Source: Chloranthus sessilifolius (taxonomy: Eukaryota > Streptophyta > Magnoliopsida > Chloranthales > Chloranthaceae). Taken from it: a stretch of 64,000 bases of DNA. The stretch covers positions 144,043,317-144,107,316 of the forward strand of contig CM037584.1 in assembly GCA_021018995.1 (NCBI GenBank), written 5' to 3'. The notes beneath the pieces were generated by a model. It saw only the letters and a program-made list of their open reading frames with translations, was not told where the DNA came from and did not search any database. The position numbers and the translations under genes were made by a program. Positions 1 to 64,000 of the stretch are shown in pieces (position 1 is the stretch's first letter; the number at the start of each line of letters is the position of its first letter).

Positions 1-963
1 GCACCTCGAGAAGTGTGTCTGAGCCTTGGGAAATTCCCAAAAGGTCCTTGTGTTAAAACTAAGAAGTGGGGAGCCCATGCTTCGTGGGGCTGGCATATGC
101 ATTAATTCATTCGCGCAATTACAGAGCCTTCGCAGAGTAGCCTCTGGTTGGTGGGAAGTGCTCACTCGTACAATAAATCTTCAGTTAATCGCCCAGTTCC
201 TTTGCGCTGCAATGCTGTCGTGGGGATGATCTGAAGTGCCAAGACTTCTCGCACAGTAGAGCTCCAGAAGCTCTCTCTCGTTGAGTACTCGCGCAGTTAT
301 GCTCCTGCGCTTGCGTAGTAACTGGTTTGGCTTCAGAGTGCGCGAGATCTGGCGAAGAGAATTCTAGGCGTCTCTCTCTTCCAGACCTATGCAAGAACTC
401 CACGAGGTAACATTTTGTTCAGTATACATATGGACTCGCTATGTTTTGCATGAGGCTTCTTTTAGGCTTGATCTCCACGAGAACTTTGTAATCATAAATT
501 CTGAGGATTTAAAACCATGAGATCTTCGCGATGTCTTTACAACTCTCCTCTTGACTACACGCCCCATCTACGCGAGGGCATCTTCCACTGTGTCCTTAGC
601 TTCGCGAGGAAGCTCCTCAACTCTGCGAGATCTATCTTTTGATGCTCTAATGCATTGCATTTGTTGCTATTGCAGTTTCCTCCATTCTCAGCTAACTTCA
701 TCCATCTGCTAGACTTTGGTCAATGATGACCAGCAAGTGAGTCACCATGGTGAGCACTACCAAGGTGTTTCATTAGGCTTTGGCTCAACTGCCATCTTTA
801 CCTGTATTCTCTCTTCTTTGAACCAAAAAGCAGAGATTTTGTATTAAGCTGCACAAATTATTGCTAACTATAAAACACACTTAACAGATGATTATTAGTG
901 AGCTTCAAGGCCCAGCAAAGGCTAGGTTAAGAGGTGAAAAGTGGTACTTTTCAGTGAATAACA
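1..963 (-). repeat. 3' LTR of element A (partial, cut by window start)
   Basis: Direct repeat of 10281-11243. In element orientation it starts TGTTATTCACTG at 963 and continues past base 1; by comparison with the 5' LTR about 1.7 kb lies outside the window. It contains many copies of a degenerate 9-mer, CTCGCGCAG and its reverse complement CTGCGCGAG or CTCTGCGAG. Confidence 0.9.
90..640. repeat. CTCGCGCAG/CTCTGCGAG motif cluster in LTR A
   Basis: Degenerate 9-mers in both orientations: TTCGCGCAA, TTCGCAGAG, CTCGCACAG, CTCGCGCAG, GTGCGCGAG, CTTCGCGAT, CTACGCGAG, CTTCGCGAG and CTCTGCGAG. The same cluster is at 10405-10920 in the other LTR, and a related cluster lies in the spacer at 6020-6350. 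The element is otherwise AT-rich, so CG-containing words stand out. Confidence 0.7.
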
Positions 964-974
964 CACTCCTAAAC
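964..974 (-). promoter_or_regulatory. Polypurine tract of element A
   Basis: Minus strand reads GTTTAGGAGTG directly before the 3' LTR start TGTTATTC. Element B has GTTTGGGGGTG in the same place, and both follow GGACTAGCAAAG. This is the expected plus-strand priming site. Confidence 0.75.
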
Positions 975-1155
975 TTAATCTTTGCTAGTCCTAAGCAAAG
1001 AAATATATAAAACAACTACTCTAAGAATTTAAATACCACTTTCGTAGGAAGCACGGATACATTTAGCATATGTACCAAGCCTTTTAAACCCCTAGGTGAT
1101 CCCTAGTGGAGGAGTGAAGTCTCCTGAGGGTTTTCAGTGAAGATACCCACAAACT
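975..1155 (-). promoter_or_regulatory. Conserved noncoding block upstream of the PPT, shared with element B
   Basis: On the minus strand this segment closely matches 30175-30364 of element B. Shared words include CACTAGGGATCACCTAGGGG, CTACGAAAGTGG and GGACTAGCAAAG. A short stem AGGAG/CTCCT is kept in both while the loop differs (ACTTCA here, ACACAA in B). No open reading frame crosses it in either element. A cis role in reverse transcription, packaging or RNA 3' processing is inference. Confidence 0.75.
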
Positions 1156-2890
1156 TCTCAATAAAGCAGTTAACAGAGGTACAAAATTATCAAGTCAACT
1201 GTCAAGAAATAGAGCATCAGTTCACCTTTGATTCATCAAAATTATGAGGAATTTGAACATATGATATACACAGACATTTAATCATCACAACTTTTACATA
1301 AATGCATATCATTTCCAATTAGCTCACAGCAAGGGAAAACATCACATGTAGGTCAGTACTGAGCTCATCATTAATTCAAAAATTAAGTTATAGGCCATGC
1401 CCAATACATTCAACATCAGACCCAATGCTCACCAGGGCATACTCTCACAAGGAACTTTGAGGGTTTCCATTTTCTCTCAAGCTTAAGAGTAGTTATAGGC
1501 CCTAAATGGGTCAGTAAGCGTGAGCATAGGCAAAGCACCTAAGTTCTGACATCATTGGCTAATCCTCACCATAGATTGGACAACTCTTTATCTCTGCATG
1601 ACAGCTCATTCAACTTTGGATCACAGGATCTTTGACTGGGTTGTAATGTGACTTATGGGATAGGTTGTAAAGAATGGAAGGTTGAAAAGCGATTCAAAAT
1701 TGACAAATCAGTAGGTGAAGGAGGTGATTCATGACTTCACCTTCTTTAGTTCAGCATCTTTCATTTTCTTTAAAATTCTTCAGACTTGAGGTGGCCAACT
1801 TCTCTTGTTTTCGATTTTTCCAATGAACTTTTCCTATTGACTCCTCTCTTATTCCTCTTCATTATTAATATTTTTTCTTTCTTTTGGATGTATTTTCCTT
1901 TTTGTTTTTGTTTTTATGACTTGCCACCTCTCTCCTCGGCTTCTATATTGCTAAGCTTTTGGTCTCTCTTCTCTTTTCACCCAATGTTGACTTTATCTTG
2001 TCCATCTTCAGCTCCTTCTCCTTTACCTTCTGATTTCTCAGAGTGAGGGTAAGTTTGAATCGGGTCCATAGGTTCGGGTACAAGTACTCAGGTGTATTTT
2101 AAAGAAAATTAGAAATTAAGGCTCAAAAGGTGTGTGCACAAGGGCAGTTGATTAGGGTTGGTCTGTTTGAGCTCAAACTGTCCAAGAGAAGGCCTTGATC
2201 ATTTCCTAAGTATCATGAGTACTATCAATTATTTCAACTTTGAGGTGCCTAACTTCTAGTGAGGGTATTGACTCAGTCAGTCCTTAGAGCTAGAAGAATT
2301 GCCTCAGTCACTCCTCAAAAAAAGGAAAAAAAAATTATAGGTCCAAATCTCACTAGTTATGGTCTTCCATTGAGCTGTTAGACATGTTCTTGCCTTTTCT
2401 CTCATTAGTGATTCGCTAAGTGCTGATATAAGTGAGTTTTCTTGGTGTTTACATCATGGAAATGCTAAAATTTAAAATCTTGTAATACTTAAAGGTCTGC
2501 AAAATTTTTTAAATTTCCCATTTTTTTATGATACTTAAGTGAACATGGCTCCATTTCTATACTACTCGCTTGATTTCTGCTGCACTTAGGTTAACTATTT
2601 CACTGGCAGGTCCTGCCACACCCCTAAACCTATGAGGAGCAGTGTCCTCACTGATTCAAAGTTAGATGTGGATGTGCAACAGATTTAAAATAGAAATATT
2701 AAAAGAAAAGAAAGTACACCAGGAAACAGACAACACAAACAAATAAAAATACAGAAGGACAATGAAGGAAACATTTTATAACAAAAAGAAATCTCTATTA
2801 TAACAGCAACAATATGTACATTGTAAGGGAAAGTAAACTATAAGATTACACACTACTTCCTAACTAAATACATGTGCAACAATTAATCAT
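1156..2890 (-). other. 3' untranslated region of element A
   Basis: Noncoding stretch between the accessory ORF stop and the conserved pre-PPT block. It is AT-rich with a T/C-rich patch at 1790-2040; the open frame there is low-complexity hydrophobic sequence with no family resemblance. I see no gene in it. Confidence 0.6.
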
Positions 2891-5636
2891 TTAATTATCT
2901 GTTGGTCTGTCCTTAATTTTTACTCCTTTCTCTTTAGCTGTATCTTTCTTCACAGCAGCAGGTTCCTGAGCAGGACCAGCAGTGGTGGCAGTTACTCCCC
3001 CAGTTAATTGAGCAAGTTGTCGTTCCAGGATTTCAGCCTTTTATTCTTCCAACTCAGTTCTGGCTGCAAAGAGCTCCCTGATTTCCTTTGATGTAGCCAA
3101 CCTTTTCTCCAATCCATCAGCCCTTAGCTTTTCTGTTACAATAGTCATCCTCTCTTGTTCAGCAATCAGTTTTGCTTGTATAGCCATACGCTCTTAGGCA
3201 TCATATAGACGTAACATTCTTTTCCAGTCCTTAGCTATGTTCTTCAGCTACATTTCGGTAACTAATTTCATGAAATGGATCCATGCTTCATAGGGCATCC
3301 GGATTGATGTTCTAATAACAGCCATCCCTCGAATGACATCCTTTTTTAGGTAAGGATTGGATTTTATCGCATGAAGGAGGGCGGAGTATGGAGGGATGGA
3401 GAAAAAAGAGGCATGAGCCAAGGACTGATCCTCACATGAAGAAGGGCCAGCCAGAAATGAGGAGGGGGAGGGGTGTGGTATGTCAGATTGGGGCTCAGGT
3501 TGGGGCTCAGGTTCAGGTTCTGTTTGGATCGACCTGAAAGAGGTGGGTAAGAGGTCATCCACATCTGTCGCAGCATTAGAGGTAGCTACAACTGGTGGGA
3601 GATCTGGGATAAGTTCAGGGTCTGTTTGGGTAATGGCTTCAGTGAAGGTAGGGAGGGGTGTGGGTATAGCTGAAGATAAAGATTGGGGGAAGAGGGGTGG
3701 AGTAGGGGAAGGTGGGGAGGTAGGGATAGTTGGTGAATGCGGTGGTTGGGGTAAAGTGGCTAAGGTTGCTTGAATGGCTTGTAGGCTGGTCTCTAGGTAG
3801 GCCTGGTTTTGGAGAGTGGAGGTTATGGAGCGAATATAAGTCTCAAGAGAGGCTTGGGTTTGGGTATTGGCCAACGTTTGGGACTGGAGGGGGAGTAGGA
3901 GGTGCAGGATTTGGGATAATAGGTCAGGTATGGTAGTGGTAGTGAGTTGGATAGGGGGAAGTGGGTTGATGAGTGAAGGTAGTGGCCTGGGGTGGTGTCT
4001 GATTTGGTGGGGTGAAGTGTGGAGGGTGAGGTGAGTCTGGGAGGGGTATATTCTAGGTTGATGTCTCCTAGAATAGTTGACATCATGCTAAAAAATTCCT
4101 CTCTTGTAAATGGGGCATGGTCATGGGATAATGGAATGGATTGGTCTAGGGGTTCACATGTGATAGGTACAAAGGGTGGGGTTTCAAAGGTATGGGCTTC
4201 AGGTTCATAGGGTGTGGGTATAGTGTCTGGAATGGTGGGGGTTTCAGGGATTGGAATTGTTTGGGAGATATAGGTGGGCTGGGGTCCAGTGGGGGTTTTG
4301 GTAGTTCTTCTTCTCTTCTGGTATGGGTCTTGACAGGTGGGCTAGTGTGGGCTAGAAACATAGGTAAGGGTGCAGACATGGGTAGGGTGTCAGTGGATAT
4401 GGTGGTTGGTGGTGAAATTGAGGTGGCTAAGGCTGGGGTGATTGGGCCTGGCATGGAGGTAGAGGGAATGGCTAGGGAGGTGATGATTGTGCTAGCTGGC
4501 ACATGTGAGGTGGAGGATGCAGTAGCAGCTGCAGCTTCATGAATGGTGGGGGCTGCTTCTCTCACTAACTCCTCCCTCTTCTTTTTCTTCTTCTCCATCA
4601 TGGTGCCACTGATTCCCCACTCTTTTTGGGGTTCAGGGCCACAGTCTCCTCCTCCCTTTTAAAGGGATATTTCCCCACTTCAACAATGCAGTAATCAATC
4701 TATAGTAGGGAAGCGCATGAGGTTTCTTTATTATTTTCACCTTCTCACATAAGTCTTTAATCCCCTCAAAAACTAATTTGGCTATATCTAAGTAGTGGTT
4801 TCTGTGAAATGAGAAGAGGGCATCAGCTATGGGGTACCTCCTCTTTTGCTCATGTCCAGAGTAATACACATTTTTCCTCAACACTACATCCATGAGTCTG
4901 AGGTTGGGGTGCAGATCCCTCTTCCTAATTGAGTCACCTGAGACAGTGATCCCTCCAGTTAAATCTCTGGCTATCTCAATAATAGTGGCAGTCAAAGGAG
5001 GACCCAAGCCACACTCAGGGCTATACCTGGCTAGTATCCCCAATATTTTTATAATGTCCGCCAATCAATACCTAGTTGATCAGCATCTCACAGTCATCAA
5101 TCAATACCAGCAGTGCTGGGTTCCCATCATCACCAATTTTCAATCTCATATTCTGATAAAACAATCTCACCAATCTTGGGAAAACCAACATCATCGAGCC
5201 TCAATAAGGGCAGCAGAGATGCCTTGGTCAAATATTCAATGGAGGCAGAGGTCTCTGGTAGCTCCTCAAAATAGGCTTTGTCAAAAATGGTTTCAGCCTC
5301 CAGCTTGATTGCTTGCACAAAGTCAGAAGGGACCCTGAGGTATTTAGTAGTCCCTTCCTCCTCTGCCTCAGGGGCCACAGCTTTTCCCTTTTTCTATTTC
5401 TTCTTTGATTTTTTAGGGCTCTTAGCAGGTGGGTGTTCTCTAGTCCTCTTCTTTGGGACAGATTTCTTCTTAGCTTGTGGAACTTGGGGCTCAACAACAG
5501 GTGTGGACACCTCAGAGGTCTCCAATGTGGAGGCCTCTACAATCCTTGCAAATTTTCTAATGGCTGCAGGGCTGCCACTAGCAGACGGGTTCAACATTAC
5601 AGCTAATGTATCTATGAACTTCGAACCCGTGGCCAT
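2891..5636 (-). pseudogene. Accessory ORF of element A (Transposase_32-like plant transposon protein), broken
   Basis: A long coding region of about 915 codons in element orientation, starting at an ATG in good context (CCCATGGCC). Order: a short N-terminus; a very basic segment near residues 55-80 (KKKSVPKKRTREHPP then KSPKKSKKK), a likely nuclear signal; a globular core at 5064-4633 with LVFEGIKD and LPYYRLITALL, matching VVFEGI and IPYASLV in C and VVIEGI and IPYARLIT in E; a second basic patch (MMEKKKKKREE); a long Pro/Ser/Thr-rich linker (4550-3400); and a C-terminal helical, probably coiled-coil region with many K/E/Q. It sits where Athila elements carry their env-like ORF. Several in-frame stops replace probable Gln codons and at least two frameshifts are present, so this copy is dead. 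The function of the family is unknown to me. Confidence 0.75.
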
Positions 5637-5699
5637 GGGTGTTCACTTATCAAAATTACGGCTCACCACTCTTAGAAAATGCATATCATACTAAGTAGG

Positions 5700-6790
5700 C
5701 ACAGAAGCTCCAAACTTATGCCCTTCTTCTCTCTAATAAATAAATCAATCACAACACAGAGAGAGAAATGGAGATCATTTAAGAGCTACGGTTCCACCTA
5801 AAAATGTACACAGTGGCTCAAATCTCCCCAAACCTTGTTCGAAGTGACCAGAAGTAGCTGGGGAACAAAATGGTGACAGAAAAATTCCTGAGGTGGTGTG
5901 GCTTAAAAAGGAGAGAAGAAAGAAGAAAAAGGGGATTTCAGTTTTGGTGTTGGGAATCTAGGCCAGATAGATGAAATGAAGAAAATGAGGGGTTTCACTG
6001 AGTTTATAGAGTAAATCCTACGGTTCGTAGAGTCTGCAACAGGAGCTCGCAGAGTAGAATTCTCGCACAGTTGGCATTTAATTTCGTGAGACGTTCTGTC
6101 GCGCAGAAGAACAAATTGCCTCATATTGAAATTCGCGGAGCTGAATCAATGGCTTTGGTGCGCAAGAGCTATTATCTTTCAGAATTATTACCTCGCGTAG
6201 CAGTCGCGCAGAACACCACATATGGCACACTTTTATGCTCAAAAAGTAACTCTGCGAGATACTTTTACAGCCATTGCTTAGCTGTTTTAGCGTGTGAGCA
6301 AGCTAAGAGATGGCTCACGCAGTAGATTTCAATCTTCTAGATCTGCGAGTCAGCATTTCTTCACAACCTGTACTCTGTTAGCTCAGTGCAGCACATTGGT
6401 TAGTGCATCCATGCTGTTGTGTACCCAACCACTGTGCATGAGCACCAACCCTCAAACAGGTACTTCATTTCAACCATGAAAAATATATGCCTATTTTCAA
6501 TCATCAGTTCATCAATATTGAAGAATACTACAAATAGTTTTTCAGCTCAACTTCATGCTAATTATGATAAGGGCACCTCAACCATTCATCAACAAACATA
6601 CACAGCAAATTCAAATGACACATATGCACATGTATTCAATCATAAAATGCAAGCACAGATAAAGCAACATAAGCAATTCAACAACACTCTAAAAACACAA
6701 CTGACAGATTTCTAAAGAACACAAAACAAAACAACATTTTTATATATATGATACACTTATTACCAACCTTTTGATCACTGAGCACTCGCT
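5700..6790. other. Spacer between gag and accessory ORF of element A, replacing pol
   Basis: This 1.1 kb lies where protease to integrase should be. I can read no RT (xDD), RNase H or integrase motif on either strand. It holds a cluster of CTCGCGCAG-like 9-mers (6020-6350) and AT-rich filler. Pol has been deleted, or this is a non-autonomous derivative. Confidence 0.65.
6020..6350. repeat. CTCGCGCAG/CTCTGCGAG motif cluster upstream of accessory ORF A
   Basis: About ten 9-mers in 330 bp in both orientations: CTCGCAGAG, CTCGCACAG, GTCGCGCAG (twice), TTCGCGGAG, CTCGCGTAG, CTCTGCGAG, CTCACGCAG and ATCTGCGAG among them. It is the same degenerate word as in the LTR of this element (90-640, 10405-10920), located a few hundred bases 5' of the accessory ORF start. 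Confidence 0.7.
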
Positions 6791-8133
6791 TCCACCTAAG
6801 TAGAGGATGCATCACCAATCATATACTGACCTTTTGGATTTATCAGGGGCTAACTAGGCAATTTTCCTTCCTCCCTTCTGTTCAAAGCATTACAAATTTA
6901 ACCTAACTATTCCTCAATCTTCTTGATGCTCTGTCCATGAGAATTAATAGTCTGTACTAGGCTCCCCATGTTTTGCATTGAAGCCAGTATCTGCTCTTCA
7001 AATGAAGAGGATTTAGGCTGTTGTGGGGGCAGGACCAACTAGTTAGACTGTGGGGCAGGTAACAGAAAATTTTGCCTCAGTGGGTAACCTTGATTAAATT
7101 GGTGTTGGGGTTTGTAAGGAGCTACCATTTACTATTGCTGGGGTTGAGGATATGAATCTTATCTCCACCTCAGATTTTGGTGGTTACTCCAAGAATACCT
7201 AGCAGGTTTCTGCCCAAAAGTTTGAGCAGCATTGGCATGCTCCATAACAAAATTCGAAAACTGGTTGGCAGATGGACAATTATTAATAGAATGTGTGGGA
7301 GATTGGCATATCAAACATGCCTCCTCCACCTGTGAAACCATCCGGGATTGCATCACATTCAGCAATTTGTTAAAATTTAAGCTCAGGTTGTCCACCTTCC
7401 TCTCCAGATCACCTTGCACCTTCATTTCATATACTCCACCTCTAGGGGTGACCTCTTTCACCATCTTAGCTGAAGTCTGACTGTCATTGCGTGACAGAGA
7501 CTCATGCTGCATGGAATTTTCCCCTATTATGTCAAACAGCTCCCAAGGTTCCTCAGTTGTCTTGTGGAGGTAGCTACCACCACAGGAAGCATTCACCATA
7601 TCCCTGCTCTTGGAATTAATTCCTTGATAAAATACTTGGACAAGCTACCACATTGGAATTTAGTGGTGGGGGCATTATTTCAACATCTCCTGGAATCTTT
7701 CTCAAGCTTCATAAAAATTTTCAGTTGAGGACTGAGTGAATGATAAAATATTTGTCCTCATCTAGCTAGTTTTGTTCATGGGAAAGAACTTGGCTAGGAA
7801 TTTGGTTTGAGGGTCACTCCATGACTGTATGCTATTTGCTGGGAGCTTTGATAGCCATGTGCTGGCTTTGTCCTTTAGTGAAAAAGGAATGAGTCTCAGT
7901 TTAGTGGCCTCAGGTCCCAAGCCAACAATCTTGAAAGTAGTGCAAAGTGCTAAAAATTGGTCGATATGCTTATAGGGATCTTCTTGACAAATCCCATGAA
8001 ACGAAGGCAGTATATTGATGGTGGAGGATTTAATCTCATAATTCCCTTCAACAGAGGGGAATTGAATGCAGAAGGGAGAGGTGTACTCCCCAGGTGCATC
8101 GTACTCCTTTAATGTTCTCTGCCTCTCAGCCAT
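6790..8133 (-). pseudogene. gag: gag of element A (Athila-like), broken
   Basis: Reads from 8133 leftwards as a retrotransposon gag. The N-terminal half has the capsid-like sequence seen in Athila gag (FHGICQEDPYKHIDQFL, then KLRLIPFSLKDKASTWL), parallel to FHGLANENPHVHLNEF and KLRLFPFSLRDKAKTWF in element B. A zinc knuckle follows (CLICQSPTHSINNC, CX2CX4HX4C). The tail has NRREEGKLPS, identical to the corresponding tail of B. Frameshift near 7760 and several stops, many at Trp or Gln positions, inactivate it. It forms particles and binds RNA in working elements. Confidence 0.85.
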
Positions 8134-8569
8134 GATAGCTGGTTCAGTTTCAACAGTAGGGCCCTGTGTGGTGTGTCTAGGTCAGAGGATCCTTTCAACC
8201 TCTAGATTTGAAGGTTATAACTTAGGGTTTAAGGACCTTCTACCATGCATATACGCACACCCACAGTAAGTACAGAGAATGCTCACAAGCACACTCAAAA
8301 GAATTTCAAACTAAAATTAACAACTACCTAAATTTACACCAAACAAATAACGGGGAATTAAACATAAATGGATTGAGATTTAGGGGAAAGGAAGTGCAAA
8401 TAGAGCTAGCTACACTCCAGCTGCAACTCTAGCTTTTCCCTTCTTCTGCTATCCATTTCTACAAAATTTCATAAAGAATCAGTAGTACTTTATTCTAGAT
8501 TAGGCACAGCTATAAGGAATTTGGAAGTCTAAATTATAGTACAACTCAGGTCTACTAAAAATATCAATC
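8134..8569 (-). other. 5' leader of element A between PBS and gag
   Basis: Noncoding stretch of about 430 bp between the primer binding site and the gag start. No gene is seen; it would hold any packaging signal. Confidence 0.6.
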
Positions 8570-8587
8570 TCCTCGGCAACGGCGCCA
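8570..8587 (-). promoter_or_regulatory. Primer binding site of element A (tRNA-Asp type)
   Basis: The minus strand reads TGGCGCCGTTGCCGAGGA, complementary, apart from one or two positions, to the 3' end of plant tRNA-Asp(GUC), the usual Athila/Tat primer. It lies 9 bases downstream of the inferred LTR end. Confidence 0.85.
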
Positions 8588-8596
8588 AAAACATAT

Positions 8597-11243
8597 TGCA
8601 GACTCTTCGCTCTAGTGTGCTGATTATTGTGTGGTGAGAGCAAATTAAAATCAAAGTAAAATAAAAGAATGGATTTAGCAAAGCTAAAATAATCCTAGAC
8701 CTGCAAGATATAGGGTCCATTGTAGCAAGTTTTGATAAGATTTTGTCCCACAGAGAAATTTATCTAGAACCCAAAATGGGCTATAATAGTAGGCCTCCAG
8801 ATCTGGCTAACAGATCTTGCAATCCTAAAGAAAGGGAGTTGGGTGTCACGACTACACTAAATTAACCCTAACAAAAGATAAATAAAATATAGCCCTATCC
8901 TAAATAAAGGGTTAAGAAGAAGATGGTGATGGTGTGTGTCAAAATAAAATATAAAAAATGGTGAGAAGTAAGTAGGTTAAACCAGAGTTAAAGCAATCAT
9001 GTAACTCAAATTTAGTCTGTCTCTGCAGTGTTCCTTGCTAAGACGTTATCAAAAGCCTCAATAAGGTAGAAATATCAAACTTAACCCATGCTATTTGGGG
9101 TGCTCTTAAGGCTATAGGCTATCCACTCGAATGGCCACAACCTATCTTATAGAATCTGTCAAATCACATTAATCAAGCCAGAAATTGCTAATCTAATCCA
9201 GAGGAGTGGACTGATCATTTCCCCAACCACTAGACCAAATCAGGCCAAGAATATTATTGTAGCACTATATAATGCTAGTGCTACAAGCTCCCTAGATCTG
9301 CGCACAGATCTGGCTGACATCCATAGGTATTCCAACCTATAAAATCCTAAGTATTTTGCGAAGGCCAACGGCTCACTGTGCCCACAAAAAGGACCATGTA
9401 ACAGGTTAAATAAGGCTCTAGATTCAGCTGGTCATCACTATGAAAGGCCCATAATGATTCAGCCTCAAGCTGTAATTACTACAGAAAAATTAGATCTAAC
9501 ATCTGATATCGGTTAGGTAAAACAAAGGGGAGCCAGTTCCTGTACAAACCTCCTCACAAGGCTCTAGAAGCTCATGTGCAGGGGAGAAGAATTCTTCTCA
9601 AACATATGGCTAGACACCACCTTAGGGCTAAACTCTATCCACTCATCCCATTGGTCTATCCATACCACAAAGATCTGAAAAAGAACATATAAACTGCTGC
9701 AACCACCATGGTCCACAAGCCTCTGAGCTCCCTAGATCTCACTACAGATTTGGCTTTACTTTCCATGGGGCTATCAAACCAAGGAAAATCAGATGGTAAA
9801 CAATAGATCTACTGAAAACTAAATGGGCTAGTCTCGAATACAAGGATCCTATGGACATCTAAGGAAACCATAAGATCTTTAGATTCAAATAGTCATTAAA
9901 ATAGCAATCCATTAATAAAAGCAAAACTTATAATGAACTGCCTCTAGGTTACAGCCTGTACACAATTGCTCATCAAAAATCCCAATGTATACAAAACCTA
10001 TTATAAAACTGAAATAAAACTAAGCCTAGCTGCTTACCAGAGGATTAGCCTGCAAATGTTGGGCTAAGAGAGAAGAAAAATATGAAAAAGAGATGATCAA
10101 ACCCTAACCCTAGCCTGCTGGAGCTCTCAACCGACAGAGGATGAAGGAAGGATTGATGATTAAAGCTAAACTCTAAGTGTAGCTTATATACTCTGTCCAT
10201 AAGGCCTTGGCTCTAAAGAGATTAACCCTATTTTTTCTAGCAGACGTGGCACTATTACGACCCTTGAATGCCTTGAGATATGCACCTCGAGATCCATGCC
10301 TCGAGAAGTGTGCCCTAGCCTTGGGAAATTTTCAAAAGGTCCTTGTGTTAAAACTGAGAAGTGGGGAGTCTGTGCTTCGTGGGGCTGGCATATGCATTAA
10401 TTCATTCGCACAATTACAGAGCCTTCGCGAAGTAGCTTTTGGCTAGGAAGTGCTCACTCGCACAGGAAATCTTCAGTTAATCGCATAGTTCCTTTATACT
10501 GCAATGCTATCGTGGGGATGATCTGAAGTGCCTATACTTCTCGTGCAGTAGAGCTCCAAAAGCTCTCTCTCGCAGAGTCCTCGTGATTATGCTCCCTCGT
10601 AGTAGTAATGGTTCGACTTGAGTCGCTGAGATAGATGCGAAGAGAATTTCGCTCTCTCTTCCATGGCTATGCAAGAACTCTGCGAGGTAACATTTTGTTC
10701 AGTATACATATGGACTCGCTATGTTCCACATGCGGTTGCTTTAAGGCTTTATCTCAGCGAGAACTTCGCGATCACAAATTCTGAGGATTTTAAATCGCGA
10801 GATCTTTGCGATGTCTTTACAGCTCTCCTCTTAACTGCATGCCCCATCTGCATGAGGGCATCTTCCACTACATCCTTAGCTTCGCAAGGAAGCTCCTCAA
10901 CTCTGCAAGATCTGTCTTTTGATACTCTGATGTATTACACTTGCTGCTGTTGCAGTTTCCTCCATTCTCTGCTAACTTCATCTATCTGCTAGACTTTGGT
11001 CAATAATGATCAACAAGTGAGTCACCATGGTGAGTACTACTAAGGTGTTCCATTAGGCTTTGGCTCAGCTGTCGTCTTTGCATGTATTCTCTCTTCTTTG
11101 GACCAAAAAGTAGGGATTTTGTATTAAGCTGCACAGATTATTACTAACTACAAAACACACTTAACACACGATTATTAGTGAGCTTCAAGGCCCAACAAAG
11201 GCTATGTTAAGAGGTGAAAAGTGGTACTTTTCAGTGAATAACA
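8597..11243 (-). repeat. 5' LTR of element A
   Basis: About 2.65 kb. The outer terminus at 11243 (TGTTATTC on the minus strand) is set by the break in similarity with the other LTR; the inner terminus near 8597 (TGCA) is set by the adjacent PBS. It carries the second copy of the CTCGCGCAG motif cluster at 10405-10920. The part at 8597-10280 has no partner in the window because the other LTR is cut. Confidence 0.82.
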
Positions 11244-14200
11244 ACTGGCCTTTAGAAAAGCGGGTCTTTATATACACATGGTATTGCCCACCAAAGGCTA
11301 ATTTCACTTTTTATAGGTTATTTTTTTAGGAAGTTAGAACCGTATTACAATCACTCGATGCTTCCAGGGTTAGGGACATTGACTCCCAAATCCTCACTTG
11401 TTGTGTCGTACCTTTACCTGCTCTGATGGAGGAAGCTGATTAAGATAGATTTTGGGAGTCAACCGCCATCATATTTATCATGGCCTCATCCGGGACCCAG
11501 TCCTCAAACGTCAACATGGGTTTGTGGTGGTTTATGGCAGGGGGTGCATTGACGGGGGAACTTCTTCCACGAAGAGGGACAAGGATGCTAGGTCTATTTC
11601 CATATCGGAGGGACTGATTTAGGGATTGGTTGGGTGGATAGTGGCTGCTGTCTTGCGTGGGGTCAGTTGTGTTGCCCCATTTTGATCTATTTTTATGACC
11701 CTTGCACTCACAAACATGCTCCGAATGTGAGGTCGTGGATGAGGTGCATCTTCCAGGTCTATTCCTCGAGCTTTGGCAACGGCTATGGTTCAGGCCTTCT
11801 CCTTGAGATCTTGAACTTCTTCCTCAGTGGGGTTGTAACCTAACCCAAATCTTATATGTTACCCACCTCTTGCTCTGACTGGATCTCTTCTTCCTTGTAA
11901 ACGAGGGCCCAACCCTTTGCCTTTCTAGTAGACCCATTTTTGGAGCATAGCCACTGCTGTAGTCATACCACCTCCTATTTTTGTGGTGACTTCTCTAATA
12001 GGTTCTGGTGCTACTGTCGATACATCATACTAGAAGTTGTTGAAGTATGTGTCTTCAGCTATATGTGGTACATCCAACACTTTGAGGTTTTCAATGCTGT
12101 GTGTGACCTTTTCCCCTTCCTCTTGTCCCTCACCTAAAATGGTGATGATCTTTTGATCTGAAACAAATCTGAGCTTTTGATGCAAAGTTGAAGGTATTGC
12201 TTCGATTTCATGTAGCCACGGATAACCTAACAACAGATTAAAGGTGGATTTGATATCCATAACTTTGAATGGAATGGAGAAGGTCATTGGCCCAATGATG
12301 AGCTCAAGATCGACTTCTCCAATTATTTCCCTCCTTGTGTTATCAAATCCTCTTACGCTTATTCTAGCTGGCCTGAACGTGAAGGGATCCACCCCTATCT
12401 TGGTGGCAGTTCTCAGATGGCACACATTTAAAGTTGATCCATTGTCTTTTAGTACTAATGGAATTACCAAGTTCCATACTTCTACTGTGATGTTGAGGGG
12501 TTTGGAATGATTATTTCCCTCATTCGGAATATCAACATCTGAAAAAGAGATGGCGTTGGGAGCCAACACTTTCCCAATTATCTGTCCTACTTCATCTGGG
12601 GTCACTTGAACAGACACATGTGCATCTTTCAGTGCTCCCATTAAAGCTCGAAAGTGGAGCGGGGATGTCATTAATAGGACCGAAACAAGGATATGAGTTG
12701 GCATTCTTTTTAACTATGTTTCCAGTATGTGCTCTCTACTCATTTTTTCAAAGGGGTGTATCGCAATAGGTTCCTTCTTCTCTTCCAGTCGGGTTGGTAC
12801 TGATACCTGAGGTTGTTTGGAAATTCTCTCCGATCGAGTAAAAAAATTGGTTTCCCCCTTTATGATGTTGCCCGAATTGATGTCTGTTTGATTGTAACTG
12901 AGCGGGATCTGTTGGGGATCATAGGTCAGCCCTAGGATCTGAAATGGATTAAATGAGGGTATCAGAGGCACCGAGATAGGTGGTGCGGAATAACTGGATA
13001 ACACTTAGTGAACTTCTGCTAGGGGCGGAGAGGTTGGAGGAGTGGTGAACATGGGCCAAGTGGGATCTATGGGAGTTAGGGATGACTGTATTGGTGGTGA
13101 TGTGACGAGGTTAGGCCACTGGTAATTAATTGGTGCTGGAGGGGGAATCTGGGGAACACTAGTTATCCAGCAATCAGAGGGGGGTGGTGTTGCATATGGC
13201 TGATATGGAGATAAGTTGGGTTGTATGTAATTGACGAGAGCTGGTGGTGGAAAATACATCCTCAAATCTAAGGGCTCTACTTGGGATGTTGGGGAAGTAA
13301 TCAGCCAATTTTAAGGGCTCGATTACCCCTATGCTTCTATCTTCTTAATCCCTCTGCTTTGGTGCTATAAAGTCTTCCCGGATGTGGATATAGTCTGAAG
13401 GGTCAAACTCTTCACCATCTTCCTCTGTCATGCCGACAATGGGCCTTGGCCCATTCCTCCTGGTGGATGTGGTGACATTAGGACCTGATGTATGTTGGCG
13501 TACTGACTTGCTTGGGGAAGTGTCGGAGGGATGATTTGGTCGGTGTCAATTAGGTCACGTATTGCATGCTTTAAAGGAAAGCATCGATCAGTCGGGTGAC
13601 CTGGTCCTTGATGGAAAATACAGTGAGTATTGGGATCATAATTTTTAGGGATTGGATTTGGCGGTAGGCGTGGTTGGAAAGGTGTAACAAGACTTTTTTC
13701 AACTAACAGAGGTAGAAGGATGTTCAAGGATTGCCCCAATGGTGTAAAGACTTGGTCGAAATGGGCTCTTCTTTGTTTCAGGGTCATCTATGCCCTTTCC
13801 CATTGCCTGTTCTCTGCATCAGTTCGCTTCGTGTTGGGACCGGCTGTGCCGCCTTAAACTGGAATGGGGTTATGCTGGTGCTGGGTCGTTCATTTACAGT
13901 TGTCTGTATATCTGCCCCGGTTCTTCTCTCGCTCCACTGGTTATGTTTTTGCTTAACCATCCTCTGATTATATCCTCATAACGATTAACATTCCTTACTA
14001 AGTCAGCAAAGCTAGACTGTTGTTGGTATACCAAAAAATCAGAGATAACTAGTAGAGTGCTTTTCGAAATCAGCTCAATTTTCTCATCATCGGGTATTTT
14101 ATTCCTGACTTAGACTGCCAATGTTCTCCATCGCCCAAGGTAGTTGCTAAATGTTTCGTCAAACTTCTGCTTTAATCGGGCTAGATCTAACTTGCGGGAT

Positions 14201-14862
14201 CAATGTCTATATTGTAGACATACTACTCTTGGAATAGGTGGGTCAGATCATTCCAGGTTTTAATCATGGATGGTTCAAGGGAAGTGAACCATCTCAAAGT
14301 TGGGCCCGTAAGGCTTTTCTAGAACACTTTGATGAGGAGTCGTTCGTCTCCGTCGTACTAGCACATGTCCATGCAGTAGGACTTGAGGTGTGCAATGGGG
14401 TTGCCCATGCTATTGTATTTGTCAAAGGTTGACATATTGAATTTTTGGGGCAAAGGGACTTCAGTAAATAGGCATAGGTCGGAAAAGTCCGTGGCATGGA
14501 TTTTAACTCCACCCATCTTCATCAGCTATTTTTAGATTTTGTCTATTTGTTCTTTTAACAGCTCTAACTCCCTGGACAGTAGGGCTGGCCCCTCAACAGG
14601 CTGCTTCTATTCACTTTGGAATGCCTGTGGGTTGGTCTGCATGGGATGTGGGGGGATGAAATTGGCAAAGGCCCTCATGTATGCCCCACTATTTTGGGCT
14701 TCATCCTCCTCATGCTGATTGCTGGTATCAATAATAATTGGGGGAGGAGTGAGATTGATTGGATTTTGAAAGTTTTGGCCAGGTGCTTGATGAGGCCCTT
14801 GTAAGTGCGGGAGGCTTTGCTGAGTGTTTTGAGAGGTAAACGGGTGGGTAAATGGAGGGTAT
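11244..14862 (-). pseudogene. Element F: Ty3/gypsy gag-protease polyprotein fragment with G-patch
   Basis: Reads from about 14860 leftwards. First comes a gag region (14860-13430) with HCIFHQGPGHPTDRCFPLKH, a CX2H/CX2C-type binding motif, and a Pro-rich linker. A retropepsin-like domain follows at 12704-12030: VLKDNGSTLNVC (active-site D-N/S-G), FNLLLGYPWLHE and SPLHQ-like SSTLHQKLRF. A degraded G-patch follows at about 11980-11850 (AVAMLQKWVY, KGKGLGPRLQG), then GYNPTEEEVQDLK. Protease plus G-patch is typical of one group of plant gypsy polyproteins. Stops and frameshifts are frequent. RT and integrase are absent, presumably left of the inserted element A. The right end abuts a CACTA-like terminus at 14863. 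Confidence 0.75.
12030..12704 (-). pseudogene. Retropepsin-like aspartic protease domain of element F
   Basis: An open stretch of 224 codons on the minus strand. The active-site loop is LKDNGSTLNVC, followed by a hydrophobic strand (NTRREIIGEVDLELIIGP) and the second signature FNLLLGYPWLHEIEAIPS. This arrangement and the IPSTLHQKLRF tail are characteristic of plant gypsy proteases linked to a G-patch. Residues before it (MGALKDAHV) join it to the gag linker upstream. In a working element it would cleave the Gag-Pol polyprotein. Confidence 0.8.
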
Positions 14863-14960
14863 CACTATAAAAAAATATAGGTTACGCCGATGGCTGGAAT
14901 TAAGCAGCCATCGTCATAGATATACCCTACGCTAACGGTCATTAAGGAAAGTCGTCGGCG
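14863..14960. repeat. CACTA-like terminus with subterminal inverted motif
   Basis: CACTATAAAAAAATATAG starts at 14863, exactly where gag sequence of element F stops. Just inside, GATGGCTG and CAGCCATC form an inverted pair, and GTCGTCGGCGG follows; such short subterminal inverted repeats are typical of CACTA elements. The partner terminus is not certain: it could belong with the TNP2 pseudogene at 40366-43081, but the TIR there (46961-46975) does not match well. Confidence 0.5.
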
Positions 14961-15778
14961 GAGGGCCTTATATAACTCAACAAGGTGCTTATTATTTCTT
15001 TTCTAGAGAAGATAACCTTAAAAACTCAAATCGTTCTGTTAGATCTCAAAAATGGTGAAACCTCTCCTTCGTTCTTCTATAATCTTCGAAGTAGCGAAAC
15101 TCAAATCATTCTTACAATTTCTATTTCTAATCACTTTCTCCAATCTCCTACGGTCTCTAATCTCACTTGCTCAAATAGCAACAGATTGAAGGATCCATCG
15201 ATGCTTTTGTTCTTAAAATGAGCAACCCTAGAGTTGCATCAGATTGAAGACTCCAATATTTCAGATCTCATTTTTTTTTTCTTTTTTGATATGCTGGTTT
15301 GATTTCATGTTATGATCTGTGAATCTAATGTTCCCATTCGTAATTTCTGATTCTTAATAGTAAACGTTGTGAATCTGATGTTGGGATTTGTGATTTTAGT
15401 TATCTTTTATAATAAATGATATAAAGCTATGGATTGACACCAAAATGTAAGAATTGAATGTTCGGAGGTTTTCTTAGGGATTTTTATCTCTATATTTCAT
15501 ATCGGTCAGTTTTGGAACAGAAAAGGAGGCCTTCAGTTTATAGTTTTCAGATACGAATATTTCGGACTCTTTTAGGGATTTTTGTTAATATATTTAGATC
15601 AGTCAATTTTAGAATAGAAAACGGGAATTTTTGGCTATATATTTCATATTTGAATTTTTTTGACTTATTTGGGGCATTTTTGTTTGTATACTTTACATTT
15701 GTTAATTTTGCTCGAAACTGCACGGGATCCCCATTTCCCTATTCTTCTTTGTCTTCTTCCCACTAGAAATAAGAACAG

Positions 15779-15779
<1 letters not shown>

Positions 15780-15820
<41 letters not shown>
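15780..15820. repeat. (TC)n microsatellite
   Basis: About 20 uninterrupted TC dinucleotides. Confidence 0.97.
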
Positions 15821-15823
<3 letters not shown>

Positions 15824-15907
15824 CAATCTACGAGGCAGGTGACTGCGAGTTACGGCGAACCTATTTCTCCTCCGGTCTTCCACTCATGCTCTCAACACTC
15901 GCGGATC

Positions 15908-15935
15908 ATATATACATATATATATATATATATAC
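15908..15935. repeat. (TA)n microsatellite
   Basis: Short AT/TA run with one C interruption. Confidence 0.9.
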
Positions 15936-17252
15936 TACTGCTCCTACTCACAACCTATGGCAAGCTCCCTTTTGTATTTATTTTTTGTTTGTTTCTTTAT
16001 ATTTTGAGAGGTTGGTTCTTATTTTCTTCTATTAGGTTGTTGTTCTATTATTTTGTTTTCAAAACTACTAAATGTTTTATTTCAAATTCCGACATTGCAA
16101 CTCTTTCCATCCGACAGTCACTAGGTCATGTCCCCATGTCAACATATATTCTTATCAGATACAAACCCGTTATATGTATTAACTAAATAAGAGTTGAAAG
16201 TTTCCTAAACTTTGTTGTTGTCTAGAGTAGGAAACATGCTCTTCTTAAGTCTCTGCTTATCATCTGATTCCAAGAAATGGTCATGTCAAGTTGCATGTCA
16301 GGTGTTTGATGAAATGTCATTGTATAGATTGTCTTTGCTTTCAATAGAACATTGGCCAAAATGGTCATTTTGCTCATCAAACATTGGCCACAAATATCCA
16401 ACACATAAGTCTCAGTTTCACGATATCATCCAAGATTTGAATCCATGGCCACTACACCAATGCAGGGGATTAGAACTTACCTATCTAGCTTGTATGAAAA
16501 GTTGAAGTTCTTTTGTTTTCTAAGTCTTCTTTTTATGATGCAACTTCTTCTCTCTCCTGAATCAGACGACTCTGCACAATTATTTCAGGTAAGATTGGAA
16601 AGACGCTTGTAGAAGTAGAATGTTTTTTCATAACTATTTTTATAAAATAGCTTAATTTCCATGCTCTAATTGTCACAGATTGAAACTAAGAAACTTTTAG
16701 CTCAACTGGTGGAGACAGAGATGGTCACACAAACGGTATCTTGAAATTTACTTAGTCATGAATAGATGGTTGTCGCATAACTTGTCTTGCCAAACTGAAC
16801 TCTAGTATTTAATTCTTTATAAAATTCATCAATATTTCATTTTTTTTTTAAATTGTTCTTTTGGGAATATCATGTCATGCACCTAGACCTGACTTGGTTT
16901 TTGGTAATAAATGTGACACCCCAGCCATCGGCACGATCCTTTAGGCCATGCTCCATGGATATGTACGGAACATTGGTATAACAAGCAACAACTATGCAAA
17001 ATAAGACGATTAACTGATCAATGTGGAATCATATATACTAATCTAAAGCATCAGTTCAAAGGACAGTTCTTCTTCCATGCCAACGCATGAACAGAAGAAC
17101 CGACCCGAACCATCGATGATAAACGGATCACCCTAGATGGTTCGCCAAAAGAATTACATAAGTTAATTACATGTTTCACAAAAAAACTTGACATACCAAG
17201 CCGTACAAATGTATTCTCAAAAATCTCCCTCTCAAAGTACGGAGGGGGTCCT

Positions 17253-18821
17253 TGATCTGTGTCGAAATATGACTATATTTCGCACCCTAAATACTAACAT
17301 TTAGCTATCCGATGAAGGCATTCTAACGGCTGCTGTATAGTTTTAGTGGTTTCAGGTGTTACGGACCGTGGGATGTTGAAAGAGCTTAAGTGAATAAAAT
17401 TAAAGGACTATATGAACTTTGGACCATGGAGCCAGCGGAAGCACTGAAATCCATGAAAAAGACTGATTGGTCTAGCCACAGTTTCGAGAGTTAAATATGT
17501 CACACGCCCATTTCAATCGATTGAGATTTGAAACTCAATCGATTGAGTTTAAAAAGTTGCCCAAAAATCAATAGATTGATTTCCAAAATCAATAGATTGA
17601 TTTCTAAAATCAATAAATTGATTTCCAAAAATCAATAGATTGATTTCCAAAATCAATAGATTGATTTCCAAAATTCAATAGATTGATTTCCAAAATCAAT
17701 AGATTGAATTTGGAATTCAATAGATTGATTTTCGAAAATCAATCGATTGAATTCCTTAAATTCAATAGATTGATTTTGGGAATGGAAATGAGCCACCAAA
17801 ATTCGAATTTTGAATTCAATCGATTGAATTCAAAATTCAATCGATTGATTTCAAAATTCAATCTATTGATTCGGATATGGAATAATTTTAGCCCGGGGCC
17901 CTATTTAAACAACAGGATGTTTAGGGTTCAGGGGGACTTCTGCTCGGTAGATTTTCTAAGGGCCTTTAGCAATTTTTTCTTTGATATTTTTAGTTTTGTA
18001 TTTAGATAAAAAGCTGTGTAAGGTTGTGATCTTCTCCAAAAAGATCAAGTGCTTGATAAATAAAAGAGCAATTTTTGTGATGGCTTTCGATTTACATTGT
18101 GCGTGTGGATCAAGGATGAGCGGCTAAACCCCTCGTGCAAGGAGGAAGCGACCCCTAGATGAGTAACTAACTTACTTTTAAGCTTACAATTTCTTGTTAG
18201 AATTATTGAATCGTACGGCTTTTAGTGTGTGCTTCATTGTGTTATCATCGAATACTCGTTTATAGCCGTCGACCGTGTGATCGGCGACAATAAACGAATT
18301 ATTCCACCTAGATCGATCTTGTAGATCGACATAGGATGCCGTGCGGTTGATTCTTACGGTTGTGATTTCGAATTTGAGATACGCTATGCCTTTCGCATGA
18401 TGCATGCCGTGATTGGATGCATCATAGTGTTCGGATAGGGTATGCCGAATCAATAATTGCATTTTCATCGATTCGTTTTTCTTGTAGTTAAATGATGGTA
18501 TAATGATTTAACATGAAATTGTGTGGTTGATTGTAGAAAAGTTATAAATCTAGGGTTAGCAACTCCTTGATCATTTCATCATTGTTAATTTTTTTTAATC
18601 ATAGTTCATCCGTGCATAGCTTGATTTAGTTCTTTTGATTATTGCATTGTGTAGTGGTAAATCTTGACAATGAAATCTCTCACCCTTGGTACTTCCTTGG
18701 GTCTTTGAAATCTCTTTAAAATTAATCTAATTTTGCGCTTCCCTATGGGTTCGACACCCTTAATTTTGCCGTGCTACAATCGAACTTGTGCACTTGCAAG
18801 GGTACACTTTAAAACCGATCA
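17253..18821 (+). mobile_element. Solo LTR, Athila-type, related to LTR B
   Basis: Starts TGATCTGTGTCGAAATATGA and ends AAAACCGATCA. Its start parallels LTR B (TGATCGGTGCTGAAATATGA) and so does its end (GTGGGTTCGACACC, CACTTGCAAGGGT, GATCA). No internal retrotransposon sequence remains and both sides carry GTCCT, so this is a solo LTR left by LTR-LTR recombination. It holds a dense array of CAATAGATTG-type palindromes at 17505-17880. A short open frame on the minus strand (18184-18468) has no family resemblance. Confidence 0.92.
17505..17880. repeat. Palindrome array CAAT(C/A)GATTG in the solo LTR
   Basis: About 15 units of CAATCGATTG or CAATAGATTG, many in a 24-25 bp period with TTTCCAAAAT spacers. 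Part of the array is a near-tandem repeat (17560-17700). Related but sparser units occur in LTR B. Confidence 0.92.
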
Positions 18822-18826
18822 GTCCT

Positions 18827-19846
18827 CTAGAAGAAGTCCTCAGGAGGAGGCTCCAACTCTTCCCCGGGCACGTTATCCGAATCCCTCGGATCCACGTCTC
18901 CCGAAGCTTTAACAGCTGCAAGCAAAGGACCTGTGACGTATAGTCTAAAGGGGGTTAGCTACATCCTAGCTCAATAGGGAAACCACAATTGAACATATAA
19001 GTTAAACTCTCACATATATTCTAAAACAGTTTAAAAGCATGCTTCATCTGATGTAACCTTTGAGAAACAATTTAAATGCACAGAAAGATATGATAGATGC
19101 AATTTCAACTGTTACTTTACATGATTATTTTCATTCTCAACTTACTAGTATTAGTTACTGATTCGGCCTAATTACTTAAATCTTAACTTAAATAATCCCC
19201 GAGCAATATAACATCGAGCCCCGATGGAATACCTACCATCGTCGTCTAAATAGACACTTGTCATATATGTTTCTTATTTGAATACTACACAGGTCCCTTT
19301 CTTATAGGCGACGGGGTTTCTAATCTCATAACTATATCCCTGGGATGTTAAAACTGGTGTATGGATTGGCTGCCGTACCGGTCACGGATATCCTGTCGAG
19401 TCAGTCATGGGTATCCCGCCACGTCGGTGGGGTATTCTATTCAAACCTTAAATAACAAAAATATCATGTGCACTACATATAGTTATTCACCGTGTAATTG
19501 TGCTAATTCTAGTATACTAGGTCTTTTCACTTTTTCTTTTACTTCACCGATAGATTTCATCTGCATCCCTGGGATGCCACTGGCTCAATGCATCACTTAG
19601 ATGCTCATTATCACATTTCACATCCCCTGAGGATCTTATGAGTTCATTTAGTATTCACACACACACACACTACCTTAGAAATCACATTTTGATGCATAAA
19701 TATTCATTTGAATAACTCCACATACATGCTTTTGAAAATTAAAGTATATGTTCAAAGTGTTCCCTAACTCACGTGTTCAATCGATAAGCAGCAAGGTCCA
19801 ATATGGTTCAACATGCTCACGTTTGCTCGTAACACCTATGGTACAT
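18827..19846 (-). other. Middle segment of LTR D
   Basis: Non-coding on both strands. Minus-strand similarity to LTR C around 39570-39620 and the recurrent CCATCGGGG word mark it as LTR. A short ACACAC run lies at about 19656-19671. No gene is seen. Confidence 0.65.
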
Positions 19847-20159
19847 TGATCGGTGCTGAAATATGACTATATTTCATACCTTAAATCCTACACTTAGCCG
19901 TTCGATGAAAGTATTTGATGGTTGTTGTGAGGTTTTGATGATAACAGGTGTTTCTGACCTTTGGATCTTCCAAGTGTATAAAAGAAAGAAATTAAAGGCT
20001 ACAAAAGAGCTATGGACAAAAAGGGTCCAAAGAAGCGCTGAAATCCGTGAAGGGAATCAAACTCCATCAAGAAGGGGAAGATATTGAAGTTGCCGCGAGG
20101 AACAAAGTGTAAATAAACCTTCAGCTTGGAAGAATGGCGCCGCATGTTCCCGCCACACA

Positions 20160-20330
20160 CTTCAACCTAGCGCCATTCAATTCAACCTAGCGACTACAGC
20201 ATTTCAACCTAGCGATGACTGATGAATAAAAGCAACCACGACGGTGAAAGTATCCTTCTCCAATTCAATCACGCGAAGAGCACTATCCAACCCAGCGAGG
20301 AGAAATCTAACCTAGCGAAAGTCTGGGCAT
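20160..20330 (+). repeat. CAACCTAGCG repeats in LTR B
   Basis: Five copies of CAACCTAGCG or close variants within 170 bp; the 3' LTR has six at about 30690-30860. CCTAGCG is also the arm of the hairpins in LTR-like sequence G (47782-47954). Confidence 0.8.
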
Positions 20331-20399
20331 TTCAACTTTGGCATGCTTCACGAGGGCATATTGGAGATTTCCACCAATTAGGGCATCTACTTCCAACTA

Positions 20400-20590
20400 G
20401 TGTCAATCGATTGAGACATAAAATTCAATCGATTGAGACAAAAAGGCAAAAGTGTCCTAAAGGTGATTAAACTAGTGTCAATCGATTGAGACATGAAATT
20501 CAATCGATTGAGACAAAAAGGCAAAAGTGTCCTAAAGGTGATTAAATTAAAAGTTCAATCGATTGAGATTTAAGCCTCAATCGATTGAGG
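20400..20590. repeat. CAATCGATTGAG palindromes in LTR B
   Basis: Six units. Four of them are two copies of a 70-bp segment (GTGTCAATCGATTGAGACAT and its partner) repeated in tandem. Confidence 0.92.
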
Positions 20591-21440
20591 CAATTAGGGT
20601 TAGGTTGAATCGGCTATTATAAATAAGAGGCTGCGGCATTGTAAAAGAGAGCTTTTGAATATGGAAGAGTTTTCATTCTGAGAAAAATTTGTGTAATAAT
20701 TTGCCGAGAGAGACTTTTGTAGAGGGTTTTCTTAGAGTAATAAAATTGTGTTGAGATTTTTCGGAGAACATATTTTATTTTACACCTTCTTTGCTCTTTA
20801 CTTTGGGAATGGTTTTGAATGAAATTGAAGATCTTGCACCAAGGATGAGAGGCTAAAGGCTGTAGATCAAGGAGGATGCGATCCCCAGATAAGTACCCAT
20901 ATTTTATGTTTAATGCCATAGTTTGATAATTTCATCATCAAATCGTTTTTCTCAAAGTGTAGTGATCATGTTTTTATTGTTTTGATCTAAAATACCATGA
21001 GATACGCTATGCTTTTCACATGATTCATACCGCTTATTAATTGTTTTAGATAGGGTATGTCGGGTTAATGATCATGCTTAATTACTAGTCATGTTTCTCT
21101 TAGAATGATGGTGCGTTTGATGTTAATAAAATTGTGGGTTTAAAAATAGAAAAGGGTATAAATCTGGGGTAGCAAATTCCTTGATCTTGTTTTTAAAATT
21201 TGTTCTTAGATTTCTCATTACATAATTTTTAGATTAATTTATTTTCTTTCTTGCAATTAGAAAAAGTGTTAATTTTTGGTAAAAATTAAATATGCCCCTT
21301 GGTACTTCCTCGAGGATATTTTCTAAATCTCTAGGAAGAATTGATTAAAGTTTCAGATTTCCCTGTGGGTTCGACACCTTTGTTCTTGCCTTACTAGAAC
21401 AGATCTTGTACACTTGCAAGGGTTTATTTAAAAACGATCA

Positions 21441-21466
21441 AGTTTTGGCGCGTTCTTGAAAATCGT
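21441..21466 (+). promoter_or_regulatory. Probable, degenerate primer binding site of element B
   Basis: Directly after the LTR end the sequence is AGTTTTGGCGCGTTCTTGAA. TGGCGC matches the start of the tRNA-Asp-type site of element A, but the rest diverges, so priming from this site would be poor. Confidence 0.5.
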
Positions 21467-21504
21467 AAATTTTGAGTAAATTCCGATTAGAGATTTTTTT
21501 TTAT

Positions 21505-22570
21505 AACAGTCAATCGATTGAGACTTGTTTCTCAATCGATTGAGGTTGTGTGTTTTTGGCAATAATTGTGCCTCAATCGATTGACTTAACTCTGTCAATC
21601 GATTGACTTAACTCTGTCAATCGATTGACAAACTTGAAAATTAAAAAAAAAATATAAATAAATAAATAAATAAAATAAAATAAATTCTTTCCCTAATTTT
21701 CTTTCTTAGATTAGATTTTGTGATATTCTTTAGGAAGTTTAGGTTTTTAGAAGTTCTTAGTTTAGAAGTTTTTCTTTTTTTTATTATTTTCCACTTTTAG
21801 AAATTTTAGGATTTTCTAAAAATTGGTTATTCATTTTTTTTAGGAAGTTTATATTTTTAGGAAATTTATATTCTTAGTTTAGAAGTTTTTCTTTTTTTTA
21901 TTGTTTTCCACTTTTAGAAATTTTAGGATTTTCTAAAAATTGGTTATTCATTTTTTTTAGGAAGTTTATATTTTTAGGAAATTTATATTCTTAGTTTAGA
22001 AGTTTTCTTTTAGGAAAGATTTTCTAGGTTTTTAATTTCTAATTTCTAATTTTCGAATTTAGATTTTATTTTTATTTTTTTTTAATTTTAATTTTAAAAA
22101 AAAAAAAAAAAAAACATAATAATAATAATAATAAAAATAAAAATAATAAAAATAAAAAAATAAAAAAATAAAAATAAAAATAAAAATTTCCTGAGTGGTT
22201 TTCTTTCCTTTTTCTTCTTACTTTGATCTCTGTTCATAGCAGCATTCAATCGATTGAAGCTCCTTTCTCAATCGATTGATACTGAGCTACTTTCTGTGTG
22301 CTCTCTACTCTTTTCTCAATCGATTGACATTCCTATGTCAATCAATTGACAGAACTCTTGTGTGTTTTAATCTTTGAACCTCAATCGATTGAGAGAAGAC
22401 TCTCAATCGATTGACTGACAAAGTCTTTTTCTGATATTCTGTGTGCTTTCTGACTCTTGGAACCTCAATCGATTGAGAGCATCCCCTCAATCGATTGACT
22501 GACAAGTCATTTGTGTGAAATTTTATGTGCTTCTGTCAATCTATTGAGACCACTGTCTCAATCGATTGAG
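21505..22570. repeat. CAATCGATTG palindromes upstream of gag in element B
   Basis: About 15 units in two clusters. In the second cluster they come in pairs 8-15 bp apart, with flanks alternating CTCAATCGATTGAG and GTCAATCGATTGAC. They use the same core as LTR B. Confidence 0.92.
21756..22010 (+). repeat. 117-bp tandem repeat in leader of B
   Basis: CTTAGTTTAGAAGTTTTTC recurs at 21756, 21873 and, slightly changed, 21990, giving a period of 117 bp over a little more than two units. Confidence 0.88.
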
Positions 22571-22738
22571 TCTGCTTGAGGACTTATTTTGGGTTCTTCA
22601 AACCTTTGATTGTGGGTGTGGTGTATGAGCTTTACTCATTCTCATCACCCACATTTGCTACCGTTTAATCCGGAGATCGAACGATCTTTGTGAGACAATC
22701 GTAGAATCCAAAGGAATCAGTATTATCCTACTGATACC

Positions 22739-24660
22739 ATGGCTGATCAAGAGCAAGAAATGAATGAAAACAACAACCAGAATGGCAACAATGTAAATAA
22801 TGGAAATAATGGGAACAATAATTACTATGAGGGACCTAGAACACTTGAATACTATAATGATCCTGGTTTTTACGAGGATCAGGAGTGTATCATGCATGCT
22901 CCCATTCCAGGGAATCATTATGAATTCAAATCAGCGATGATTCAAATGCTACCAATATTCCATGGTTTGGCAAACGAAAATCCGCACGTTCATCTGAACG
23001 AGTTCACTGGGGTATGCAAAATGTTCAGAGTCCACAATGTTACTGACGAGATAGCGAAGCTCCGACTCTTTCCGTTCTCTTTAAGAGACAAGGCAAAAAC
23101 TTGGTTCTATTCTTTAGAACTGCAATCTATTCAGAGTTGGGCCACATCGACTCCTCAAAAGTATTTTCCCATGACTAAAGCCATAGAGATGCGTCAAAAG
23201 ATCCTTTTCTTTTCCCAACAACCTACAGAGACATTCCATGAATGTTGGGAACGTTTTAAGGAGTTGATCAGAAGTTGCCCTAACCATCACGTTCCAAGGT
23301 GGCAACAAGTCCAAAGTTTCTACAATGGATCGATTCTCAAGAAAGACGCATGGTTGATGCATCTTCATGCGGTGGATCTTGTGCCACGAAAGAGGCCGAT
23401 GAGTTGTGGGCATTGTTTGAGAAATTGTATCAAACCTCGATACAAAGTGAGATCAACCACTTTGGACTTAGCACCTAAATCTCATGTGTTGACCAAAGAC
23501 GGATTGTATGAGGTCAACAATAATAACTCGATCTATCAACCAAGGTTGATATCAAACAGATGAACATGTTGTTAACCAAGCAAGCTAAAGTTCTGCCACA
23601 CCCCCTTGTATGCTCAATTTGTGAACACCTGTGTCATATGGCTAATGAGTGCCCAACTACCTTGGCATTCCTTCACGATGAATCTACTCTTCCAGCGAGA
23701 TAAATGTCACTCAATCTTATCGGTGCAAGGTAGAAACGTGTACTCAAATACCTACAACCCGTAGTGGAAAAATCACCCCAACTTAGGATGGGGTGGATCA
23801 AACCAAATCGTCAAGTCAAGAATACCGAGCCAATCCTATGAGTGGACAACAAGCGTTTCCACAAAATTTTCAAAGAAAATTTCCGTCCACACAGAATTTT
23901 CAGCAATTCTAATTTTCACGAATTCTAACTTTCATATTCTCATCCAAATTCGATTTCCGGAAAAGTCGAATTTCAATCGTAATCCTAATCAATCTCATAC
24001 AAGCACTTCAAAGGATTACGATGCGGAAGAAAAGGTGATGCAGATGCAATCTTTTCAATGATGATAATAATCGACCAAGTCAGTCAATTGGCAAATCAAC
24101 TGAGTCGACGAGAGGAGGGCAAGCTTCCCAGCCAACCCATCAACAATCCTCGCGGCCAAGCATCATCTGATGAAGGACCATTAAATAGTCAACAGTTGAA
24201 AGCTGTTACTATGTTGAGAAGTGGACGGGAAGTTCATAATCAAGTGGAAATGCCTGTGGAAGCAGAGGAAGAAAGTGAAGCAGAGAAAGAGAAAGAGTCA
24301 GCGAGAAGAGCGGAGAAAGAGAAAAGAAAAGAGAAAGAGGAAGAGAAAAGAAGAGAGAAGGGAAAAGAAAAGGTGATAGAGGATGAGTCTCCCTCAAGCC
24401 CAACAAGGACAAGACGAAGATTCGTAAGGGAACCCGCACCTTTTGTCCCAAAGGCACCATTTCCTCAATGCCTAACTCCTCCATCAAGAATGGGAAAGGG
24501 ACCAACAAAAATGGAAGATATTTTCGAAACATTTAAGCAAGTAAAGATAAACCTTCCATTGCTTGAAACGATCAAGCAAGTGAGTATGCAAAGTTTTTCA
24601 AAGATTTATGCACTCGGAGAAAGGCACGTAATCATGTTTGAGGAAAGTGTTCTTGACTAA
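22739..24660 (+). pseudogene. gag: gag of element B, frameshifted
   Basis: The ATG follows the palindrome-rich leader. Residues 10-40 are an Asn/Gly-rich low-complexity start, then the Athila capsid region (FHGLANENPHVHLNEF, KLRLFPFSLRDKAKTWF). The frame closes at 23563. In another frame a zinc knuckle follows (CSICEHLCHMANEC, CX2CX4HX4C) near 23620, and the third piece (24058-24660) has the basic/acidic Glu-Lys-rich tail, REEGKLPSQP, and FPQCLTPPSRMGK leading to protease. At least two frameshifts and several stops separate the pieces. The normal role is the particle shell and RNA binding. Confidence 0.88.
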
Positions 24661-25150
24661 TCAAGTCGGTTCCATATTGCAATTGGAAACCCCACAAAAC
24701 TAAAAGACCACAGGTTCCTCTGTTCCATGTGTCATTGGTGGGCAACCTTGGGAAAGCGTTATTGGATTTGGGAGCCGTGTTAATTTAATCCCATATTCAT
24801 TGTACGAGAAACTCGGATTTGGGTGAATTGAGACCCCACAAGCTACACCTGCAATCGCGGATAGATCGGAAAAGGCAACCGAGGCGTTATTGAGGATGTC
24901 TTGGTTGGAATAGATAAGTTTGTCTTTCCAGTGGATTTTATTGTTTTGGACATGGACACACCTGTTAAGTCACTTAATCAAGTCCCCATCATCCTTGGAC
25001 GTCCGTTCTCGCTCATAGCGCTTGCATTAATTGTCGAGAGTCATGGACATTTCTTTTGGAAACATGAAGGTTCGATTGAATATCTTCCATGCGATGAACC
25101 ATTTCCCAAAGCGAGGATGAGGTCGAATGTTTTTACATCGATCAGATAGA
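24661..25150 (+). pseudogene. Protease region of element B
   Basis: Homology to the Athila retropepsin is spread across frames. The region of the active-site loop reads LLDLGA, then VNLIPYSLYEKLGFG; the second half is in a clear frame at 24901-25149 (DKFVFPVDFIVLDMDT, VPIILGRPFS). No Asp-Ser/Thr-Gly survives and frameshifts split the domain, so it cannot be active. Confidence 0.8.
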
Positions 25151-27071
25151 TGAAGTGGTGGATGAGGCATTACCTTCAATGCTTACCAAAGAGGAATTTG
25201 AAAATGCTTTGTTGGCCATCTATGAAGAGAAAGGATCGGAAGAGAAGCGATTCGGCGAGATAGAGTCTAGCTCATCATGCCGGGATGATCACTTAGATGC
25301 GAGTGTGTGCGAGATAGATTCATTACTGTTGAGGTGAAGGAAGTCGCCTCCATCACTTGGAGCAGACCACCAATTGTGGTATTGAAACAATTGCGAGTCC
25401 CTTAAATATGCTTTTCTGGGACCTCGTGAAACACTTCCAGTAATAATCTCATTCACGTTGTCGGCAGAACAAGAAAAAGAGTTGTTGAAGGTGCTGAAAG
25501 AGCACAAGGAAGCTATCGGTTGGACTTTCACTGATCTCAAAGGGATTGACCCATCGGTATGTATGCATAAAATACATTTGGAAGATGAGAGTAAACCTTC
25601 AAGGGAACCACAGAGGCGACTTAATCCAAACATGCAAGAAGTCGTTCTAAAAGAAGTCATTAAGCTCCTTGATGCTGGAATCATCTATCCGATTTCTGAT
25701 AGTGAATGGGTTAGTCCAGTCCAAATTGTTCCGAAAAAGTCCGGAATCACTGTGAAGGAAACTGCTGAAGGAGAATTGGTCCCCAATCGAGAAACTACTG
25801 GATGGCGTGTCTGCATTGACTATCGGAAATTAAACACCGCCACCAGAAAGGATCATTTTCCCCTTCCGTTCATTGATCAAATCCTTGAGAAGTTAGCTGG
25901 GCAAGAGTTTTACTATTTTCTTGATGGGTATTCGGGATATAATCAGGTGCCTGTCTACCCAGCTGATCAAGAAAAGACAACGTTCACATGCCCTTATGGT
26001 ACGTTTGCATACCGCAGGATGCCATTCGGCCTATGTAATGCCCCGGCCACATTTCAACGGTGTATGTTGGCCATATTTTTGAATATGATCGACAAATTCA
26101 TTGAAGTATTCATGGACGACTTCTCGGTTTTTGGGAGAACCTTTGATTCTTGTTTGAATCATCTTTCACAAGTGCTGCAACATTGTGTTGACTCCAAACT
26201 TGTTCTTAGCTGGGAGAAGAGCCATTTTATGGTTAAACAAGGGATTGTTCTGGGGCACGTTGTTTCACAGAAAGGAATCGAGGTGGATAGAGCAAAAGTT
26301 GATCTAATTGCTAACTTGCCACCACCCAACAAAGGTTAAACAAATTCGATCATTTTTGGGTCATGCGATTTTATAGAAGGTTCATTAAGGATTTGAGGTG
26401 GCTAAACCATTGTGCACCTTGCTCGGCAAAGATGTTCCTTTTGAATTTCTTGAGGGCTGCATGCAAGCATTTTTGAAATTAAAGCTCTTATCCAATGCAC
26501 CAATCATCCGACCACGGATTATTCTCTCCCATTCGAACTCATGTGTGATGCATCCGATTACATAATTGAGCATCCTAGGGCGGAGGGTGAATAAATTACC
26601 TCACGTAATTTATTATGCTAGCAAGTCATTAATTGATGCCCAACTCAATTACACCACCACCGAGAAGAATTATTAGCTGTGGTGTATGCTCTGGACAAAT
26701 TTCGTTGCTATTTGCTTGGATCGAAAATAGTGGTCTTTTCAGACCATTCCGCTCTGAAATATCTTCTAGCAAAGAAGGATACTAAACCGAGATTAATCCG
26801 TTGGATCCTTCTGCTCCAAGAGTTCAATTTCGAGATTAAGGATAAGAAGGGGGTTGAGAACGTGGTGGCTGATCATTTGTCGAGAATTCTACCTGAAGAA
26901 TCTGCAATACCTGAGACCATCCGTGACACGTTTCCGGATGAACATTTGATAGCAATTGATGTAGCTTGTGCAAAGGTTCCATGGTTTGCGAACATTGTGA
27001 ATTATCCGTTATCTTGGCGTAATCCCCCGAGTGGGGTAAGAATGATAAGAATCTCTTTTTCTCCCAAATAA
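25151..27071 (+). pseudogene. pol: Reverse transcriptase-RNase H of element B
   Basis: A linker (25155-25337) leads to RT at 25458-26339. The RT shows WVSPVQIVPKKSG, CIDYRKLNTATRKDHFPLPF, motif A FLDGYSGYNQ with its catalytic Asp, MPFGLCNAPATFQ, and motif C as VFMDDFSVFG, then LGHVVSQKGIEVD. These words are diagnostic for the Athila group. RNase H follows at about 26400-27071 in broken frames ([34 protein letters not shown]). The RT part alone is open for 293 codons, but a stop and frameshift cut it from RNase H. Confidence 0.92.
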
Positions 27072-27079
27072 AATACTAT

Positions 27080-28251
27080 TTTTGGGATGAACCATGTCTG
27101 TTCAAATTCTGCTCAGATCAGATCATCAGGAGATGTGTACCCGAAGAGGAGCAAATGAGCGTCCTACACTTGTGTCATGCTGGGGCCTGTGGCGGCCATT
27201 TAGGAGGACAGAAGACCGCCCAGAAAATCCTTCAAAGCAGATTCTACTGGCCCTCCATCTTCGTGTGTTGCTCAATTTTGCAAGGAATGCCGAGCGATGT
27301 CAGCGACTTGGCAATATTTCAAAAGCGAATATGATGCCCTTAATCCAATTCGATTGTTGAAATTTTTGATGTTTGGGGATTGACTTTATGGGTCCTTTCC
27401 CCATCCTTTGGGTTTTCATATATTCTAGTGGTATTGATTATGTCTCGAAATGGATAGAAAATGTAGCAACCCGTCGAATGATCATAAGGTTGTGGTCAAA
27501 TTCCTCGGAGAAAATGTGTTTAACCGATTAAGGATTCCAAGAGCAATCATCGTGATGGCGGTTCGCATTTTGTAATAACCATTTGCCACCTTAATGAAGA
27601 AATGCAGCGTCACTCACAAAGTTGCTACGCGTACCATCCCTGAACTAGCGGTCGGTGGAAGTGTCTGTCCCGGAAATTAAGCGAATTCTAGAAAAAAGCG
27701 GTCGAGGATAGAAAAGATTGGTCAAACCGGCTCTCGGAGGCTCTGTGGGCCCTATCGGACCGCATTCAAGACTCGTTGGAATGTCTACTGCTTCAATTGT
27801 TTACGGAAAGCGTGCCATCTTCTGTCAAGTGGAGCATAAAGCATTCTGGGCGATAAAAAGATTTAATTCTGACATGCAAGCAGCCGGGTCGCATCGCCGA
27901 TTGCAATTGAATGAATTGGAGGAATTACGCTACGAAGCGTATGAGAATTCGAAGATGTACAAGGAAAGGTACAAAAAGCTGCATGATGCGTCCATTTCTC
28001 GAAAAGAATTTCACGTTGGCCAAAAAGTTTGGTTATTCAATTCCCGACTGAAGCTCCACCCGAGGAAATTGAAATCTCGATGGGAAGGCCCATTTCAGGT
28101 AGTGTCCATTAGTGCACATGGTGCCATTGAAATTCGGAGCCTTGCTGACAATCGCATTTGTAAAGTTAATGGGCAAAGACTCAAACCAATGTTTGAGCCG
28201 GTCACCCAGTTTAAGATTGAGGCGATGCACCTCCGTGATCCTGAGGATTGA
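27080..28251 (+). pseudogene. Integrase of element B, broken
   Basis: The zinc domain (LHLCHAGACGGHLGGQKTA) and core (FDVWG, SDGGSHF-like DGGSHFV, YHP then TSGR) are spread over several frames and interrupted by stops. The C-terminal third is open (27718-28251) with SLECLLLQLF-region homology then KMYKERYKKLHDASISRKEF, VGQKVWLFNSRLKLHPRKLK and SRWEGPFQVVSI, typical of Athila. The protein ends soon after NGQRLKPMFE. No chromodomain is seen. Confidence 0.85.
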
Positions 28252-28597
28252 TCACTGAAAGGTCGAGCTGTCGACATGTAAACTCAGCGCTTCCTGGGAG
28301 GCACCCCAGTGTGTTTTACTTATTTTTGTTTTCCTTTTTGTTTTTGTTAGTTCTAGAATTTAGTTTTTAGTTTAGTTTAGGTTGTTTTTACTTTCCAAAT
28401 ACATATAGCCACATTACCTTCAATCTATTTTTGGTCATGTTCTAATTTGATGCATATATTCTCTGCACCTGATCTTTGTGTGAGGTACTTTTCAACAGGT
28501 TTGGGGGTGCCTACTTATTTCAAACAATGAGGACATTGTCATTCTTAGGTTTGGGGGTATGGTTATCTATCTTGTGTTATGTATTTAAAAAAAAAAA

Positions 28598-28630
<33 letters not shown>

Positions 28631-30174
28631 ATAAACAATTTTAACCATCATACATGATTTACTTTGCAGTAGTTTTCAAACTTTAGTTGATGATGCATGA
28701 GAATTTAATTTTGAGAATATTGATGGCATATTTTGATTACTTGTATCTAGGATAATGAAGCTTAATGTGATAATTTGTGGATGACTTTGAAATTCATGCT
28801 TAGAATTTGTGCACTTATACCAAGCTAAGATTTAGAAATCGATGAATTATTTTAAACGTTGGATCGTAGGTTCTTAGTGGAGACTAAACCTGGTGAGCTT
28901 TAGAGCTAATTTCCCGTCATTGATGAGTGAATACATAAACTCGGAGTTTTCTTTGAATACGAATTATTTTGCATAATCTCATACATTTTATTTTTGGCTT
29001 GTGACTTTGCATGAAATCAAATTCATATTATTGTGTTAGAATGTACTGTATATCTACTCAAGACAAATAAGCAAGATTACCATCTTTTAAGGATATGATT
29101 GAAGGCCATCTTTGGCTCGTTTGTGCTTAAAATGTCCCACCTCATATAAATTTATCCTTCTAGTACCCCTTTGAGCCTATTGAAAAATTTACCTTTATAC
29201 ATTCTTTGATAAGCCACATTAACCTTTAACCCTTTACCATTTCTGAAAATTCAGCTTTACCATTCTTATTTCTGAGACGTTGGGAACGAGGAATGAAAAT
29301 GAGTGAAAAGAGAGTAAGTGGAGGGATACCGAGTTGTGGTGTTTACTGAGAGTGTATGGCAAAAATATAAAAGAAAAAAAAAGGGGGAGAAAAAAAAAAA
29401 AAAAGAGAAATTTGACAAAGAATGAAAAATGTGAGGTACCATTAAGAAAAGAAATTCAAAAGAAGAAGAAAGAGTGAGAAAAGAAAAATATTGAAAAAAA
29501 AAATGGTGAGAAATTAGAAAAGAAAAAGAAGAGCAATAGAAAGAAAAAGTTAGTACCTTTTCTGATTTCTCAGAAATTTTGAATCTAAATTCCTTTTCTT
29601 TCTTACCCTTTCCTGAGCCCCATTACAACCCTACAAAAGACCTTCATGATCTGATCTTGCATTGGTAACTGCCTTGTGGAGAGTAAGTATGTGATACCTA
29701 TGACACTTGATATGACATGCTTAGGATATTCAAGTATCTTCTTATGAGATCTGTTTTTTTGTTCATTGATTACATCGTATTTCATTTATCATGTGAGACC
29801 TTTTATTTATTTTGTATTGATCTCTCACATGTGCGAAAACTTACCCATCATCGGAGTGATTTTATTTCGAGAGTATATCTAAAGTGAGGATTGAGTTGAG
29901 ACATGAGATCCGATGATTTTCCGTTTGGACTAGTTCTAAGATGGATGAATCTTGGTTTTGGTATGCACACACTTCACGTTTAAGCATGAATGAATGAGTT
30001 ATCTAACAATTTGAGCATTAGATTAATTTGAATGGATACTAGCATGATTGACATGACATTGGTATTTAAGATTGATGATTCACATGTTGAACCAATTAAT
30101 GATGTTTTTGTTTTTGAATGGTATATATGTTATAAAAAAATCATGTTTTGAAAACTCAATTTTGCCGATGGTTT
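28252..30174 (+). other. Long 3' untranslated region of element B
   Basis: Noncoding, 1.9 kb. It contains (AAT)n at 28576-28640 and a purine-rich, A-rich stretch with G runs at about 29340-29550. Athila-type elements often have a long 3' region holding an accessory ORF; here none is recognisable. Confidence 0.8.
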
Positions 30175-30364
30175 GGAAGTTTGTGGGTAACTTCACTGTA
30201 AACCCTCAGGAGACACAACTCCTCCACTAGGGATCACCTAGGGGTTTAAAGGCTTGTTGCACATGCTAAGTGCAATCGTGTTCCCTACGAAAGTGGCATT
30301 TAAATTTTAGGATGTTAGTTTTATTTTTTATCATTCTCTTTGCTCGAGGACTAGCAAAGTGTAG
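30175..30364 (+). promoter_or_regulatory. Conserved noncoding block upstream of the PPT in element B
   Basis: Counterpart of 975-1155 (minus) in element A. It contains CACTAGGGATCACCTAGGGG, CTACGAAAGTGG and GAGGACTAGCAAAG in the same order, at similar spacing. The AGGAG/CTCCT stem is kept with a different loop. Confidence 0.78.
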
Positions 30365-30375
30365 GTTTGGGGGTG
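30365..30375 (+). promoter_or_regulatory. Polypurine tract of element B
   Basis: GTTTGGGGGTG immediately before the 3' LTR start TGATCGG. Confidence 0.85.
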
Positions 30376-31975
30376 TGATCGGTGCTGAAATATGACTATA
30401 TTTCATACCTTAAATCCTACACTTAGCCGTTCGATGAAAGTATTTGATGGTTGTTGTGAGGTTTTGATGATAACAGGTGTTTCTGACCTTTGGATCTTCC
30501 AAGTGTATAAAAGAAAGAAATTAAAGGCTACAAAAGAGCTATGGATAAAAAGGGTCCAAAGAAGCGCTGAAATTCGTGAAGGGACTCAAACTCCATCAAG
30601 AAGGGGAAGATATTGAAGTTGCCGCGAGGAACAAAGTGTAAATAAGCCTTATTGGAAGAAATGGCGTCATGGTTCGCGCCACACACTTCAACCTAGCGAC
30701 TACAGTCAACCTAGCGCCATTCAATTCAACCTAGCGACTCTGACATTTCAACCTAGCGATGGTGATGAATAAAAGCAACCACGACGGTGAAAGTATCCTT
30801 CTCCAATTCAACCACCAAGAGCACTATCCAACCCAATGAGGAGAAATCTAACCTAGCGAAGTCCATGCATTTCAACCGGCATTGTTTACGAGGGCATATT
30901 GGAGATTTCCACCAATTAGGGCATCTACTTCAGTGTCAATCGAATGAGACATGAAATCCAATCGATTGAGACAAAAAGGCAAAAGTGTCCTAAAGGTGAT
31001 TAAACTAGTGTCAATCGATTGAGACATGAAATTCAATCGATTGAGACAAAAAGGCAAAAGTGTCCTAAAGGTGATTAAATTAAAAGTTCAATCGATTGAG
31101 ATTTAAGCCTCAATCGGTTGAGGCAATTAAGGTTAGGTTGAATCGGCTATTATAAAAAAGAGGTCATGCATTGTAAAAGAGAGCTTTTGAATATGGAAGA
31201 GTTTTCATTCTGAGAAAAATTTGTGTAATAATTTGCCGAGAGAGACTTTTGTAGAGGGTTTTCTTAGAGTAATAAAATTGTGTTGAGATTTTTCGGAGAA
31301 CATATTTTATTTTACACCTTCTTTGCTCTTTACTTTGGGAATGGTTTTGAATGAAATTGAAGATCTTGCACCAAGGATGAGAGGCTAAAGGCTGTAGATC
31401 AAGGAGGATGCGATCCCCAGATAAGTACCCATATTTTATGTTTAATGCCATAGTTTGATAATTTCATCATCAAATCGTTTTTCTCAAAGTGTAGTGATCA
31501 TGTTTTTATTGTTTTGATCTAAAATACCATGAGCTTATGCTTTTCACATGATTCATACATGATTAAATGAGTCATTGTTTTTAGATAGGGTATGCCGGGT
31601 TAATGATCATGCTTAATTACTAGTCATGTTTCTCTTAGAATGATGGTGCGTTTGATGTTAATAAAATTGTGGGTTTAAAAATAGAAAAGGGTATAAATCT
31701 GGGGTAGCAAATTCCTTGATCTTGTTTTTAAAATTTGTTCTTAGATTTCTCATTACATAATTTTTAGATTAATTTATTTTCTTTCTTGCAATTAGAAAAA
31801 GTGTTAATTTTTGGTAAAAATTAAATCTGCCCCTTGGTACTTCCTCGGGGATATTTTCTAAATCTCTAGGAAGAATTGATTAAAGTTTCAGATTTCCCTG
31901 TGGGTTCGACACCCTTGTTCTTGCCTTACTAGAACAGATCTTGTACACTTGCAAGGGTTTATTTAAAAACGATCA
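30376..31975 (+). repeat. 3' LTR of element B
   Basis: 1600 bp, TGATCGGTGCTG to AAAACGATCA, followed by the duplication TACAT. It is nearly identical to the 5' LTR except in the CAACCTAGCG region and near 31530-31585. The palindromes at 30935-31125 include two single-base variants (CAATCGAATG and CAATCGGTTG). Confidence 0.95.
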
Positions 31976-31980
31976 TACAT

Positions 31981-32370
31981 CATAACACAAGCAAAGCATC
32001 AATAAGGATGCACAAAAGAAGGTCTAAGACTCTCCATGAACCTCAAAGTCCAAATAAAAAGTCAAATAAAACTGTCAAAATCAACTAATCGATCTCCCAA
32101 AATCGATTAATCAAAATCCAAAATCGATTAATCGATCCCAAAACGATTAATCAAAATCCAAAATCGATTAATCGATCCAAAATCGATTAATCGAAAAACC
32201 AAAATCGATTAATCGATTTCTCAAATCCTGATTTTCCAGCCACTAGAGGTACTCAGTCGATTAATCAATTTCTAAATCGATTAATCGAATTCAAAGCTCC
32301 GTAGTACAAGCTTTGAATTCCTACAGCCACTAGAGGTAGTGTCGATCATCTCCAGCCACTAGAGGTAGTG
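31981..32370 (-). repeat. 5' part of LTR D with AATCGATTAATCGATT array
   Basis: About nine AATCGATTAATCG units, a palindrome when complete, at 32071-32290. Then come three copies of CCAGCCACTAGAGGTA (about 32237-32385), the last two in a 29-bp tandem, right at the junction with element C. Confidence 0.85.
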
Positions 32371-33800
32371 CCGATCATCTCCATAGTACGAGCTGAGCGG
32401 ATGATGAGGAATGGATGTGAGGGATATCTAGCATTCCTACAAGAGAAAAAGGAAGCAAAGAGCGTTATTTCTTATATCCCAATTACCTGTGAGTTTGAGG
32501 ACGTATTTTTCGATGAGTTACCAGGCTTGCCACCTGATCGGGAGATCGAATTTGCTATTGACTTCGCTCCAGGCACTGAACCAGTTTCCAAAGCTCCATA
32601 CCGAATGGCTCCAGCGGAATTGAAGGAGTTGAAGGAGCAATTACAGGAAGTGTTAGATAAGGGCTTTATAAGGCCAAGGGTGTCCCCTTGGGGAGCACCA
32701 GTCTTGTTCGTTAAGAAGAAAGACGGGTCGATGAGACTTTGCATTGACTGCCGTCAGTTGAACAAGCTCATGATCAAGAACAAGTACCCTTTGCCCAGGA
32801 TCAACGATCTATTCGACCAATTGCAAGGGGCAAAGTTCTTTAAAGGTGAAGGCCGAAGATGTGCAGAAGATAGCATTCAGGTCTAGATATGGGCATTACA
32901 AATTCTTAGTGATGCCTCTCTGCTTGACGAATGCACCAGCCTCGTTTATGGACCTCATGAATCAGGTCTTTAAACAACACCTTGATACATGCGTAGTGGT
33001 GTTTGTGGACGACATTCTTATTTATTCAAAGACCAGAGAAGAACACGAACATCATTTGCGCATTGCCTTACAAACCCTACGTGAACACCAGCTGTATGCC
33101 AAACTCAGCATATATGAATTTTGGCTAGAACAAGTGAGTTTTCGCGGTCACGTAGTATCAGAAGCAGGGGTGACTGTTGATCCGACAAAGAATAAGGCAC
33201 TGTTAGATTGGGAACAACCCAAGACCATGGCGGAGATTGGTAGTTTCCTCGATCTAGCTTGGTATTACCGACGCTTTGTGGAAGGTTTCTCCAAGATTTC
33301 AAGACCACTCACCCGACTTACAAGGAAGAACGCAAAATTTGAGTGGACCAAGGAATGTGAAGAGAGCTTCCAAGAACTCAAGAAACGGCTTACCTCTGCT
33401 CCAATTTTGGCTATTCCGTCAGGCAATGGGGGATTTGTTGTTTACAGGATGCGTCATATGGTGGTTTGGGCTGTGTACTGAATCAAAGCAGTAAGGTCAT
33501 AGCCTATGGGTCAAGACAGTTGAAAGAGCACGAGAAGAACTACCCAACTCACGATCTAGAGTTAGCCGCAGTGATATTTATGCTAAAAATTTGGAGGCAT
33601 TACTTGTATGGTGAAACCTTTGAGATCTTCACGGACCACAAAATCCTCGAGTATTTGTTTATACAGAAAGAATTGAATATGAGGCAACGGCGGTGGATTG
33701 AGTTTCTCAAGGACTACGACTACACTATATAATATCACCCAGGTAAAGCTAATGTCGTGGCTGACGCTTTGAGTAGGAAGAATACAGCTCAGTTGGCTAG
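32368..33800 (+). pseudogene. pol: RT-RNase H of element C
   Basis: RT begins after [19 protein letters not shown]. Seen in order: [76 protein letters not shown]. After that, the segment expected to hold motif A (DLRSGYHQ, intact in element E) is missing, and the frame resumes at [30 protein letters not shown] and motif [12 protein letters not shown]. RNase H (33445-33800) has [41 protein letters not shown] and ADALSRK. A frameshift near 33445 and a TAA at 33730 (Gln expected) break it. Loss of motif A means this RT is inactive. Confidence 0.92.
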
Positions 33801-35342
33801 TCTCATTGCGGGACTTCGACGATGGAAATTATTGGAAGACATTTTGTTGTATGATAAGAACATTGAAGTCAAGGATACTAGGGTACTGTTGGAAAATCTC
33901 ACGATCAAACCAACTATCTTTGATCGCATTTATGAACTCCAGATGAAAGACCCTGGGCTGGTGAGAATACGTCAAAAGGTGACTGTAGATGAAAGGAGGG
34001 GTTTTTCTGTCAAAGAAGATGGATCATTACTATTTCGTGGCCGCTTATGCATACCAGTGGATGCCGAGTTGAGACAAACAATATTGGACGAAGCTCATAA
34101 GTCTAAGTATGCCATTCATCCAGGCAGTACTAAGATGTACCAGGATTTGCGGAAGTGTTATTGGTGGAGAGGATTGAAGAAAGATATCGCGGAATATGTG
34201 TCAAAGTGTCTGGTGTGTTAACAAGTAAAGGTGGATCATAGACACCCAGCAGGTCTATTACAACCTCTACCAATATCGGAGTGGAAGTGGGAGTCCATTT
34301 TTGTCGACTTCATTGTGGGATTACCAAGGACGATAAGACGCCACAATGCAATATGGGTGGTAGTGGATCGATTGACGAAGTCGGCTCACTTCCTACCCTA
34401 TAATACGACATACACTGCAAGCAAGTTGGTGGAATTATATATGAAAGAAATTATGCGACTCCACGGTATTCCTACGAGCATTGTGTTCGATCGTGATCCA
34501 TTGTACACATTAGTATTCTGGCAAAGATTCCAAGAAGGTATGGGCACGAGATTGGACTTTAGTTCCGCATTTCATCAACAGACTGATGGTCAGACAGAGA
34601 GAGTCAATCAGATTATTAAAGATATGTTGCGAGCATGCATGATTGATTTTTAGGGATCATGGGATCAGCACCTTTTGATGATAGAATTCGTGTATAACAA
34701 TAGCTTTCAGCAGAGCATTGGGATGGCTCCATATGAGGCTCTATATAGACGGAGATGCAGGTCTCCGATCAATTGGGAGACACGGGTGACAGAATTGTGT
34801 TGGGACCGAAAGTCATCAGGAAAAATGCTGAGACGGTCCATATTATACGAGAAAGATTCAGGACGGCCCAGAGTCGCCAGAAGAGCTACGCGGATATTAA
34901 GCGCTCAAGCATGGACTTTCAAGTGGGAGATCACGTGTTTGTAAAGATATCCCCAATGAAGGGTGTGATGAGCTTTGGAAAGCATGAAAAGTTGAGTCCT
35001 CGCTTTATTGGACCATTCGAGGTATTGGGGAGAGTGGGTAAAGTTGCATATAGGGTCGCATTACCCTCGCAACTTGATAGAGTGCACGACGTATTTCACA
35101 TTTTAATGTTGCGAAAATACATGCGAGACCCAACTCATATCCTCGATGCACCACCTATGGAAGTCTATAGGGATCTGACGGTCATTGAAGAACCAATGCA
35201 AATTTTAGACTGAACCGAGCAAGTGTTGCACACAAAATGAATTCCTTTGTTGTTAGTCCAATAGAAAAACCACTCTAAAGAGGAAGCAACGTGGAAATGC
35301 AAAGCCAAGATTCGCGCCCAACATCCTTCATTGTTTGAGTAA
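33757..35342 (+). pseudogene. Integrase with chromodomain of element C
   Basis: The zinc-binding HHCC domain ([26 protein letters not shown]), core domain (FVDFIVGLP, VFDRDPLY, QTDGQTERVNQ for the D, D, E residues), the MAPYEALYRRRCRSPINWE segment and the GPY/F-type C-terminus (LSPRFIGPFEVLGRVGKVAY, VHDVFHILMLRKY) are all recognisable. A degenerate chromodomain closes it (NHSKEEATWKCKAKIRAQHP), which in chromoviruses targets integration to marked chromatin. In-frame stops occur at 34219, 34651, 35211 and in the chromodomain; a frameshift lies near 34760. Confidence 0.9.
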
Positions 35343-35504
35343 TCATGAGAAGCAGAAAAAAAATAAAATTGTAATAGTCCTTTGTGATCAAATTATATGT
35401 AAATACTTTGAATGATCAATGACAAGGATGAATTGGATGTTGAAGCATGAGATCGAGAAAGAAAATTTAAAAACACAAAAAAATTTCTGTAATTCTGCTG
35501 ATTT

Positions 35505-35905
35505 GATCGATCGAAGTTCATTTTTCTTCGATCGAATATGATTACGATTGATCGAAGTGTAAATCGACCGATTGAAATACCTTGGTAGAAAGTCGGTTGT
35601 TTTTTTCCTATATTTTAAAGTTTATTAAATTCGTTCGATCGAATTTCTTCTCGACCGGACGAAAAAAATTTCGTTCGATCAGAAATTTCTGTAAGCCTGA
35701 CAAGCTCGATCGATCGAAAAATATTCGTTCGATCGAATTTAGGCATTTCGATCGATCGAATTAAAATTTGTTCGATCGAAATGTGGGGCCCAGTTTCCCT
35801 AGCGCTATTTTTGACCGATCGAAATGAGTTTCGATCGATCAAAATCGAAGCAAATTCTGTATAAGTTGGATTTCGACTGATCAAAATAAATTCGATCAAT
35901 CGAAT
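35505..35905. repeat. TTCGATCGATCGAA palindrome array before accessory ORF C
   Basis: About 15 degenerate units (TTCGATCGATCGAA, TTCGTTCGATCGAA, GACCGATCGAAA and similar), often in pairs, between the end of pol (35342) and the accessory ORF (36160). LTR C carries the same family at 38525-39000. Confidence 0.93.
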
Positions 35906-36159
35906 TTCACGTATATATATACAAACCGCGTTTTGAAGTTCATTTTTTTTCAAAAATTTTGGGGTTTCCGTTAGGGTTTTTGAGGGTTTTTTTTTACATT
36001 GGAGGATCAAACGAACGATCAATTACGCTAGATCCTTCGAGGAATCGAATCCAAATCGCCTCAAAGCGGTAAACCTTGAAACTTCGATTCTTGATTTCTT
36101 GCCTTGGGTTGAAAAAATTTCTTATTTGACTAAAACCCTAGTTTTGGTTTTCATAGACC
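35906..36159 (+). other. Leader of accessory ORF C with possible 5' UTR intron
   Basis: Noncoding. After AAAGCG a donor-like GTAAACC (about 36069) and a pyrimidine-containing acceptor GTTTTCATAG directly before ACCATGG could bound an intron of about 87 bp. Element E shows a comparable arrangement before its accessory ORF. Confidence 0.4.
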
Positions 36160-37593
36160 ATGGCACCTAAGAAGAAGGCTGCCACTTCTAAAACCCCTAC
36201 ATCGAAGCGACCCAAGATCACTCTGGGTCCTTCGCAACCACCAAAACCTTCGCCACAGCCACCTATTCCATCACCGCAACCACCTGCCGAGCAACCGTTG
36301 CTCCGCAAACTCTCCAGCACGACCAACCAAGTGAATGGTGGGCCGACAAGGGTTTTGCCCATGAGTACACCATCGATCCAGCCTTATTCGAAACGCCCAA
36401 TGTGCCCGACGTTGACACTTGGGCACTTGACTATTTAAGCAAGGCGGGATTGGATAATCTTCTAAAACCCCGTCATCATACTATTACCCGCGCCTCGTGC
36501 ACTTGTTTTACTAAAAGATGTTTGATGGCCCTGACCCTAATACCATTTGCACCAAAGTCGATGGGAAGACGTATGTTTTTACCCACGCAATGGCTTGTAG
36601 AGCGTTGGAATGTTTTGACGGGTATGGCGAGGGGATTGACTTGTTACCCTCAAATTCCCCAAATTTGACCCATACTTTTGTCGCCGAGTGGATGACTGGG
36701 GGACGAGTTGCACTGGGTCGAGCCATTAGGCAAGCCCATTTGCCGAGCTATATGTGGATGCTCGACACAATCTTCAAGTGCAATCTCTACCCGATCCGCC
36801 ACAAGACTGAGAGATTAGGGGTGTTGATGGATTCGCGACTTTTCAGGGTAAATGGTTTGATGCCGCTGCAGTGGTTTTTGAGGGAATCAAATATGGGAGG
36901 AAGAAGCTATTGGCAGGGGCAGAAAAGCCTGAGGAGTATATACCGTATGCCAGTTTGGTCTCGGTTATGTTTGATGAGTACGCCGCGACCTCCATCCACA
37001 AGATCTCCTCTAGGGAGCCTAAGTCCTCCGACAATGTGGTGTTCTACACCTTTAAGCATTGGAGGAAGACTTATAACCGGCTGAAACCACATCTATAGCC
37101 AGCCCCTCAAGCGCCTCCTGTCCCTCCTCAACCACAAGATGCACCTGCTCAGGACACACCACTACCTGACCAACCTACTCTTGAGGCTCCTGTCCCCGAT
37201 CAGCCTGAGGATATCCCTCCAGTTCACCAACCTACCGACATACCGATGTCGCCAGTCCATCAAGCAGCTCCGATAAGCAATGAGACATTGCCTGCTCTCA
37301 TCCAAGAGAGCAATCACCAGCTCAATCAGCGCCTTGATTACTACGAGCTGCTCGTCGAGGACGTGTTGCACGCCATGTACCCTACTGACTACGCCTAGAG
37401 GATGGAAGCCATGCGTGCGCGGGTATTCGGCACTTCTACGGCAGACGCTGCTGCTGAGGATCCATGGCCTGATGAAGCAGCCAGTGGGGATCACACCGAC
37501 GAGGAGCCGGAGGATGTAGTGGATCCTACTAGTTTGACGGATCCTGCTGGAGCAGCTGGAGTGTCTGGAGGAGCTATTGTTGAGGGATCATGA
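36160..37593 (+). pseudogene. Accessory ORF of element C (Transposase_32-like), frameshifted
   Basis: ATG in strong context (GACCATGGC). N-terminus is basic (MAPKKKAATSKTPTSKRPK), then a Pro/Gln-rich stretch. The core runs over at least three frames: EWWADKGF and DTWALDYLSKAGLDNLLKP; then KTYVFTHAMACRALECFDGY, LPSYMWMLDTIFKCNLYPI; then VVFEGIKYGRKKLLAGAEK and EYIPYASLVSVMFDEY. Equivalent blocks in E are WMLDTYFKCALVPF and VVIEGI...IPYARLIT. After TAG at 37096 a Pro-rich tail continues with NHQLNQRLDYYELLVEDVLH, matching the helical tail of E, and an acidic end to 37593. It lies between pol and the 3' LTR. Molecular role unknown to me; an env-like or regulatory part is conjecture. Confidence 0.78.
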
Positions 37594-37938
37594 GCTTGAG
37601 AGTGTTTCTTCTTTAGAATTTCAATTTTTGGGCAATGTGTATAATTTTTTTTACTATTGTGGCATGGTTGCCACTTTTGTTTTTACTTGTTAGAACTATG
37701 GTGGCATGGCTGCCACGATGATCTTTTTACACAATCATGCTAACCTCTCTTTGATGATGTGCCTGAATTTAATCTATTAGAATTTATTGTGTGGAGACTG
37801 TGCGTCTGTGTGTGTGATGCGATCTTATAGCGACATGGACTGTTTAGCCATGTGTGGTACCTTACGAGGTAACCCTTCCTGTGTCATGCCGTGCACTAGG
37901 ATAATTTTCGAGGACAAAAATTCCTAAGGTCGGGAGGA
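37594..37938 (+). other. 3' UTR and PPT of element C
   Basis: No gene. It contains two TGGTGGCATGG-type words (about 37665 and 37700). GAGGACAAAAATTCCTAAGG then TCGGGAGGA forms the chromovirus-type polypurine tract just before the LTR start at 37939. Confidence 0.75.
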
Positions 37939-40365
37939 TGTAACATCTCAAACATTTTAAAACCTTGATATGCATGCCGCGGTACGTGTGCCTGATGGTC
38001 CACACGTCGGGAACGGTATCGATAGTTGATGTAATGTCTATAGATCAAATCCAACGGATGGGATTTGACATATGTAGGCTAGGTTGAGGGTTAGTGCACT
38101 CTCGTACACCCAACGTTAGTGCAGCTGTTTTATGCCTAAGCCTAGGACTCAAGTGTAAGAGGAATTAAATGCATCATTTAGGTTTTGCATTCAACACCTT
38201 AGTAATTACTGATCATAGGGAGTTAAGAGGAAAGAGAGAGAGATTCAAGATTTAAACGCTGATTGCATGCAAGGAAAATCCATTCTCGAAGCTTGTGGTT
38301 ATGTATTTAGAGCGACGAATGAGCCGCTGTTCTTCTGGTGAACCCGAATCAGATCTAGAGGCTAGGATTAGAGATTCGGAGGGAACCAAGGTATGAAAAT
38401 TTGGTCGAGATCTTGAAACTATGTCATTAACTATTTTTATGTAAATTTAGATCACGGAGCTTAAGAAATCGGGTTTAACTTGATGTAGAGGGGGAAAACC
38501 CTTAAACGAGTGAAATCTGTTCATTTTGACCGATCGAAATTGAGTTTGATCGATCGAAATGGACATAAAATGTGAAAACTTTGAAGAATGAGGAAATTCG
38601 TTCGATTGAAGTCAAATTCGATCGAACGAAATGGGTTCGATCAATTGAATCTCACAATCGATCGTTCGAAACATATAGAAACAGGAACATGGAAAAACCC
38701 TCTGTGAGAACTCGATCGATCGAAATATATTCAATCGATTGAATTAGAGTTTTCGACCGATCGAAGTAGGATTCGTTCGATTGAACTGTGTGATAGCTAA
38801 ATTGCATTTGGAAGATTCGACCGATCGAAAAATTTTCGATCGATCAAATTGTAAGTTTTCGATCGACCGAAAGGGGATTCGTTCGATCGAACTATGGTTG
38901 ATTTTTGGCTTCTGTGAGAGCTCGACCGATCAAATTGAGTTTGATCAATCGAAACATGATTTTAATCGATCGAAATTGGGATTCGATCGATCGAAATTCC
39001 CAGATTCAGAATTTTGGTAAATTTTGACTGTGAGATTTTGAGGGGAATTATCCTAACATGTTTTGCACTGTTCTAATGAGTGAACATTGGATCTTATATT
39101 TTAGGTGACTTAGTATTGTATGATGAGGGAGGGGCTAACCCAAACGGTGGTGTGAGCTAGTGCAGGTTAAGATCTTGAGGTAAGGAACACTTGACACCAT
39201 GTGCATTGTTACGTTAACATGTGTGTGTTATGACGTGATGTTTCTTTGAATTGATTATATGTGTGATTACGAATTCAATTTGGAAGGACATGTGCACCCA
39301 TACGTTTTCGATTCATGCATGAGTTGTGGAATTCTTCGAGATTCAATCTAATGTGTTGTGTAAGTATCTTCACACTTCTTTCCGACCTTTGATCTAAATT
39401 ATAATTATCACTTTACACGGCGATGAGCTATATGTACGCACTTCGATTTAAGGTTTTATGTGAATACCCGACCGGTACAACAGCTAATTCGTACACCTTT
39501 GTGCTATGTGTTTTGTGACTCCTACCGCATGACGGTAATTATGTTCAGCCAAGCGTCCAACTTTATGGGACCTTAAATATATATGAAAATGGTTCATATG
39601 AGCGACGATGGTGGGTATTCCATCGGGGGCTTGAGTCTATAGCTCCTCATTCTATTACTTTAAGCATACCACTTGAAGTTTTTCTTTTCTTATGTTAGAA
39701 GAAGATGTGGACCTATCTCTTTTGAAATTTCGAACAAGCTTTGTACCTATGTTACATGCCATGACCATACACTGTGCACACGTCTCGATTATTCTGTTTC
39801 ATTATGCCATAAGATCTATGTTGCCGTTACAATACGCATGCTATGAGTTTTTCCTTACTGAGCTTGGATGAACCTCATTCCTCGACTATATGTCACAAGT
39901 TCAGGTGAAGACGTTGATACCAGGATTTTCAAGAGGGAGGTTTCTGAGCTAGCTTTAGGGGAGGATTTGGAGGAGATTCACCCTGAGAGCTGCTTCCTTT
40001 GTACTAGGCCAGAGTAGGTTCGGCCCTAGGATTCTGGATGTGTTGGTTTAACTTTGGTTGCAAAGGATGTAAATTATACAAATGATTGTACTTCTTTTGA
40101 TGAACCATGTTTCAGTAAGGTACGGCCCTTACTGGTGGTTCTTGTCGGTTCTTTTTCCATTAGGAATCATATGGAATTAGAACAGTCATTTGGAGCTTTT
40201 GATGAATAGTACTAGTTCTTTTTTTGCTTTGATGATTCATTGGACATGGTTCTGCTTTGTTTTCCACTGTGCAACTGTACGTTACATGCTTCGTTCGGGG
40301 GCCCGGCCTTGGCGCCGACCCACTGACGGCGTGGGCTTTGGGGTGTCGAAACCCGGCTTGTCACA
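37939..40365 (+). repeat. 3' LTR of element C
   Basis: 2427 bp, TGTAACATCTC to GGCTTGTCACA. The start is set by the preceding polypurine tract and the end by the switch to transposase coding sequence at 40366. It carries 18 or so TTCGATCGATCGAA-type palindromes at 38525-39000. Similar in length and layout to LTR E (2350 bp). Confidence 0.88.
38525..39000. repeat. TTCGATCGATCGAA palindrome array in LTR C
   Basis: About 18 units, mostly in pairs 7-10 bp apart with pairs repeating every 45-60 bp (for example GACCGATCGAAA then TTTGATCGATCGAAA). Degenerate at single positions but the GATCGA/TCGATC core persists. Confidence 0.93.
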
Positions 40366-43081
40366 AAAATCCATCTACGCACTTGCTGATACTGGATGGT
40401 TTGAAGACAGTAGACTTTACCCTTTTTATCAATAGGGTATCCATGTGTGACATCATGATCCACAAATGCCACTTCTCCTTGCTTATGGGTTCCTTTACGA
40501 CTATCCGGCATGTACTCCATGCAATACCACATACAGTCCTCCATGAGATATTGTTCTGCAATAGATCCCTCTGAGTAAGTTTGATTCTTTACATAATGAT
40601 TGTATGTCTGCATCATCCTACACATTTTTATATATATTTATTGAGATATTAACGTTGATATATTACATAAAAGAACTTACGAACTCTATAATGAAAATTT
40701 ACCTCTAATGGGATACATCTATCGATATCGAACATGATCACATACTAGCGCCTCCTCTGCCAAGTGAACAACAAGGTGGGTCATAGAAACAAAAAATAAA
40801 GGTAGGAAGTATTTTTCAAAAACAGACAGTGTTTCGACTATGCGTACTCTCATGTTCAATTGCTCAACACGGGTTATGACCTTAGAACATAAGACATTGA
40901 AAAATATCGTCAACTGTCGAATAATGGCTCTCAATGACTTTTCCTTTTTAAATGCATGCATCAATAACACTTGCAACAATTGTTGCATGAGAATATGGTA
41001 GTCATGTGACTTCATACCCTTGAGTTGAAAATCTTTCAAACTTGCATTATATTTCTAAATAGCACTGTATCTAATAGGAACCTTCAAGTTATGCAGGATT
41101 TTATAAATTATTTCTTTTTCCTCTCGAGACAAACAAAATGGAGCTATAGGATAATGCCATTTGTCATTGTTTTGTACAGGCCATAATTTTTTCCTTATCT
41201 TCATTTGTCTGAGATCAAGATGGGCTTCAATACCATCCTTAGTTTTACCGTTTGTGTCCATAATAGTTTCAATTAAGTTTTATGCAATATTCTTTTCCAC
41301 GTGCATTACATCCTAATTGTGACGAATAGGTAGATCCTACACATAAAATATTTATGTTAATATTCAAACGATCTACATAAGTACATTAATATAACAAAAT
41401 ATGTTATTTATTACCTTCCAATATGGTAAGTAAAATAAGATTAATCTCTTTGACCATTCACTGTTCTCCTCATTTGTGGCCCTCATCCTCTTCTTTCCTG
41501 CAACCTTTACAAAGTTTGTCTGAAAAATATTCATTTTGGATAGTAATTTAGAACCTCTCAAACGATGTGCATGCTTCTCATGTTCTTCCTTCCCATTAAA
41601 CTATGACTTTTGTGTCCTAAAAAGATGACCTCGATCTGCAAGAAATCTTCTATGACCCATGTACGCAAATTTCTTCCCATGTGATAATCATACTGAATCA
41701 ATCCCTTCACTGCAAACAGGACAAGCATATTGCCCCGCTATCCTACAACCTAAAAGATGGCCATATATTGGAAAATCGTGCATAGCCCACAATAGCATTG
41801 CTTTGATATTGAAGCTAGACTTTGTGTAGGAGTCATATGTATTGACTCCAGTGGACATAATTCATTCAACTTTGTTACCAACGGTTGCAAATAGATATCA
41901 ATGTCATGCCCTGGACCTTTTGGGCCAGGAATCAATAGTGTTAATATTGTAAATTCCTTTTGCATGTATAAAGATGGAGAAAGATTGTAAGGAACAATCA
42001 TAACGGCCAACAACTATAAGAAGTATTTTTGTTCCCAAAAGGATTTAATCCATCTGTTGCAAGTCCTAGACGAATATTACGCGACTCTAAAGCAAAGTCA
42101 GTCCAGCGAATATTTATTTATTTCCAACATGAAGAATCCACAAGATGGCGCATATAATTTTCAATTTTCAATTGCACTTGCATGCCATCTCATTTACTCT
42201 GCAATCCACAGAATACTATACATTCTTTGTAGCCTATGAATTAACGGAAAGTATCTTAACTTCTTTCATGGTAATTGTTTTGTCCTAGGCTTTGAAGGAT
42301 CCATTGGTTTCCATCTACAATGATCACACGTAGGACACTTGTCCTTATTTGCATGATTTTTTCAATATAATATGCAGTCATTGGGGCATGCATGAATAAT
42401 CTCCTGCTTCAAACGCAAAGACTTTATTAACTTCTTCAAATTGTAAGTGCTATCAGGTAAAGTATTTTGTTCAAGAAATTTTTTTTTTATCAAATTCAAT
42501 AACTCTGTAAAGCTATCGTTAGACCATTGATGTCTAGACTTCATGCTCAACGACTCAATTGTGATTAATAATTTCGTATGCTCCTCTTGACATGATGGAT
42601 ATAGGGGTTCTAATGCATCTTTTATCAACTTATCGTACCGCACATTCCCATGTAACTCATGTGGAGCTTGACAATCATCTTCACCTTGAGCTTCATTTAA
42701 GCAAGCATCTAGGTCCTCAGGACAAACATGTTCAAATGTGTCATCCAACATATCTGTCAGTCTTGTGAACGCATTTTCATTTCGGTTACTAGTTGATGTA
42801 CCAGGCGCCCCAACGTTGACCTGAGTTTTCAAAAATTGTTCCCCGTGATAGATCCATGTAGTGTATGACTTATCTATTCCATCACAAATTAAATGCTCTA
42901 CAATGACTTCTAGGTTACATTTTCAAAGGTTAGGACATTTGACGCAAGGACAAAAACACTGATCGAAATCTTCTTCATTTTGTTTGGCAAATGAAATAAA
43001 TTATCCAACTCCTTGCATGTATTCAGTAGTTATTCGGTTTTCTATAGCCATCCACTCTTTGTTTGGGATTGTCGAAGGCAT
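40366..43081 (-). pseudogene. CACTA (En/Spm) TNP2-type transposase pseudogene
   Basis: Starts at 43081 (MPSTIPNKEWM) and runs leftwards. Domain order: transposase-associated N-terminal domain (CFCPCVKCPN, GIDKSYTTWIYHGE); a Cys/His-type middle piece (KCPTCDHCRW); Transposase_21/TNP2 core (VPYNLSPSLYMQK, GPKGPGHDIDIYLQPL, GQYACPVCSEG); then DUF4218 (LKGMKSHDYHILMQQLL, PLFFVSMTHLVVHLAEEALV, EGSIAEQYLMEDCMWY). Intron-like gaps are present near 41270-41400 and 40630-40710. Numerous stops (many at Trp or Gln) make it non-functional. Its 3' part is cut at 40366 by the LTR of element C. An active copy would cut and paste CACTA elements by binding their subterminal repeats. Confidence 0.9.
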
Positions 43082-43735
43082 CTTCTACAAACAAAAATAT
43101 ATTATAAGACAAAAAAATTAGTTAGTTAACCAAGATGATATTTAATGCTTCAGTGGACCTTGATATTTGATATCTAATTAGTTAGTTAACCAAGATGATG
43201 CGTATCGGAAGATACGTATCGGGTGATACCGATACGTATCTATTTCTTGGCAAAGGGGTTTAGTCTCTCTATTAGTCTTCGGCGTTTCGCTCCTACTACT
43301 TTTTAGAAATTCTACTAGTAAAAAGGCACATGCAAATGTACATGGACATTAGGACCTTTAAATGATTGAACTTGATTTTTAAACATCTATCAGGTGATTT
43401 GAGCATAAAAAAAATATAGCATTTCAAGTGTTCGTTACTATATTTTATGATTTATTAAAGACAAAAAAAAAAAAAAATCTTATTATATTCCTAACATGAG
43501 CAATAATATACATGAATAAGCGACAATATTTAACACCAATATTTTACTTAAAGTGGAACTACTAAATATAGGGAACATATAAAAGTTCAAGATTGCATAC
43601 TGCTAAAATCCTAGAATGTAAACTCTGCAAATGCTAGAATGTAAACCCTGAAAATCCAGATATATCCCCTAATGATATGATGCTACACCAACATTTTAGT
43701 CACTCGAAAATCTGGGGTTTTTAAAAGAAAATACG
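43082..43735. other. Region upstream of transposase pseudogene
   Basis: Noncoding. It has a direct repeat of a 22-bp word (about 43119 and 43178) and a perfect inverted repeat at 43211-43240 (arms GATACGTATCGG, 6-bp loop). An A-run lies at about 43465. No gene is seen. Confidence 0.7.
43211..43240. repeat. Perfect 12-bp inverted repeat
   Basis: GATACGTATCGG, loop GTGATA, CCGATACGTATC. Each arm itself holds the palindrome GATACGTATC. Confidence 0.9.
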
Positions 43736-44163
43736 GGTCTCTCTGGAATTCATAGATCCTTCTTTGAGTGTATTCGGTAATATTTTCCAATTGACATTAC
43801 CTAAGCTGATCGATTTTCCGGACTTTCTTGTTGAAAGAGCACGATACGATGCCGGCGTTAAGAGAAATTGGGCACCTAGGGATAAATGTCTAGTCTAGTG
43901 GAGAAATGAGAATGAGGAAGGTGGGAGTTGGTGGGATGACCGTATTTTAAGAGTAAAGCCTAAATCTCCTGAATTTCCAGAGAGCCCATGGGAAAGGTAC
44001 ATTATCCAATACAAGAGTGATTCCTCAAGCCAGCATCTACATAGCCCATGGGAACTCCACCACTCTAATAGCCCATGGGAGCACCCTCATATAGATGCTT
44101 GGAATAAGAAAAAGCTTATATCTTGTTTTGCCAAATTAGAAGAAAATTCAAAACAGAAATCAG
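43736..44163 (+). pseudogene. Captured fragment of a BRWD/PHIP-like WD-repeat bromodomain gene
   Basis: Plus-strand coding remnant, opposite to the transposase. After one frameshift near 43770 it reads LTLPKLIDFPDFLVERARYD, VKRNWAPRDKCLV, then after a stop at a Trp position GGSWWDDRILRVKPKSPEFP, SPWERYIIQYK, LHSPWELHHSNSPWEHPHID and LISCFAKLEENSKQ. This matches, from memory of the family, the region between the WD repeats and bromodomain of plant BRWD/PHIP-like proteins. It ends at CAG followed by GTAATT, a plausible splice donor. The WD repeats and bromodomain are absent. Its place between a CACTA transposase and a CACTA-like terminus suggests transposon capture. Confidence 0.7.
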
Positions 44164-45032
44164 GTAATTTTTCTGTCTAGGAAATTTCATCTCTCTATTT
44201 ATTGCTGGTCCTTGTGAGGATTTATCATGTAAGTTTGTGATCGATTCTTTTCCAAAACATTGCAGGATTATTATTGATCTAGACCATCAAATTGACGTGG
44301 CACCTCTTCTATCATGAAATTCTCTAAATCAATAAAAATTTTGGAAAATCCTCCAAATGCCTAATTTCTCAAAATTTTCTGATTTTGACGAATTTTTTAC
44401 CACTATGTTACATGCTTTAATCATATTTTGTTAATGCATTCAGACAACCATATTATATAATATACTTTTTTATTATTTAAAGACATCAATTTTTACTTTA
44501 AATAGGTTAACATATCTTTTTATAAATTTTAGTAATTCATCATTATTTTTAGTTGGGAGTGGAGACTTTGATGTAACGATGTTTGCAGCAAAAAATTAGC
44601 ATGAAAAATTATCTCTATCATCTGATTTCACACAACCAACCATTGAATCAAATAATGGCCTTTGACTGTCATGGTCATCAAATCAGATGGCTTAGATGGT
44701 GTTCCACATGGCACATATCTATTGAGTTTTATCCACTACAGGCTCAAGGTGGGTGAATGGATATCAATATTTGACAACAACAATCATTAAAATAGCAAAG
44801 CATAAATTTCAAATTTCAAAAGACAATAAAATCAAAATAACAAGCATCCATCTTTCACTATGAATCTATATTCCCATCAAAATCTCTCATGTTTCTAACC
44901 ATTGAGTCCTCACCCACATTTTAAACACCAAAATTGTTTTTGGAATTTGGATGATCATAGCCGATTAAATTAAAGCCCCATTTGATATATATATATAAAA
45001 AATGGCTCCATTCAACTAATCATCCATTGAAA

Positions 45033-45088
<56 letters not shown>

Positions 45089-45640
45089 ATATAAATTAAC
45101 ACACTTGTGCAGCTGTGTAGTGTGGGTTGGGAGCTTCGGACTTCGGAGGTTTGCCGGACGGATTACTAAAAAAAAATATAAAAAAAACCTTGAGAAATGA
45201 GAAGAAGAAGAAGAAGAAGATAGAAGAAAAAGAAAACCTTGAGAAATGAGGTTTGTCGGACAGTGGTCGGCGGCGAGAGGTGGGGTTCGACGGCATGAGG
45301 TGGGGCTCGATGGGGTTAGGGTTTGGGTTTCTCAAACCCAAAACAAAAATTCTCTCCTCTCAACTCTCAACTCTCAAGACTCAAATTATACAATGGGTTT
45401 TTTGTTTTCAGCCTTTTAAAACAACTTAACTTACTTAAGAGGCAGTTGCAATTTTTTTTTTTGGGGCTGCATTTGGTAAAAATGCATTGTAGAGTTCAGA
45501 GAGCATTTACCGAAATTTATCGAAAATTACCAAAATTCGACGAAAAATACCGAAAAGGTAGAGAATCGAGCGAGAGGAGAAACTGAGAGAAAGAGAGAAG
45601 AGAATGAGGGGATCGTGCATATATGGGTTTATATATTTAC
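44164..45640. other. Noncoding AT-rich region with microsatellite
   Basis: Holds a probable intron start after the BRWD-like piece, then AT-rich sequence and an (AT)n tract at 45037-45082. Open frames at 45096-45341 (minus) and 45323-45586 (plus) are low complexity and show no family resemblance. The A/G-rich minus-strand pieces at 45160-45240 look like a 5' UTR but no coding continuation is seen. Confidence 0.6.
45037..45082. repeat. (AT)n microsatellite
   Basis: Uninterrupted AT dinucleotide run. Confidence 0.95.
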
Positions 45641-45649
45641 GTTTAGAGT

Positions 45650-46780
45650 TCCTTTAAATCCACCTGCCATATCTTTAAGTTCACCCATGCTGAAATACAT
45701 TGATTATATTGAATCGGATGATGGATATTGTTTATCATCCCAATCTTTCACACGATGGATCTTGAGAATATGATCATATCATCGAACGATCGATTTTTTA
45801 TTTCATGTGGTTCACACCCAAAAAATTGACGTTAAAATCATTTTTGAGCGTCCACGTGATGTTAAGGTCATTTTTCTGAGATGTGTGCCACGAGAAATAA
45901 AACACTAACTGTTTGATGGTAGGCCCATGATCTCAAGTTCCATTGTGTGAAAGATTGGAAGGACAAGCGATCTCCATCATCTTATCCTACCAAGTCAAAG
46001 TGTTTCAGTGTGGGTGAACTCAAACATTTGATGGGTAGATTTATAGGTACTCTTAGGTTTAATTGGGTACTTTTAATGGCGCCTACAAACTCTTATTGGG
46101 CACCTACGCCCATAATCAATGATCGATTTAAATCAGAAGATGGAGATCGTCTTCACTCCAATCTTCCACATATGGGATCTCCAATCAATGAACATGCCAT
46201 CAAACAATCATTTTTCAATTCCAAATGGCACAGATCCCATTGTGATCCTAAAGTCACTTTTGCACATGATGTGTGCCATGTGATTTTACGACCACTTTTT
46301 GGGATTTGTGACATGTGGAATCAAAAACTAACGTATGATCGTGTTCATGGCATCATGATTTCTTATGTGGAAAATTGGATCGAAACACGATCTCCATCCT
46401 AAGATTTAAAGCAATCAATTAATGATGTTGGGTTCCATAATTAAAGGTGTCCGCCCATATAAACAATCCATGCATCGAATCTTTGTGAGCACCCATGCTT
46501 AAATGCATTGATTGCATTTAATTAGATGATGTAGATCGTTTATCATCCCAATCTTTTTCAGGATGAATCTTGATATCATGAGCATGCCATCCGACTGTCA
46601 GTGTTTGACATCACGGGGCACATATCCTAGAAAGGGTGACAAAACACGAACTGGCACTCATTACGCCCAAACCTGATTTTAAGGTCAATTTTTTGGGATG
46701 TGTGCTGTGTGAAATAAAAAAAAAAAAACCGTCTGATTGTATGCTCATGATATAAAAATCCATCACGAAAAAATTTGTGA
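45650..46780. repeat. Foldback / inverted repeat region
   Basis: The segment GATGATGGATATTG ... CCCAATCTTTCACAC ... GGATCTTGAG (45710-45770) recurs inverted at about 45930-45995 (CTCAAGTTCC, GTGTGAAAGATTGG, ATCTCCATCATC), and twice more in direct orientation with divergence (46128-46190, 46525-46580). This is typical of foldback or MITE-like elements. The open frame 45947-46402 lies across these repeats and is not a recognisable protein. Confidence 0.6.
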
Positions 46781-46854
46781 TGAGATATAGTCAAGATATA
46801 TATAATTTATCTTTTACATAGCTATATACATAAACGACTGCTTTAGGTTGTCGA

Positions 46855-46975
46855 TTTATTTACCACTGTTGTTTTAATTTAAGCGACAGACCTAGACCGT
46901 CGAGTTTTTACCAACCGGTTATGGCCATCGTTTATCCCGCACTAATAATGTAATTTTTTCGCATTTTCACGTAGT
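46855..46975. repeat. CACTA-type right terminus with subterminal repeats
   Basis: Ends GCATTTTCACGTAGT at 46975, sharing 15 bases with the right end of the CACTA element at 54239; the final G is A here. Just inside are CGACTGC, GTCGATTT, GCGACAGACC and CCGTCGAG, which resemble short subterminal repeats. It may be the 5' end of the element carrying the TNP2 pseudogene. The matching left end is not identified with confidence. Confidence 0.55.
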
Positions 46976-47015
46976 ACCGCTCGTAAGCGGTCTCTACTAT
47001 AGCTATTTAGATGTG

Positions 47016-47020
<5 letters not shown>

Positions 47021-47055
<35 letters not shown>
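47021..47055. repeat. (TA)n microsatellite
   Basis: TA dinucleotide run between the CACTA-like end and LTR-like sequence G. Confidence 0.95.
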
Positions 47056-47057
<2 letters not shown>

Positions 47058-47059
47058 CA

Positions 47060-48315
47060 CTCCCCCTTTCCCAAAGGCACTCCGATCCTATTGAGCCCTT
47101 CGTACCTGACGAAATTCGGGCGACGTAATAGCTCAATTCAAGGATAGAGGGAAAGTAAAGAAGGTAAAGGAATAGAGGGGAGAGCCGGAGCTCTCGAGCC
47201 CTTGTAGCACGGCTGTGGATCTTCACGCGAGAGCGTCTTCCATGAGCTTCTGAAAGTAAATGGATTAAAGGGTAGGTCTTAAACTCTAAGGTTTAGGAGC
47301 TAGAGGGAAGGGGAGATGGACTAAGGCTTTGGTCTCACCTAAACTCAAGGATTGATGGTGGAAAATTGGGATTTAATGAGCAAAAGGGTGCTGGAATTTT
47401 GAGGGGTTAAGTGCTGGAAAATGGAGGGAAGAGCTCCCTAAAATTGTTCTCTTTTTGGAAAATTTTCAACCCTTTAATCAAGGAGGGGTGACTCTCTATT
47501 TATAGAAGAGGACAGGATTAGTGGAGGGTTAAAGGGCTAATTGGATTAGCAATTAGGTAATAGGAATCTAAGGTTTTCTAGGTTATCTAGGGCTTTGATA
47601 GGTGGGAATTGGGTTTCAATGGTAGATGATAGAGTGGGGTTCTAAGTGGAAAAAGGGTTAAAAAGAAGGCTAGTGGGGGTGCAACAGTCCTAACGAAACC
47701 AACTCCAATGGATGGGGTGGTCAACAAGTCAAACTTCAAATTCAAAATCTAACCAAATCCCCAAAAATCATAGTTCCTAAGCCTAGCGTGTGAATTAGAA
47801 ATGCTAGGTATGGGAACAGTATTCTCTAAGAATCTTGGAGGTTCAGAACCCGCCATGGGGCCCACAAAAGCAAAATTTTACCTAGCATGTCTATTAGATA
47901 CGCTAGGCCAAAATCTGCCAAAATTGACCTAGCGTGTGTAATACACACGCTAGGCTAATTTCCTACTTTTCAGCCCAATTTTCAAACCGTCATAACTTTT
48001 GGTATACAACTCGGATTGAGGCGATTCTTGGCTCATTGGAAAGCTGGGAATATCCTCTTTCTGATAGAATAGTCTCAGTTCTATTAGTGATCTATATAAA
48101 CTTTGGCACTCCCCTTTTCAATCACTACCCGGGAGGGTTTAAAATGGGTTTAGGAGGGGTTCTATAGGTTAGGCTTGATTCTTAAGGGTCGGGGATAGAC
48201 TTCTACAAATTAAGTTAAGTTTTAAGGGTTTGAAAAGTGCTCTCGGCAGCACGGAGGGTACACCTTCCTCGAAGTGTAAGTTAATCGAGCCTTAGGTCAA
48301 ATTTGGGTGTCTACA
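47060..48315 (-). repeat. LTR-like sequence G
   Basis: On the minus strand it starts TGTAGACACCCAAATTTG at 48315, a common start of plant gypsy LTRs. It contains no coding homology and three hairpins with CCTAGCG arms (47782-47954). The left boundary is uncertain: CTTTC at 47066-47070 and 48316-48320 could be a target duplication, but the inner end would then not be CA. Likely a solo or truncated LTR. The open frame at 47934-48167 has no resemblance to known proteins. Confidence 0.5.
47782..47954. repeat. Three CCTAGCG hairpins in LTR-like G
   Basis: Located at 47782-47808, 47881-47907 and 47928-47954. The last is near perfect: CCTAGCGTGTGT, loop AAT, ACACACGCTAGG. The other two have a few arm mismatches. 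Confidence 0.88.
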
Positions 48316-48399
48316 CTTTCAAATCAAGATTTGAACATGACCTTACTTCTGAGAATGAATATCTCTCCATTCTGATCAAAGTAATGCACTACGTGAAAA

Positions 48400-48850
48400 T
48401 CGACAAAAAACAACGGCCCAAAACCGTTGTAAATATCATAAGCAACAGTTTTACGCCATTGTAAGGGCTGTTGTTTATAGAGCAGTGGCTTTCATAAACA
48501 ATGGCCCAAAATCATTGTTTATTTACCAGATAAACTACAGTCCATGTCCGTTGCAAAATAACAGTGTTTTTAAGCCATAGTTTTAATAAAAAAAGCGTTG
48601 TTATTGTTCTTCAAAAACGACGATCTAAATCAGTGGTATATGTAAACAACACCGATGAGCCGTTGTTAATTTCCTCCAAGAAACAACGGTTATGGACCGT
48701 TGTTTGTGGCTATTACAAAATAACAATAATATTGAGTCGTTGTTTCTAATGGGAAAAAGGTTGTTATTTTTATTCCAAAATCACGGCCTAAATCAATGGT
48801 ATATGAAAACAACTGTTATGGACCGTTTTTTTTTTTTTTTTTTTTTTAAA
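48400..48850. repeat. Subterminal repeats of the CACTA element
   Basis: Many copies of AAAACCGTTGT, AACAACGG and their inverses (for example CAACGGTTATGGACCGTTGT at about 48684). These are the usual transposase binding sites of CACTA elements. A T homopolymer follows at 48828-48847. Confidence 0.85.
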
Positions 48851-49959
48851 TGCACAGCTTCTTTTTTTTACTGTAATTAGAGCCCTTTTACCTGTTACAA
48901 ATATTGTATCAACTACATATCACTCTACGAGGGAAAAAGTTTATAATCCATTCAACTAAATGCAAATATAATAAGCCAAAAATAAAATTATTCAGCAACA
49001 TCATATTAATACATTCAACACCATCTTATTAAAATATTCAAATATATTATATTAATATATTTAACAACATCCTATAAACACATTGAACATCGCCGTATTC
49101 GACCATGACTCGGGTTGCCAATAAACCTAATGACATAAAATTTTAATGTCTCATTGCTTGACACCTTTGATTGAGTACCTTTCAACTCGTTGTCGAGATG
49201 ACTTTTCTTTTATGATTTGTCTGCCCATTTCTGATATGGGTCTTGTATGTTTTCAACTTGCACCCAGCTCCCATACCACGAGTTTTCCTGCCATAAAAAC
49301 AAACTCAGTCACATTAACAAATTTCATAATAAAATGATACTCAAAGTTTGCATATGTTTAAGAAAAACAAAAAGTGTGCGTAAGAGAAACTTGCATAAGA
49401 ATTTTTATATAATTACATTAGGAGCTTAAATTGGAAAAGGAATAGAGAGCTTATGGACTGTTAGTGATGATTCAGATCTAAATGATGAACCCATACACCA
49501 TACGCCAACACATGTTAGACAGCTCATACAGACGACACTACAATAGAAAGGAAATCAGAAATTTGATGTTACAAAATTGGCTTTAGATCACCCCAATTAC
49601 CCAGTGGCAAAAACTTATTTAACAGATTAACCAACAGCTTACAAATTTGGATTTAGCTGTAGGGAGTTTAGCTCAATATCAAAACAGCAAACCAACGACA
49701 ACAATATTTATAGGAAGAAAATCCATGCTTGGACTGCATGTGGGTACTCTGTACTCCATGTTAGGTAACAAGGCATTTTGGTATTTTTTTCCAAAAGACG
49801 GGAATTTTAGGTACACATTGGTAAAAGAAATATTTTTCTCAAAACAATGGATTTTGTTTATACTCTGTCATCCGATCTATATTAGATGACAACTGGGTTC
49901 CTAGCTTCATGAATGGCAAGGCTCTCCATTGTCATGTAGTGCTCCATGCACTACATGAC

Positions 49960-49994
<35 letters not shown>

Positions 49995-50077
49995 CTACGG
50001 ACACCCACTGAAAGGTCTGCAATGAATGCATCCTCTGTTTCTCCACTGCATCCAATAAATGGAATTGAAAGTTTGAT
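48851..50077. other. Noncoding interior of CACTA element, left part
   Basis: AT-rich, no recognisable gene; a (TA)n tract at 49968-49990. Open frames at 49146-49337, 49247-49429 and 49647-49889 show no family resemblance. Confidence 0.6.
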
Positions 50078-50760
50078 TTGGAATTTCAAACAACATACAG
50101 AATAAATGGAATTAAAATGGTGCCACACATAGAACTGAAATGGGTTTCAAGATGCATACTATGCAGGGAAAATGCTGAAACAGATGATCATCTATTCTTT
50201 GAATGTCCATGGATATGGACATCAATCCTTGCAAGATTGAACATTAATAAAACTATCCTTTATAATATCGAATTGGAAATAGAGGACCTTATGGCTAAGG
50301 CTAAAGGTAATGGCAGGGCAATGGAAATAACAAGATTGGCATTTTCGGGAACCATTTGGAATGAAAGGAACAGAAGAATCTTCGAGGAGGTGACAATGGA
50401 TAGAAAATATTTACTTAAAAGAATTGTGGAGGAAATGATCTTCAGGATTGATGGGGCATTGGAAATGGAAGATGACAGTGAAAGGGTTATTACAGATAAC
50501 TGGGATCTTCGACATCCTAGAGAGAGCAGTGAGGTGAGGTCTTATAGATGAGAGAAACCAAAAGAACGTGTTATTAAAGTTAACACCGAAGGAATCATAA
50601 TTGGGACTCAGGCGGGAATAGCTACTATTTTTAAAAATTCCACTGGTCATTTGGTCCATGTCATTGCTGAGAAGAGATCCTCGAGTGATATTTTATTGGG
50701 GGAAATTCATGCAGCTCAGTTTGGTGTTGGAATGAATAAGCTCCTTAGTGGAATGTGAAT
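50078..50760 (+). pseudogene. LINE (L1-type) 3' fragment: zf-RVT and RNase H start
   Basis: The open part (50078-50551) has the Cys/His motif CILCRENAETDDHLFFEC followed by PWIWTSIL, the zinc-binding region that follows reverse transcriptase in plant LINEs, and AFSGTIWNERNRRIFEE. After a TGA at 50550 the same direction continues with VIKVNTEGIIIGTQAGIATI and LGEIHAAQFGVG, an RNase H-like domain. RT itself and the endonuclease are absent. LINE insertions are usually 5'-truncated, which fits. No poly(A) tail was clearly identified. Confidence 0.8.
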
Positions 50761-52050
50761 TTGATTCACTAGTCAATATTATTAATTCATACTAAGCTTC
50801 AGTGTAATAGACCTGCTGGTATGCTTGCTCAACTTGGATAGGATGCAAGTTCAGTCATCCAATGGACTGATCTGGAGGATGTTCCCATTTCCTGTTTATC
50901 CCTTATTCATGACGATTTTAATTCTTTCTATTCTCTTCTTCTATTATATTTTTGGAGCTTTAATTGAGAGGTGAGGACCTCAGCAACCTCAGTTTAACTT
51001 TTGGAAAAAAGGGAATTAACACCCAGTCGATGGTAAAAACAAGTCTATGACAAGATTTGTTTTTTAATAACGAATTCTAGGATAAGAATGCTGCATGACA
51101 TTAGAGACAAGATAATAGGTTGGATTGTTCTTCACAAAGAATGAAAAGGCCATAGCGGGGACATGATTAGAAGCACTGGAAAGCATGTCTCTTAGATGAT
51201 TGGGATATTTGGCCGGAAAGAAATAACAAAGTTTTTTGGATTAGGTTTAGCCATAAGATTACATAAAAAATTGGAAGAGTGGCTACCATTCATTTTTTAC
51301 TAGTCTGGAATCCAAACATTGCATATGCAATAAACAAATTCCCCATGAGAATGTTCTTGAGATTGTCCCAAGCAGATCGTAAAAGAGTTTTTAAAATGGT
51401 GCCACACATACAGAATTGATGACCCAATCTCAATTAGTCTACACTAGCTCGGTTGCTCCTCTCCATAGGAGCTTAGGTCTCTTAGTTAGTGTCTCACACA
51501 CAAGTTTGACTCGCCATGTGGGCATAGAAAATCTAAGTTTTTAGAACGCTATAGCCTTCTAATGATAAAATATTTGTCGCTTCCATACAGAGCTTGAAAT
51601 ATGACAGAAAAATTACTTATGATGACGAAAAAATTATCAATTAGCAATTGCAAAAACTATCAATTAGCAATTAGCAATTGAAATATAGTAAATAAGATAT
51701 ACTAAGAGGCCCAAGGCGAGTTCTTAAAATGGGGCCCCTGTTTCATATTATTTTATAATATATAAAAAATTTGCCACATTTTTTTTTCAAAAAAAATAAA
51801 CTTGACCATTTGACCATTCTTGTCGCATTTGGTCAAAGGTTGACTCAAACTTCCGTTGAGGAATATTGCGAGTCCAAGCTAGGTTTGCTTGCCATCATCT
51901 GGAAATCCAAAGTTGATATTATCCAATTGAAAGAAATAGGAGGATGGACATGCACATCACGTAAATTTGGGTAGACAAACATACATATATACATAAATAG
52001 AACAATTGCCAGAAAGAACTGGTTTTCAAATAAAATAGTTCAAGCCATAC
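50761..52050. other. Noncoding interior of CACTA element, middle part
   Basis: No clear gene. A 13-base word, AAAATGGTGCCAC, is shared between 50115 and 51394, so a piece of LINE-flanking sequence may be duplicated. The last part (51960-52050) reads as intron next to the exon at 52051. Confidence 0.5.
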
Positions 52051-52236
52051 CTTAAGCATCAGGCAAGGACGAGACACAACAAACCCAAAGGCCACAACGA
52101 GAGTAATTGCAGACACAGCAGCACCAACGAAAGGGGGATATAATTTCAAACTAGCAACAACACCCCAGCCCTCAATTGCCAATGCAATTCCATTTAAAGC
52201 AAGGAAAGCAGCACCGTCAAAGAATGAATTTAGCAA
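52051..52236 (-). pseudogene. Captured exon resembling No Exine Formation 1 (NEF1)-like membrane protein
   Basis: Minus strand encodes a hydrophobic stretch: AAFLALNGIALAIEGWGVVA, SLKLYPPFVGAAVSAITLVV, AFGFVVSRPCLMLK, then AAG followed by GTATGG, a good splice donor. Two predicted membrane segments are visible. From memory this resembles the C-terminal transmembrane part of plant NEF1-like proteins. Only this exon is visible; the open frame running past the donor to 51919 is intron. Identification needs a protein search. Confidence 0.6.
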
Positions 52237-53552
52237 GCATCAAAAACGAGCCAATATAGAAAACAATTGAATTCTAAGACTATGCATAGGAAAAAGCTTC
52301 TAGCAATGAAAGAGCGAAAATGTTGTATGGGTGTTAGGCTTAAATGCACACAAGGAATATTGGTCTCTGATTCGCCCATAAAATCATCGGGGCCATTCAT
52401 TTCATATGAAAATAACTATGACATCCTTGATAGGCTTAGCCTTTTTAATGGCAAGGAAAGGGCTAACATCGATGCCACAGACATGGGCCCACACTCAAGA
52501 CTTTCTCACTTGGTTTTAAAACGCGACTCGAAGGGCTAACATCCTAGAAGCTTAAATTGGGATAGAGATCATATGACATATATATCAAAGATCAATCAGC
52601 AGAAGGGAAATGGCTGGGACGGGATGATGTTCTTCAAATAGTCGGCAAAAATAATTGGCCTTTTCATTTTCTTGTCTTATGTACACGTCTTTTTTATCCC
52701 TTTCTTGGGCTCAAGTTTGTCACGATTATATCCTCTAGCTATATGAACATACAAGCTCTGTTTCGTATGTTCCTGATTCATGGATAGTCCCACTTCATGG
52801 AAATGGCTCAGGGTGGAAAGTTACTAAATATGGGCAAGTAACTAGACACCACCACAACATAGTGTTTTTGGCATGTTCCTGTTTAGGTAATGGTAATATA
52901 AGAACATACATCTCCCTCGAAGATTCAACTAATTACGTCACTAGAGTCTGCACATACTAAAAATTATGTTGTTCCGAAACGACAATTAGGAAGCTTTTCA
53001 ATGCATAAAAAACCTCGACAATAAATGATTGAAAAGAATAGATATGGGCATGGCTTGGTGTAAAACCACAGTAGTCCAATGTAATAATAACTCCTAAATA
53101 CCTGATTTTAATTAAACACTATAAATACTAGAAAACAGATTTAAAGCTTTTATGTCAGAATTTTATTAGTTTATATAGTGAACTTGTAATTAGTCAAATT
53201 CCAAAGCCTATAAGTGAATAAGATGCAGAAATTTGAGTGGTACTAATACAGAGACCTTGAGTAATCTATAGAGACTTAGAATGGTATTGTGCGTCTTCTA
53301 ATGAACTCAAAAAAATAGAAAATTGCTTTACAATACAAGAAAAAGGCATTAGGAAAACATATCATGGTTGTCAGTGATGTGAATAGCAACTTTTTCTTGC
53401 TCCAAGCCTTGTTTGATCAATCGAGTATGATAGGCCTGCCACTCCAACTACCTTTTCTTCTCCACAGAAAAAACCTTACTCTCCCACAAAAAATAAGCAT
53501 CTAATAGCCTATGATCCTTTTCTTTCACAAGATATAAGAATAACAATAATTT
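52237..53552. other. Noncoding interior of CACTA element, right part
   Basis: AT-rich with no recognisable coding sequence. The open frame at 52267-52539 is of no known family. Confidence 0.5.
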
Positions 53553-54080
53553 CTAACCAAAATTGACTAAAAGATAAAGAAAACCATAAATAGGTATCAG
53601 ATCCACTAACCTTCTTCTTCTATTTTCCTCCACCTGATTTATCACGTTTTGAAGATGGAGCCGAGTCGATTCTGCAGTTTCGAAGATGTGGGAGAACCCC
53701 ATTTCAGAGCTGCTTGAGATCAGTGCATGGTATCGAGCTGATTCCACGAATCTTGGGACGTTGAAGGGCCGTCGGCTTGTGAATTGCTAGGGTTGACGAA
53801 TAGTGGATTCTATATGAGGGTTTTTGAGTGAAATATTGGAGAGATCAAAAGCTATGTAGGGCTGTGACCAAATGATGAGCACGAAGTCGAAGAACAAGAA
53901 GAAGAGGCAATAGGGTTCCGACATTTGGATAAGACGAAGAAGAAGCATTAGTGAAGAAGACGACTGCGCTCGCTCGCTAGGGTATTTGGGCGATAGTGAA
54001 AAATGCAGCAGCGCGTGCTCAAGTTTTTTTAAAAAAGGGTATTTAGGCACCCAATTTCTTTTTGGAAGAAAGGTCACAAG
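53553..54080 (-). pseudogene. Unidentified exon-like piece in CACTA element
   Basis: Minus strand from about 54077: a C/T-rich leader, then at 53747-53615 an open piece SARYHALISSSSEMGFSHIF, STRLHLQNVINQVEENRRRR followed by GTTAGTGG, a possible donor. It looks like a 5' UTR plus first exon, either of captured host origin or of the element's own gene. I do not recognise the protein. Confidence 0.4.
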
Positions 54081-54239
54081 TTCGACCCTGCTTGCTTACA
54101 AAAAATAGCTTTTAGTGGCCCGTTGCATTCCCTATACCTCTGTTTTGGGCTGTTGTATAAGTAAATTTATTTACAACGACCACAAACCATGGTTTTCTAA
54201 GAACAAGTGGCGTTGCTTATTTGGCATTTTCACGTAGTG

Positions 54240-54626
54240 TGATAAAATCAAATTCAGAAGAGCTTTGCTCCCATTTACTTATCGACAACCACCCATGCAC
54301 CAAAATTTGTATGATTAGGTTTCTAGGCAAGGGTGAGTATAATATCCCTGATATGTTTGGCATATTTTTCGTTTACCTCGGTAAGCGTATTCAGAAATTA
54401 TTGAAGGATTTTTCTGGATTTTTGGAAAGCTAAGGTTATGATGAGAATAATGGCCAAAGGACTTTGTCTCGAGATGTGTTCAAGTCATGTAATCGATAAC
54501 TTACACAATAAGGTAGGTGTTTGTGTTCAGCATCGGACACTTTTGCAAGTTAAGTGGATAAGTGGCAAATATAAAAAATCTAGATATTTGTTTGTTTGGT
54601 TTTTAGGTTATAAGAGAGATTGAAAG
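54240..54626. other. Flanking sequence between CACTA element and element E
   Basis: About 390 bp with an open frame on the plus strand but no known family. Sequence before LTR E ends GAAAG, the expected target duplication; its partner is outside the window. Confidence 0.6.
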
Positions 54627-56976
54627 TGTAACAACCCTAAAATCTAGAACACGAACCTAACTATTTCGATCTACGTGCCCGGCACGGAAATCGAGACCGA
54701 TTAAAAAAAAAATTTAGAATTTATATTAATTGAGATCAAGTTACACCATGGTTAGATGAGTTCACCTGTGTAATTTTCATTTGAATCGGAGTTGGGTAGA
54801 AAGTCAGTGTAGCACGTTGCGTCGTAGCGACCGTGTTCGTGCTCCACACCGGAACATAAGCTAAGGAAAACAGAAATATCTGTTTTGTAGCTTATAAGAG
54901 AAGGAAGGGAGAGGTAGAGGAAGTTCTTCTTCTTCTTCTTCTTCTTCCCCTTGCCCTAGTGTTCTAACAGCTAAGGAGTCTGTAGCTAGGTAGGTTTGCA
55001 AGAGGGTTTTTGTATGAAACAGGGTTAGTAGGATTGAAAGGTGAGTTTCCTAAGCTAGGGTATGTAGAGACCAATGGATTAAGCTTAGGTATGGGTTGTG
55101 TGTGTGAAGTGTACATCAACTGTGAGCTAAAGGTTGCTCGTCGAACTCGGATCGGTGATAAAACCCGAGAGCTTGATCCAAACCCTCATCCGAGTGTTTG
55201 TTAAACTCAAAAGGGCCCACAAAGAGGTGAGCTCCCTTGTTTAAAAATGGGCAGTTGGATGCCCTAAATATAGGTTTTATATGAATAGTTAAGATTTTAG
55301 TGGATTTTTAGAAGAAAAATAAGTTAGAAAAAATTTGGTTGGTGAACTCCATTAATGACTGAAAATTCGACATTGGTGATCGATCACCAAGGGTGTTGAT
55401 CGATCACTAAGTATGGAATTGATCGATCAACAGTGGTGGTGATGGATCAATCTATATAAACAGTAAAGGAACATTATGGCAGAGAGTTGGGGAGTTTTGG
55501 GTTAACATTGGTGATCGATCAACAAGGTATTGATCGATCAATCAACAAGGTATTGATCGATCAACCAACATGGTGATCGATCAATGGTGTACAATATACA
55601 TGTGTGGGTGCTTTGGTGATCGATCAACAGTGGTGTTGATCGATCAATGAAGAGTTCATTGATCGATCAACAAGGTATTGATCGATCAATAAACCCTGTT
55701 TTCAGACAGTTAGAAAAAGTATATGTAAGAACCACTGGACATTGTGCCAGTTCACAATCTGTCACTCTAACACCTAGAGTAACATGTTTATGGTCTAGGA
55801 TCAGACTAAGATGCCTTGAAAAAGCTTTGGATTTGCTTAGAAGGAGCTTGATCCGAGGTAGGGGAATTCAACCGAAATTGCATTTATTTTTGATCTCATG
55901 GTTTATATCTGTCATACACATCTCAGCATAGTTTAATTCTGTTTTAAAAGCATGTTTAGCATATGTATGAGCATTCTATTCTGTACTTGATCCGACATTT
56001 GACATCCGCATCCGGAATCAATTACATTAAGTATGATAAGTATGCATGTGATTTGAGGTTTAATATTCAAAAATCCCACCGACTTCGGGCGGTATATCCG
56101 CTTCGAGCACACTTGTGCATTTTCTTTGTAATCCTCGGCACAATTGCACTCCGGTGTGGGGCATTGTTGCAATTAAAAATTGTTCATGTGAACGATGGTT
56201 GGGATTTATCCATCGGACCAAATCGCTACCACGTGCTATACTCACGGGAGTTACTTAAGTATACTACACTAAGTCATTATATGTTGTATTCATCAATTCA
56301 TCGCTTTTGGATAAATGTCTCATGATTTATACATCATTTGCATAATTTCAGCTTTTGTTCTTTGATGACCATGTTATGCAATTAGGATGTAATTTTATTT
56401 GAATTCTTCTATTGAGCTAGGATGTAGCTCACCGCTTTTTGTAAACATTTAGGTTCGAGGCGTAGCTCCGGCTCGAGAGCGACCTGCACTATCACCGATC
56501 CTGAGGCTGAGGTTGAGGACGAGGAGACAGACACCCCAGCTGACGACTTTTACCCATAGACTGGGTATAGCTTAGACATTTTTGGGTTTGTACGTTGTTT
56601 GGAGACTTTGGATTATGTGTGCCTGGTGGCCACTTTTGTATTAACTTTTGTATATATTTTATTTCTTTTATAGTGTTATTATACATTCTATCGGAACCAT
56701 CATTGGGAACCATTGTTTGGGTGATGGATGACTGTTACCGATGGTTCTTTTTGGTTCCTTTTTGAGGATGTATACTTTCTACATTTATAAATGGAGGTTT
56801 CTCTATGTTTTTTTTTTTTTTTTACTTTTAGATTGATTTATTAGATGACTCTACTTGCCGCTGTGGGATTGTATCTGTATAATTCCGCTATATATACAGA
56901 TATTATGTGATTTGTCCTAGGGATCATCCAGTGTATGATCCTCGATTGATTGAAATCACGAAATTGATGTCATACA
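54627..56976 (+). repeat. 5' LTR of element E
   Basis: 2350 bp, TGTAACAACCC to GATGTCATACA. The end is set by the primer binding site that follows. Carries a GATCGATC palindrome array at 55377-55690, about 750 bases from the start, matching the position of the array in LTR C (586 bases from the start). Confidence 0.78.
55377..55690. repeat. GATCGATC palindrome array in LTR E
   Basis: About 12 units of GTGATCGATCAC, TTGATCGATCAA and variants such as TTGATCGATCAC, mostly in pairs. Confidence 0.93.
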
Positions 56977-56990
56977 GATGAGTATCGAGC
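56977..56990 (+). promoter_or_regulatory. Probable primer binding site of element E (tRNA-Met type, degenerate)
   Basis: GATGAGTATCGAGC, resembling TGGTATCAGAGC with small changes, followed by CTAGGCTTTAGG, as in other Tekay elements. Confidence 0.6.
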
Positions 56991-57075
56991 CTAGGCTTTA
57001 GGTTGAACTATGGGTTCATAACGATTGTTTTACAATCTATATGTCTTGATCAATGTTGTTGTTTTCAGACCGATT

Positions 57076-58318
57076 ATGGGCCCTAAGTTCGAGAGGAGGG
57101 CGCAGAGGTAGAACAGTCGAGAGATTCCTCCGAGGGATGTGCCCGAGGTCATAGGCTCGTCCGAGGGCTTGGAGTTCCTCTCACAAGCAAATGCGGTTCC
57201 ATTGGGACCCGGAGGAGGTAGAAGGAGAAGTGAAGAGAGGATGGGCGGTGTTGGAAGCATTAGCTACCAACGTCGCTCACAGACATTACCGCTTTAGCTC
57301 AACAGTGACTAGACCACCCCATCGACTGGTGGATTTGCGGAGTTTAGGAGAATGAGACCTCCTAACTTCTCAGTCAAACGGATCCCATTGAGGCGAAGGA
57401 TGGATAGAAGAGATGGAAAAGCTCTTTGAAGTGTTACGGTAATGACGAGAGAAAGTGCGTTGGGCCACTTTCAACCCGGATGGTGACGCGACCTTGGTGG
57501 AAGTCGGTGTCACGAATAGACAGAGAGAGTTTCCTCACACTCCTTGGACATGGGAGGAGTTTACTGAGGTATTCTATAATAAATACTTTCCTAAAATTGT
57601 GAGGCATCGGTGGAGGTGAAATTTATAGAGTCAAGCAAGGTGCAATGACACTGGATTATGGAGTCGAGTTCGATAGATTAGCTCGATTTGCACCTCAAAG
57701 ACGTAGCTCTGAGTGATGAGAGCTAGAAAGTTTCAGCTGGGGCTGAGACAAAATTTACAAAAGGATGTCGCCATGTGGGAAATGGAGACATATGAAGGAG
57801 TGATGGCCAAGGCACTCATAGCTGAAGAAGAAAACCAGAAGCAATTCTCTTGGAGGGACAAGCAGGCGAGAGAGAGACCATTCCAAGGGCAATCTCAGGA
57901 TACAGAGCAGAACAAGAGGGCTAGATTTTCCAGACCTCCGAGATACCCTACGCACTCTCGACCGGCGATTTCTTCAGGACCGAGTTCATATCAGAGAGCA
58001 GCAACGCCTACATCTTCCAGATCAGTTCGACCAGCTGGATCTTGTAGCGGGCCTCGACTGTGGACCTTCAAGAGTCTCGTCCTTCACTCCGGCCGCGATA
58101 TGTGCAAAGTGTGGGAAACCACACAAGACAGAGGACTGCAGGAGAGAGACAGGGGCATGCTTCAGGTGTGGCAAGATGGGCCATTTAATTAGGAATTGCC
58201 CTGAGGAGAGCAAGGAGCGGTCAGGATCGGTATCTACCCAAAGATCACGACCTGGTTCACGGCCGAGCTTATGCCGTTACCGCCACCGATGCTCTGACAT
58301 CAAATGACGTCATTCAAG
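57076..58318 (+). pseudogene. gag: gag of element E, frameshifted
   Basis: Begins ATGGGCCCTAAGTTCGAG, preceded by TTGTTGTTTTCAG, which could be a splice acceptor. Capsid-like segments include FRRMRPPNF, FTEVFYNKYFPK and MMRARKFQLGLRQNLQKDV. An Arg/Pro/Ser-rich linker follows. Two knuckles near 58088-58206: CAKCGKPHKTEDC and CFRCGKMGHLIRNC, in a frame different from the upstream open piece. Several single-base shifts break it, so it is not translatable as it stands. Confidence 0.82.
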
Positions 58319-58487
58319 GTATGATTAGAATTCAAGAGATATGGTGTTGTTTGATATAATGAATTGGAAAATTTGAAATATATAAATTAATTGATTTATT
58401 TTGATTATAATAGTATACATAAACCTACACATATAAGACGTTACAGTAATGTTGGTATTGGTATGTAGGTGAACTGAAATTGTATAG
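58319..58487 (+). other. Intron-like insertion between gag and protease in element E
   Basis: Coding homology stops at TSNDVIQ before GTATGATTAG and resumes at HRARALIDPGS after an AG (58468 or 58487). The inserted stretch is AT-rich with stops. GT-AG ends and AT-richness look like a spliceosomal intron, but the reading phase does not join cleanly at either AG. Confidence 0.45.
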
Positions 58488-59700
<1,213 letters not shown>

Positions 59701-60170
59701 GGAACAACCGAGGGCGAACAGAGGTCCGTAGTTTTCTTGGTTTGGCCGGATACTACAGACGATTCGTAGAGGGGTTCTCTAAACTATCAGGTCCACTCAC
59801 TCAGCTCACTAAGAAGAATGCTAGATTTGATTGGACTGATCAGTGTGAGAAGAGCTTCCAGGAATTGAAGACGCGTCTGACTACAGCACCAGTGTTGGCA
59901 ATACCTTCTGGCAGAGGAGGTTTTGCTATCTACAGTGACGCATCATATGGTGGTTTGGGTTGTGTCCTCAACCAGCACAAGAAGGTTATCGCTTATGGCT
60001 CTAGACAGTTGAAGGAGCATGAAAAGAATTATCCGACTCATGACTTAGAGTTGGCTGCGGTAATCTTTGCCTTGAAGATTTGGAGGCACTACTTGTACGG
60101 TGAGACGTTTGATATCTTCACCGACCACAAAAGCCTTAAGTATTTGTTTACCCAGAAGGACTTAAATATG

Positions 60171-60680
60171 CGACAGCGCAGATGGATGGAGTTCTTGAAA
60201 GACTACGATTGTTCCATCCAGTATCACCCTGGGAAGGCCAATGTTGTGGCAGATGCTTTGAGCAGAAAGTCTTCTGCTCAGTTGTCACACCTTATCACCA
60301 GAATACAAAGGTGGCATCTACTTGAGGACCTGGCCTTGTGCGATGCATTGATAGACGTCAAAGGTTCAGGGGCATTGATGGCTACAATAGTGATACGGCC
60401 CACGTTGTTTGATAACGTGCGTAGGCGACAGCGCAGATGGATGGAGTTCTTGAAAGACTACGATTGTTCCATCCAGTATCACCCTGGGAAGGCCAATGTT
60501 GTGGCAGATGCTTTGAGCAGAAAGTCTTCTGCTCAGTTGTCACACCTTATCACCAGAATACAAAGGTGGCATCTACTTGAGGACCTGGCCTTGTGCGATG
60601 CATTGATAGACATCAAAGGTTCAGGGGCATTGATGGCTACAATAGTGATACGGCCCACGTTGTTTGATAACGTGCGTAGG
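60171..60680 (+). repeat. 255-bp tandem duplication inside pol of element E
   Basis: 60171-60425 and 60426-60680 are identical except one base (GACGTC versus GACATC at about position 187 of the unit). 255 is divisible by 3, so the frame stays open. The unit begins [13 protein letters not shown], includes [12 protein letters not shown] and ends at NVRR, so the RNase H end and linker to integrase are doubled. Confidence 0.98.
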
Positions 60681-61633
60681 CTCCAGATGATTGATGATGA
60701 GCTTATGGCCATTCGCAAGGATGTGATCAACGGGATTCGACCTAGTTTCTCCATCAAAGATGATGGTACTTTACTGTTTCGAGATCGAATGTGCATACCA
60801 GCTGATAAAGATCTTAAAGAAACTATTCTGGAAGAAGCACATAAGTCAACGTATGCTATACATCCTGGGAGTACCAAGATGTATCAAGATCTCAAGCGCA
60901 GTTTTTGGTGGAGAGGACTGAAGAAAGATGTAGCAGATTTTGTGTCTCGATGTTTGGTGCATAGCGGTGAAAGTAGACCATCGAATCCCCGGGTTGTTAC
61001 AACCTCTACGAGTAATGGAAATGGGAAGCCATTTCTATGGATTTCATCTTGGGGTTGCCAAGCACATTGAGGAAGAACAATGCCATGGTCATTGTTGATA
61101 GGTTGACCAAATCAGACACTTCTTGCCATACTGCTTTTCGTTTCTGACTATAGCAAGCTTGGTATGTACATGAAGGAGATAGTCGGTTACATGGCATACA
61201 AGATAGTATGTGATAGAGATCCGCTCTATACATCGCAGTTTTAGCGCTTTGTGAAGGCATGGGTACTAAATTGGAGTTATTTCATTTCATCCTCGAACGA
61301 GATGGGGCGAGAGAGTGAACCAGATCATTGAAGATATGTTGCGAGCTTGTATGTTGGACTTTCAAGGTTCATGGGATGAACATCTATCTTTGATCGAGTT
61401 ACAACAACAATGACTATCGATCGAGTATCGGGATGGCGCCTTATGAAGCCTTGTATGGACGTCGATGTAGATCTCCATTGAACTGGGAGGAAGTCGGTGA
61501 GAAACTCATTTTGGGACCTGATATCGTGGAAAGTACAACCGTGGCAGTTCGGTTGATCCGCGAAAGATTGAGGGTTGCTCAAAGTCGCCAAAAGAGTTAT
61601 GCCGATCTTCATCGGATACACGTAGAGTTTCAG
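60681..61633 (+). pseudogene. Integrase, N-terminal and core parts, of element E
   Basis: Zinc domain [20 protein letters not shown] with FVSRCLVH, where the second Cys of the expected CLVC is lost. The core is spread over three frames between 61000 and 61440 with remnants of SMDFI, VIVDRLT and CDRDPLYTS. It becomes readable again at 61433 (MAPYEALYGRRCRSPLNWEE, RERLRVAQSRQKSYAD). Frameshifts inactivate it. Confidence 0.85.
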
Positions 61634-61709
61634 GTATCCTTTAAGGCATTCCCGAGGTTACGATTTTCTAGTTTAAGTAATTAGTTAGGTAATTAACACT
61701 TGTTTTCAG
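61634..61709 (+). other. 76-bp intron-like insertion in the integrase of element E
   Basis: Coding runs ...HVEFQ (ends CAG, 61633), then GTATCC ... TGTTTTCAG, then GTTGGAGAC (VGDNVFVKISP). Element C has DFQVGDHVFVK without interruption at the same point. Exact phase, GT-AG ends and a pyrimidine-containing acceptor all fit a spliceosomal intron, though very short. Confidence 0.7.
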
Positions 61710-62129
61710 GTTGGAGACAATGTGTTTGTAAAAATATCGCCAACAAAGGGTGTCATGCGCTTCGGAAGACGAGGAAAGTTGAGTCCTCGGTATATTGGCC
61801 CCTTTGAGGTACTCGGACGGGTTGGCGAGGTTGCGTATCGGATTGCTTTGCCACCACAGTTGGCGAGCATGCATAATGTTTTTCATGTATCGATGCTGCG
61901 ACGTTACGTGCATGATCCGACACATGTCTTGGATTTTCAACCAATTGAATTACAAGAAGATCTAACCATGGTTGAAGAACCAATAGAGATCTTGGATCAA
62001 CGGGACCAAGTTTTGAGGACCAAATTAATTCCGCTAGTACTTGTCAAATGGCGGAATCATACTGCTTCGGAAGCCACTTGGGAACGTGCTGCCGAGATTC
62101 GTGAACAGTATCCACACTTGTTCACTTAA
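61710..62129 (+). CDS. Integrase C-terminus and chromodomain of element E
   Basis: An open frame to the TAA at 62127: VGDNVFVKISPTKGVMRFGR, RGKLSPRYIGPFEVLGRVGE, MHNVFHVSMLRRYVHDPTHV, then the chromodomain LVLVKWRNHTASEATWERAA and EIREQYPHLFT. In chromoviruses this module directs integration to methylated-histone chromatin. It is the 3' end of a larger broken polyprotein, so expression as such is unlikely. An ATG in the same frame occurs at about 61756. Confidence 0.85.
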   Translation, partial: VGDNVFVKISPTKGVMRFGRRGKLSPRYIGPFEVLGRVGEVAYRIALPPQLASMHNVFHVSMLRRYVHDPTHVLDFQPIELQEDLTMVEEPIEILDQRDQVLRTKLIPLVLVKWRNHTASEATWERAAEIREQYPHLFT

Positions 62130-62715
62130 TGCGCAAGGTAAATTTCTTTTTTGAGTTTGTTTCTAAATTCATCATCGTGATTATAACTTGATGATTAGAT
62201 TTATCTCATCAACTCGATTTGCCGTATATTTTGGGCCATGTATGTGATGTACATGTATCGGTATCTTTCTATTACGGTTAAGTCATTTTAACGGTCCCAT
62301 TTTTACAAGAAAACTTTTTTAACAAGGTGGTGATCGATCAACAGGGAGGTTGGTGATCGATCAACAAGTGTACTGTTGATCGATCAACATTGAATGTGGT
62401 GATCGATCAACAGGTCGGGTTAGGTTTTTATTTGAACTTAAAATTTTTGTGGTGATCGATCAACCACCAATGAATTGATCGATCACCAACACACTTTTGA
62501 GTTATAAAAAGGGTTTTGAACGGTCATTTGCTCTATCCTATTCACGTGAACGAGCAAGGGGCTTTTGCACTCCGACCTTTCAACTTCCCTTCCGACTCAC
62601 TTCCGGCCATTTCCATCCCTTCTTCGGCTTGATTCGCGTGGACATCGCTCCATTCACCCGGTAAAATCCTTGTTCGTTTCCTTTCGATCCTCATTTTCAT
62701 TTTTTTTGTAAGAAA
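62130..62715 (+). other. Spacer between pol and accessory ORF of element E
   Basis: Noncoding, 590 bp. It contains the palindrome array 62330-62490 and, close to the accessory ORF, a donor-like CCCGGTAAAATCC (about 62660) and an acceptor-like TTTTTTTTGTAAG (ending 62711), 10 bases before the ATG. Confidence 0.6.
62330..62490. repeat. GATCGATC palindrome array before accessory ORF E
   Basis: Six units, all GTGATCGATCAAC, TTGATCGATCAAC or TTGATCGATCACC; the same family as the LTR E array at 55377-55690. Confidence 0.93.
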
Positions 62716-62721
62716 TTGACC

Positions 62722-64000
62722 ATGGGACCTCGCACGAAGAACCCTTCGCGTAAGGTACCCACATCTCGGGCGCGTGCCCCGGATCCGCCCACCATTCCCG
62801 TTCCCCCACCGACCGTGCCACCCACGGCACCGATTCCGGATGTGGTTCCACCCATCCCGGCCCCCATTGAGCGTGAAGTCCCCAAAGAGTGGTGGGCTAC
62901 CAAAACTTTTCTACCCGAGTATAGGTTTATACCTACTCTCTATGATGATCGCCCTGAAATGGCGTGGGCCAAGGGCTACCTTCAAAAGTTAGGGTTAAAA
63001 CCCTTGCTTGAGCCGTTTTATGATCACTATTGCCCTCGCATAGTGCGGCTCTTTTTCCAAAACCTTCATTGGGGGGATTCCCGACACCGACTCGTCACTA
63101 CCATTGACGGGTTTGAGTATAAATTTAACCGGTTCCATGTTGCCGCTGCCCTAGAGTGTGCAACCACTCACCTTGATACGCGTGGCTTGGCGCCACCGTA
63201 TGAGAAAGTGGTTCCTTTTGCTGATGTCATCACCAAGATGACCAACGGCAAGCATGGGAAGGGCCAATCTATTTCTAGGGCCCAACTACCCGACAAACTG
63301 TGGATGCTTGACACTTATTTCAAGTGTGCACTCGTTCCCTTTTTGCACAAGTCCTCACGGACTGGTGTTGTCCAGATGGCCCTCTTTTCGGCCTTTGAGG
63401 ATCGTTGGTATCCGATGGCCGAGGTCGTGATTGAGGGCATCATCACCGCCCGCGACCTTATGACCGAAAAGGCGAAGGCGGGAGCCACAAAACAAATCCC
63501 CTATGCTCGCCTAATCACAAAGCTGGTGGAGCAATATGTTGCTCTACGCGAGCACTATAGCTTGGCTCCAAATGAGCATCGCTTAACCAACAACACTAAA
63601 GTCTTTAAGCTAAAGGACTGGACCAAAAGTTATAATCTTTTGGTCAAGAGACTACCCGACCCCGAGGAGGAGGGTGACGACGAGGCTGCTGAGCCCGTTA
63701 TTCCTGAGGGTGGAGCACCTGATGTACCGGCTCCTAGTGGGGGGGAGGCCCCATCTGATCAGCCACCTCAGCCTGAGGTGCTACCTCGACCGTCTACCCC
63801 ATCACGGCGACCACGCGTTCTTCTTCACACGCCGCCCTACACCGCACTGCCTGCCCCTATCCTCTGCCCCATCCACCGTTACTCTTGACACCGTGCTTGC
63901 TGCAGTCCTCGAGGGTAACAAACACATACATGAGCGCTTGGATGGGATTGAGCTGTTTCAGCGTCAGGTTCATCAGCGGCTCGACTACGCCGAGGGCATG
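62722..64000 (+). CDS. Accessory ORF of element E (Transposase_32-like plant transposon protein), cut by window end
   Basis: ATG in strong context (GACCATGGG). N-terminus is basic and Pro-rich (MGPRTKNPSRKVPTSRARAP, then PPTIPVPPPT). The core has EWWATKTFLPEYRF, LQKLGLKPLLEPFYDHYCPR, VRLFFQNLHWGD, FEYKFNRFHVAAALEC, LWMLDTYFKCALVPFLHKSS, ALFSAFEDRWYPMAEVVIEG and IPYARLITKLVEQY. It ends as a Pro/Glu-rich tail. The frame closes at 63888, but the helical tail HERLDGIELFQRQVHQRLDY found next in another frame matches C (NHQLNQRLDYYELL), so the stop reflects a one-base shift. This is the best-preserved of the three homologous copies. Function unknown. Confidence 0.83.

What the first reader, a model, noticed from the sequence alone, without database searches (positions are those of the whole stretch)
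1..64000. Element-specific palindrome arrays placed both in the LTR and in an internal spacer
Each retroelement here carries its own short palindrome or motif, identical within the element and different between elements. The pairs are: B, CAATCGATTG in the LTR (20400-20590) and before gag (21505-22570); C, TTCGATCGATCGAA in the LTR (38525-39000) and before the accessory ORF (35505-35905); E, TTGATCGATCAA/GTGATCGATCAC in the LTR (55377-55690) and before the accessory ORF (62330-62490). A has a degenerate CTCGCGCAG word in the LTR (90-640, 10405-10920) and before the accessory ORF (6020-6350). The solo LTR and LTR D have CAATAGATTG and AATCGATTAATCGATT. Most share an ATCGAT or GATCGATC core. Same word in two places, changed together per element, suggests sites for a sequence-specific protein that co-evolves with the element, at the LTR promoter and a second promoter. 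Binding is inference.
Basis: partly seen in the sequence, partly recalled or inferred. Interest (0 to 1): 0.9.

Follow-up and report, generated by a model that had tools for sequence, protein, structure and literature searches.

The report
Retrotransposon families with private palindrome arrays
In this plant genome several families of jumping genes carry their own short repeated DNA word, in most families a palindrome spaced every two turns of the helix, both in the terminal promoter and in front of an internal gene, which looks like a private on-switch for each family.

Summary
For A, B, C and E the segment of the 64 kb most like the LTR array is the same element's internal array (4 of 4, A narrowly). 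New: words sit mostly 19-23 bp apart (two helical turns) in B, C, D, E, the solo LTR and other genome copies, not in A. In C and E the internal array ends just before a TATA box preceding the accessory ORF; A has a weaker one. All 10 E-family copies fetched keep the internal array, 9 of 10 the same core in the LTR; half-site flanks differ by subfamily, largely alike in both places. One of four arbitrarily placed 10-kb pieces held a further family with another word in both places.

Best reading: operator arrays for a sequence-specific protein at two promoters, plausibly the accessory protein itself (VANC-like). Against: B and compact elements have arrays but no detectable accessory ORF; binding is untested.

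The parts
85..650 (-). A, 3' LTR array region (degenerate CTCGCGCAG words)
10400..10930 (-). A, 5' LTR array region (LTR pair 4-967 / 10299-11246, 87% identical)
6010..6360 (-). A, internal array, followed (minus strand) by a TATA-like CTCTATAAACTC near 6010 and an ATG at 5636
3251..5636 (-). A, accessory ORF region, broken into several frames; piece 4636-5064 has a sub-threshold PF20167 match
7762..8181 (-). A, gag piece (PF03732)
17510..17880 (.). solo-LTR array, TCAAT(A/C)GATTGA words mostly every 21-22 bp
20395..20600 (+). B, 5' LTR array TCAATCGATTGA, ends about 24 bp before a TATA box (TTATAAATA, 20617)
30928..31110 (+). B, 3' LTR array
21505..22570 (+). B, internal arrays (two blocks) between 5' LTR and gag ATG at 22740
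32070..32290 (+). D array AATCGATTAATCGATT
35505..35905 (+). C, internal array (TTCGATCGATCGAA-like)
35912..35922 (+). C, TATA-like TATATATATA directly behind the internal array
36160..37300 (+). C, accessory ORF (broken; pieces 36192-36668 and 36515-37084 match the E-family profile; the second was in the profile, the first was not); right end approximate
38525..39000 (+). C, 3' LTR array; no TATA-like box close to it (next at 39399)
54627..56946 (+). E, 5' LTR (95-97% identical to the 3' LTR in L024 395-2780)
55370..55695 (+). E, LTR array TGATCGATCA; a TATA-like box lies inside it at 55453
61689..62126 (+). E, integrase C terminus with chromodomain
62325..62490 (+). E, internal array: 6 words TGATCGATCA, spacings 23,23,23,53,23
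62502..62512 (+). E, TATA box TTATAAAAAGG between array and accessory ORF
62722..63888 (+). E, accessory ORF, 388 aa, basic N terminus, pI 9.0

Best explanation
Each family carries an operator array: a private word, in most families a palindrome of 10-14 bp, repeated at about two helical turns. One array sits in the LTR (upstream of a TATA box in B, around one in E; none is close to it in the LTRs of A and C), the second in front of the accessory ORF (A, C, E, F) or before gag (B). SHOWN by sequence: words, positions, LTR-internal concordance, two-turn spacing, constant words with variable spacers, persistence in E copies. INFERRED: a symmetric (dimeric) DNA-binding protein occupies neighbouring palindromes on one face of the helix and turns on, or protects from silencing, the LTR and accessory promoters together. 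INFERRED, less sure: the protein is the nuclear-looking accessory product (basic N terminus, remote PF20167), so the accessory gene is autoregulated and the word diverges by family, as in the VANC/VANDAL anti-silencing system; compact elements with the C word would be free riders in trans. My split: operator arrays for some sequence-specific protein about 0.85; accessory protein as the binder about 0.45.
For: Concordance: own internal array ranks first in the 64 kb for 4 of 4 elements, A by 0.344 to 0.284 (matrix). Spacing: 19-23 bp is the commonest class in B, C, D, E, the solo LTR and compact elements; the word-blind detector finds arrays at 18-24 bp and nothing at 25-31, 29-35 or 36-42 bp. 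Constancy: 13 B internal words, picked by their ATCGAT core, are identical over 12 bp with 0-0.7 bits per position outside; word/spacer identity 1.0/0.47 (E internal), 1.0/0.43 (E LTR), 1.0/0.29 (B internal), 1.0/0.64 (B LTR). Internal arrays end just upstream of TATA boxes in C and E, a TATA-like one in A; TATA box behind B's LTR array. E family: 10 of 10 fetched copies have 5-11 words before the accessory ATG, array end to ATG 163-259 bp; 9 of 10 have the core in the LTR. The TACA flank occurs in L025, L026 and L029 only of 11 copies: internal 5, 5, 4; LTR 4, 3, 0. Independent family F: word ATCGAACGTTCGAT with up to 3 mismatches, 9 matches in 13 kb, 3 before the ORF, 6 in the LTR, none elsewhere.
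Against: No binding data. Compact Ty3 elements carry the C word with no accessory ORF found and no room for one; B has arrays but no accessory ORF found. The accessory protein has no recognised DNA-binding domain: PF20167 only below its cut-off, no credible PDB relative (best E 0.26), single-sequence model useless (pLDDT 37.7). The core GATCGATC is unchanged between E subfamilies whose accessory ORFs are 71-76% identical. F's LTR array is more like C arrays (0.55) than like F's own internal array (0.44). A shows no phasing and a weak match. LTRs of A and C have no TATA-like box near the array, and in E2 and E3 copies the TATA position is non-canonical. L029's LTR lacks TACA and has AACA (4) and more AATG (3), unlike its internal array; L032 has no LTR array in its piece. 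Between E subfamilies arrays diverge about as much as the leader behind them, so constancy of words is shown within arrays, not by alignment between subfamilies.
Confidence: 0.5

Rival explanations
1. Host transcription factors (a paralogous family reading GAT-type or ATCGAT-type half-sites) bind the arrays; each retrotransposon lineage has evolved enhancer arrays for a different member, and the accessory gene merely borrows the same enhancer.
For: Shared ATCGAT-type core in most words; arrays in elements with no accessory ORF found; same 14-bp word in C and in compact elements whose RT is only about 35-41% identical; the same spacing across lineages.
Against: Words differ strongly between families in one genome, and A's word is unrelated; LTR and internal copies agree inside families. 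Neither point excludes a host factor family.
Confidence: 0.35
2. Neutral minisatellites: words spread by slippage and gene conversion between LTR and internal spacer, without function (plant LTR elements often carry tandem repeats).
For: Tandem structure is real; E LTR spacers partly repeat; E arrays diverge between subfamilies about as much as the leader; about half of the recently active Retand elements carry tandem arrays (PMC11963269, abstract).
Against: Identical words with divergent spacers within arrays, two-turn spacing in families with different words, placement next to TATA boxes in B LTR, C, E.
Confidence: 0.08
3. RNA-level signals: palindromes in the genomic RNA act in dimerisation or packaging.
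For: Palindromes can form kissing loops (general knowledge); B's internal array lies in the leader before gag.
Against: In A, C, E and F the second array sits far downstream, before the accessory ORF; B's LTR array and part of E's lie before a TATA box; helical spacing has no reason in RNA.
Confidence: 0.05

Closest known systems
VANC / VANDAL anti-silencing system of Arabidopsis (PMC5735166, PMC10398659; passages seen)
   Same: Element families with their own short motif accumulated in non-coding regions, divergent between families, and an extra protein; in VANDAL the protein binds the motif and causes loss of silencing marks.
   Different: VANDALs are DNA transposons with a transposase; VANC carries DUF1985/DUF287, and DUF1985 was not found here; motifs reported there (YAGTATTAY, AGTTGTCC/AGTTGTAC) are not the palindromes seen here; no binding or methylation data here.
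Tekay and Athila LTR elements with additional ORFs (PMC11728184, PMC7264820; passages seen)
   Same: Ty3 elements with an additional ORF; in sunflower the products have predicted nuclear localisation and an Athila aORF shows partial similarity to PF20167.
   Different: The sunflower Tekay aORF is a 5' aORF; here the ORF is 3' of pol in sense orientation. The passages seen mention no word arrays shared by LTR and aORF promoter.
Retand elements with TRP28 antisense ORFs and family-specific tandem repeats (PMC11963269; abstract and discussion read)
   Same: Additional ORF between pol and 3' LTR, predicted DNA binding, family-specific tandem arrays.
   Different: Antisense ORF, other domain; no match between arrays and LTR reported in what I read.
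Maize Grande gene23 (cited in PMC7264820; reference title and review passage only)
   Same: Accessory gene with its own promoter and a nuclear product.
   Different: Antisense; no operator arrays described in the passages seen.

Membership tests
VANC/VANDAL anti-silencing systems | DNA transposon with transposase | tested here: not met
   E has LTRs, Ty3-type pol and chromodomain; C has RT and integrase pieces
VANC/VANDAL anti-silencing systems | Protein with DUF1985 | tested here: not met
   No DUF1985 hit at E up to 10 in the 9 members of A1 or the 8 pieces scanned
VANC/VANDAL anti-silencing systems | Family-specific short motif accumulated in non-coding regions | tested here: met
VANC/VANDAL anti-silencing systems | Protein binds the motif and lowers DNA methylation of its element | not testable with these tools
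   needs EMSA/DAP-seq and bisulfite data
Plant Ty3 chromovirus (element E) | LTR pair, RT/RNase H, integrase, chromodomain | tested here: met
   LTRs 95-97% identical; pol-like ORF 59502-61070 (by eye and by similarity to C's RT frames); PF00385 25.6 bits against cut-off 25.1, SH3_Tf2-1 94.3 bits. The Tekay label is recalled; no tree was built
PF20167 (Transposase_32) accessory proteins | Score above Pfam gathering cut-off (45 bits) | tested here: not met
   Best 22.4 bits (A piece), 16.6 bits along positions 2-173 of 177 (L027); 7 of 9 members match at E up to 10
Athila (elements A, B) | Athila placement by phylogeny | not tested
   Only Retrotrans_gag PF03732 hits; the Athila label is recalled, from no call

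The most novel reading that the evidence does not exclude
A large, diversified class of plant Ty3 retrotransposons encodes PF20167-like proteins that are sequence-specific, self-recognising activators or anti-silencers, reading family-specific palindromes at two-helical-turn spacing in the LTR and in their own gene's promoter: a VANC-type system that arose separately in LTR retrotransposons, with compact elements parasitising it through shared words.
Probability: 0.35. Interest if true: 0.93.

Novelty: new variant of a known kind. Interest (0 to 1): 0.76.

Why it matters
[quoted passage not shown]). Here promoter anatomy links one class of accessory ORF to the LTR through a shared word, mostly family-private, which gives a concrete candidate target sequence for each protein. 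If the accessory proteins read these words, plants would hold many natural pairs of diverged DNA-binding proteins and sites, and self-specific escape from silencing would not be a peculiarity of VANDAL transposons.

Tried and rejected
Considered and rejected: chance; neutral minisatellite and RNA signal (see rivals). CGATACGTATCG clusters in other loci looked like a further family, but in the loci printed they lie in a ~300-bp fold-back unit, not an LTR array. A de novo EM motif for A drifted into a low-information CG-rich pattern and was replaced by word counts. Half-site variants of C against compact elements gave only weak differences (lowest p 0.004 for internal, 0.03 for LTR; five positions tested, uncorrected). 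Structure of the E accessory domain: one single-sequence job, pLDDT 37.7, not used. A search of viral contigs and a tblastn of plasmids found no relative, as expected for a plant gene. Literature: 52 papers hold at least one of five words searched; none of the 10 listed holds any of the four longer words, the other 42 were not listed. The listings showed me no description of arrays shared by LTR and aORF promoter, but I saw listings, abstracts and passages only.

Not done: copies of the C, A, B and F families genome-wide (search unanswered), so the multi-copy test exists for E only. The 10 E copies were picked by me for divergence, not at random. The word for F was chosen by eye after seeing both places. 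The 18-24 bp band is not unique in the detector: bands 11-17 and 15-21 bp also flag most of the same arrays, because a 6-mer and its complement lie within one palindrome.
Full report
WHAT IS THERE. The window is part of a 2.17-Gb assembly (species not named; plant by its elements). It holds several LTR elements: A (minus strand, LTR pair 4-967/10299-11246, gag piece, broken accessory ORF), B (repeats 19847-21440/30376-31975), a solo LTR, D (array only), C (pol, internal array, broken accessory ORF, 3' LTR array; I found no 5' LTR) and E (5' LTR 54627-56946, chromodomain pol, internal array, accessory ORF, 3' LTR in L024).

ARRAYS ARE REAL. All 250-bp bins with 4 or more G/C-containing palindromes of 10 nt or more are named arrays; simulated windows reach 3 at most. 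Bands of 25-31, 29-35 and 36-42 bp flag nothing and 32-38 one AT-rich tandem stretch; bands 11-17 and 15-21 flag most of the same arrays, because a 6-mer and its complement recur within one palindrome. In four arbitrary 10-kb pieces plus a 3-kb extension the detector flags the F LTR array and one other repeat (CTTATC). A is not flagged; its support is word counts (CTCGCGCAG with up to 1 mismatch: 8 in LTR stretches, 5 internal, 0 in the rest of A, 1 in 52.7 kb outside).

LTR AND INTERNAL WORDS MATCH. 6-mer cosine LTR/internal is 0.85 (E), 0.82 (C), 0.52 (B), 0.29-0.33 (A); pairs from different elements lie mostly below 0.26, with C-E 0.41-0.44 and B, solo LTR and D 0.24-0.41 among each other. 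Sliding over the whole window, the segment most like each LTR array is its own internal array in 4 of 4 elements; for A the margin is small (0.344 against 0.284).

GRAMMAR. Neighbouring words are mostly 19-23 bp apart centre to centre in B, C, D, E, the solo LTR and compact genome elements, with larger gaps often at 42-55 bp. Concentration at period 10.5 is 0.55 for 126 window spacings and 0.46 for 76 spacings counted once per array; but the pooled compact, E-LTR and C-only sets concentrate as well or better at some other periods, because one spacing class dominates, so the safe claim is 'two turns apart', not a proven 10.5-bp comb. A alone shows no such order (p 0.23). Words picked by their core are constant while neighbouring spacer is not: 13 B internal words identical over 12 bp, spacer identity 0.29 (B internal), 0.43 (E LTR), 0.47 (E internal), 0.64 (B LTR). 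This fits a dimer on each palindrome, neighbours on the same face of the helix (inference).

TWO PROMOTERS. B: LTR array ends about 24 bp before TTATAAATA. E internal: array end 62484, TTATAAAAAGG at 62502, ATG 62722. C internal: array end 35905, TATATATATA at 35912, ATG 36160. A internal (minus): CTCTATAAACTC close behind the array, ATG 5636. TATA-like hits are common in this AT-rich window (2.5 per kb), so position in one element alone proves little. No TATA-like box lies close to the LTR arrays of A and C, and in E2/E3 copies the internal position is not a canonical TATA box. E's LTR array surrounds a TATA-like box. B's internal array precedes gag; no TATA-like box lies between its last block and gag.

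GENOME COPIES. The E accessory protein has 48,682 first-look candidates; the 106 best were scored, and 72 of these 106 show no stop inside the match (counted). I fetched 10 of the 106, chosen for divergence: six from the 72-74% group and four from the 82-86% group. By array flanks they fall into E1 (L031-L034), E2 (L027, L028, L030) and E3 (L025, L026, L029). All 10 have the internal array, 5-11 words, ending 163-259 bp before the ATG; 9 of 10 show the same core in the 3' LTR, L032 shows none in its 3.5-kb piece. Flanks of the core differ by subfamily: TACA halves occur only in E3 (internal 5, 5, 4; LTR 4, 3, 0), ACCA leads E3 LTRs, AATG leads E2 LTRs, AACA leads E1 LTRs. Agreement is not perfect: L029's LTR has AACA (4) and AATG (3) where its internal array has 0 and 1, and in E2 the internal leaders (AATA/AACA in L027 and L030) are not the LTR leader (AATG). 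Array stretches of the window copy against E2/E3 copies align at 0.46-0.58 with gaps, the leader behind them at 0.54-0.65, the ORF at 0.74-0.76: arrays turn over about as fast as the leader, so the constancy of the word shows within arrays.

AN INDEPENDENT FAMILY. Of four 10-kb pieces taken at round coordinates (L035, L036, L037, L039), one (L037) holds a diverged accessory ORF (36-42% to E) behind a chromodomain region. Its LTR array (across the end of L037 and L038) and the spacer before its ORF share ATCGAACGTTCGAT-like words: 9 matches with up to 3 mismatches in 13 kb, 6 in the LTR at spacings 20, 20, 48, 21, 20 and 3 before the ORF (44, 21), none elsewhere; the word was chosen by eye after seeing both. 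Within the locus the best 90-bp match to the LTR array is the spacer (0.437, next 0.262), but C arrays of the window score higher (0.552), so F is not cleanly distinct from C by this measure.

THE ACCESSORY PROTEIN. E, C and F share a basic N terminus and an EWW-containing domain (read); C's first piece, not used in the profile, matches it at 1.2e-9. L027 aligns along nearly all of PF20167 (positions 2-173 of 177) but at 16.6 bits, far below the 45-bit cut-off. No DNA-binding fold is shown: no credible PDB relative, failed single-sequence model, whose secondary structure I do not use.

WHAT SPEAKS AGAINST A SELF-ENCODED BINDER. Nineteen 10-kb pieces around TTCGATCGATCGAA hits (L005-L023, two of them overlapping; 14,269 genome copies of the word against 10 for the reversed control) contain no accessory ORF by profile (best E 0.32 in L010). 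In the eight loci tested by self-comparison, LTR repeats flank about 4.7-5.3 kb, little more than gag-pol; in five of them (L005, L009, L014, L018, L020) the repeat is 1.0-1.1 kb. So the word of C also serves elements with a quite different RT (35-41% identical where hit). Either these ride on a C-type protein, or a host factor reads the word. B points the same way. The pieces were chosen for the word, so they say nothing about how common such elements are.

VERDICT. Operator arrays for a sequence-specific protein at the LTR and at a second promoter: well supported by anatomy, untested by experiment. The identity of the protein: open, with the accessory product slightly ahead of a host factor family in my estimate. 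In print, VANC/VANDAL is the nearest mechanism (PMC5735166 and PMC10398659, passages), and a 2026 paper says it remains to be investigated whether such ORFs of LTR elements shape methylation (PMC12844716, passage).

Noticed in passing
L005 4330-4480, L006 8770-8990, L016 2890-3070, L022 650-860: A ~300-bp fold-back, MITE-like unit bounded by CCATGG(G/A)TYAAAATATCG-like ends, built of GTATCG words including CGATACGTATCG palindromes; related words lie at window 43190-43240.
   Followed up: partly
60167-60676: E carries a 255-bp in-frame tandem duplication inside its RT/RNase H frame (99% identical copies).
   Followed up: no
L007 2590-2760: Another array type (TCGATTAATCGA, TCGATGCATCGA, TCGATACATCGA) followed by CTATTTAAAG, possibly a further family with its own word.
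   Followed up: no
L011 6240-6640: TCAATCGATTGA and CTCAATAGATTGAG words mixed in one array, linking the B word and the solo-LTR word.
   Followed up: no
30550-30750 and 47750-48000: Two further stretches with a 6-mer (GGTTGA; CCTAGC) recurring at 18-24 bp that are not among the palindrome arrays.
   Followed up: no
21754-22011: AT-rich 117-bp tandem duplication between the two B internal array blocks.
   Followed up: no
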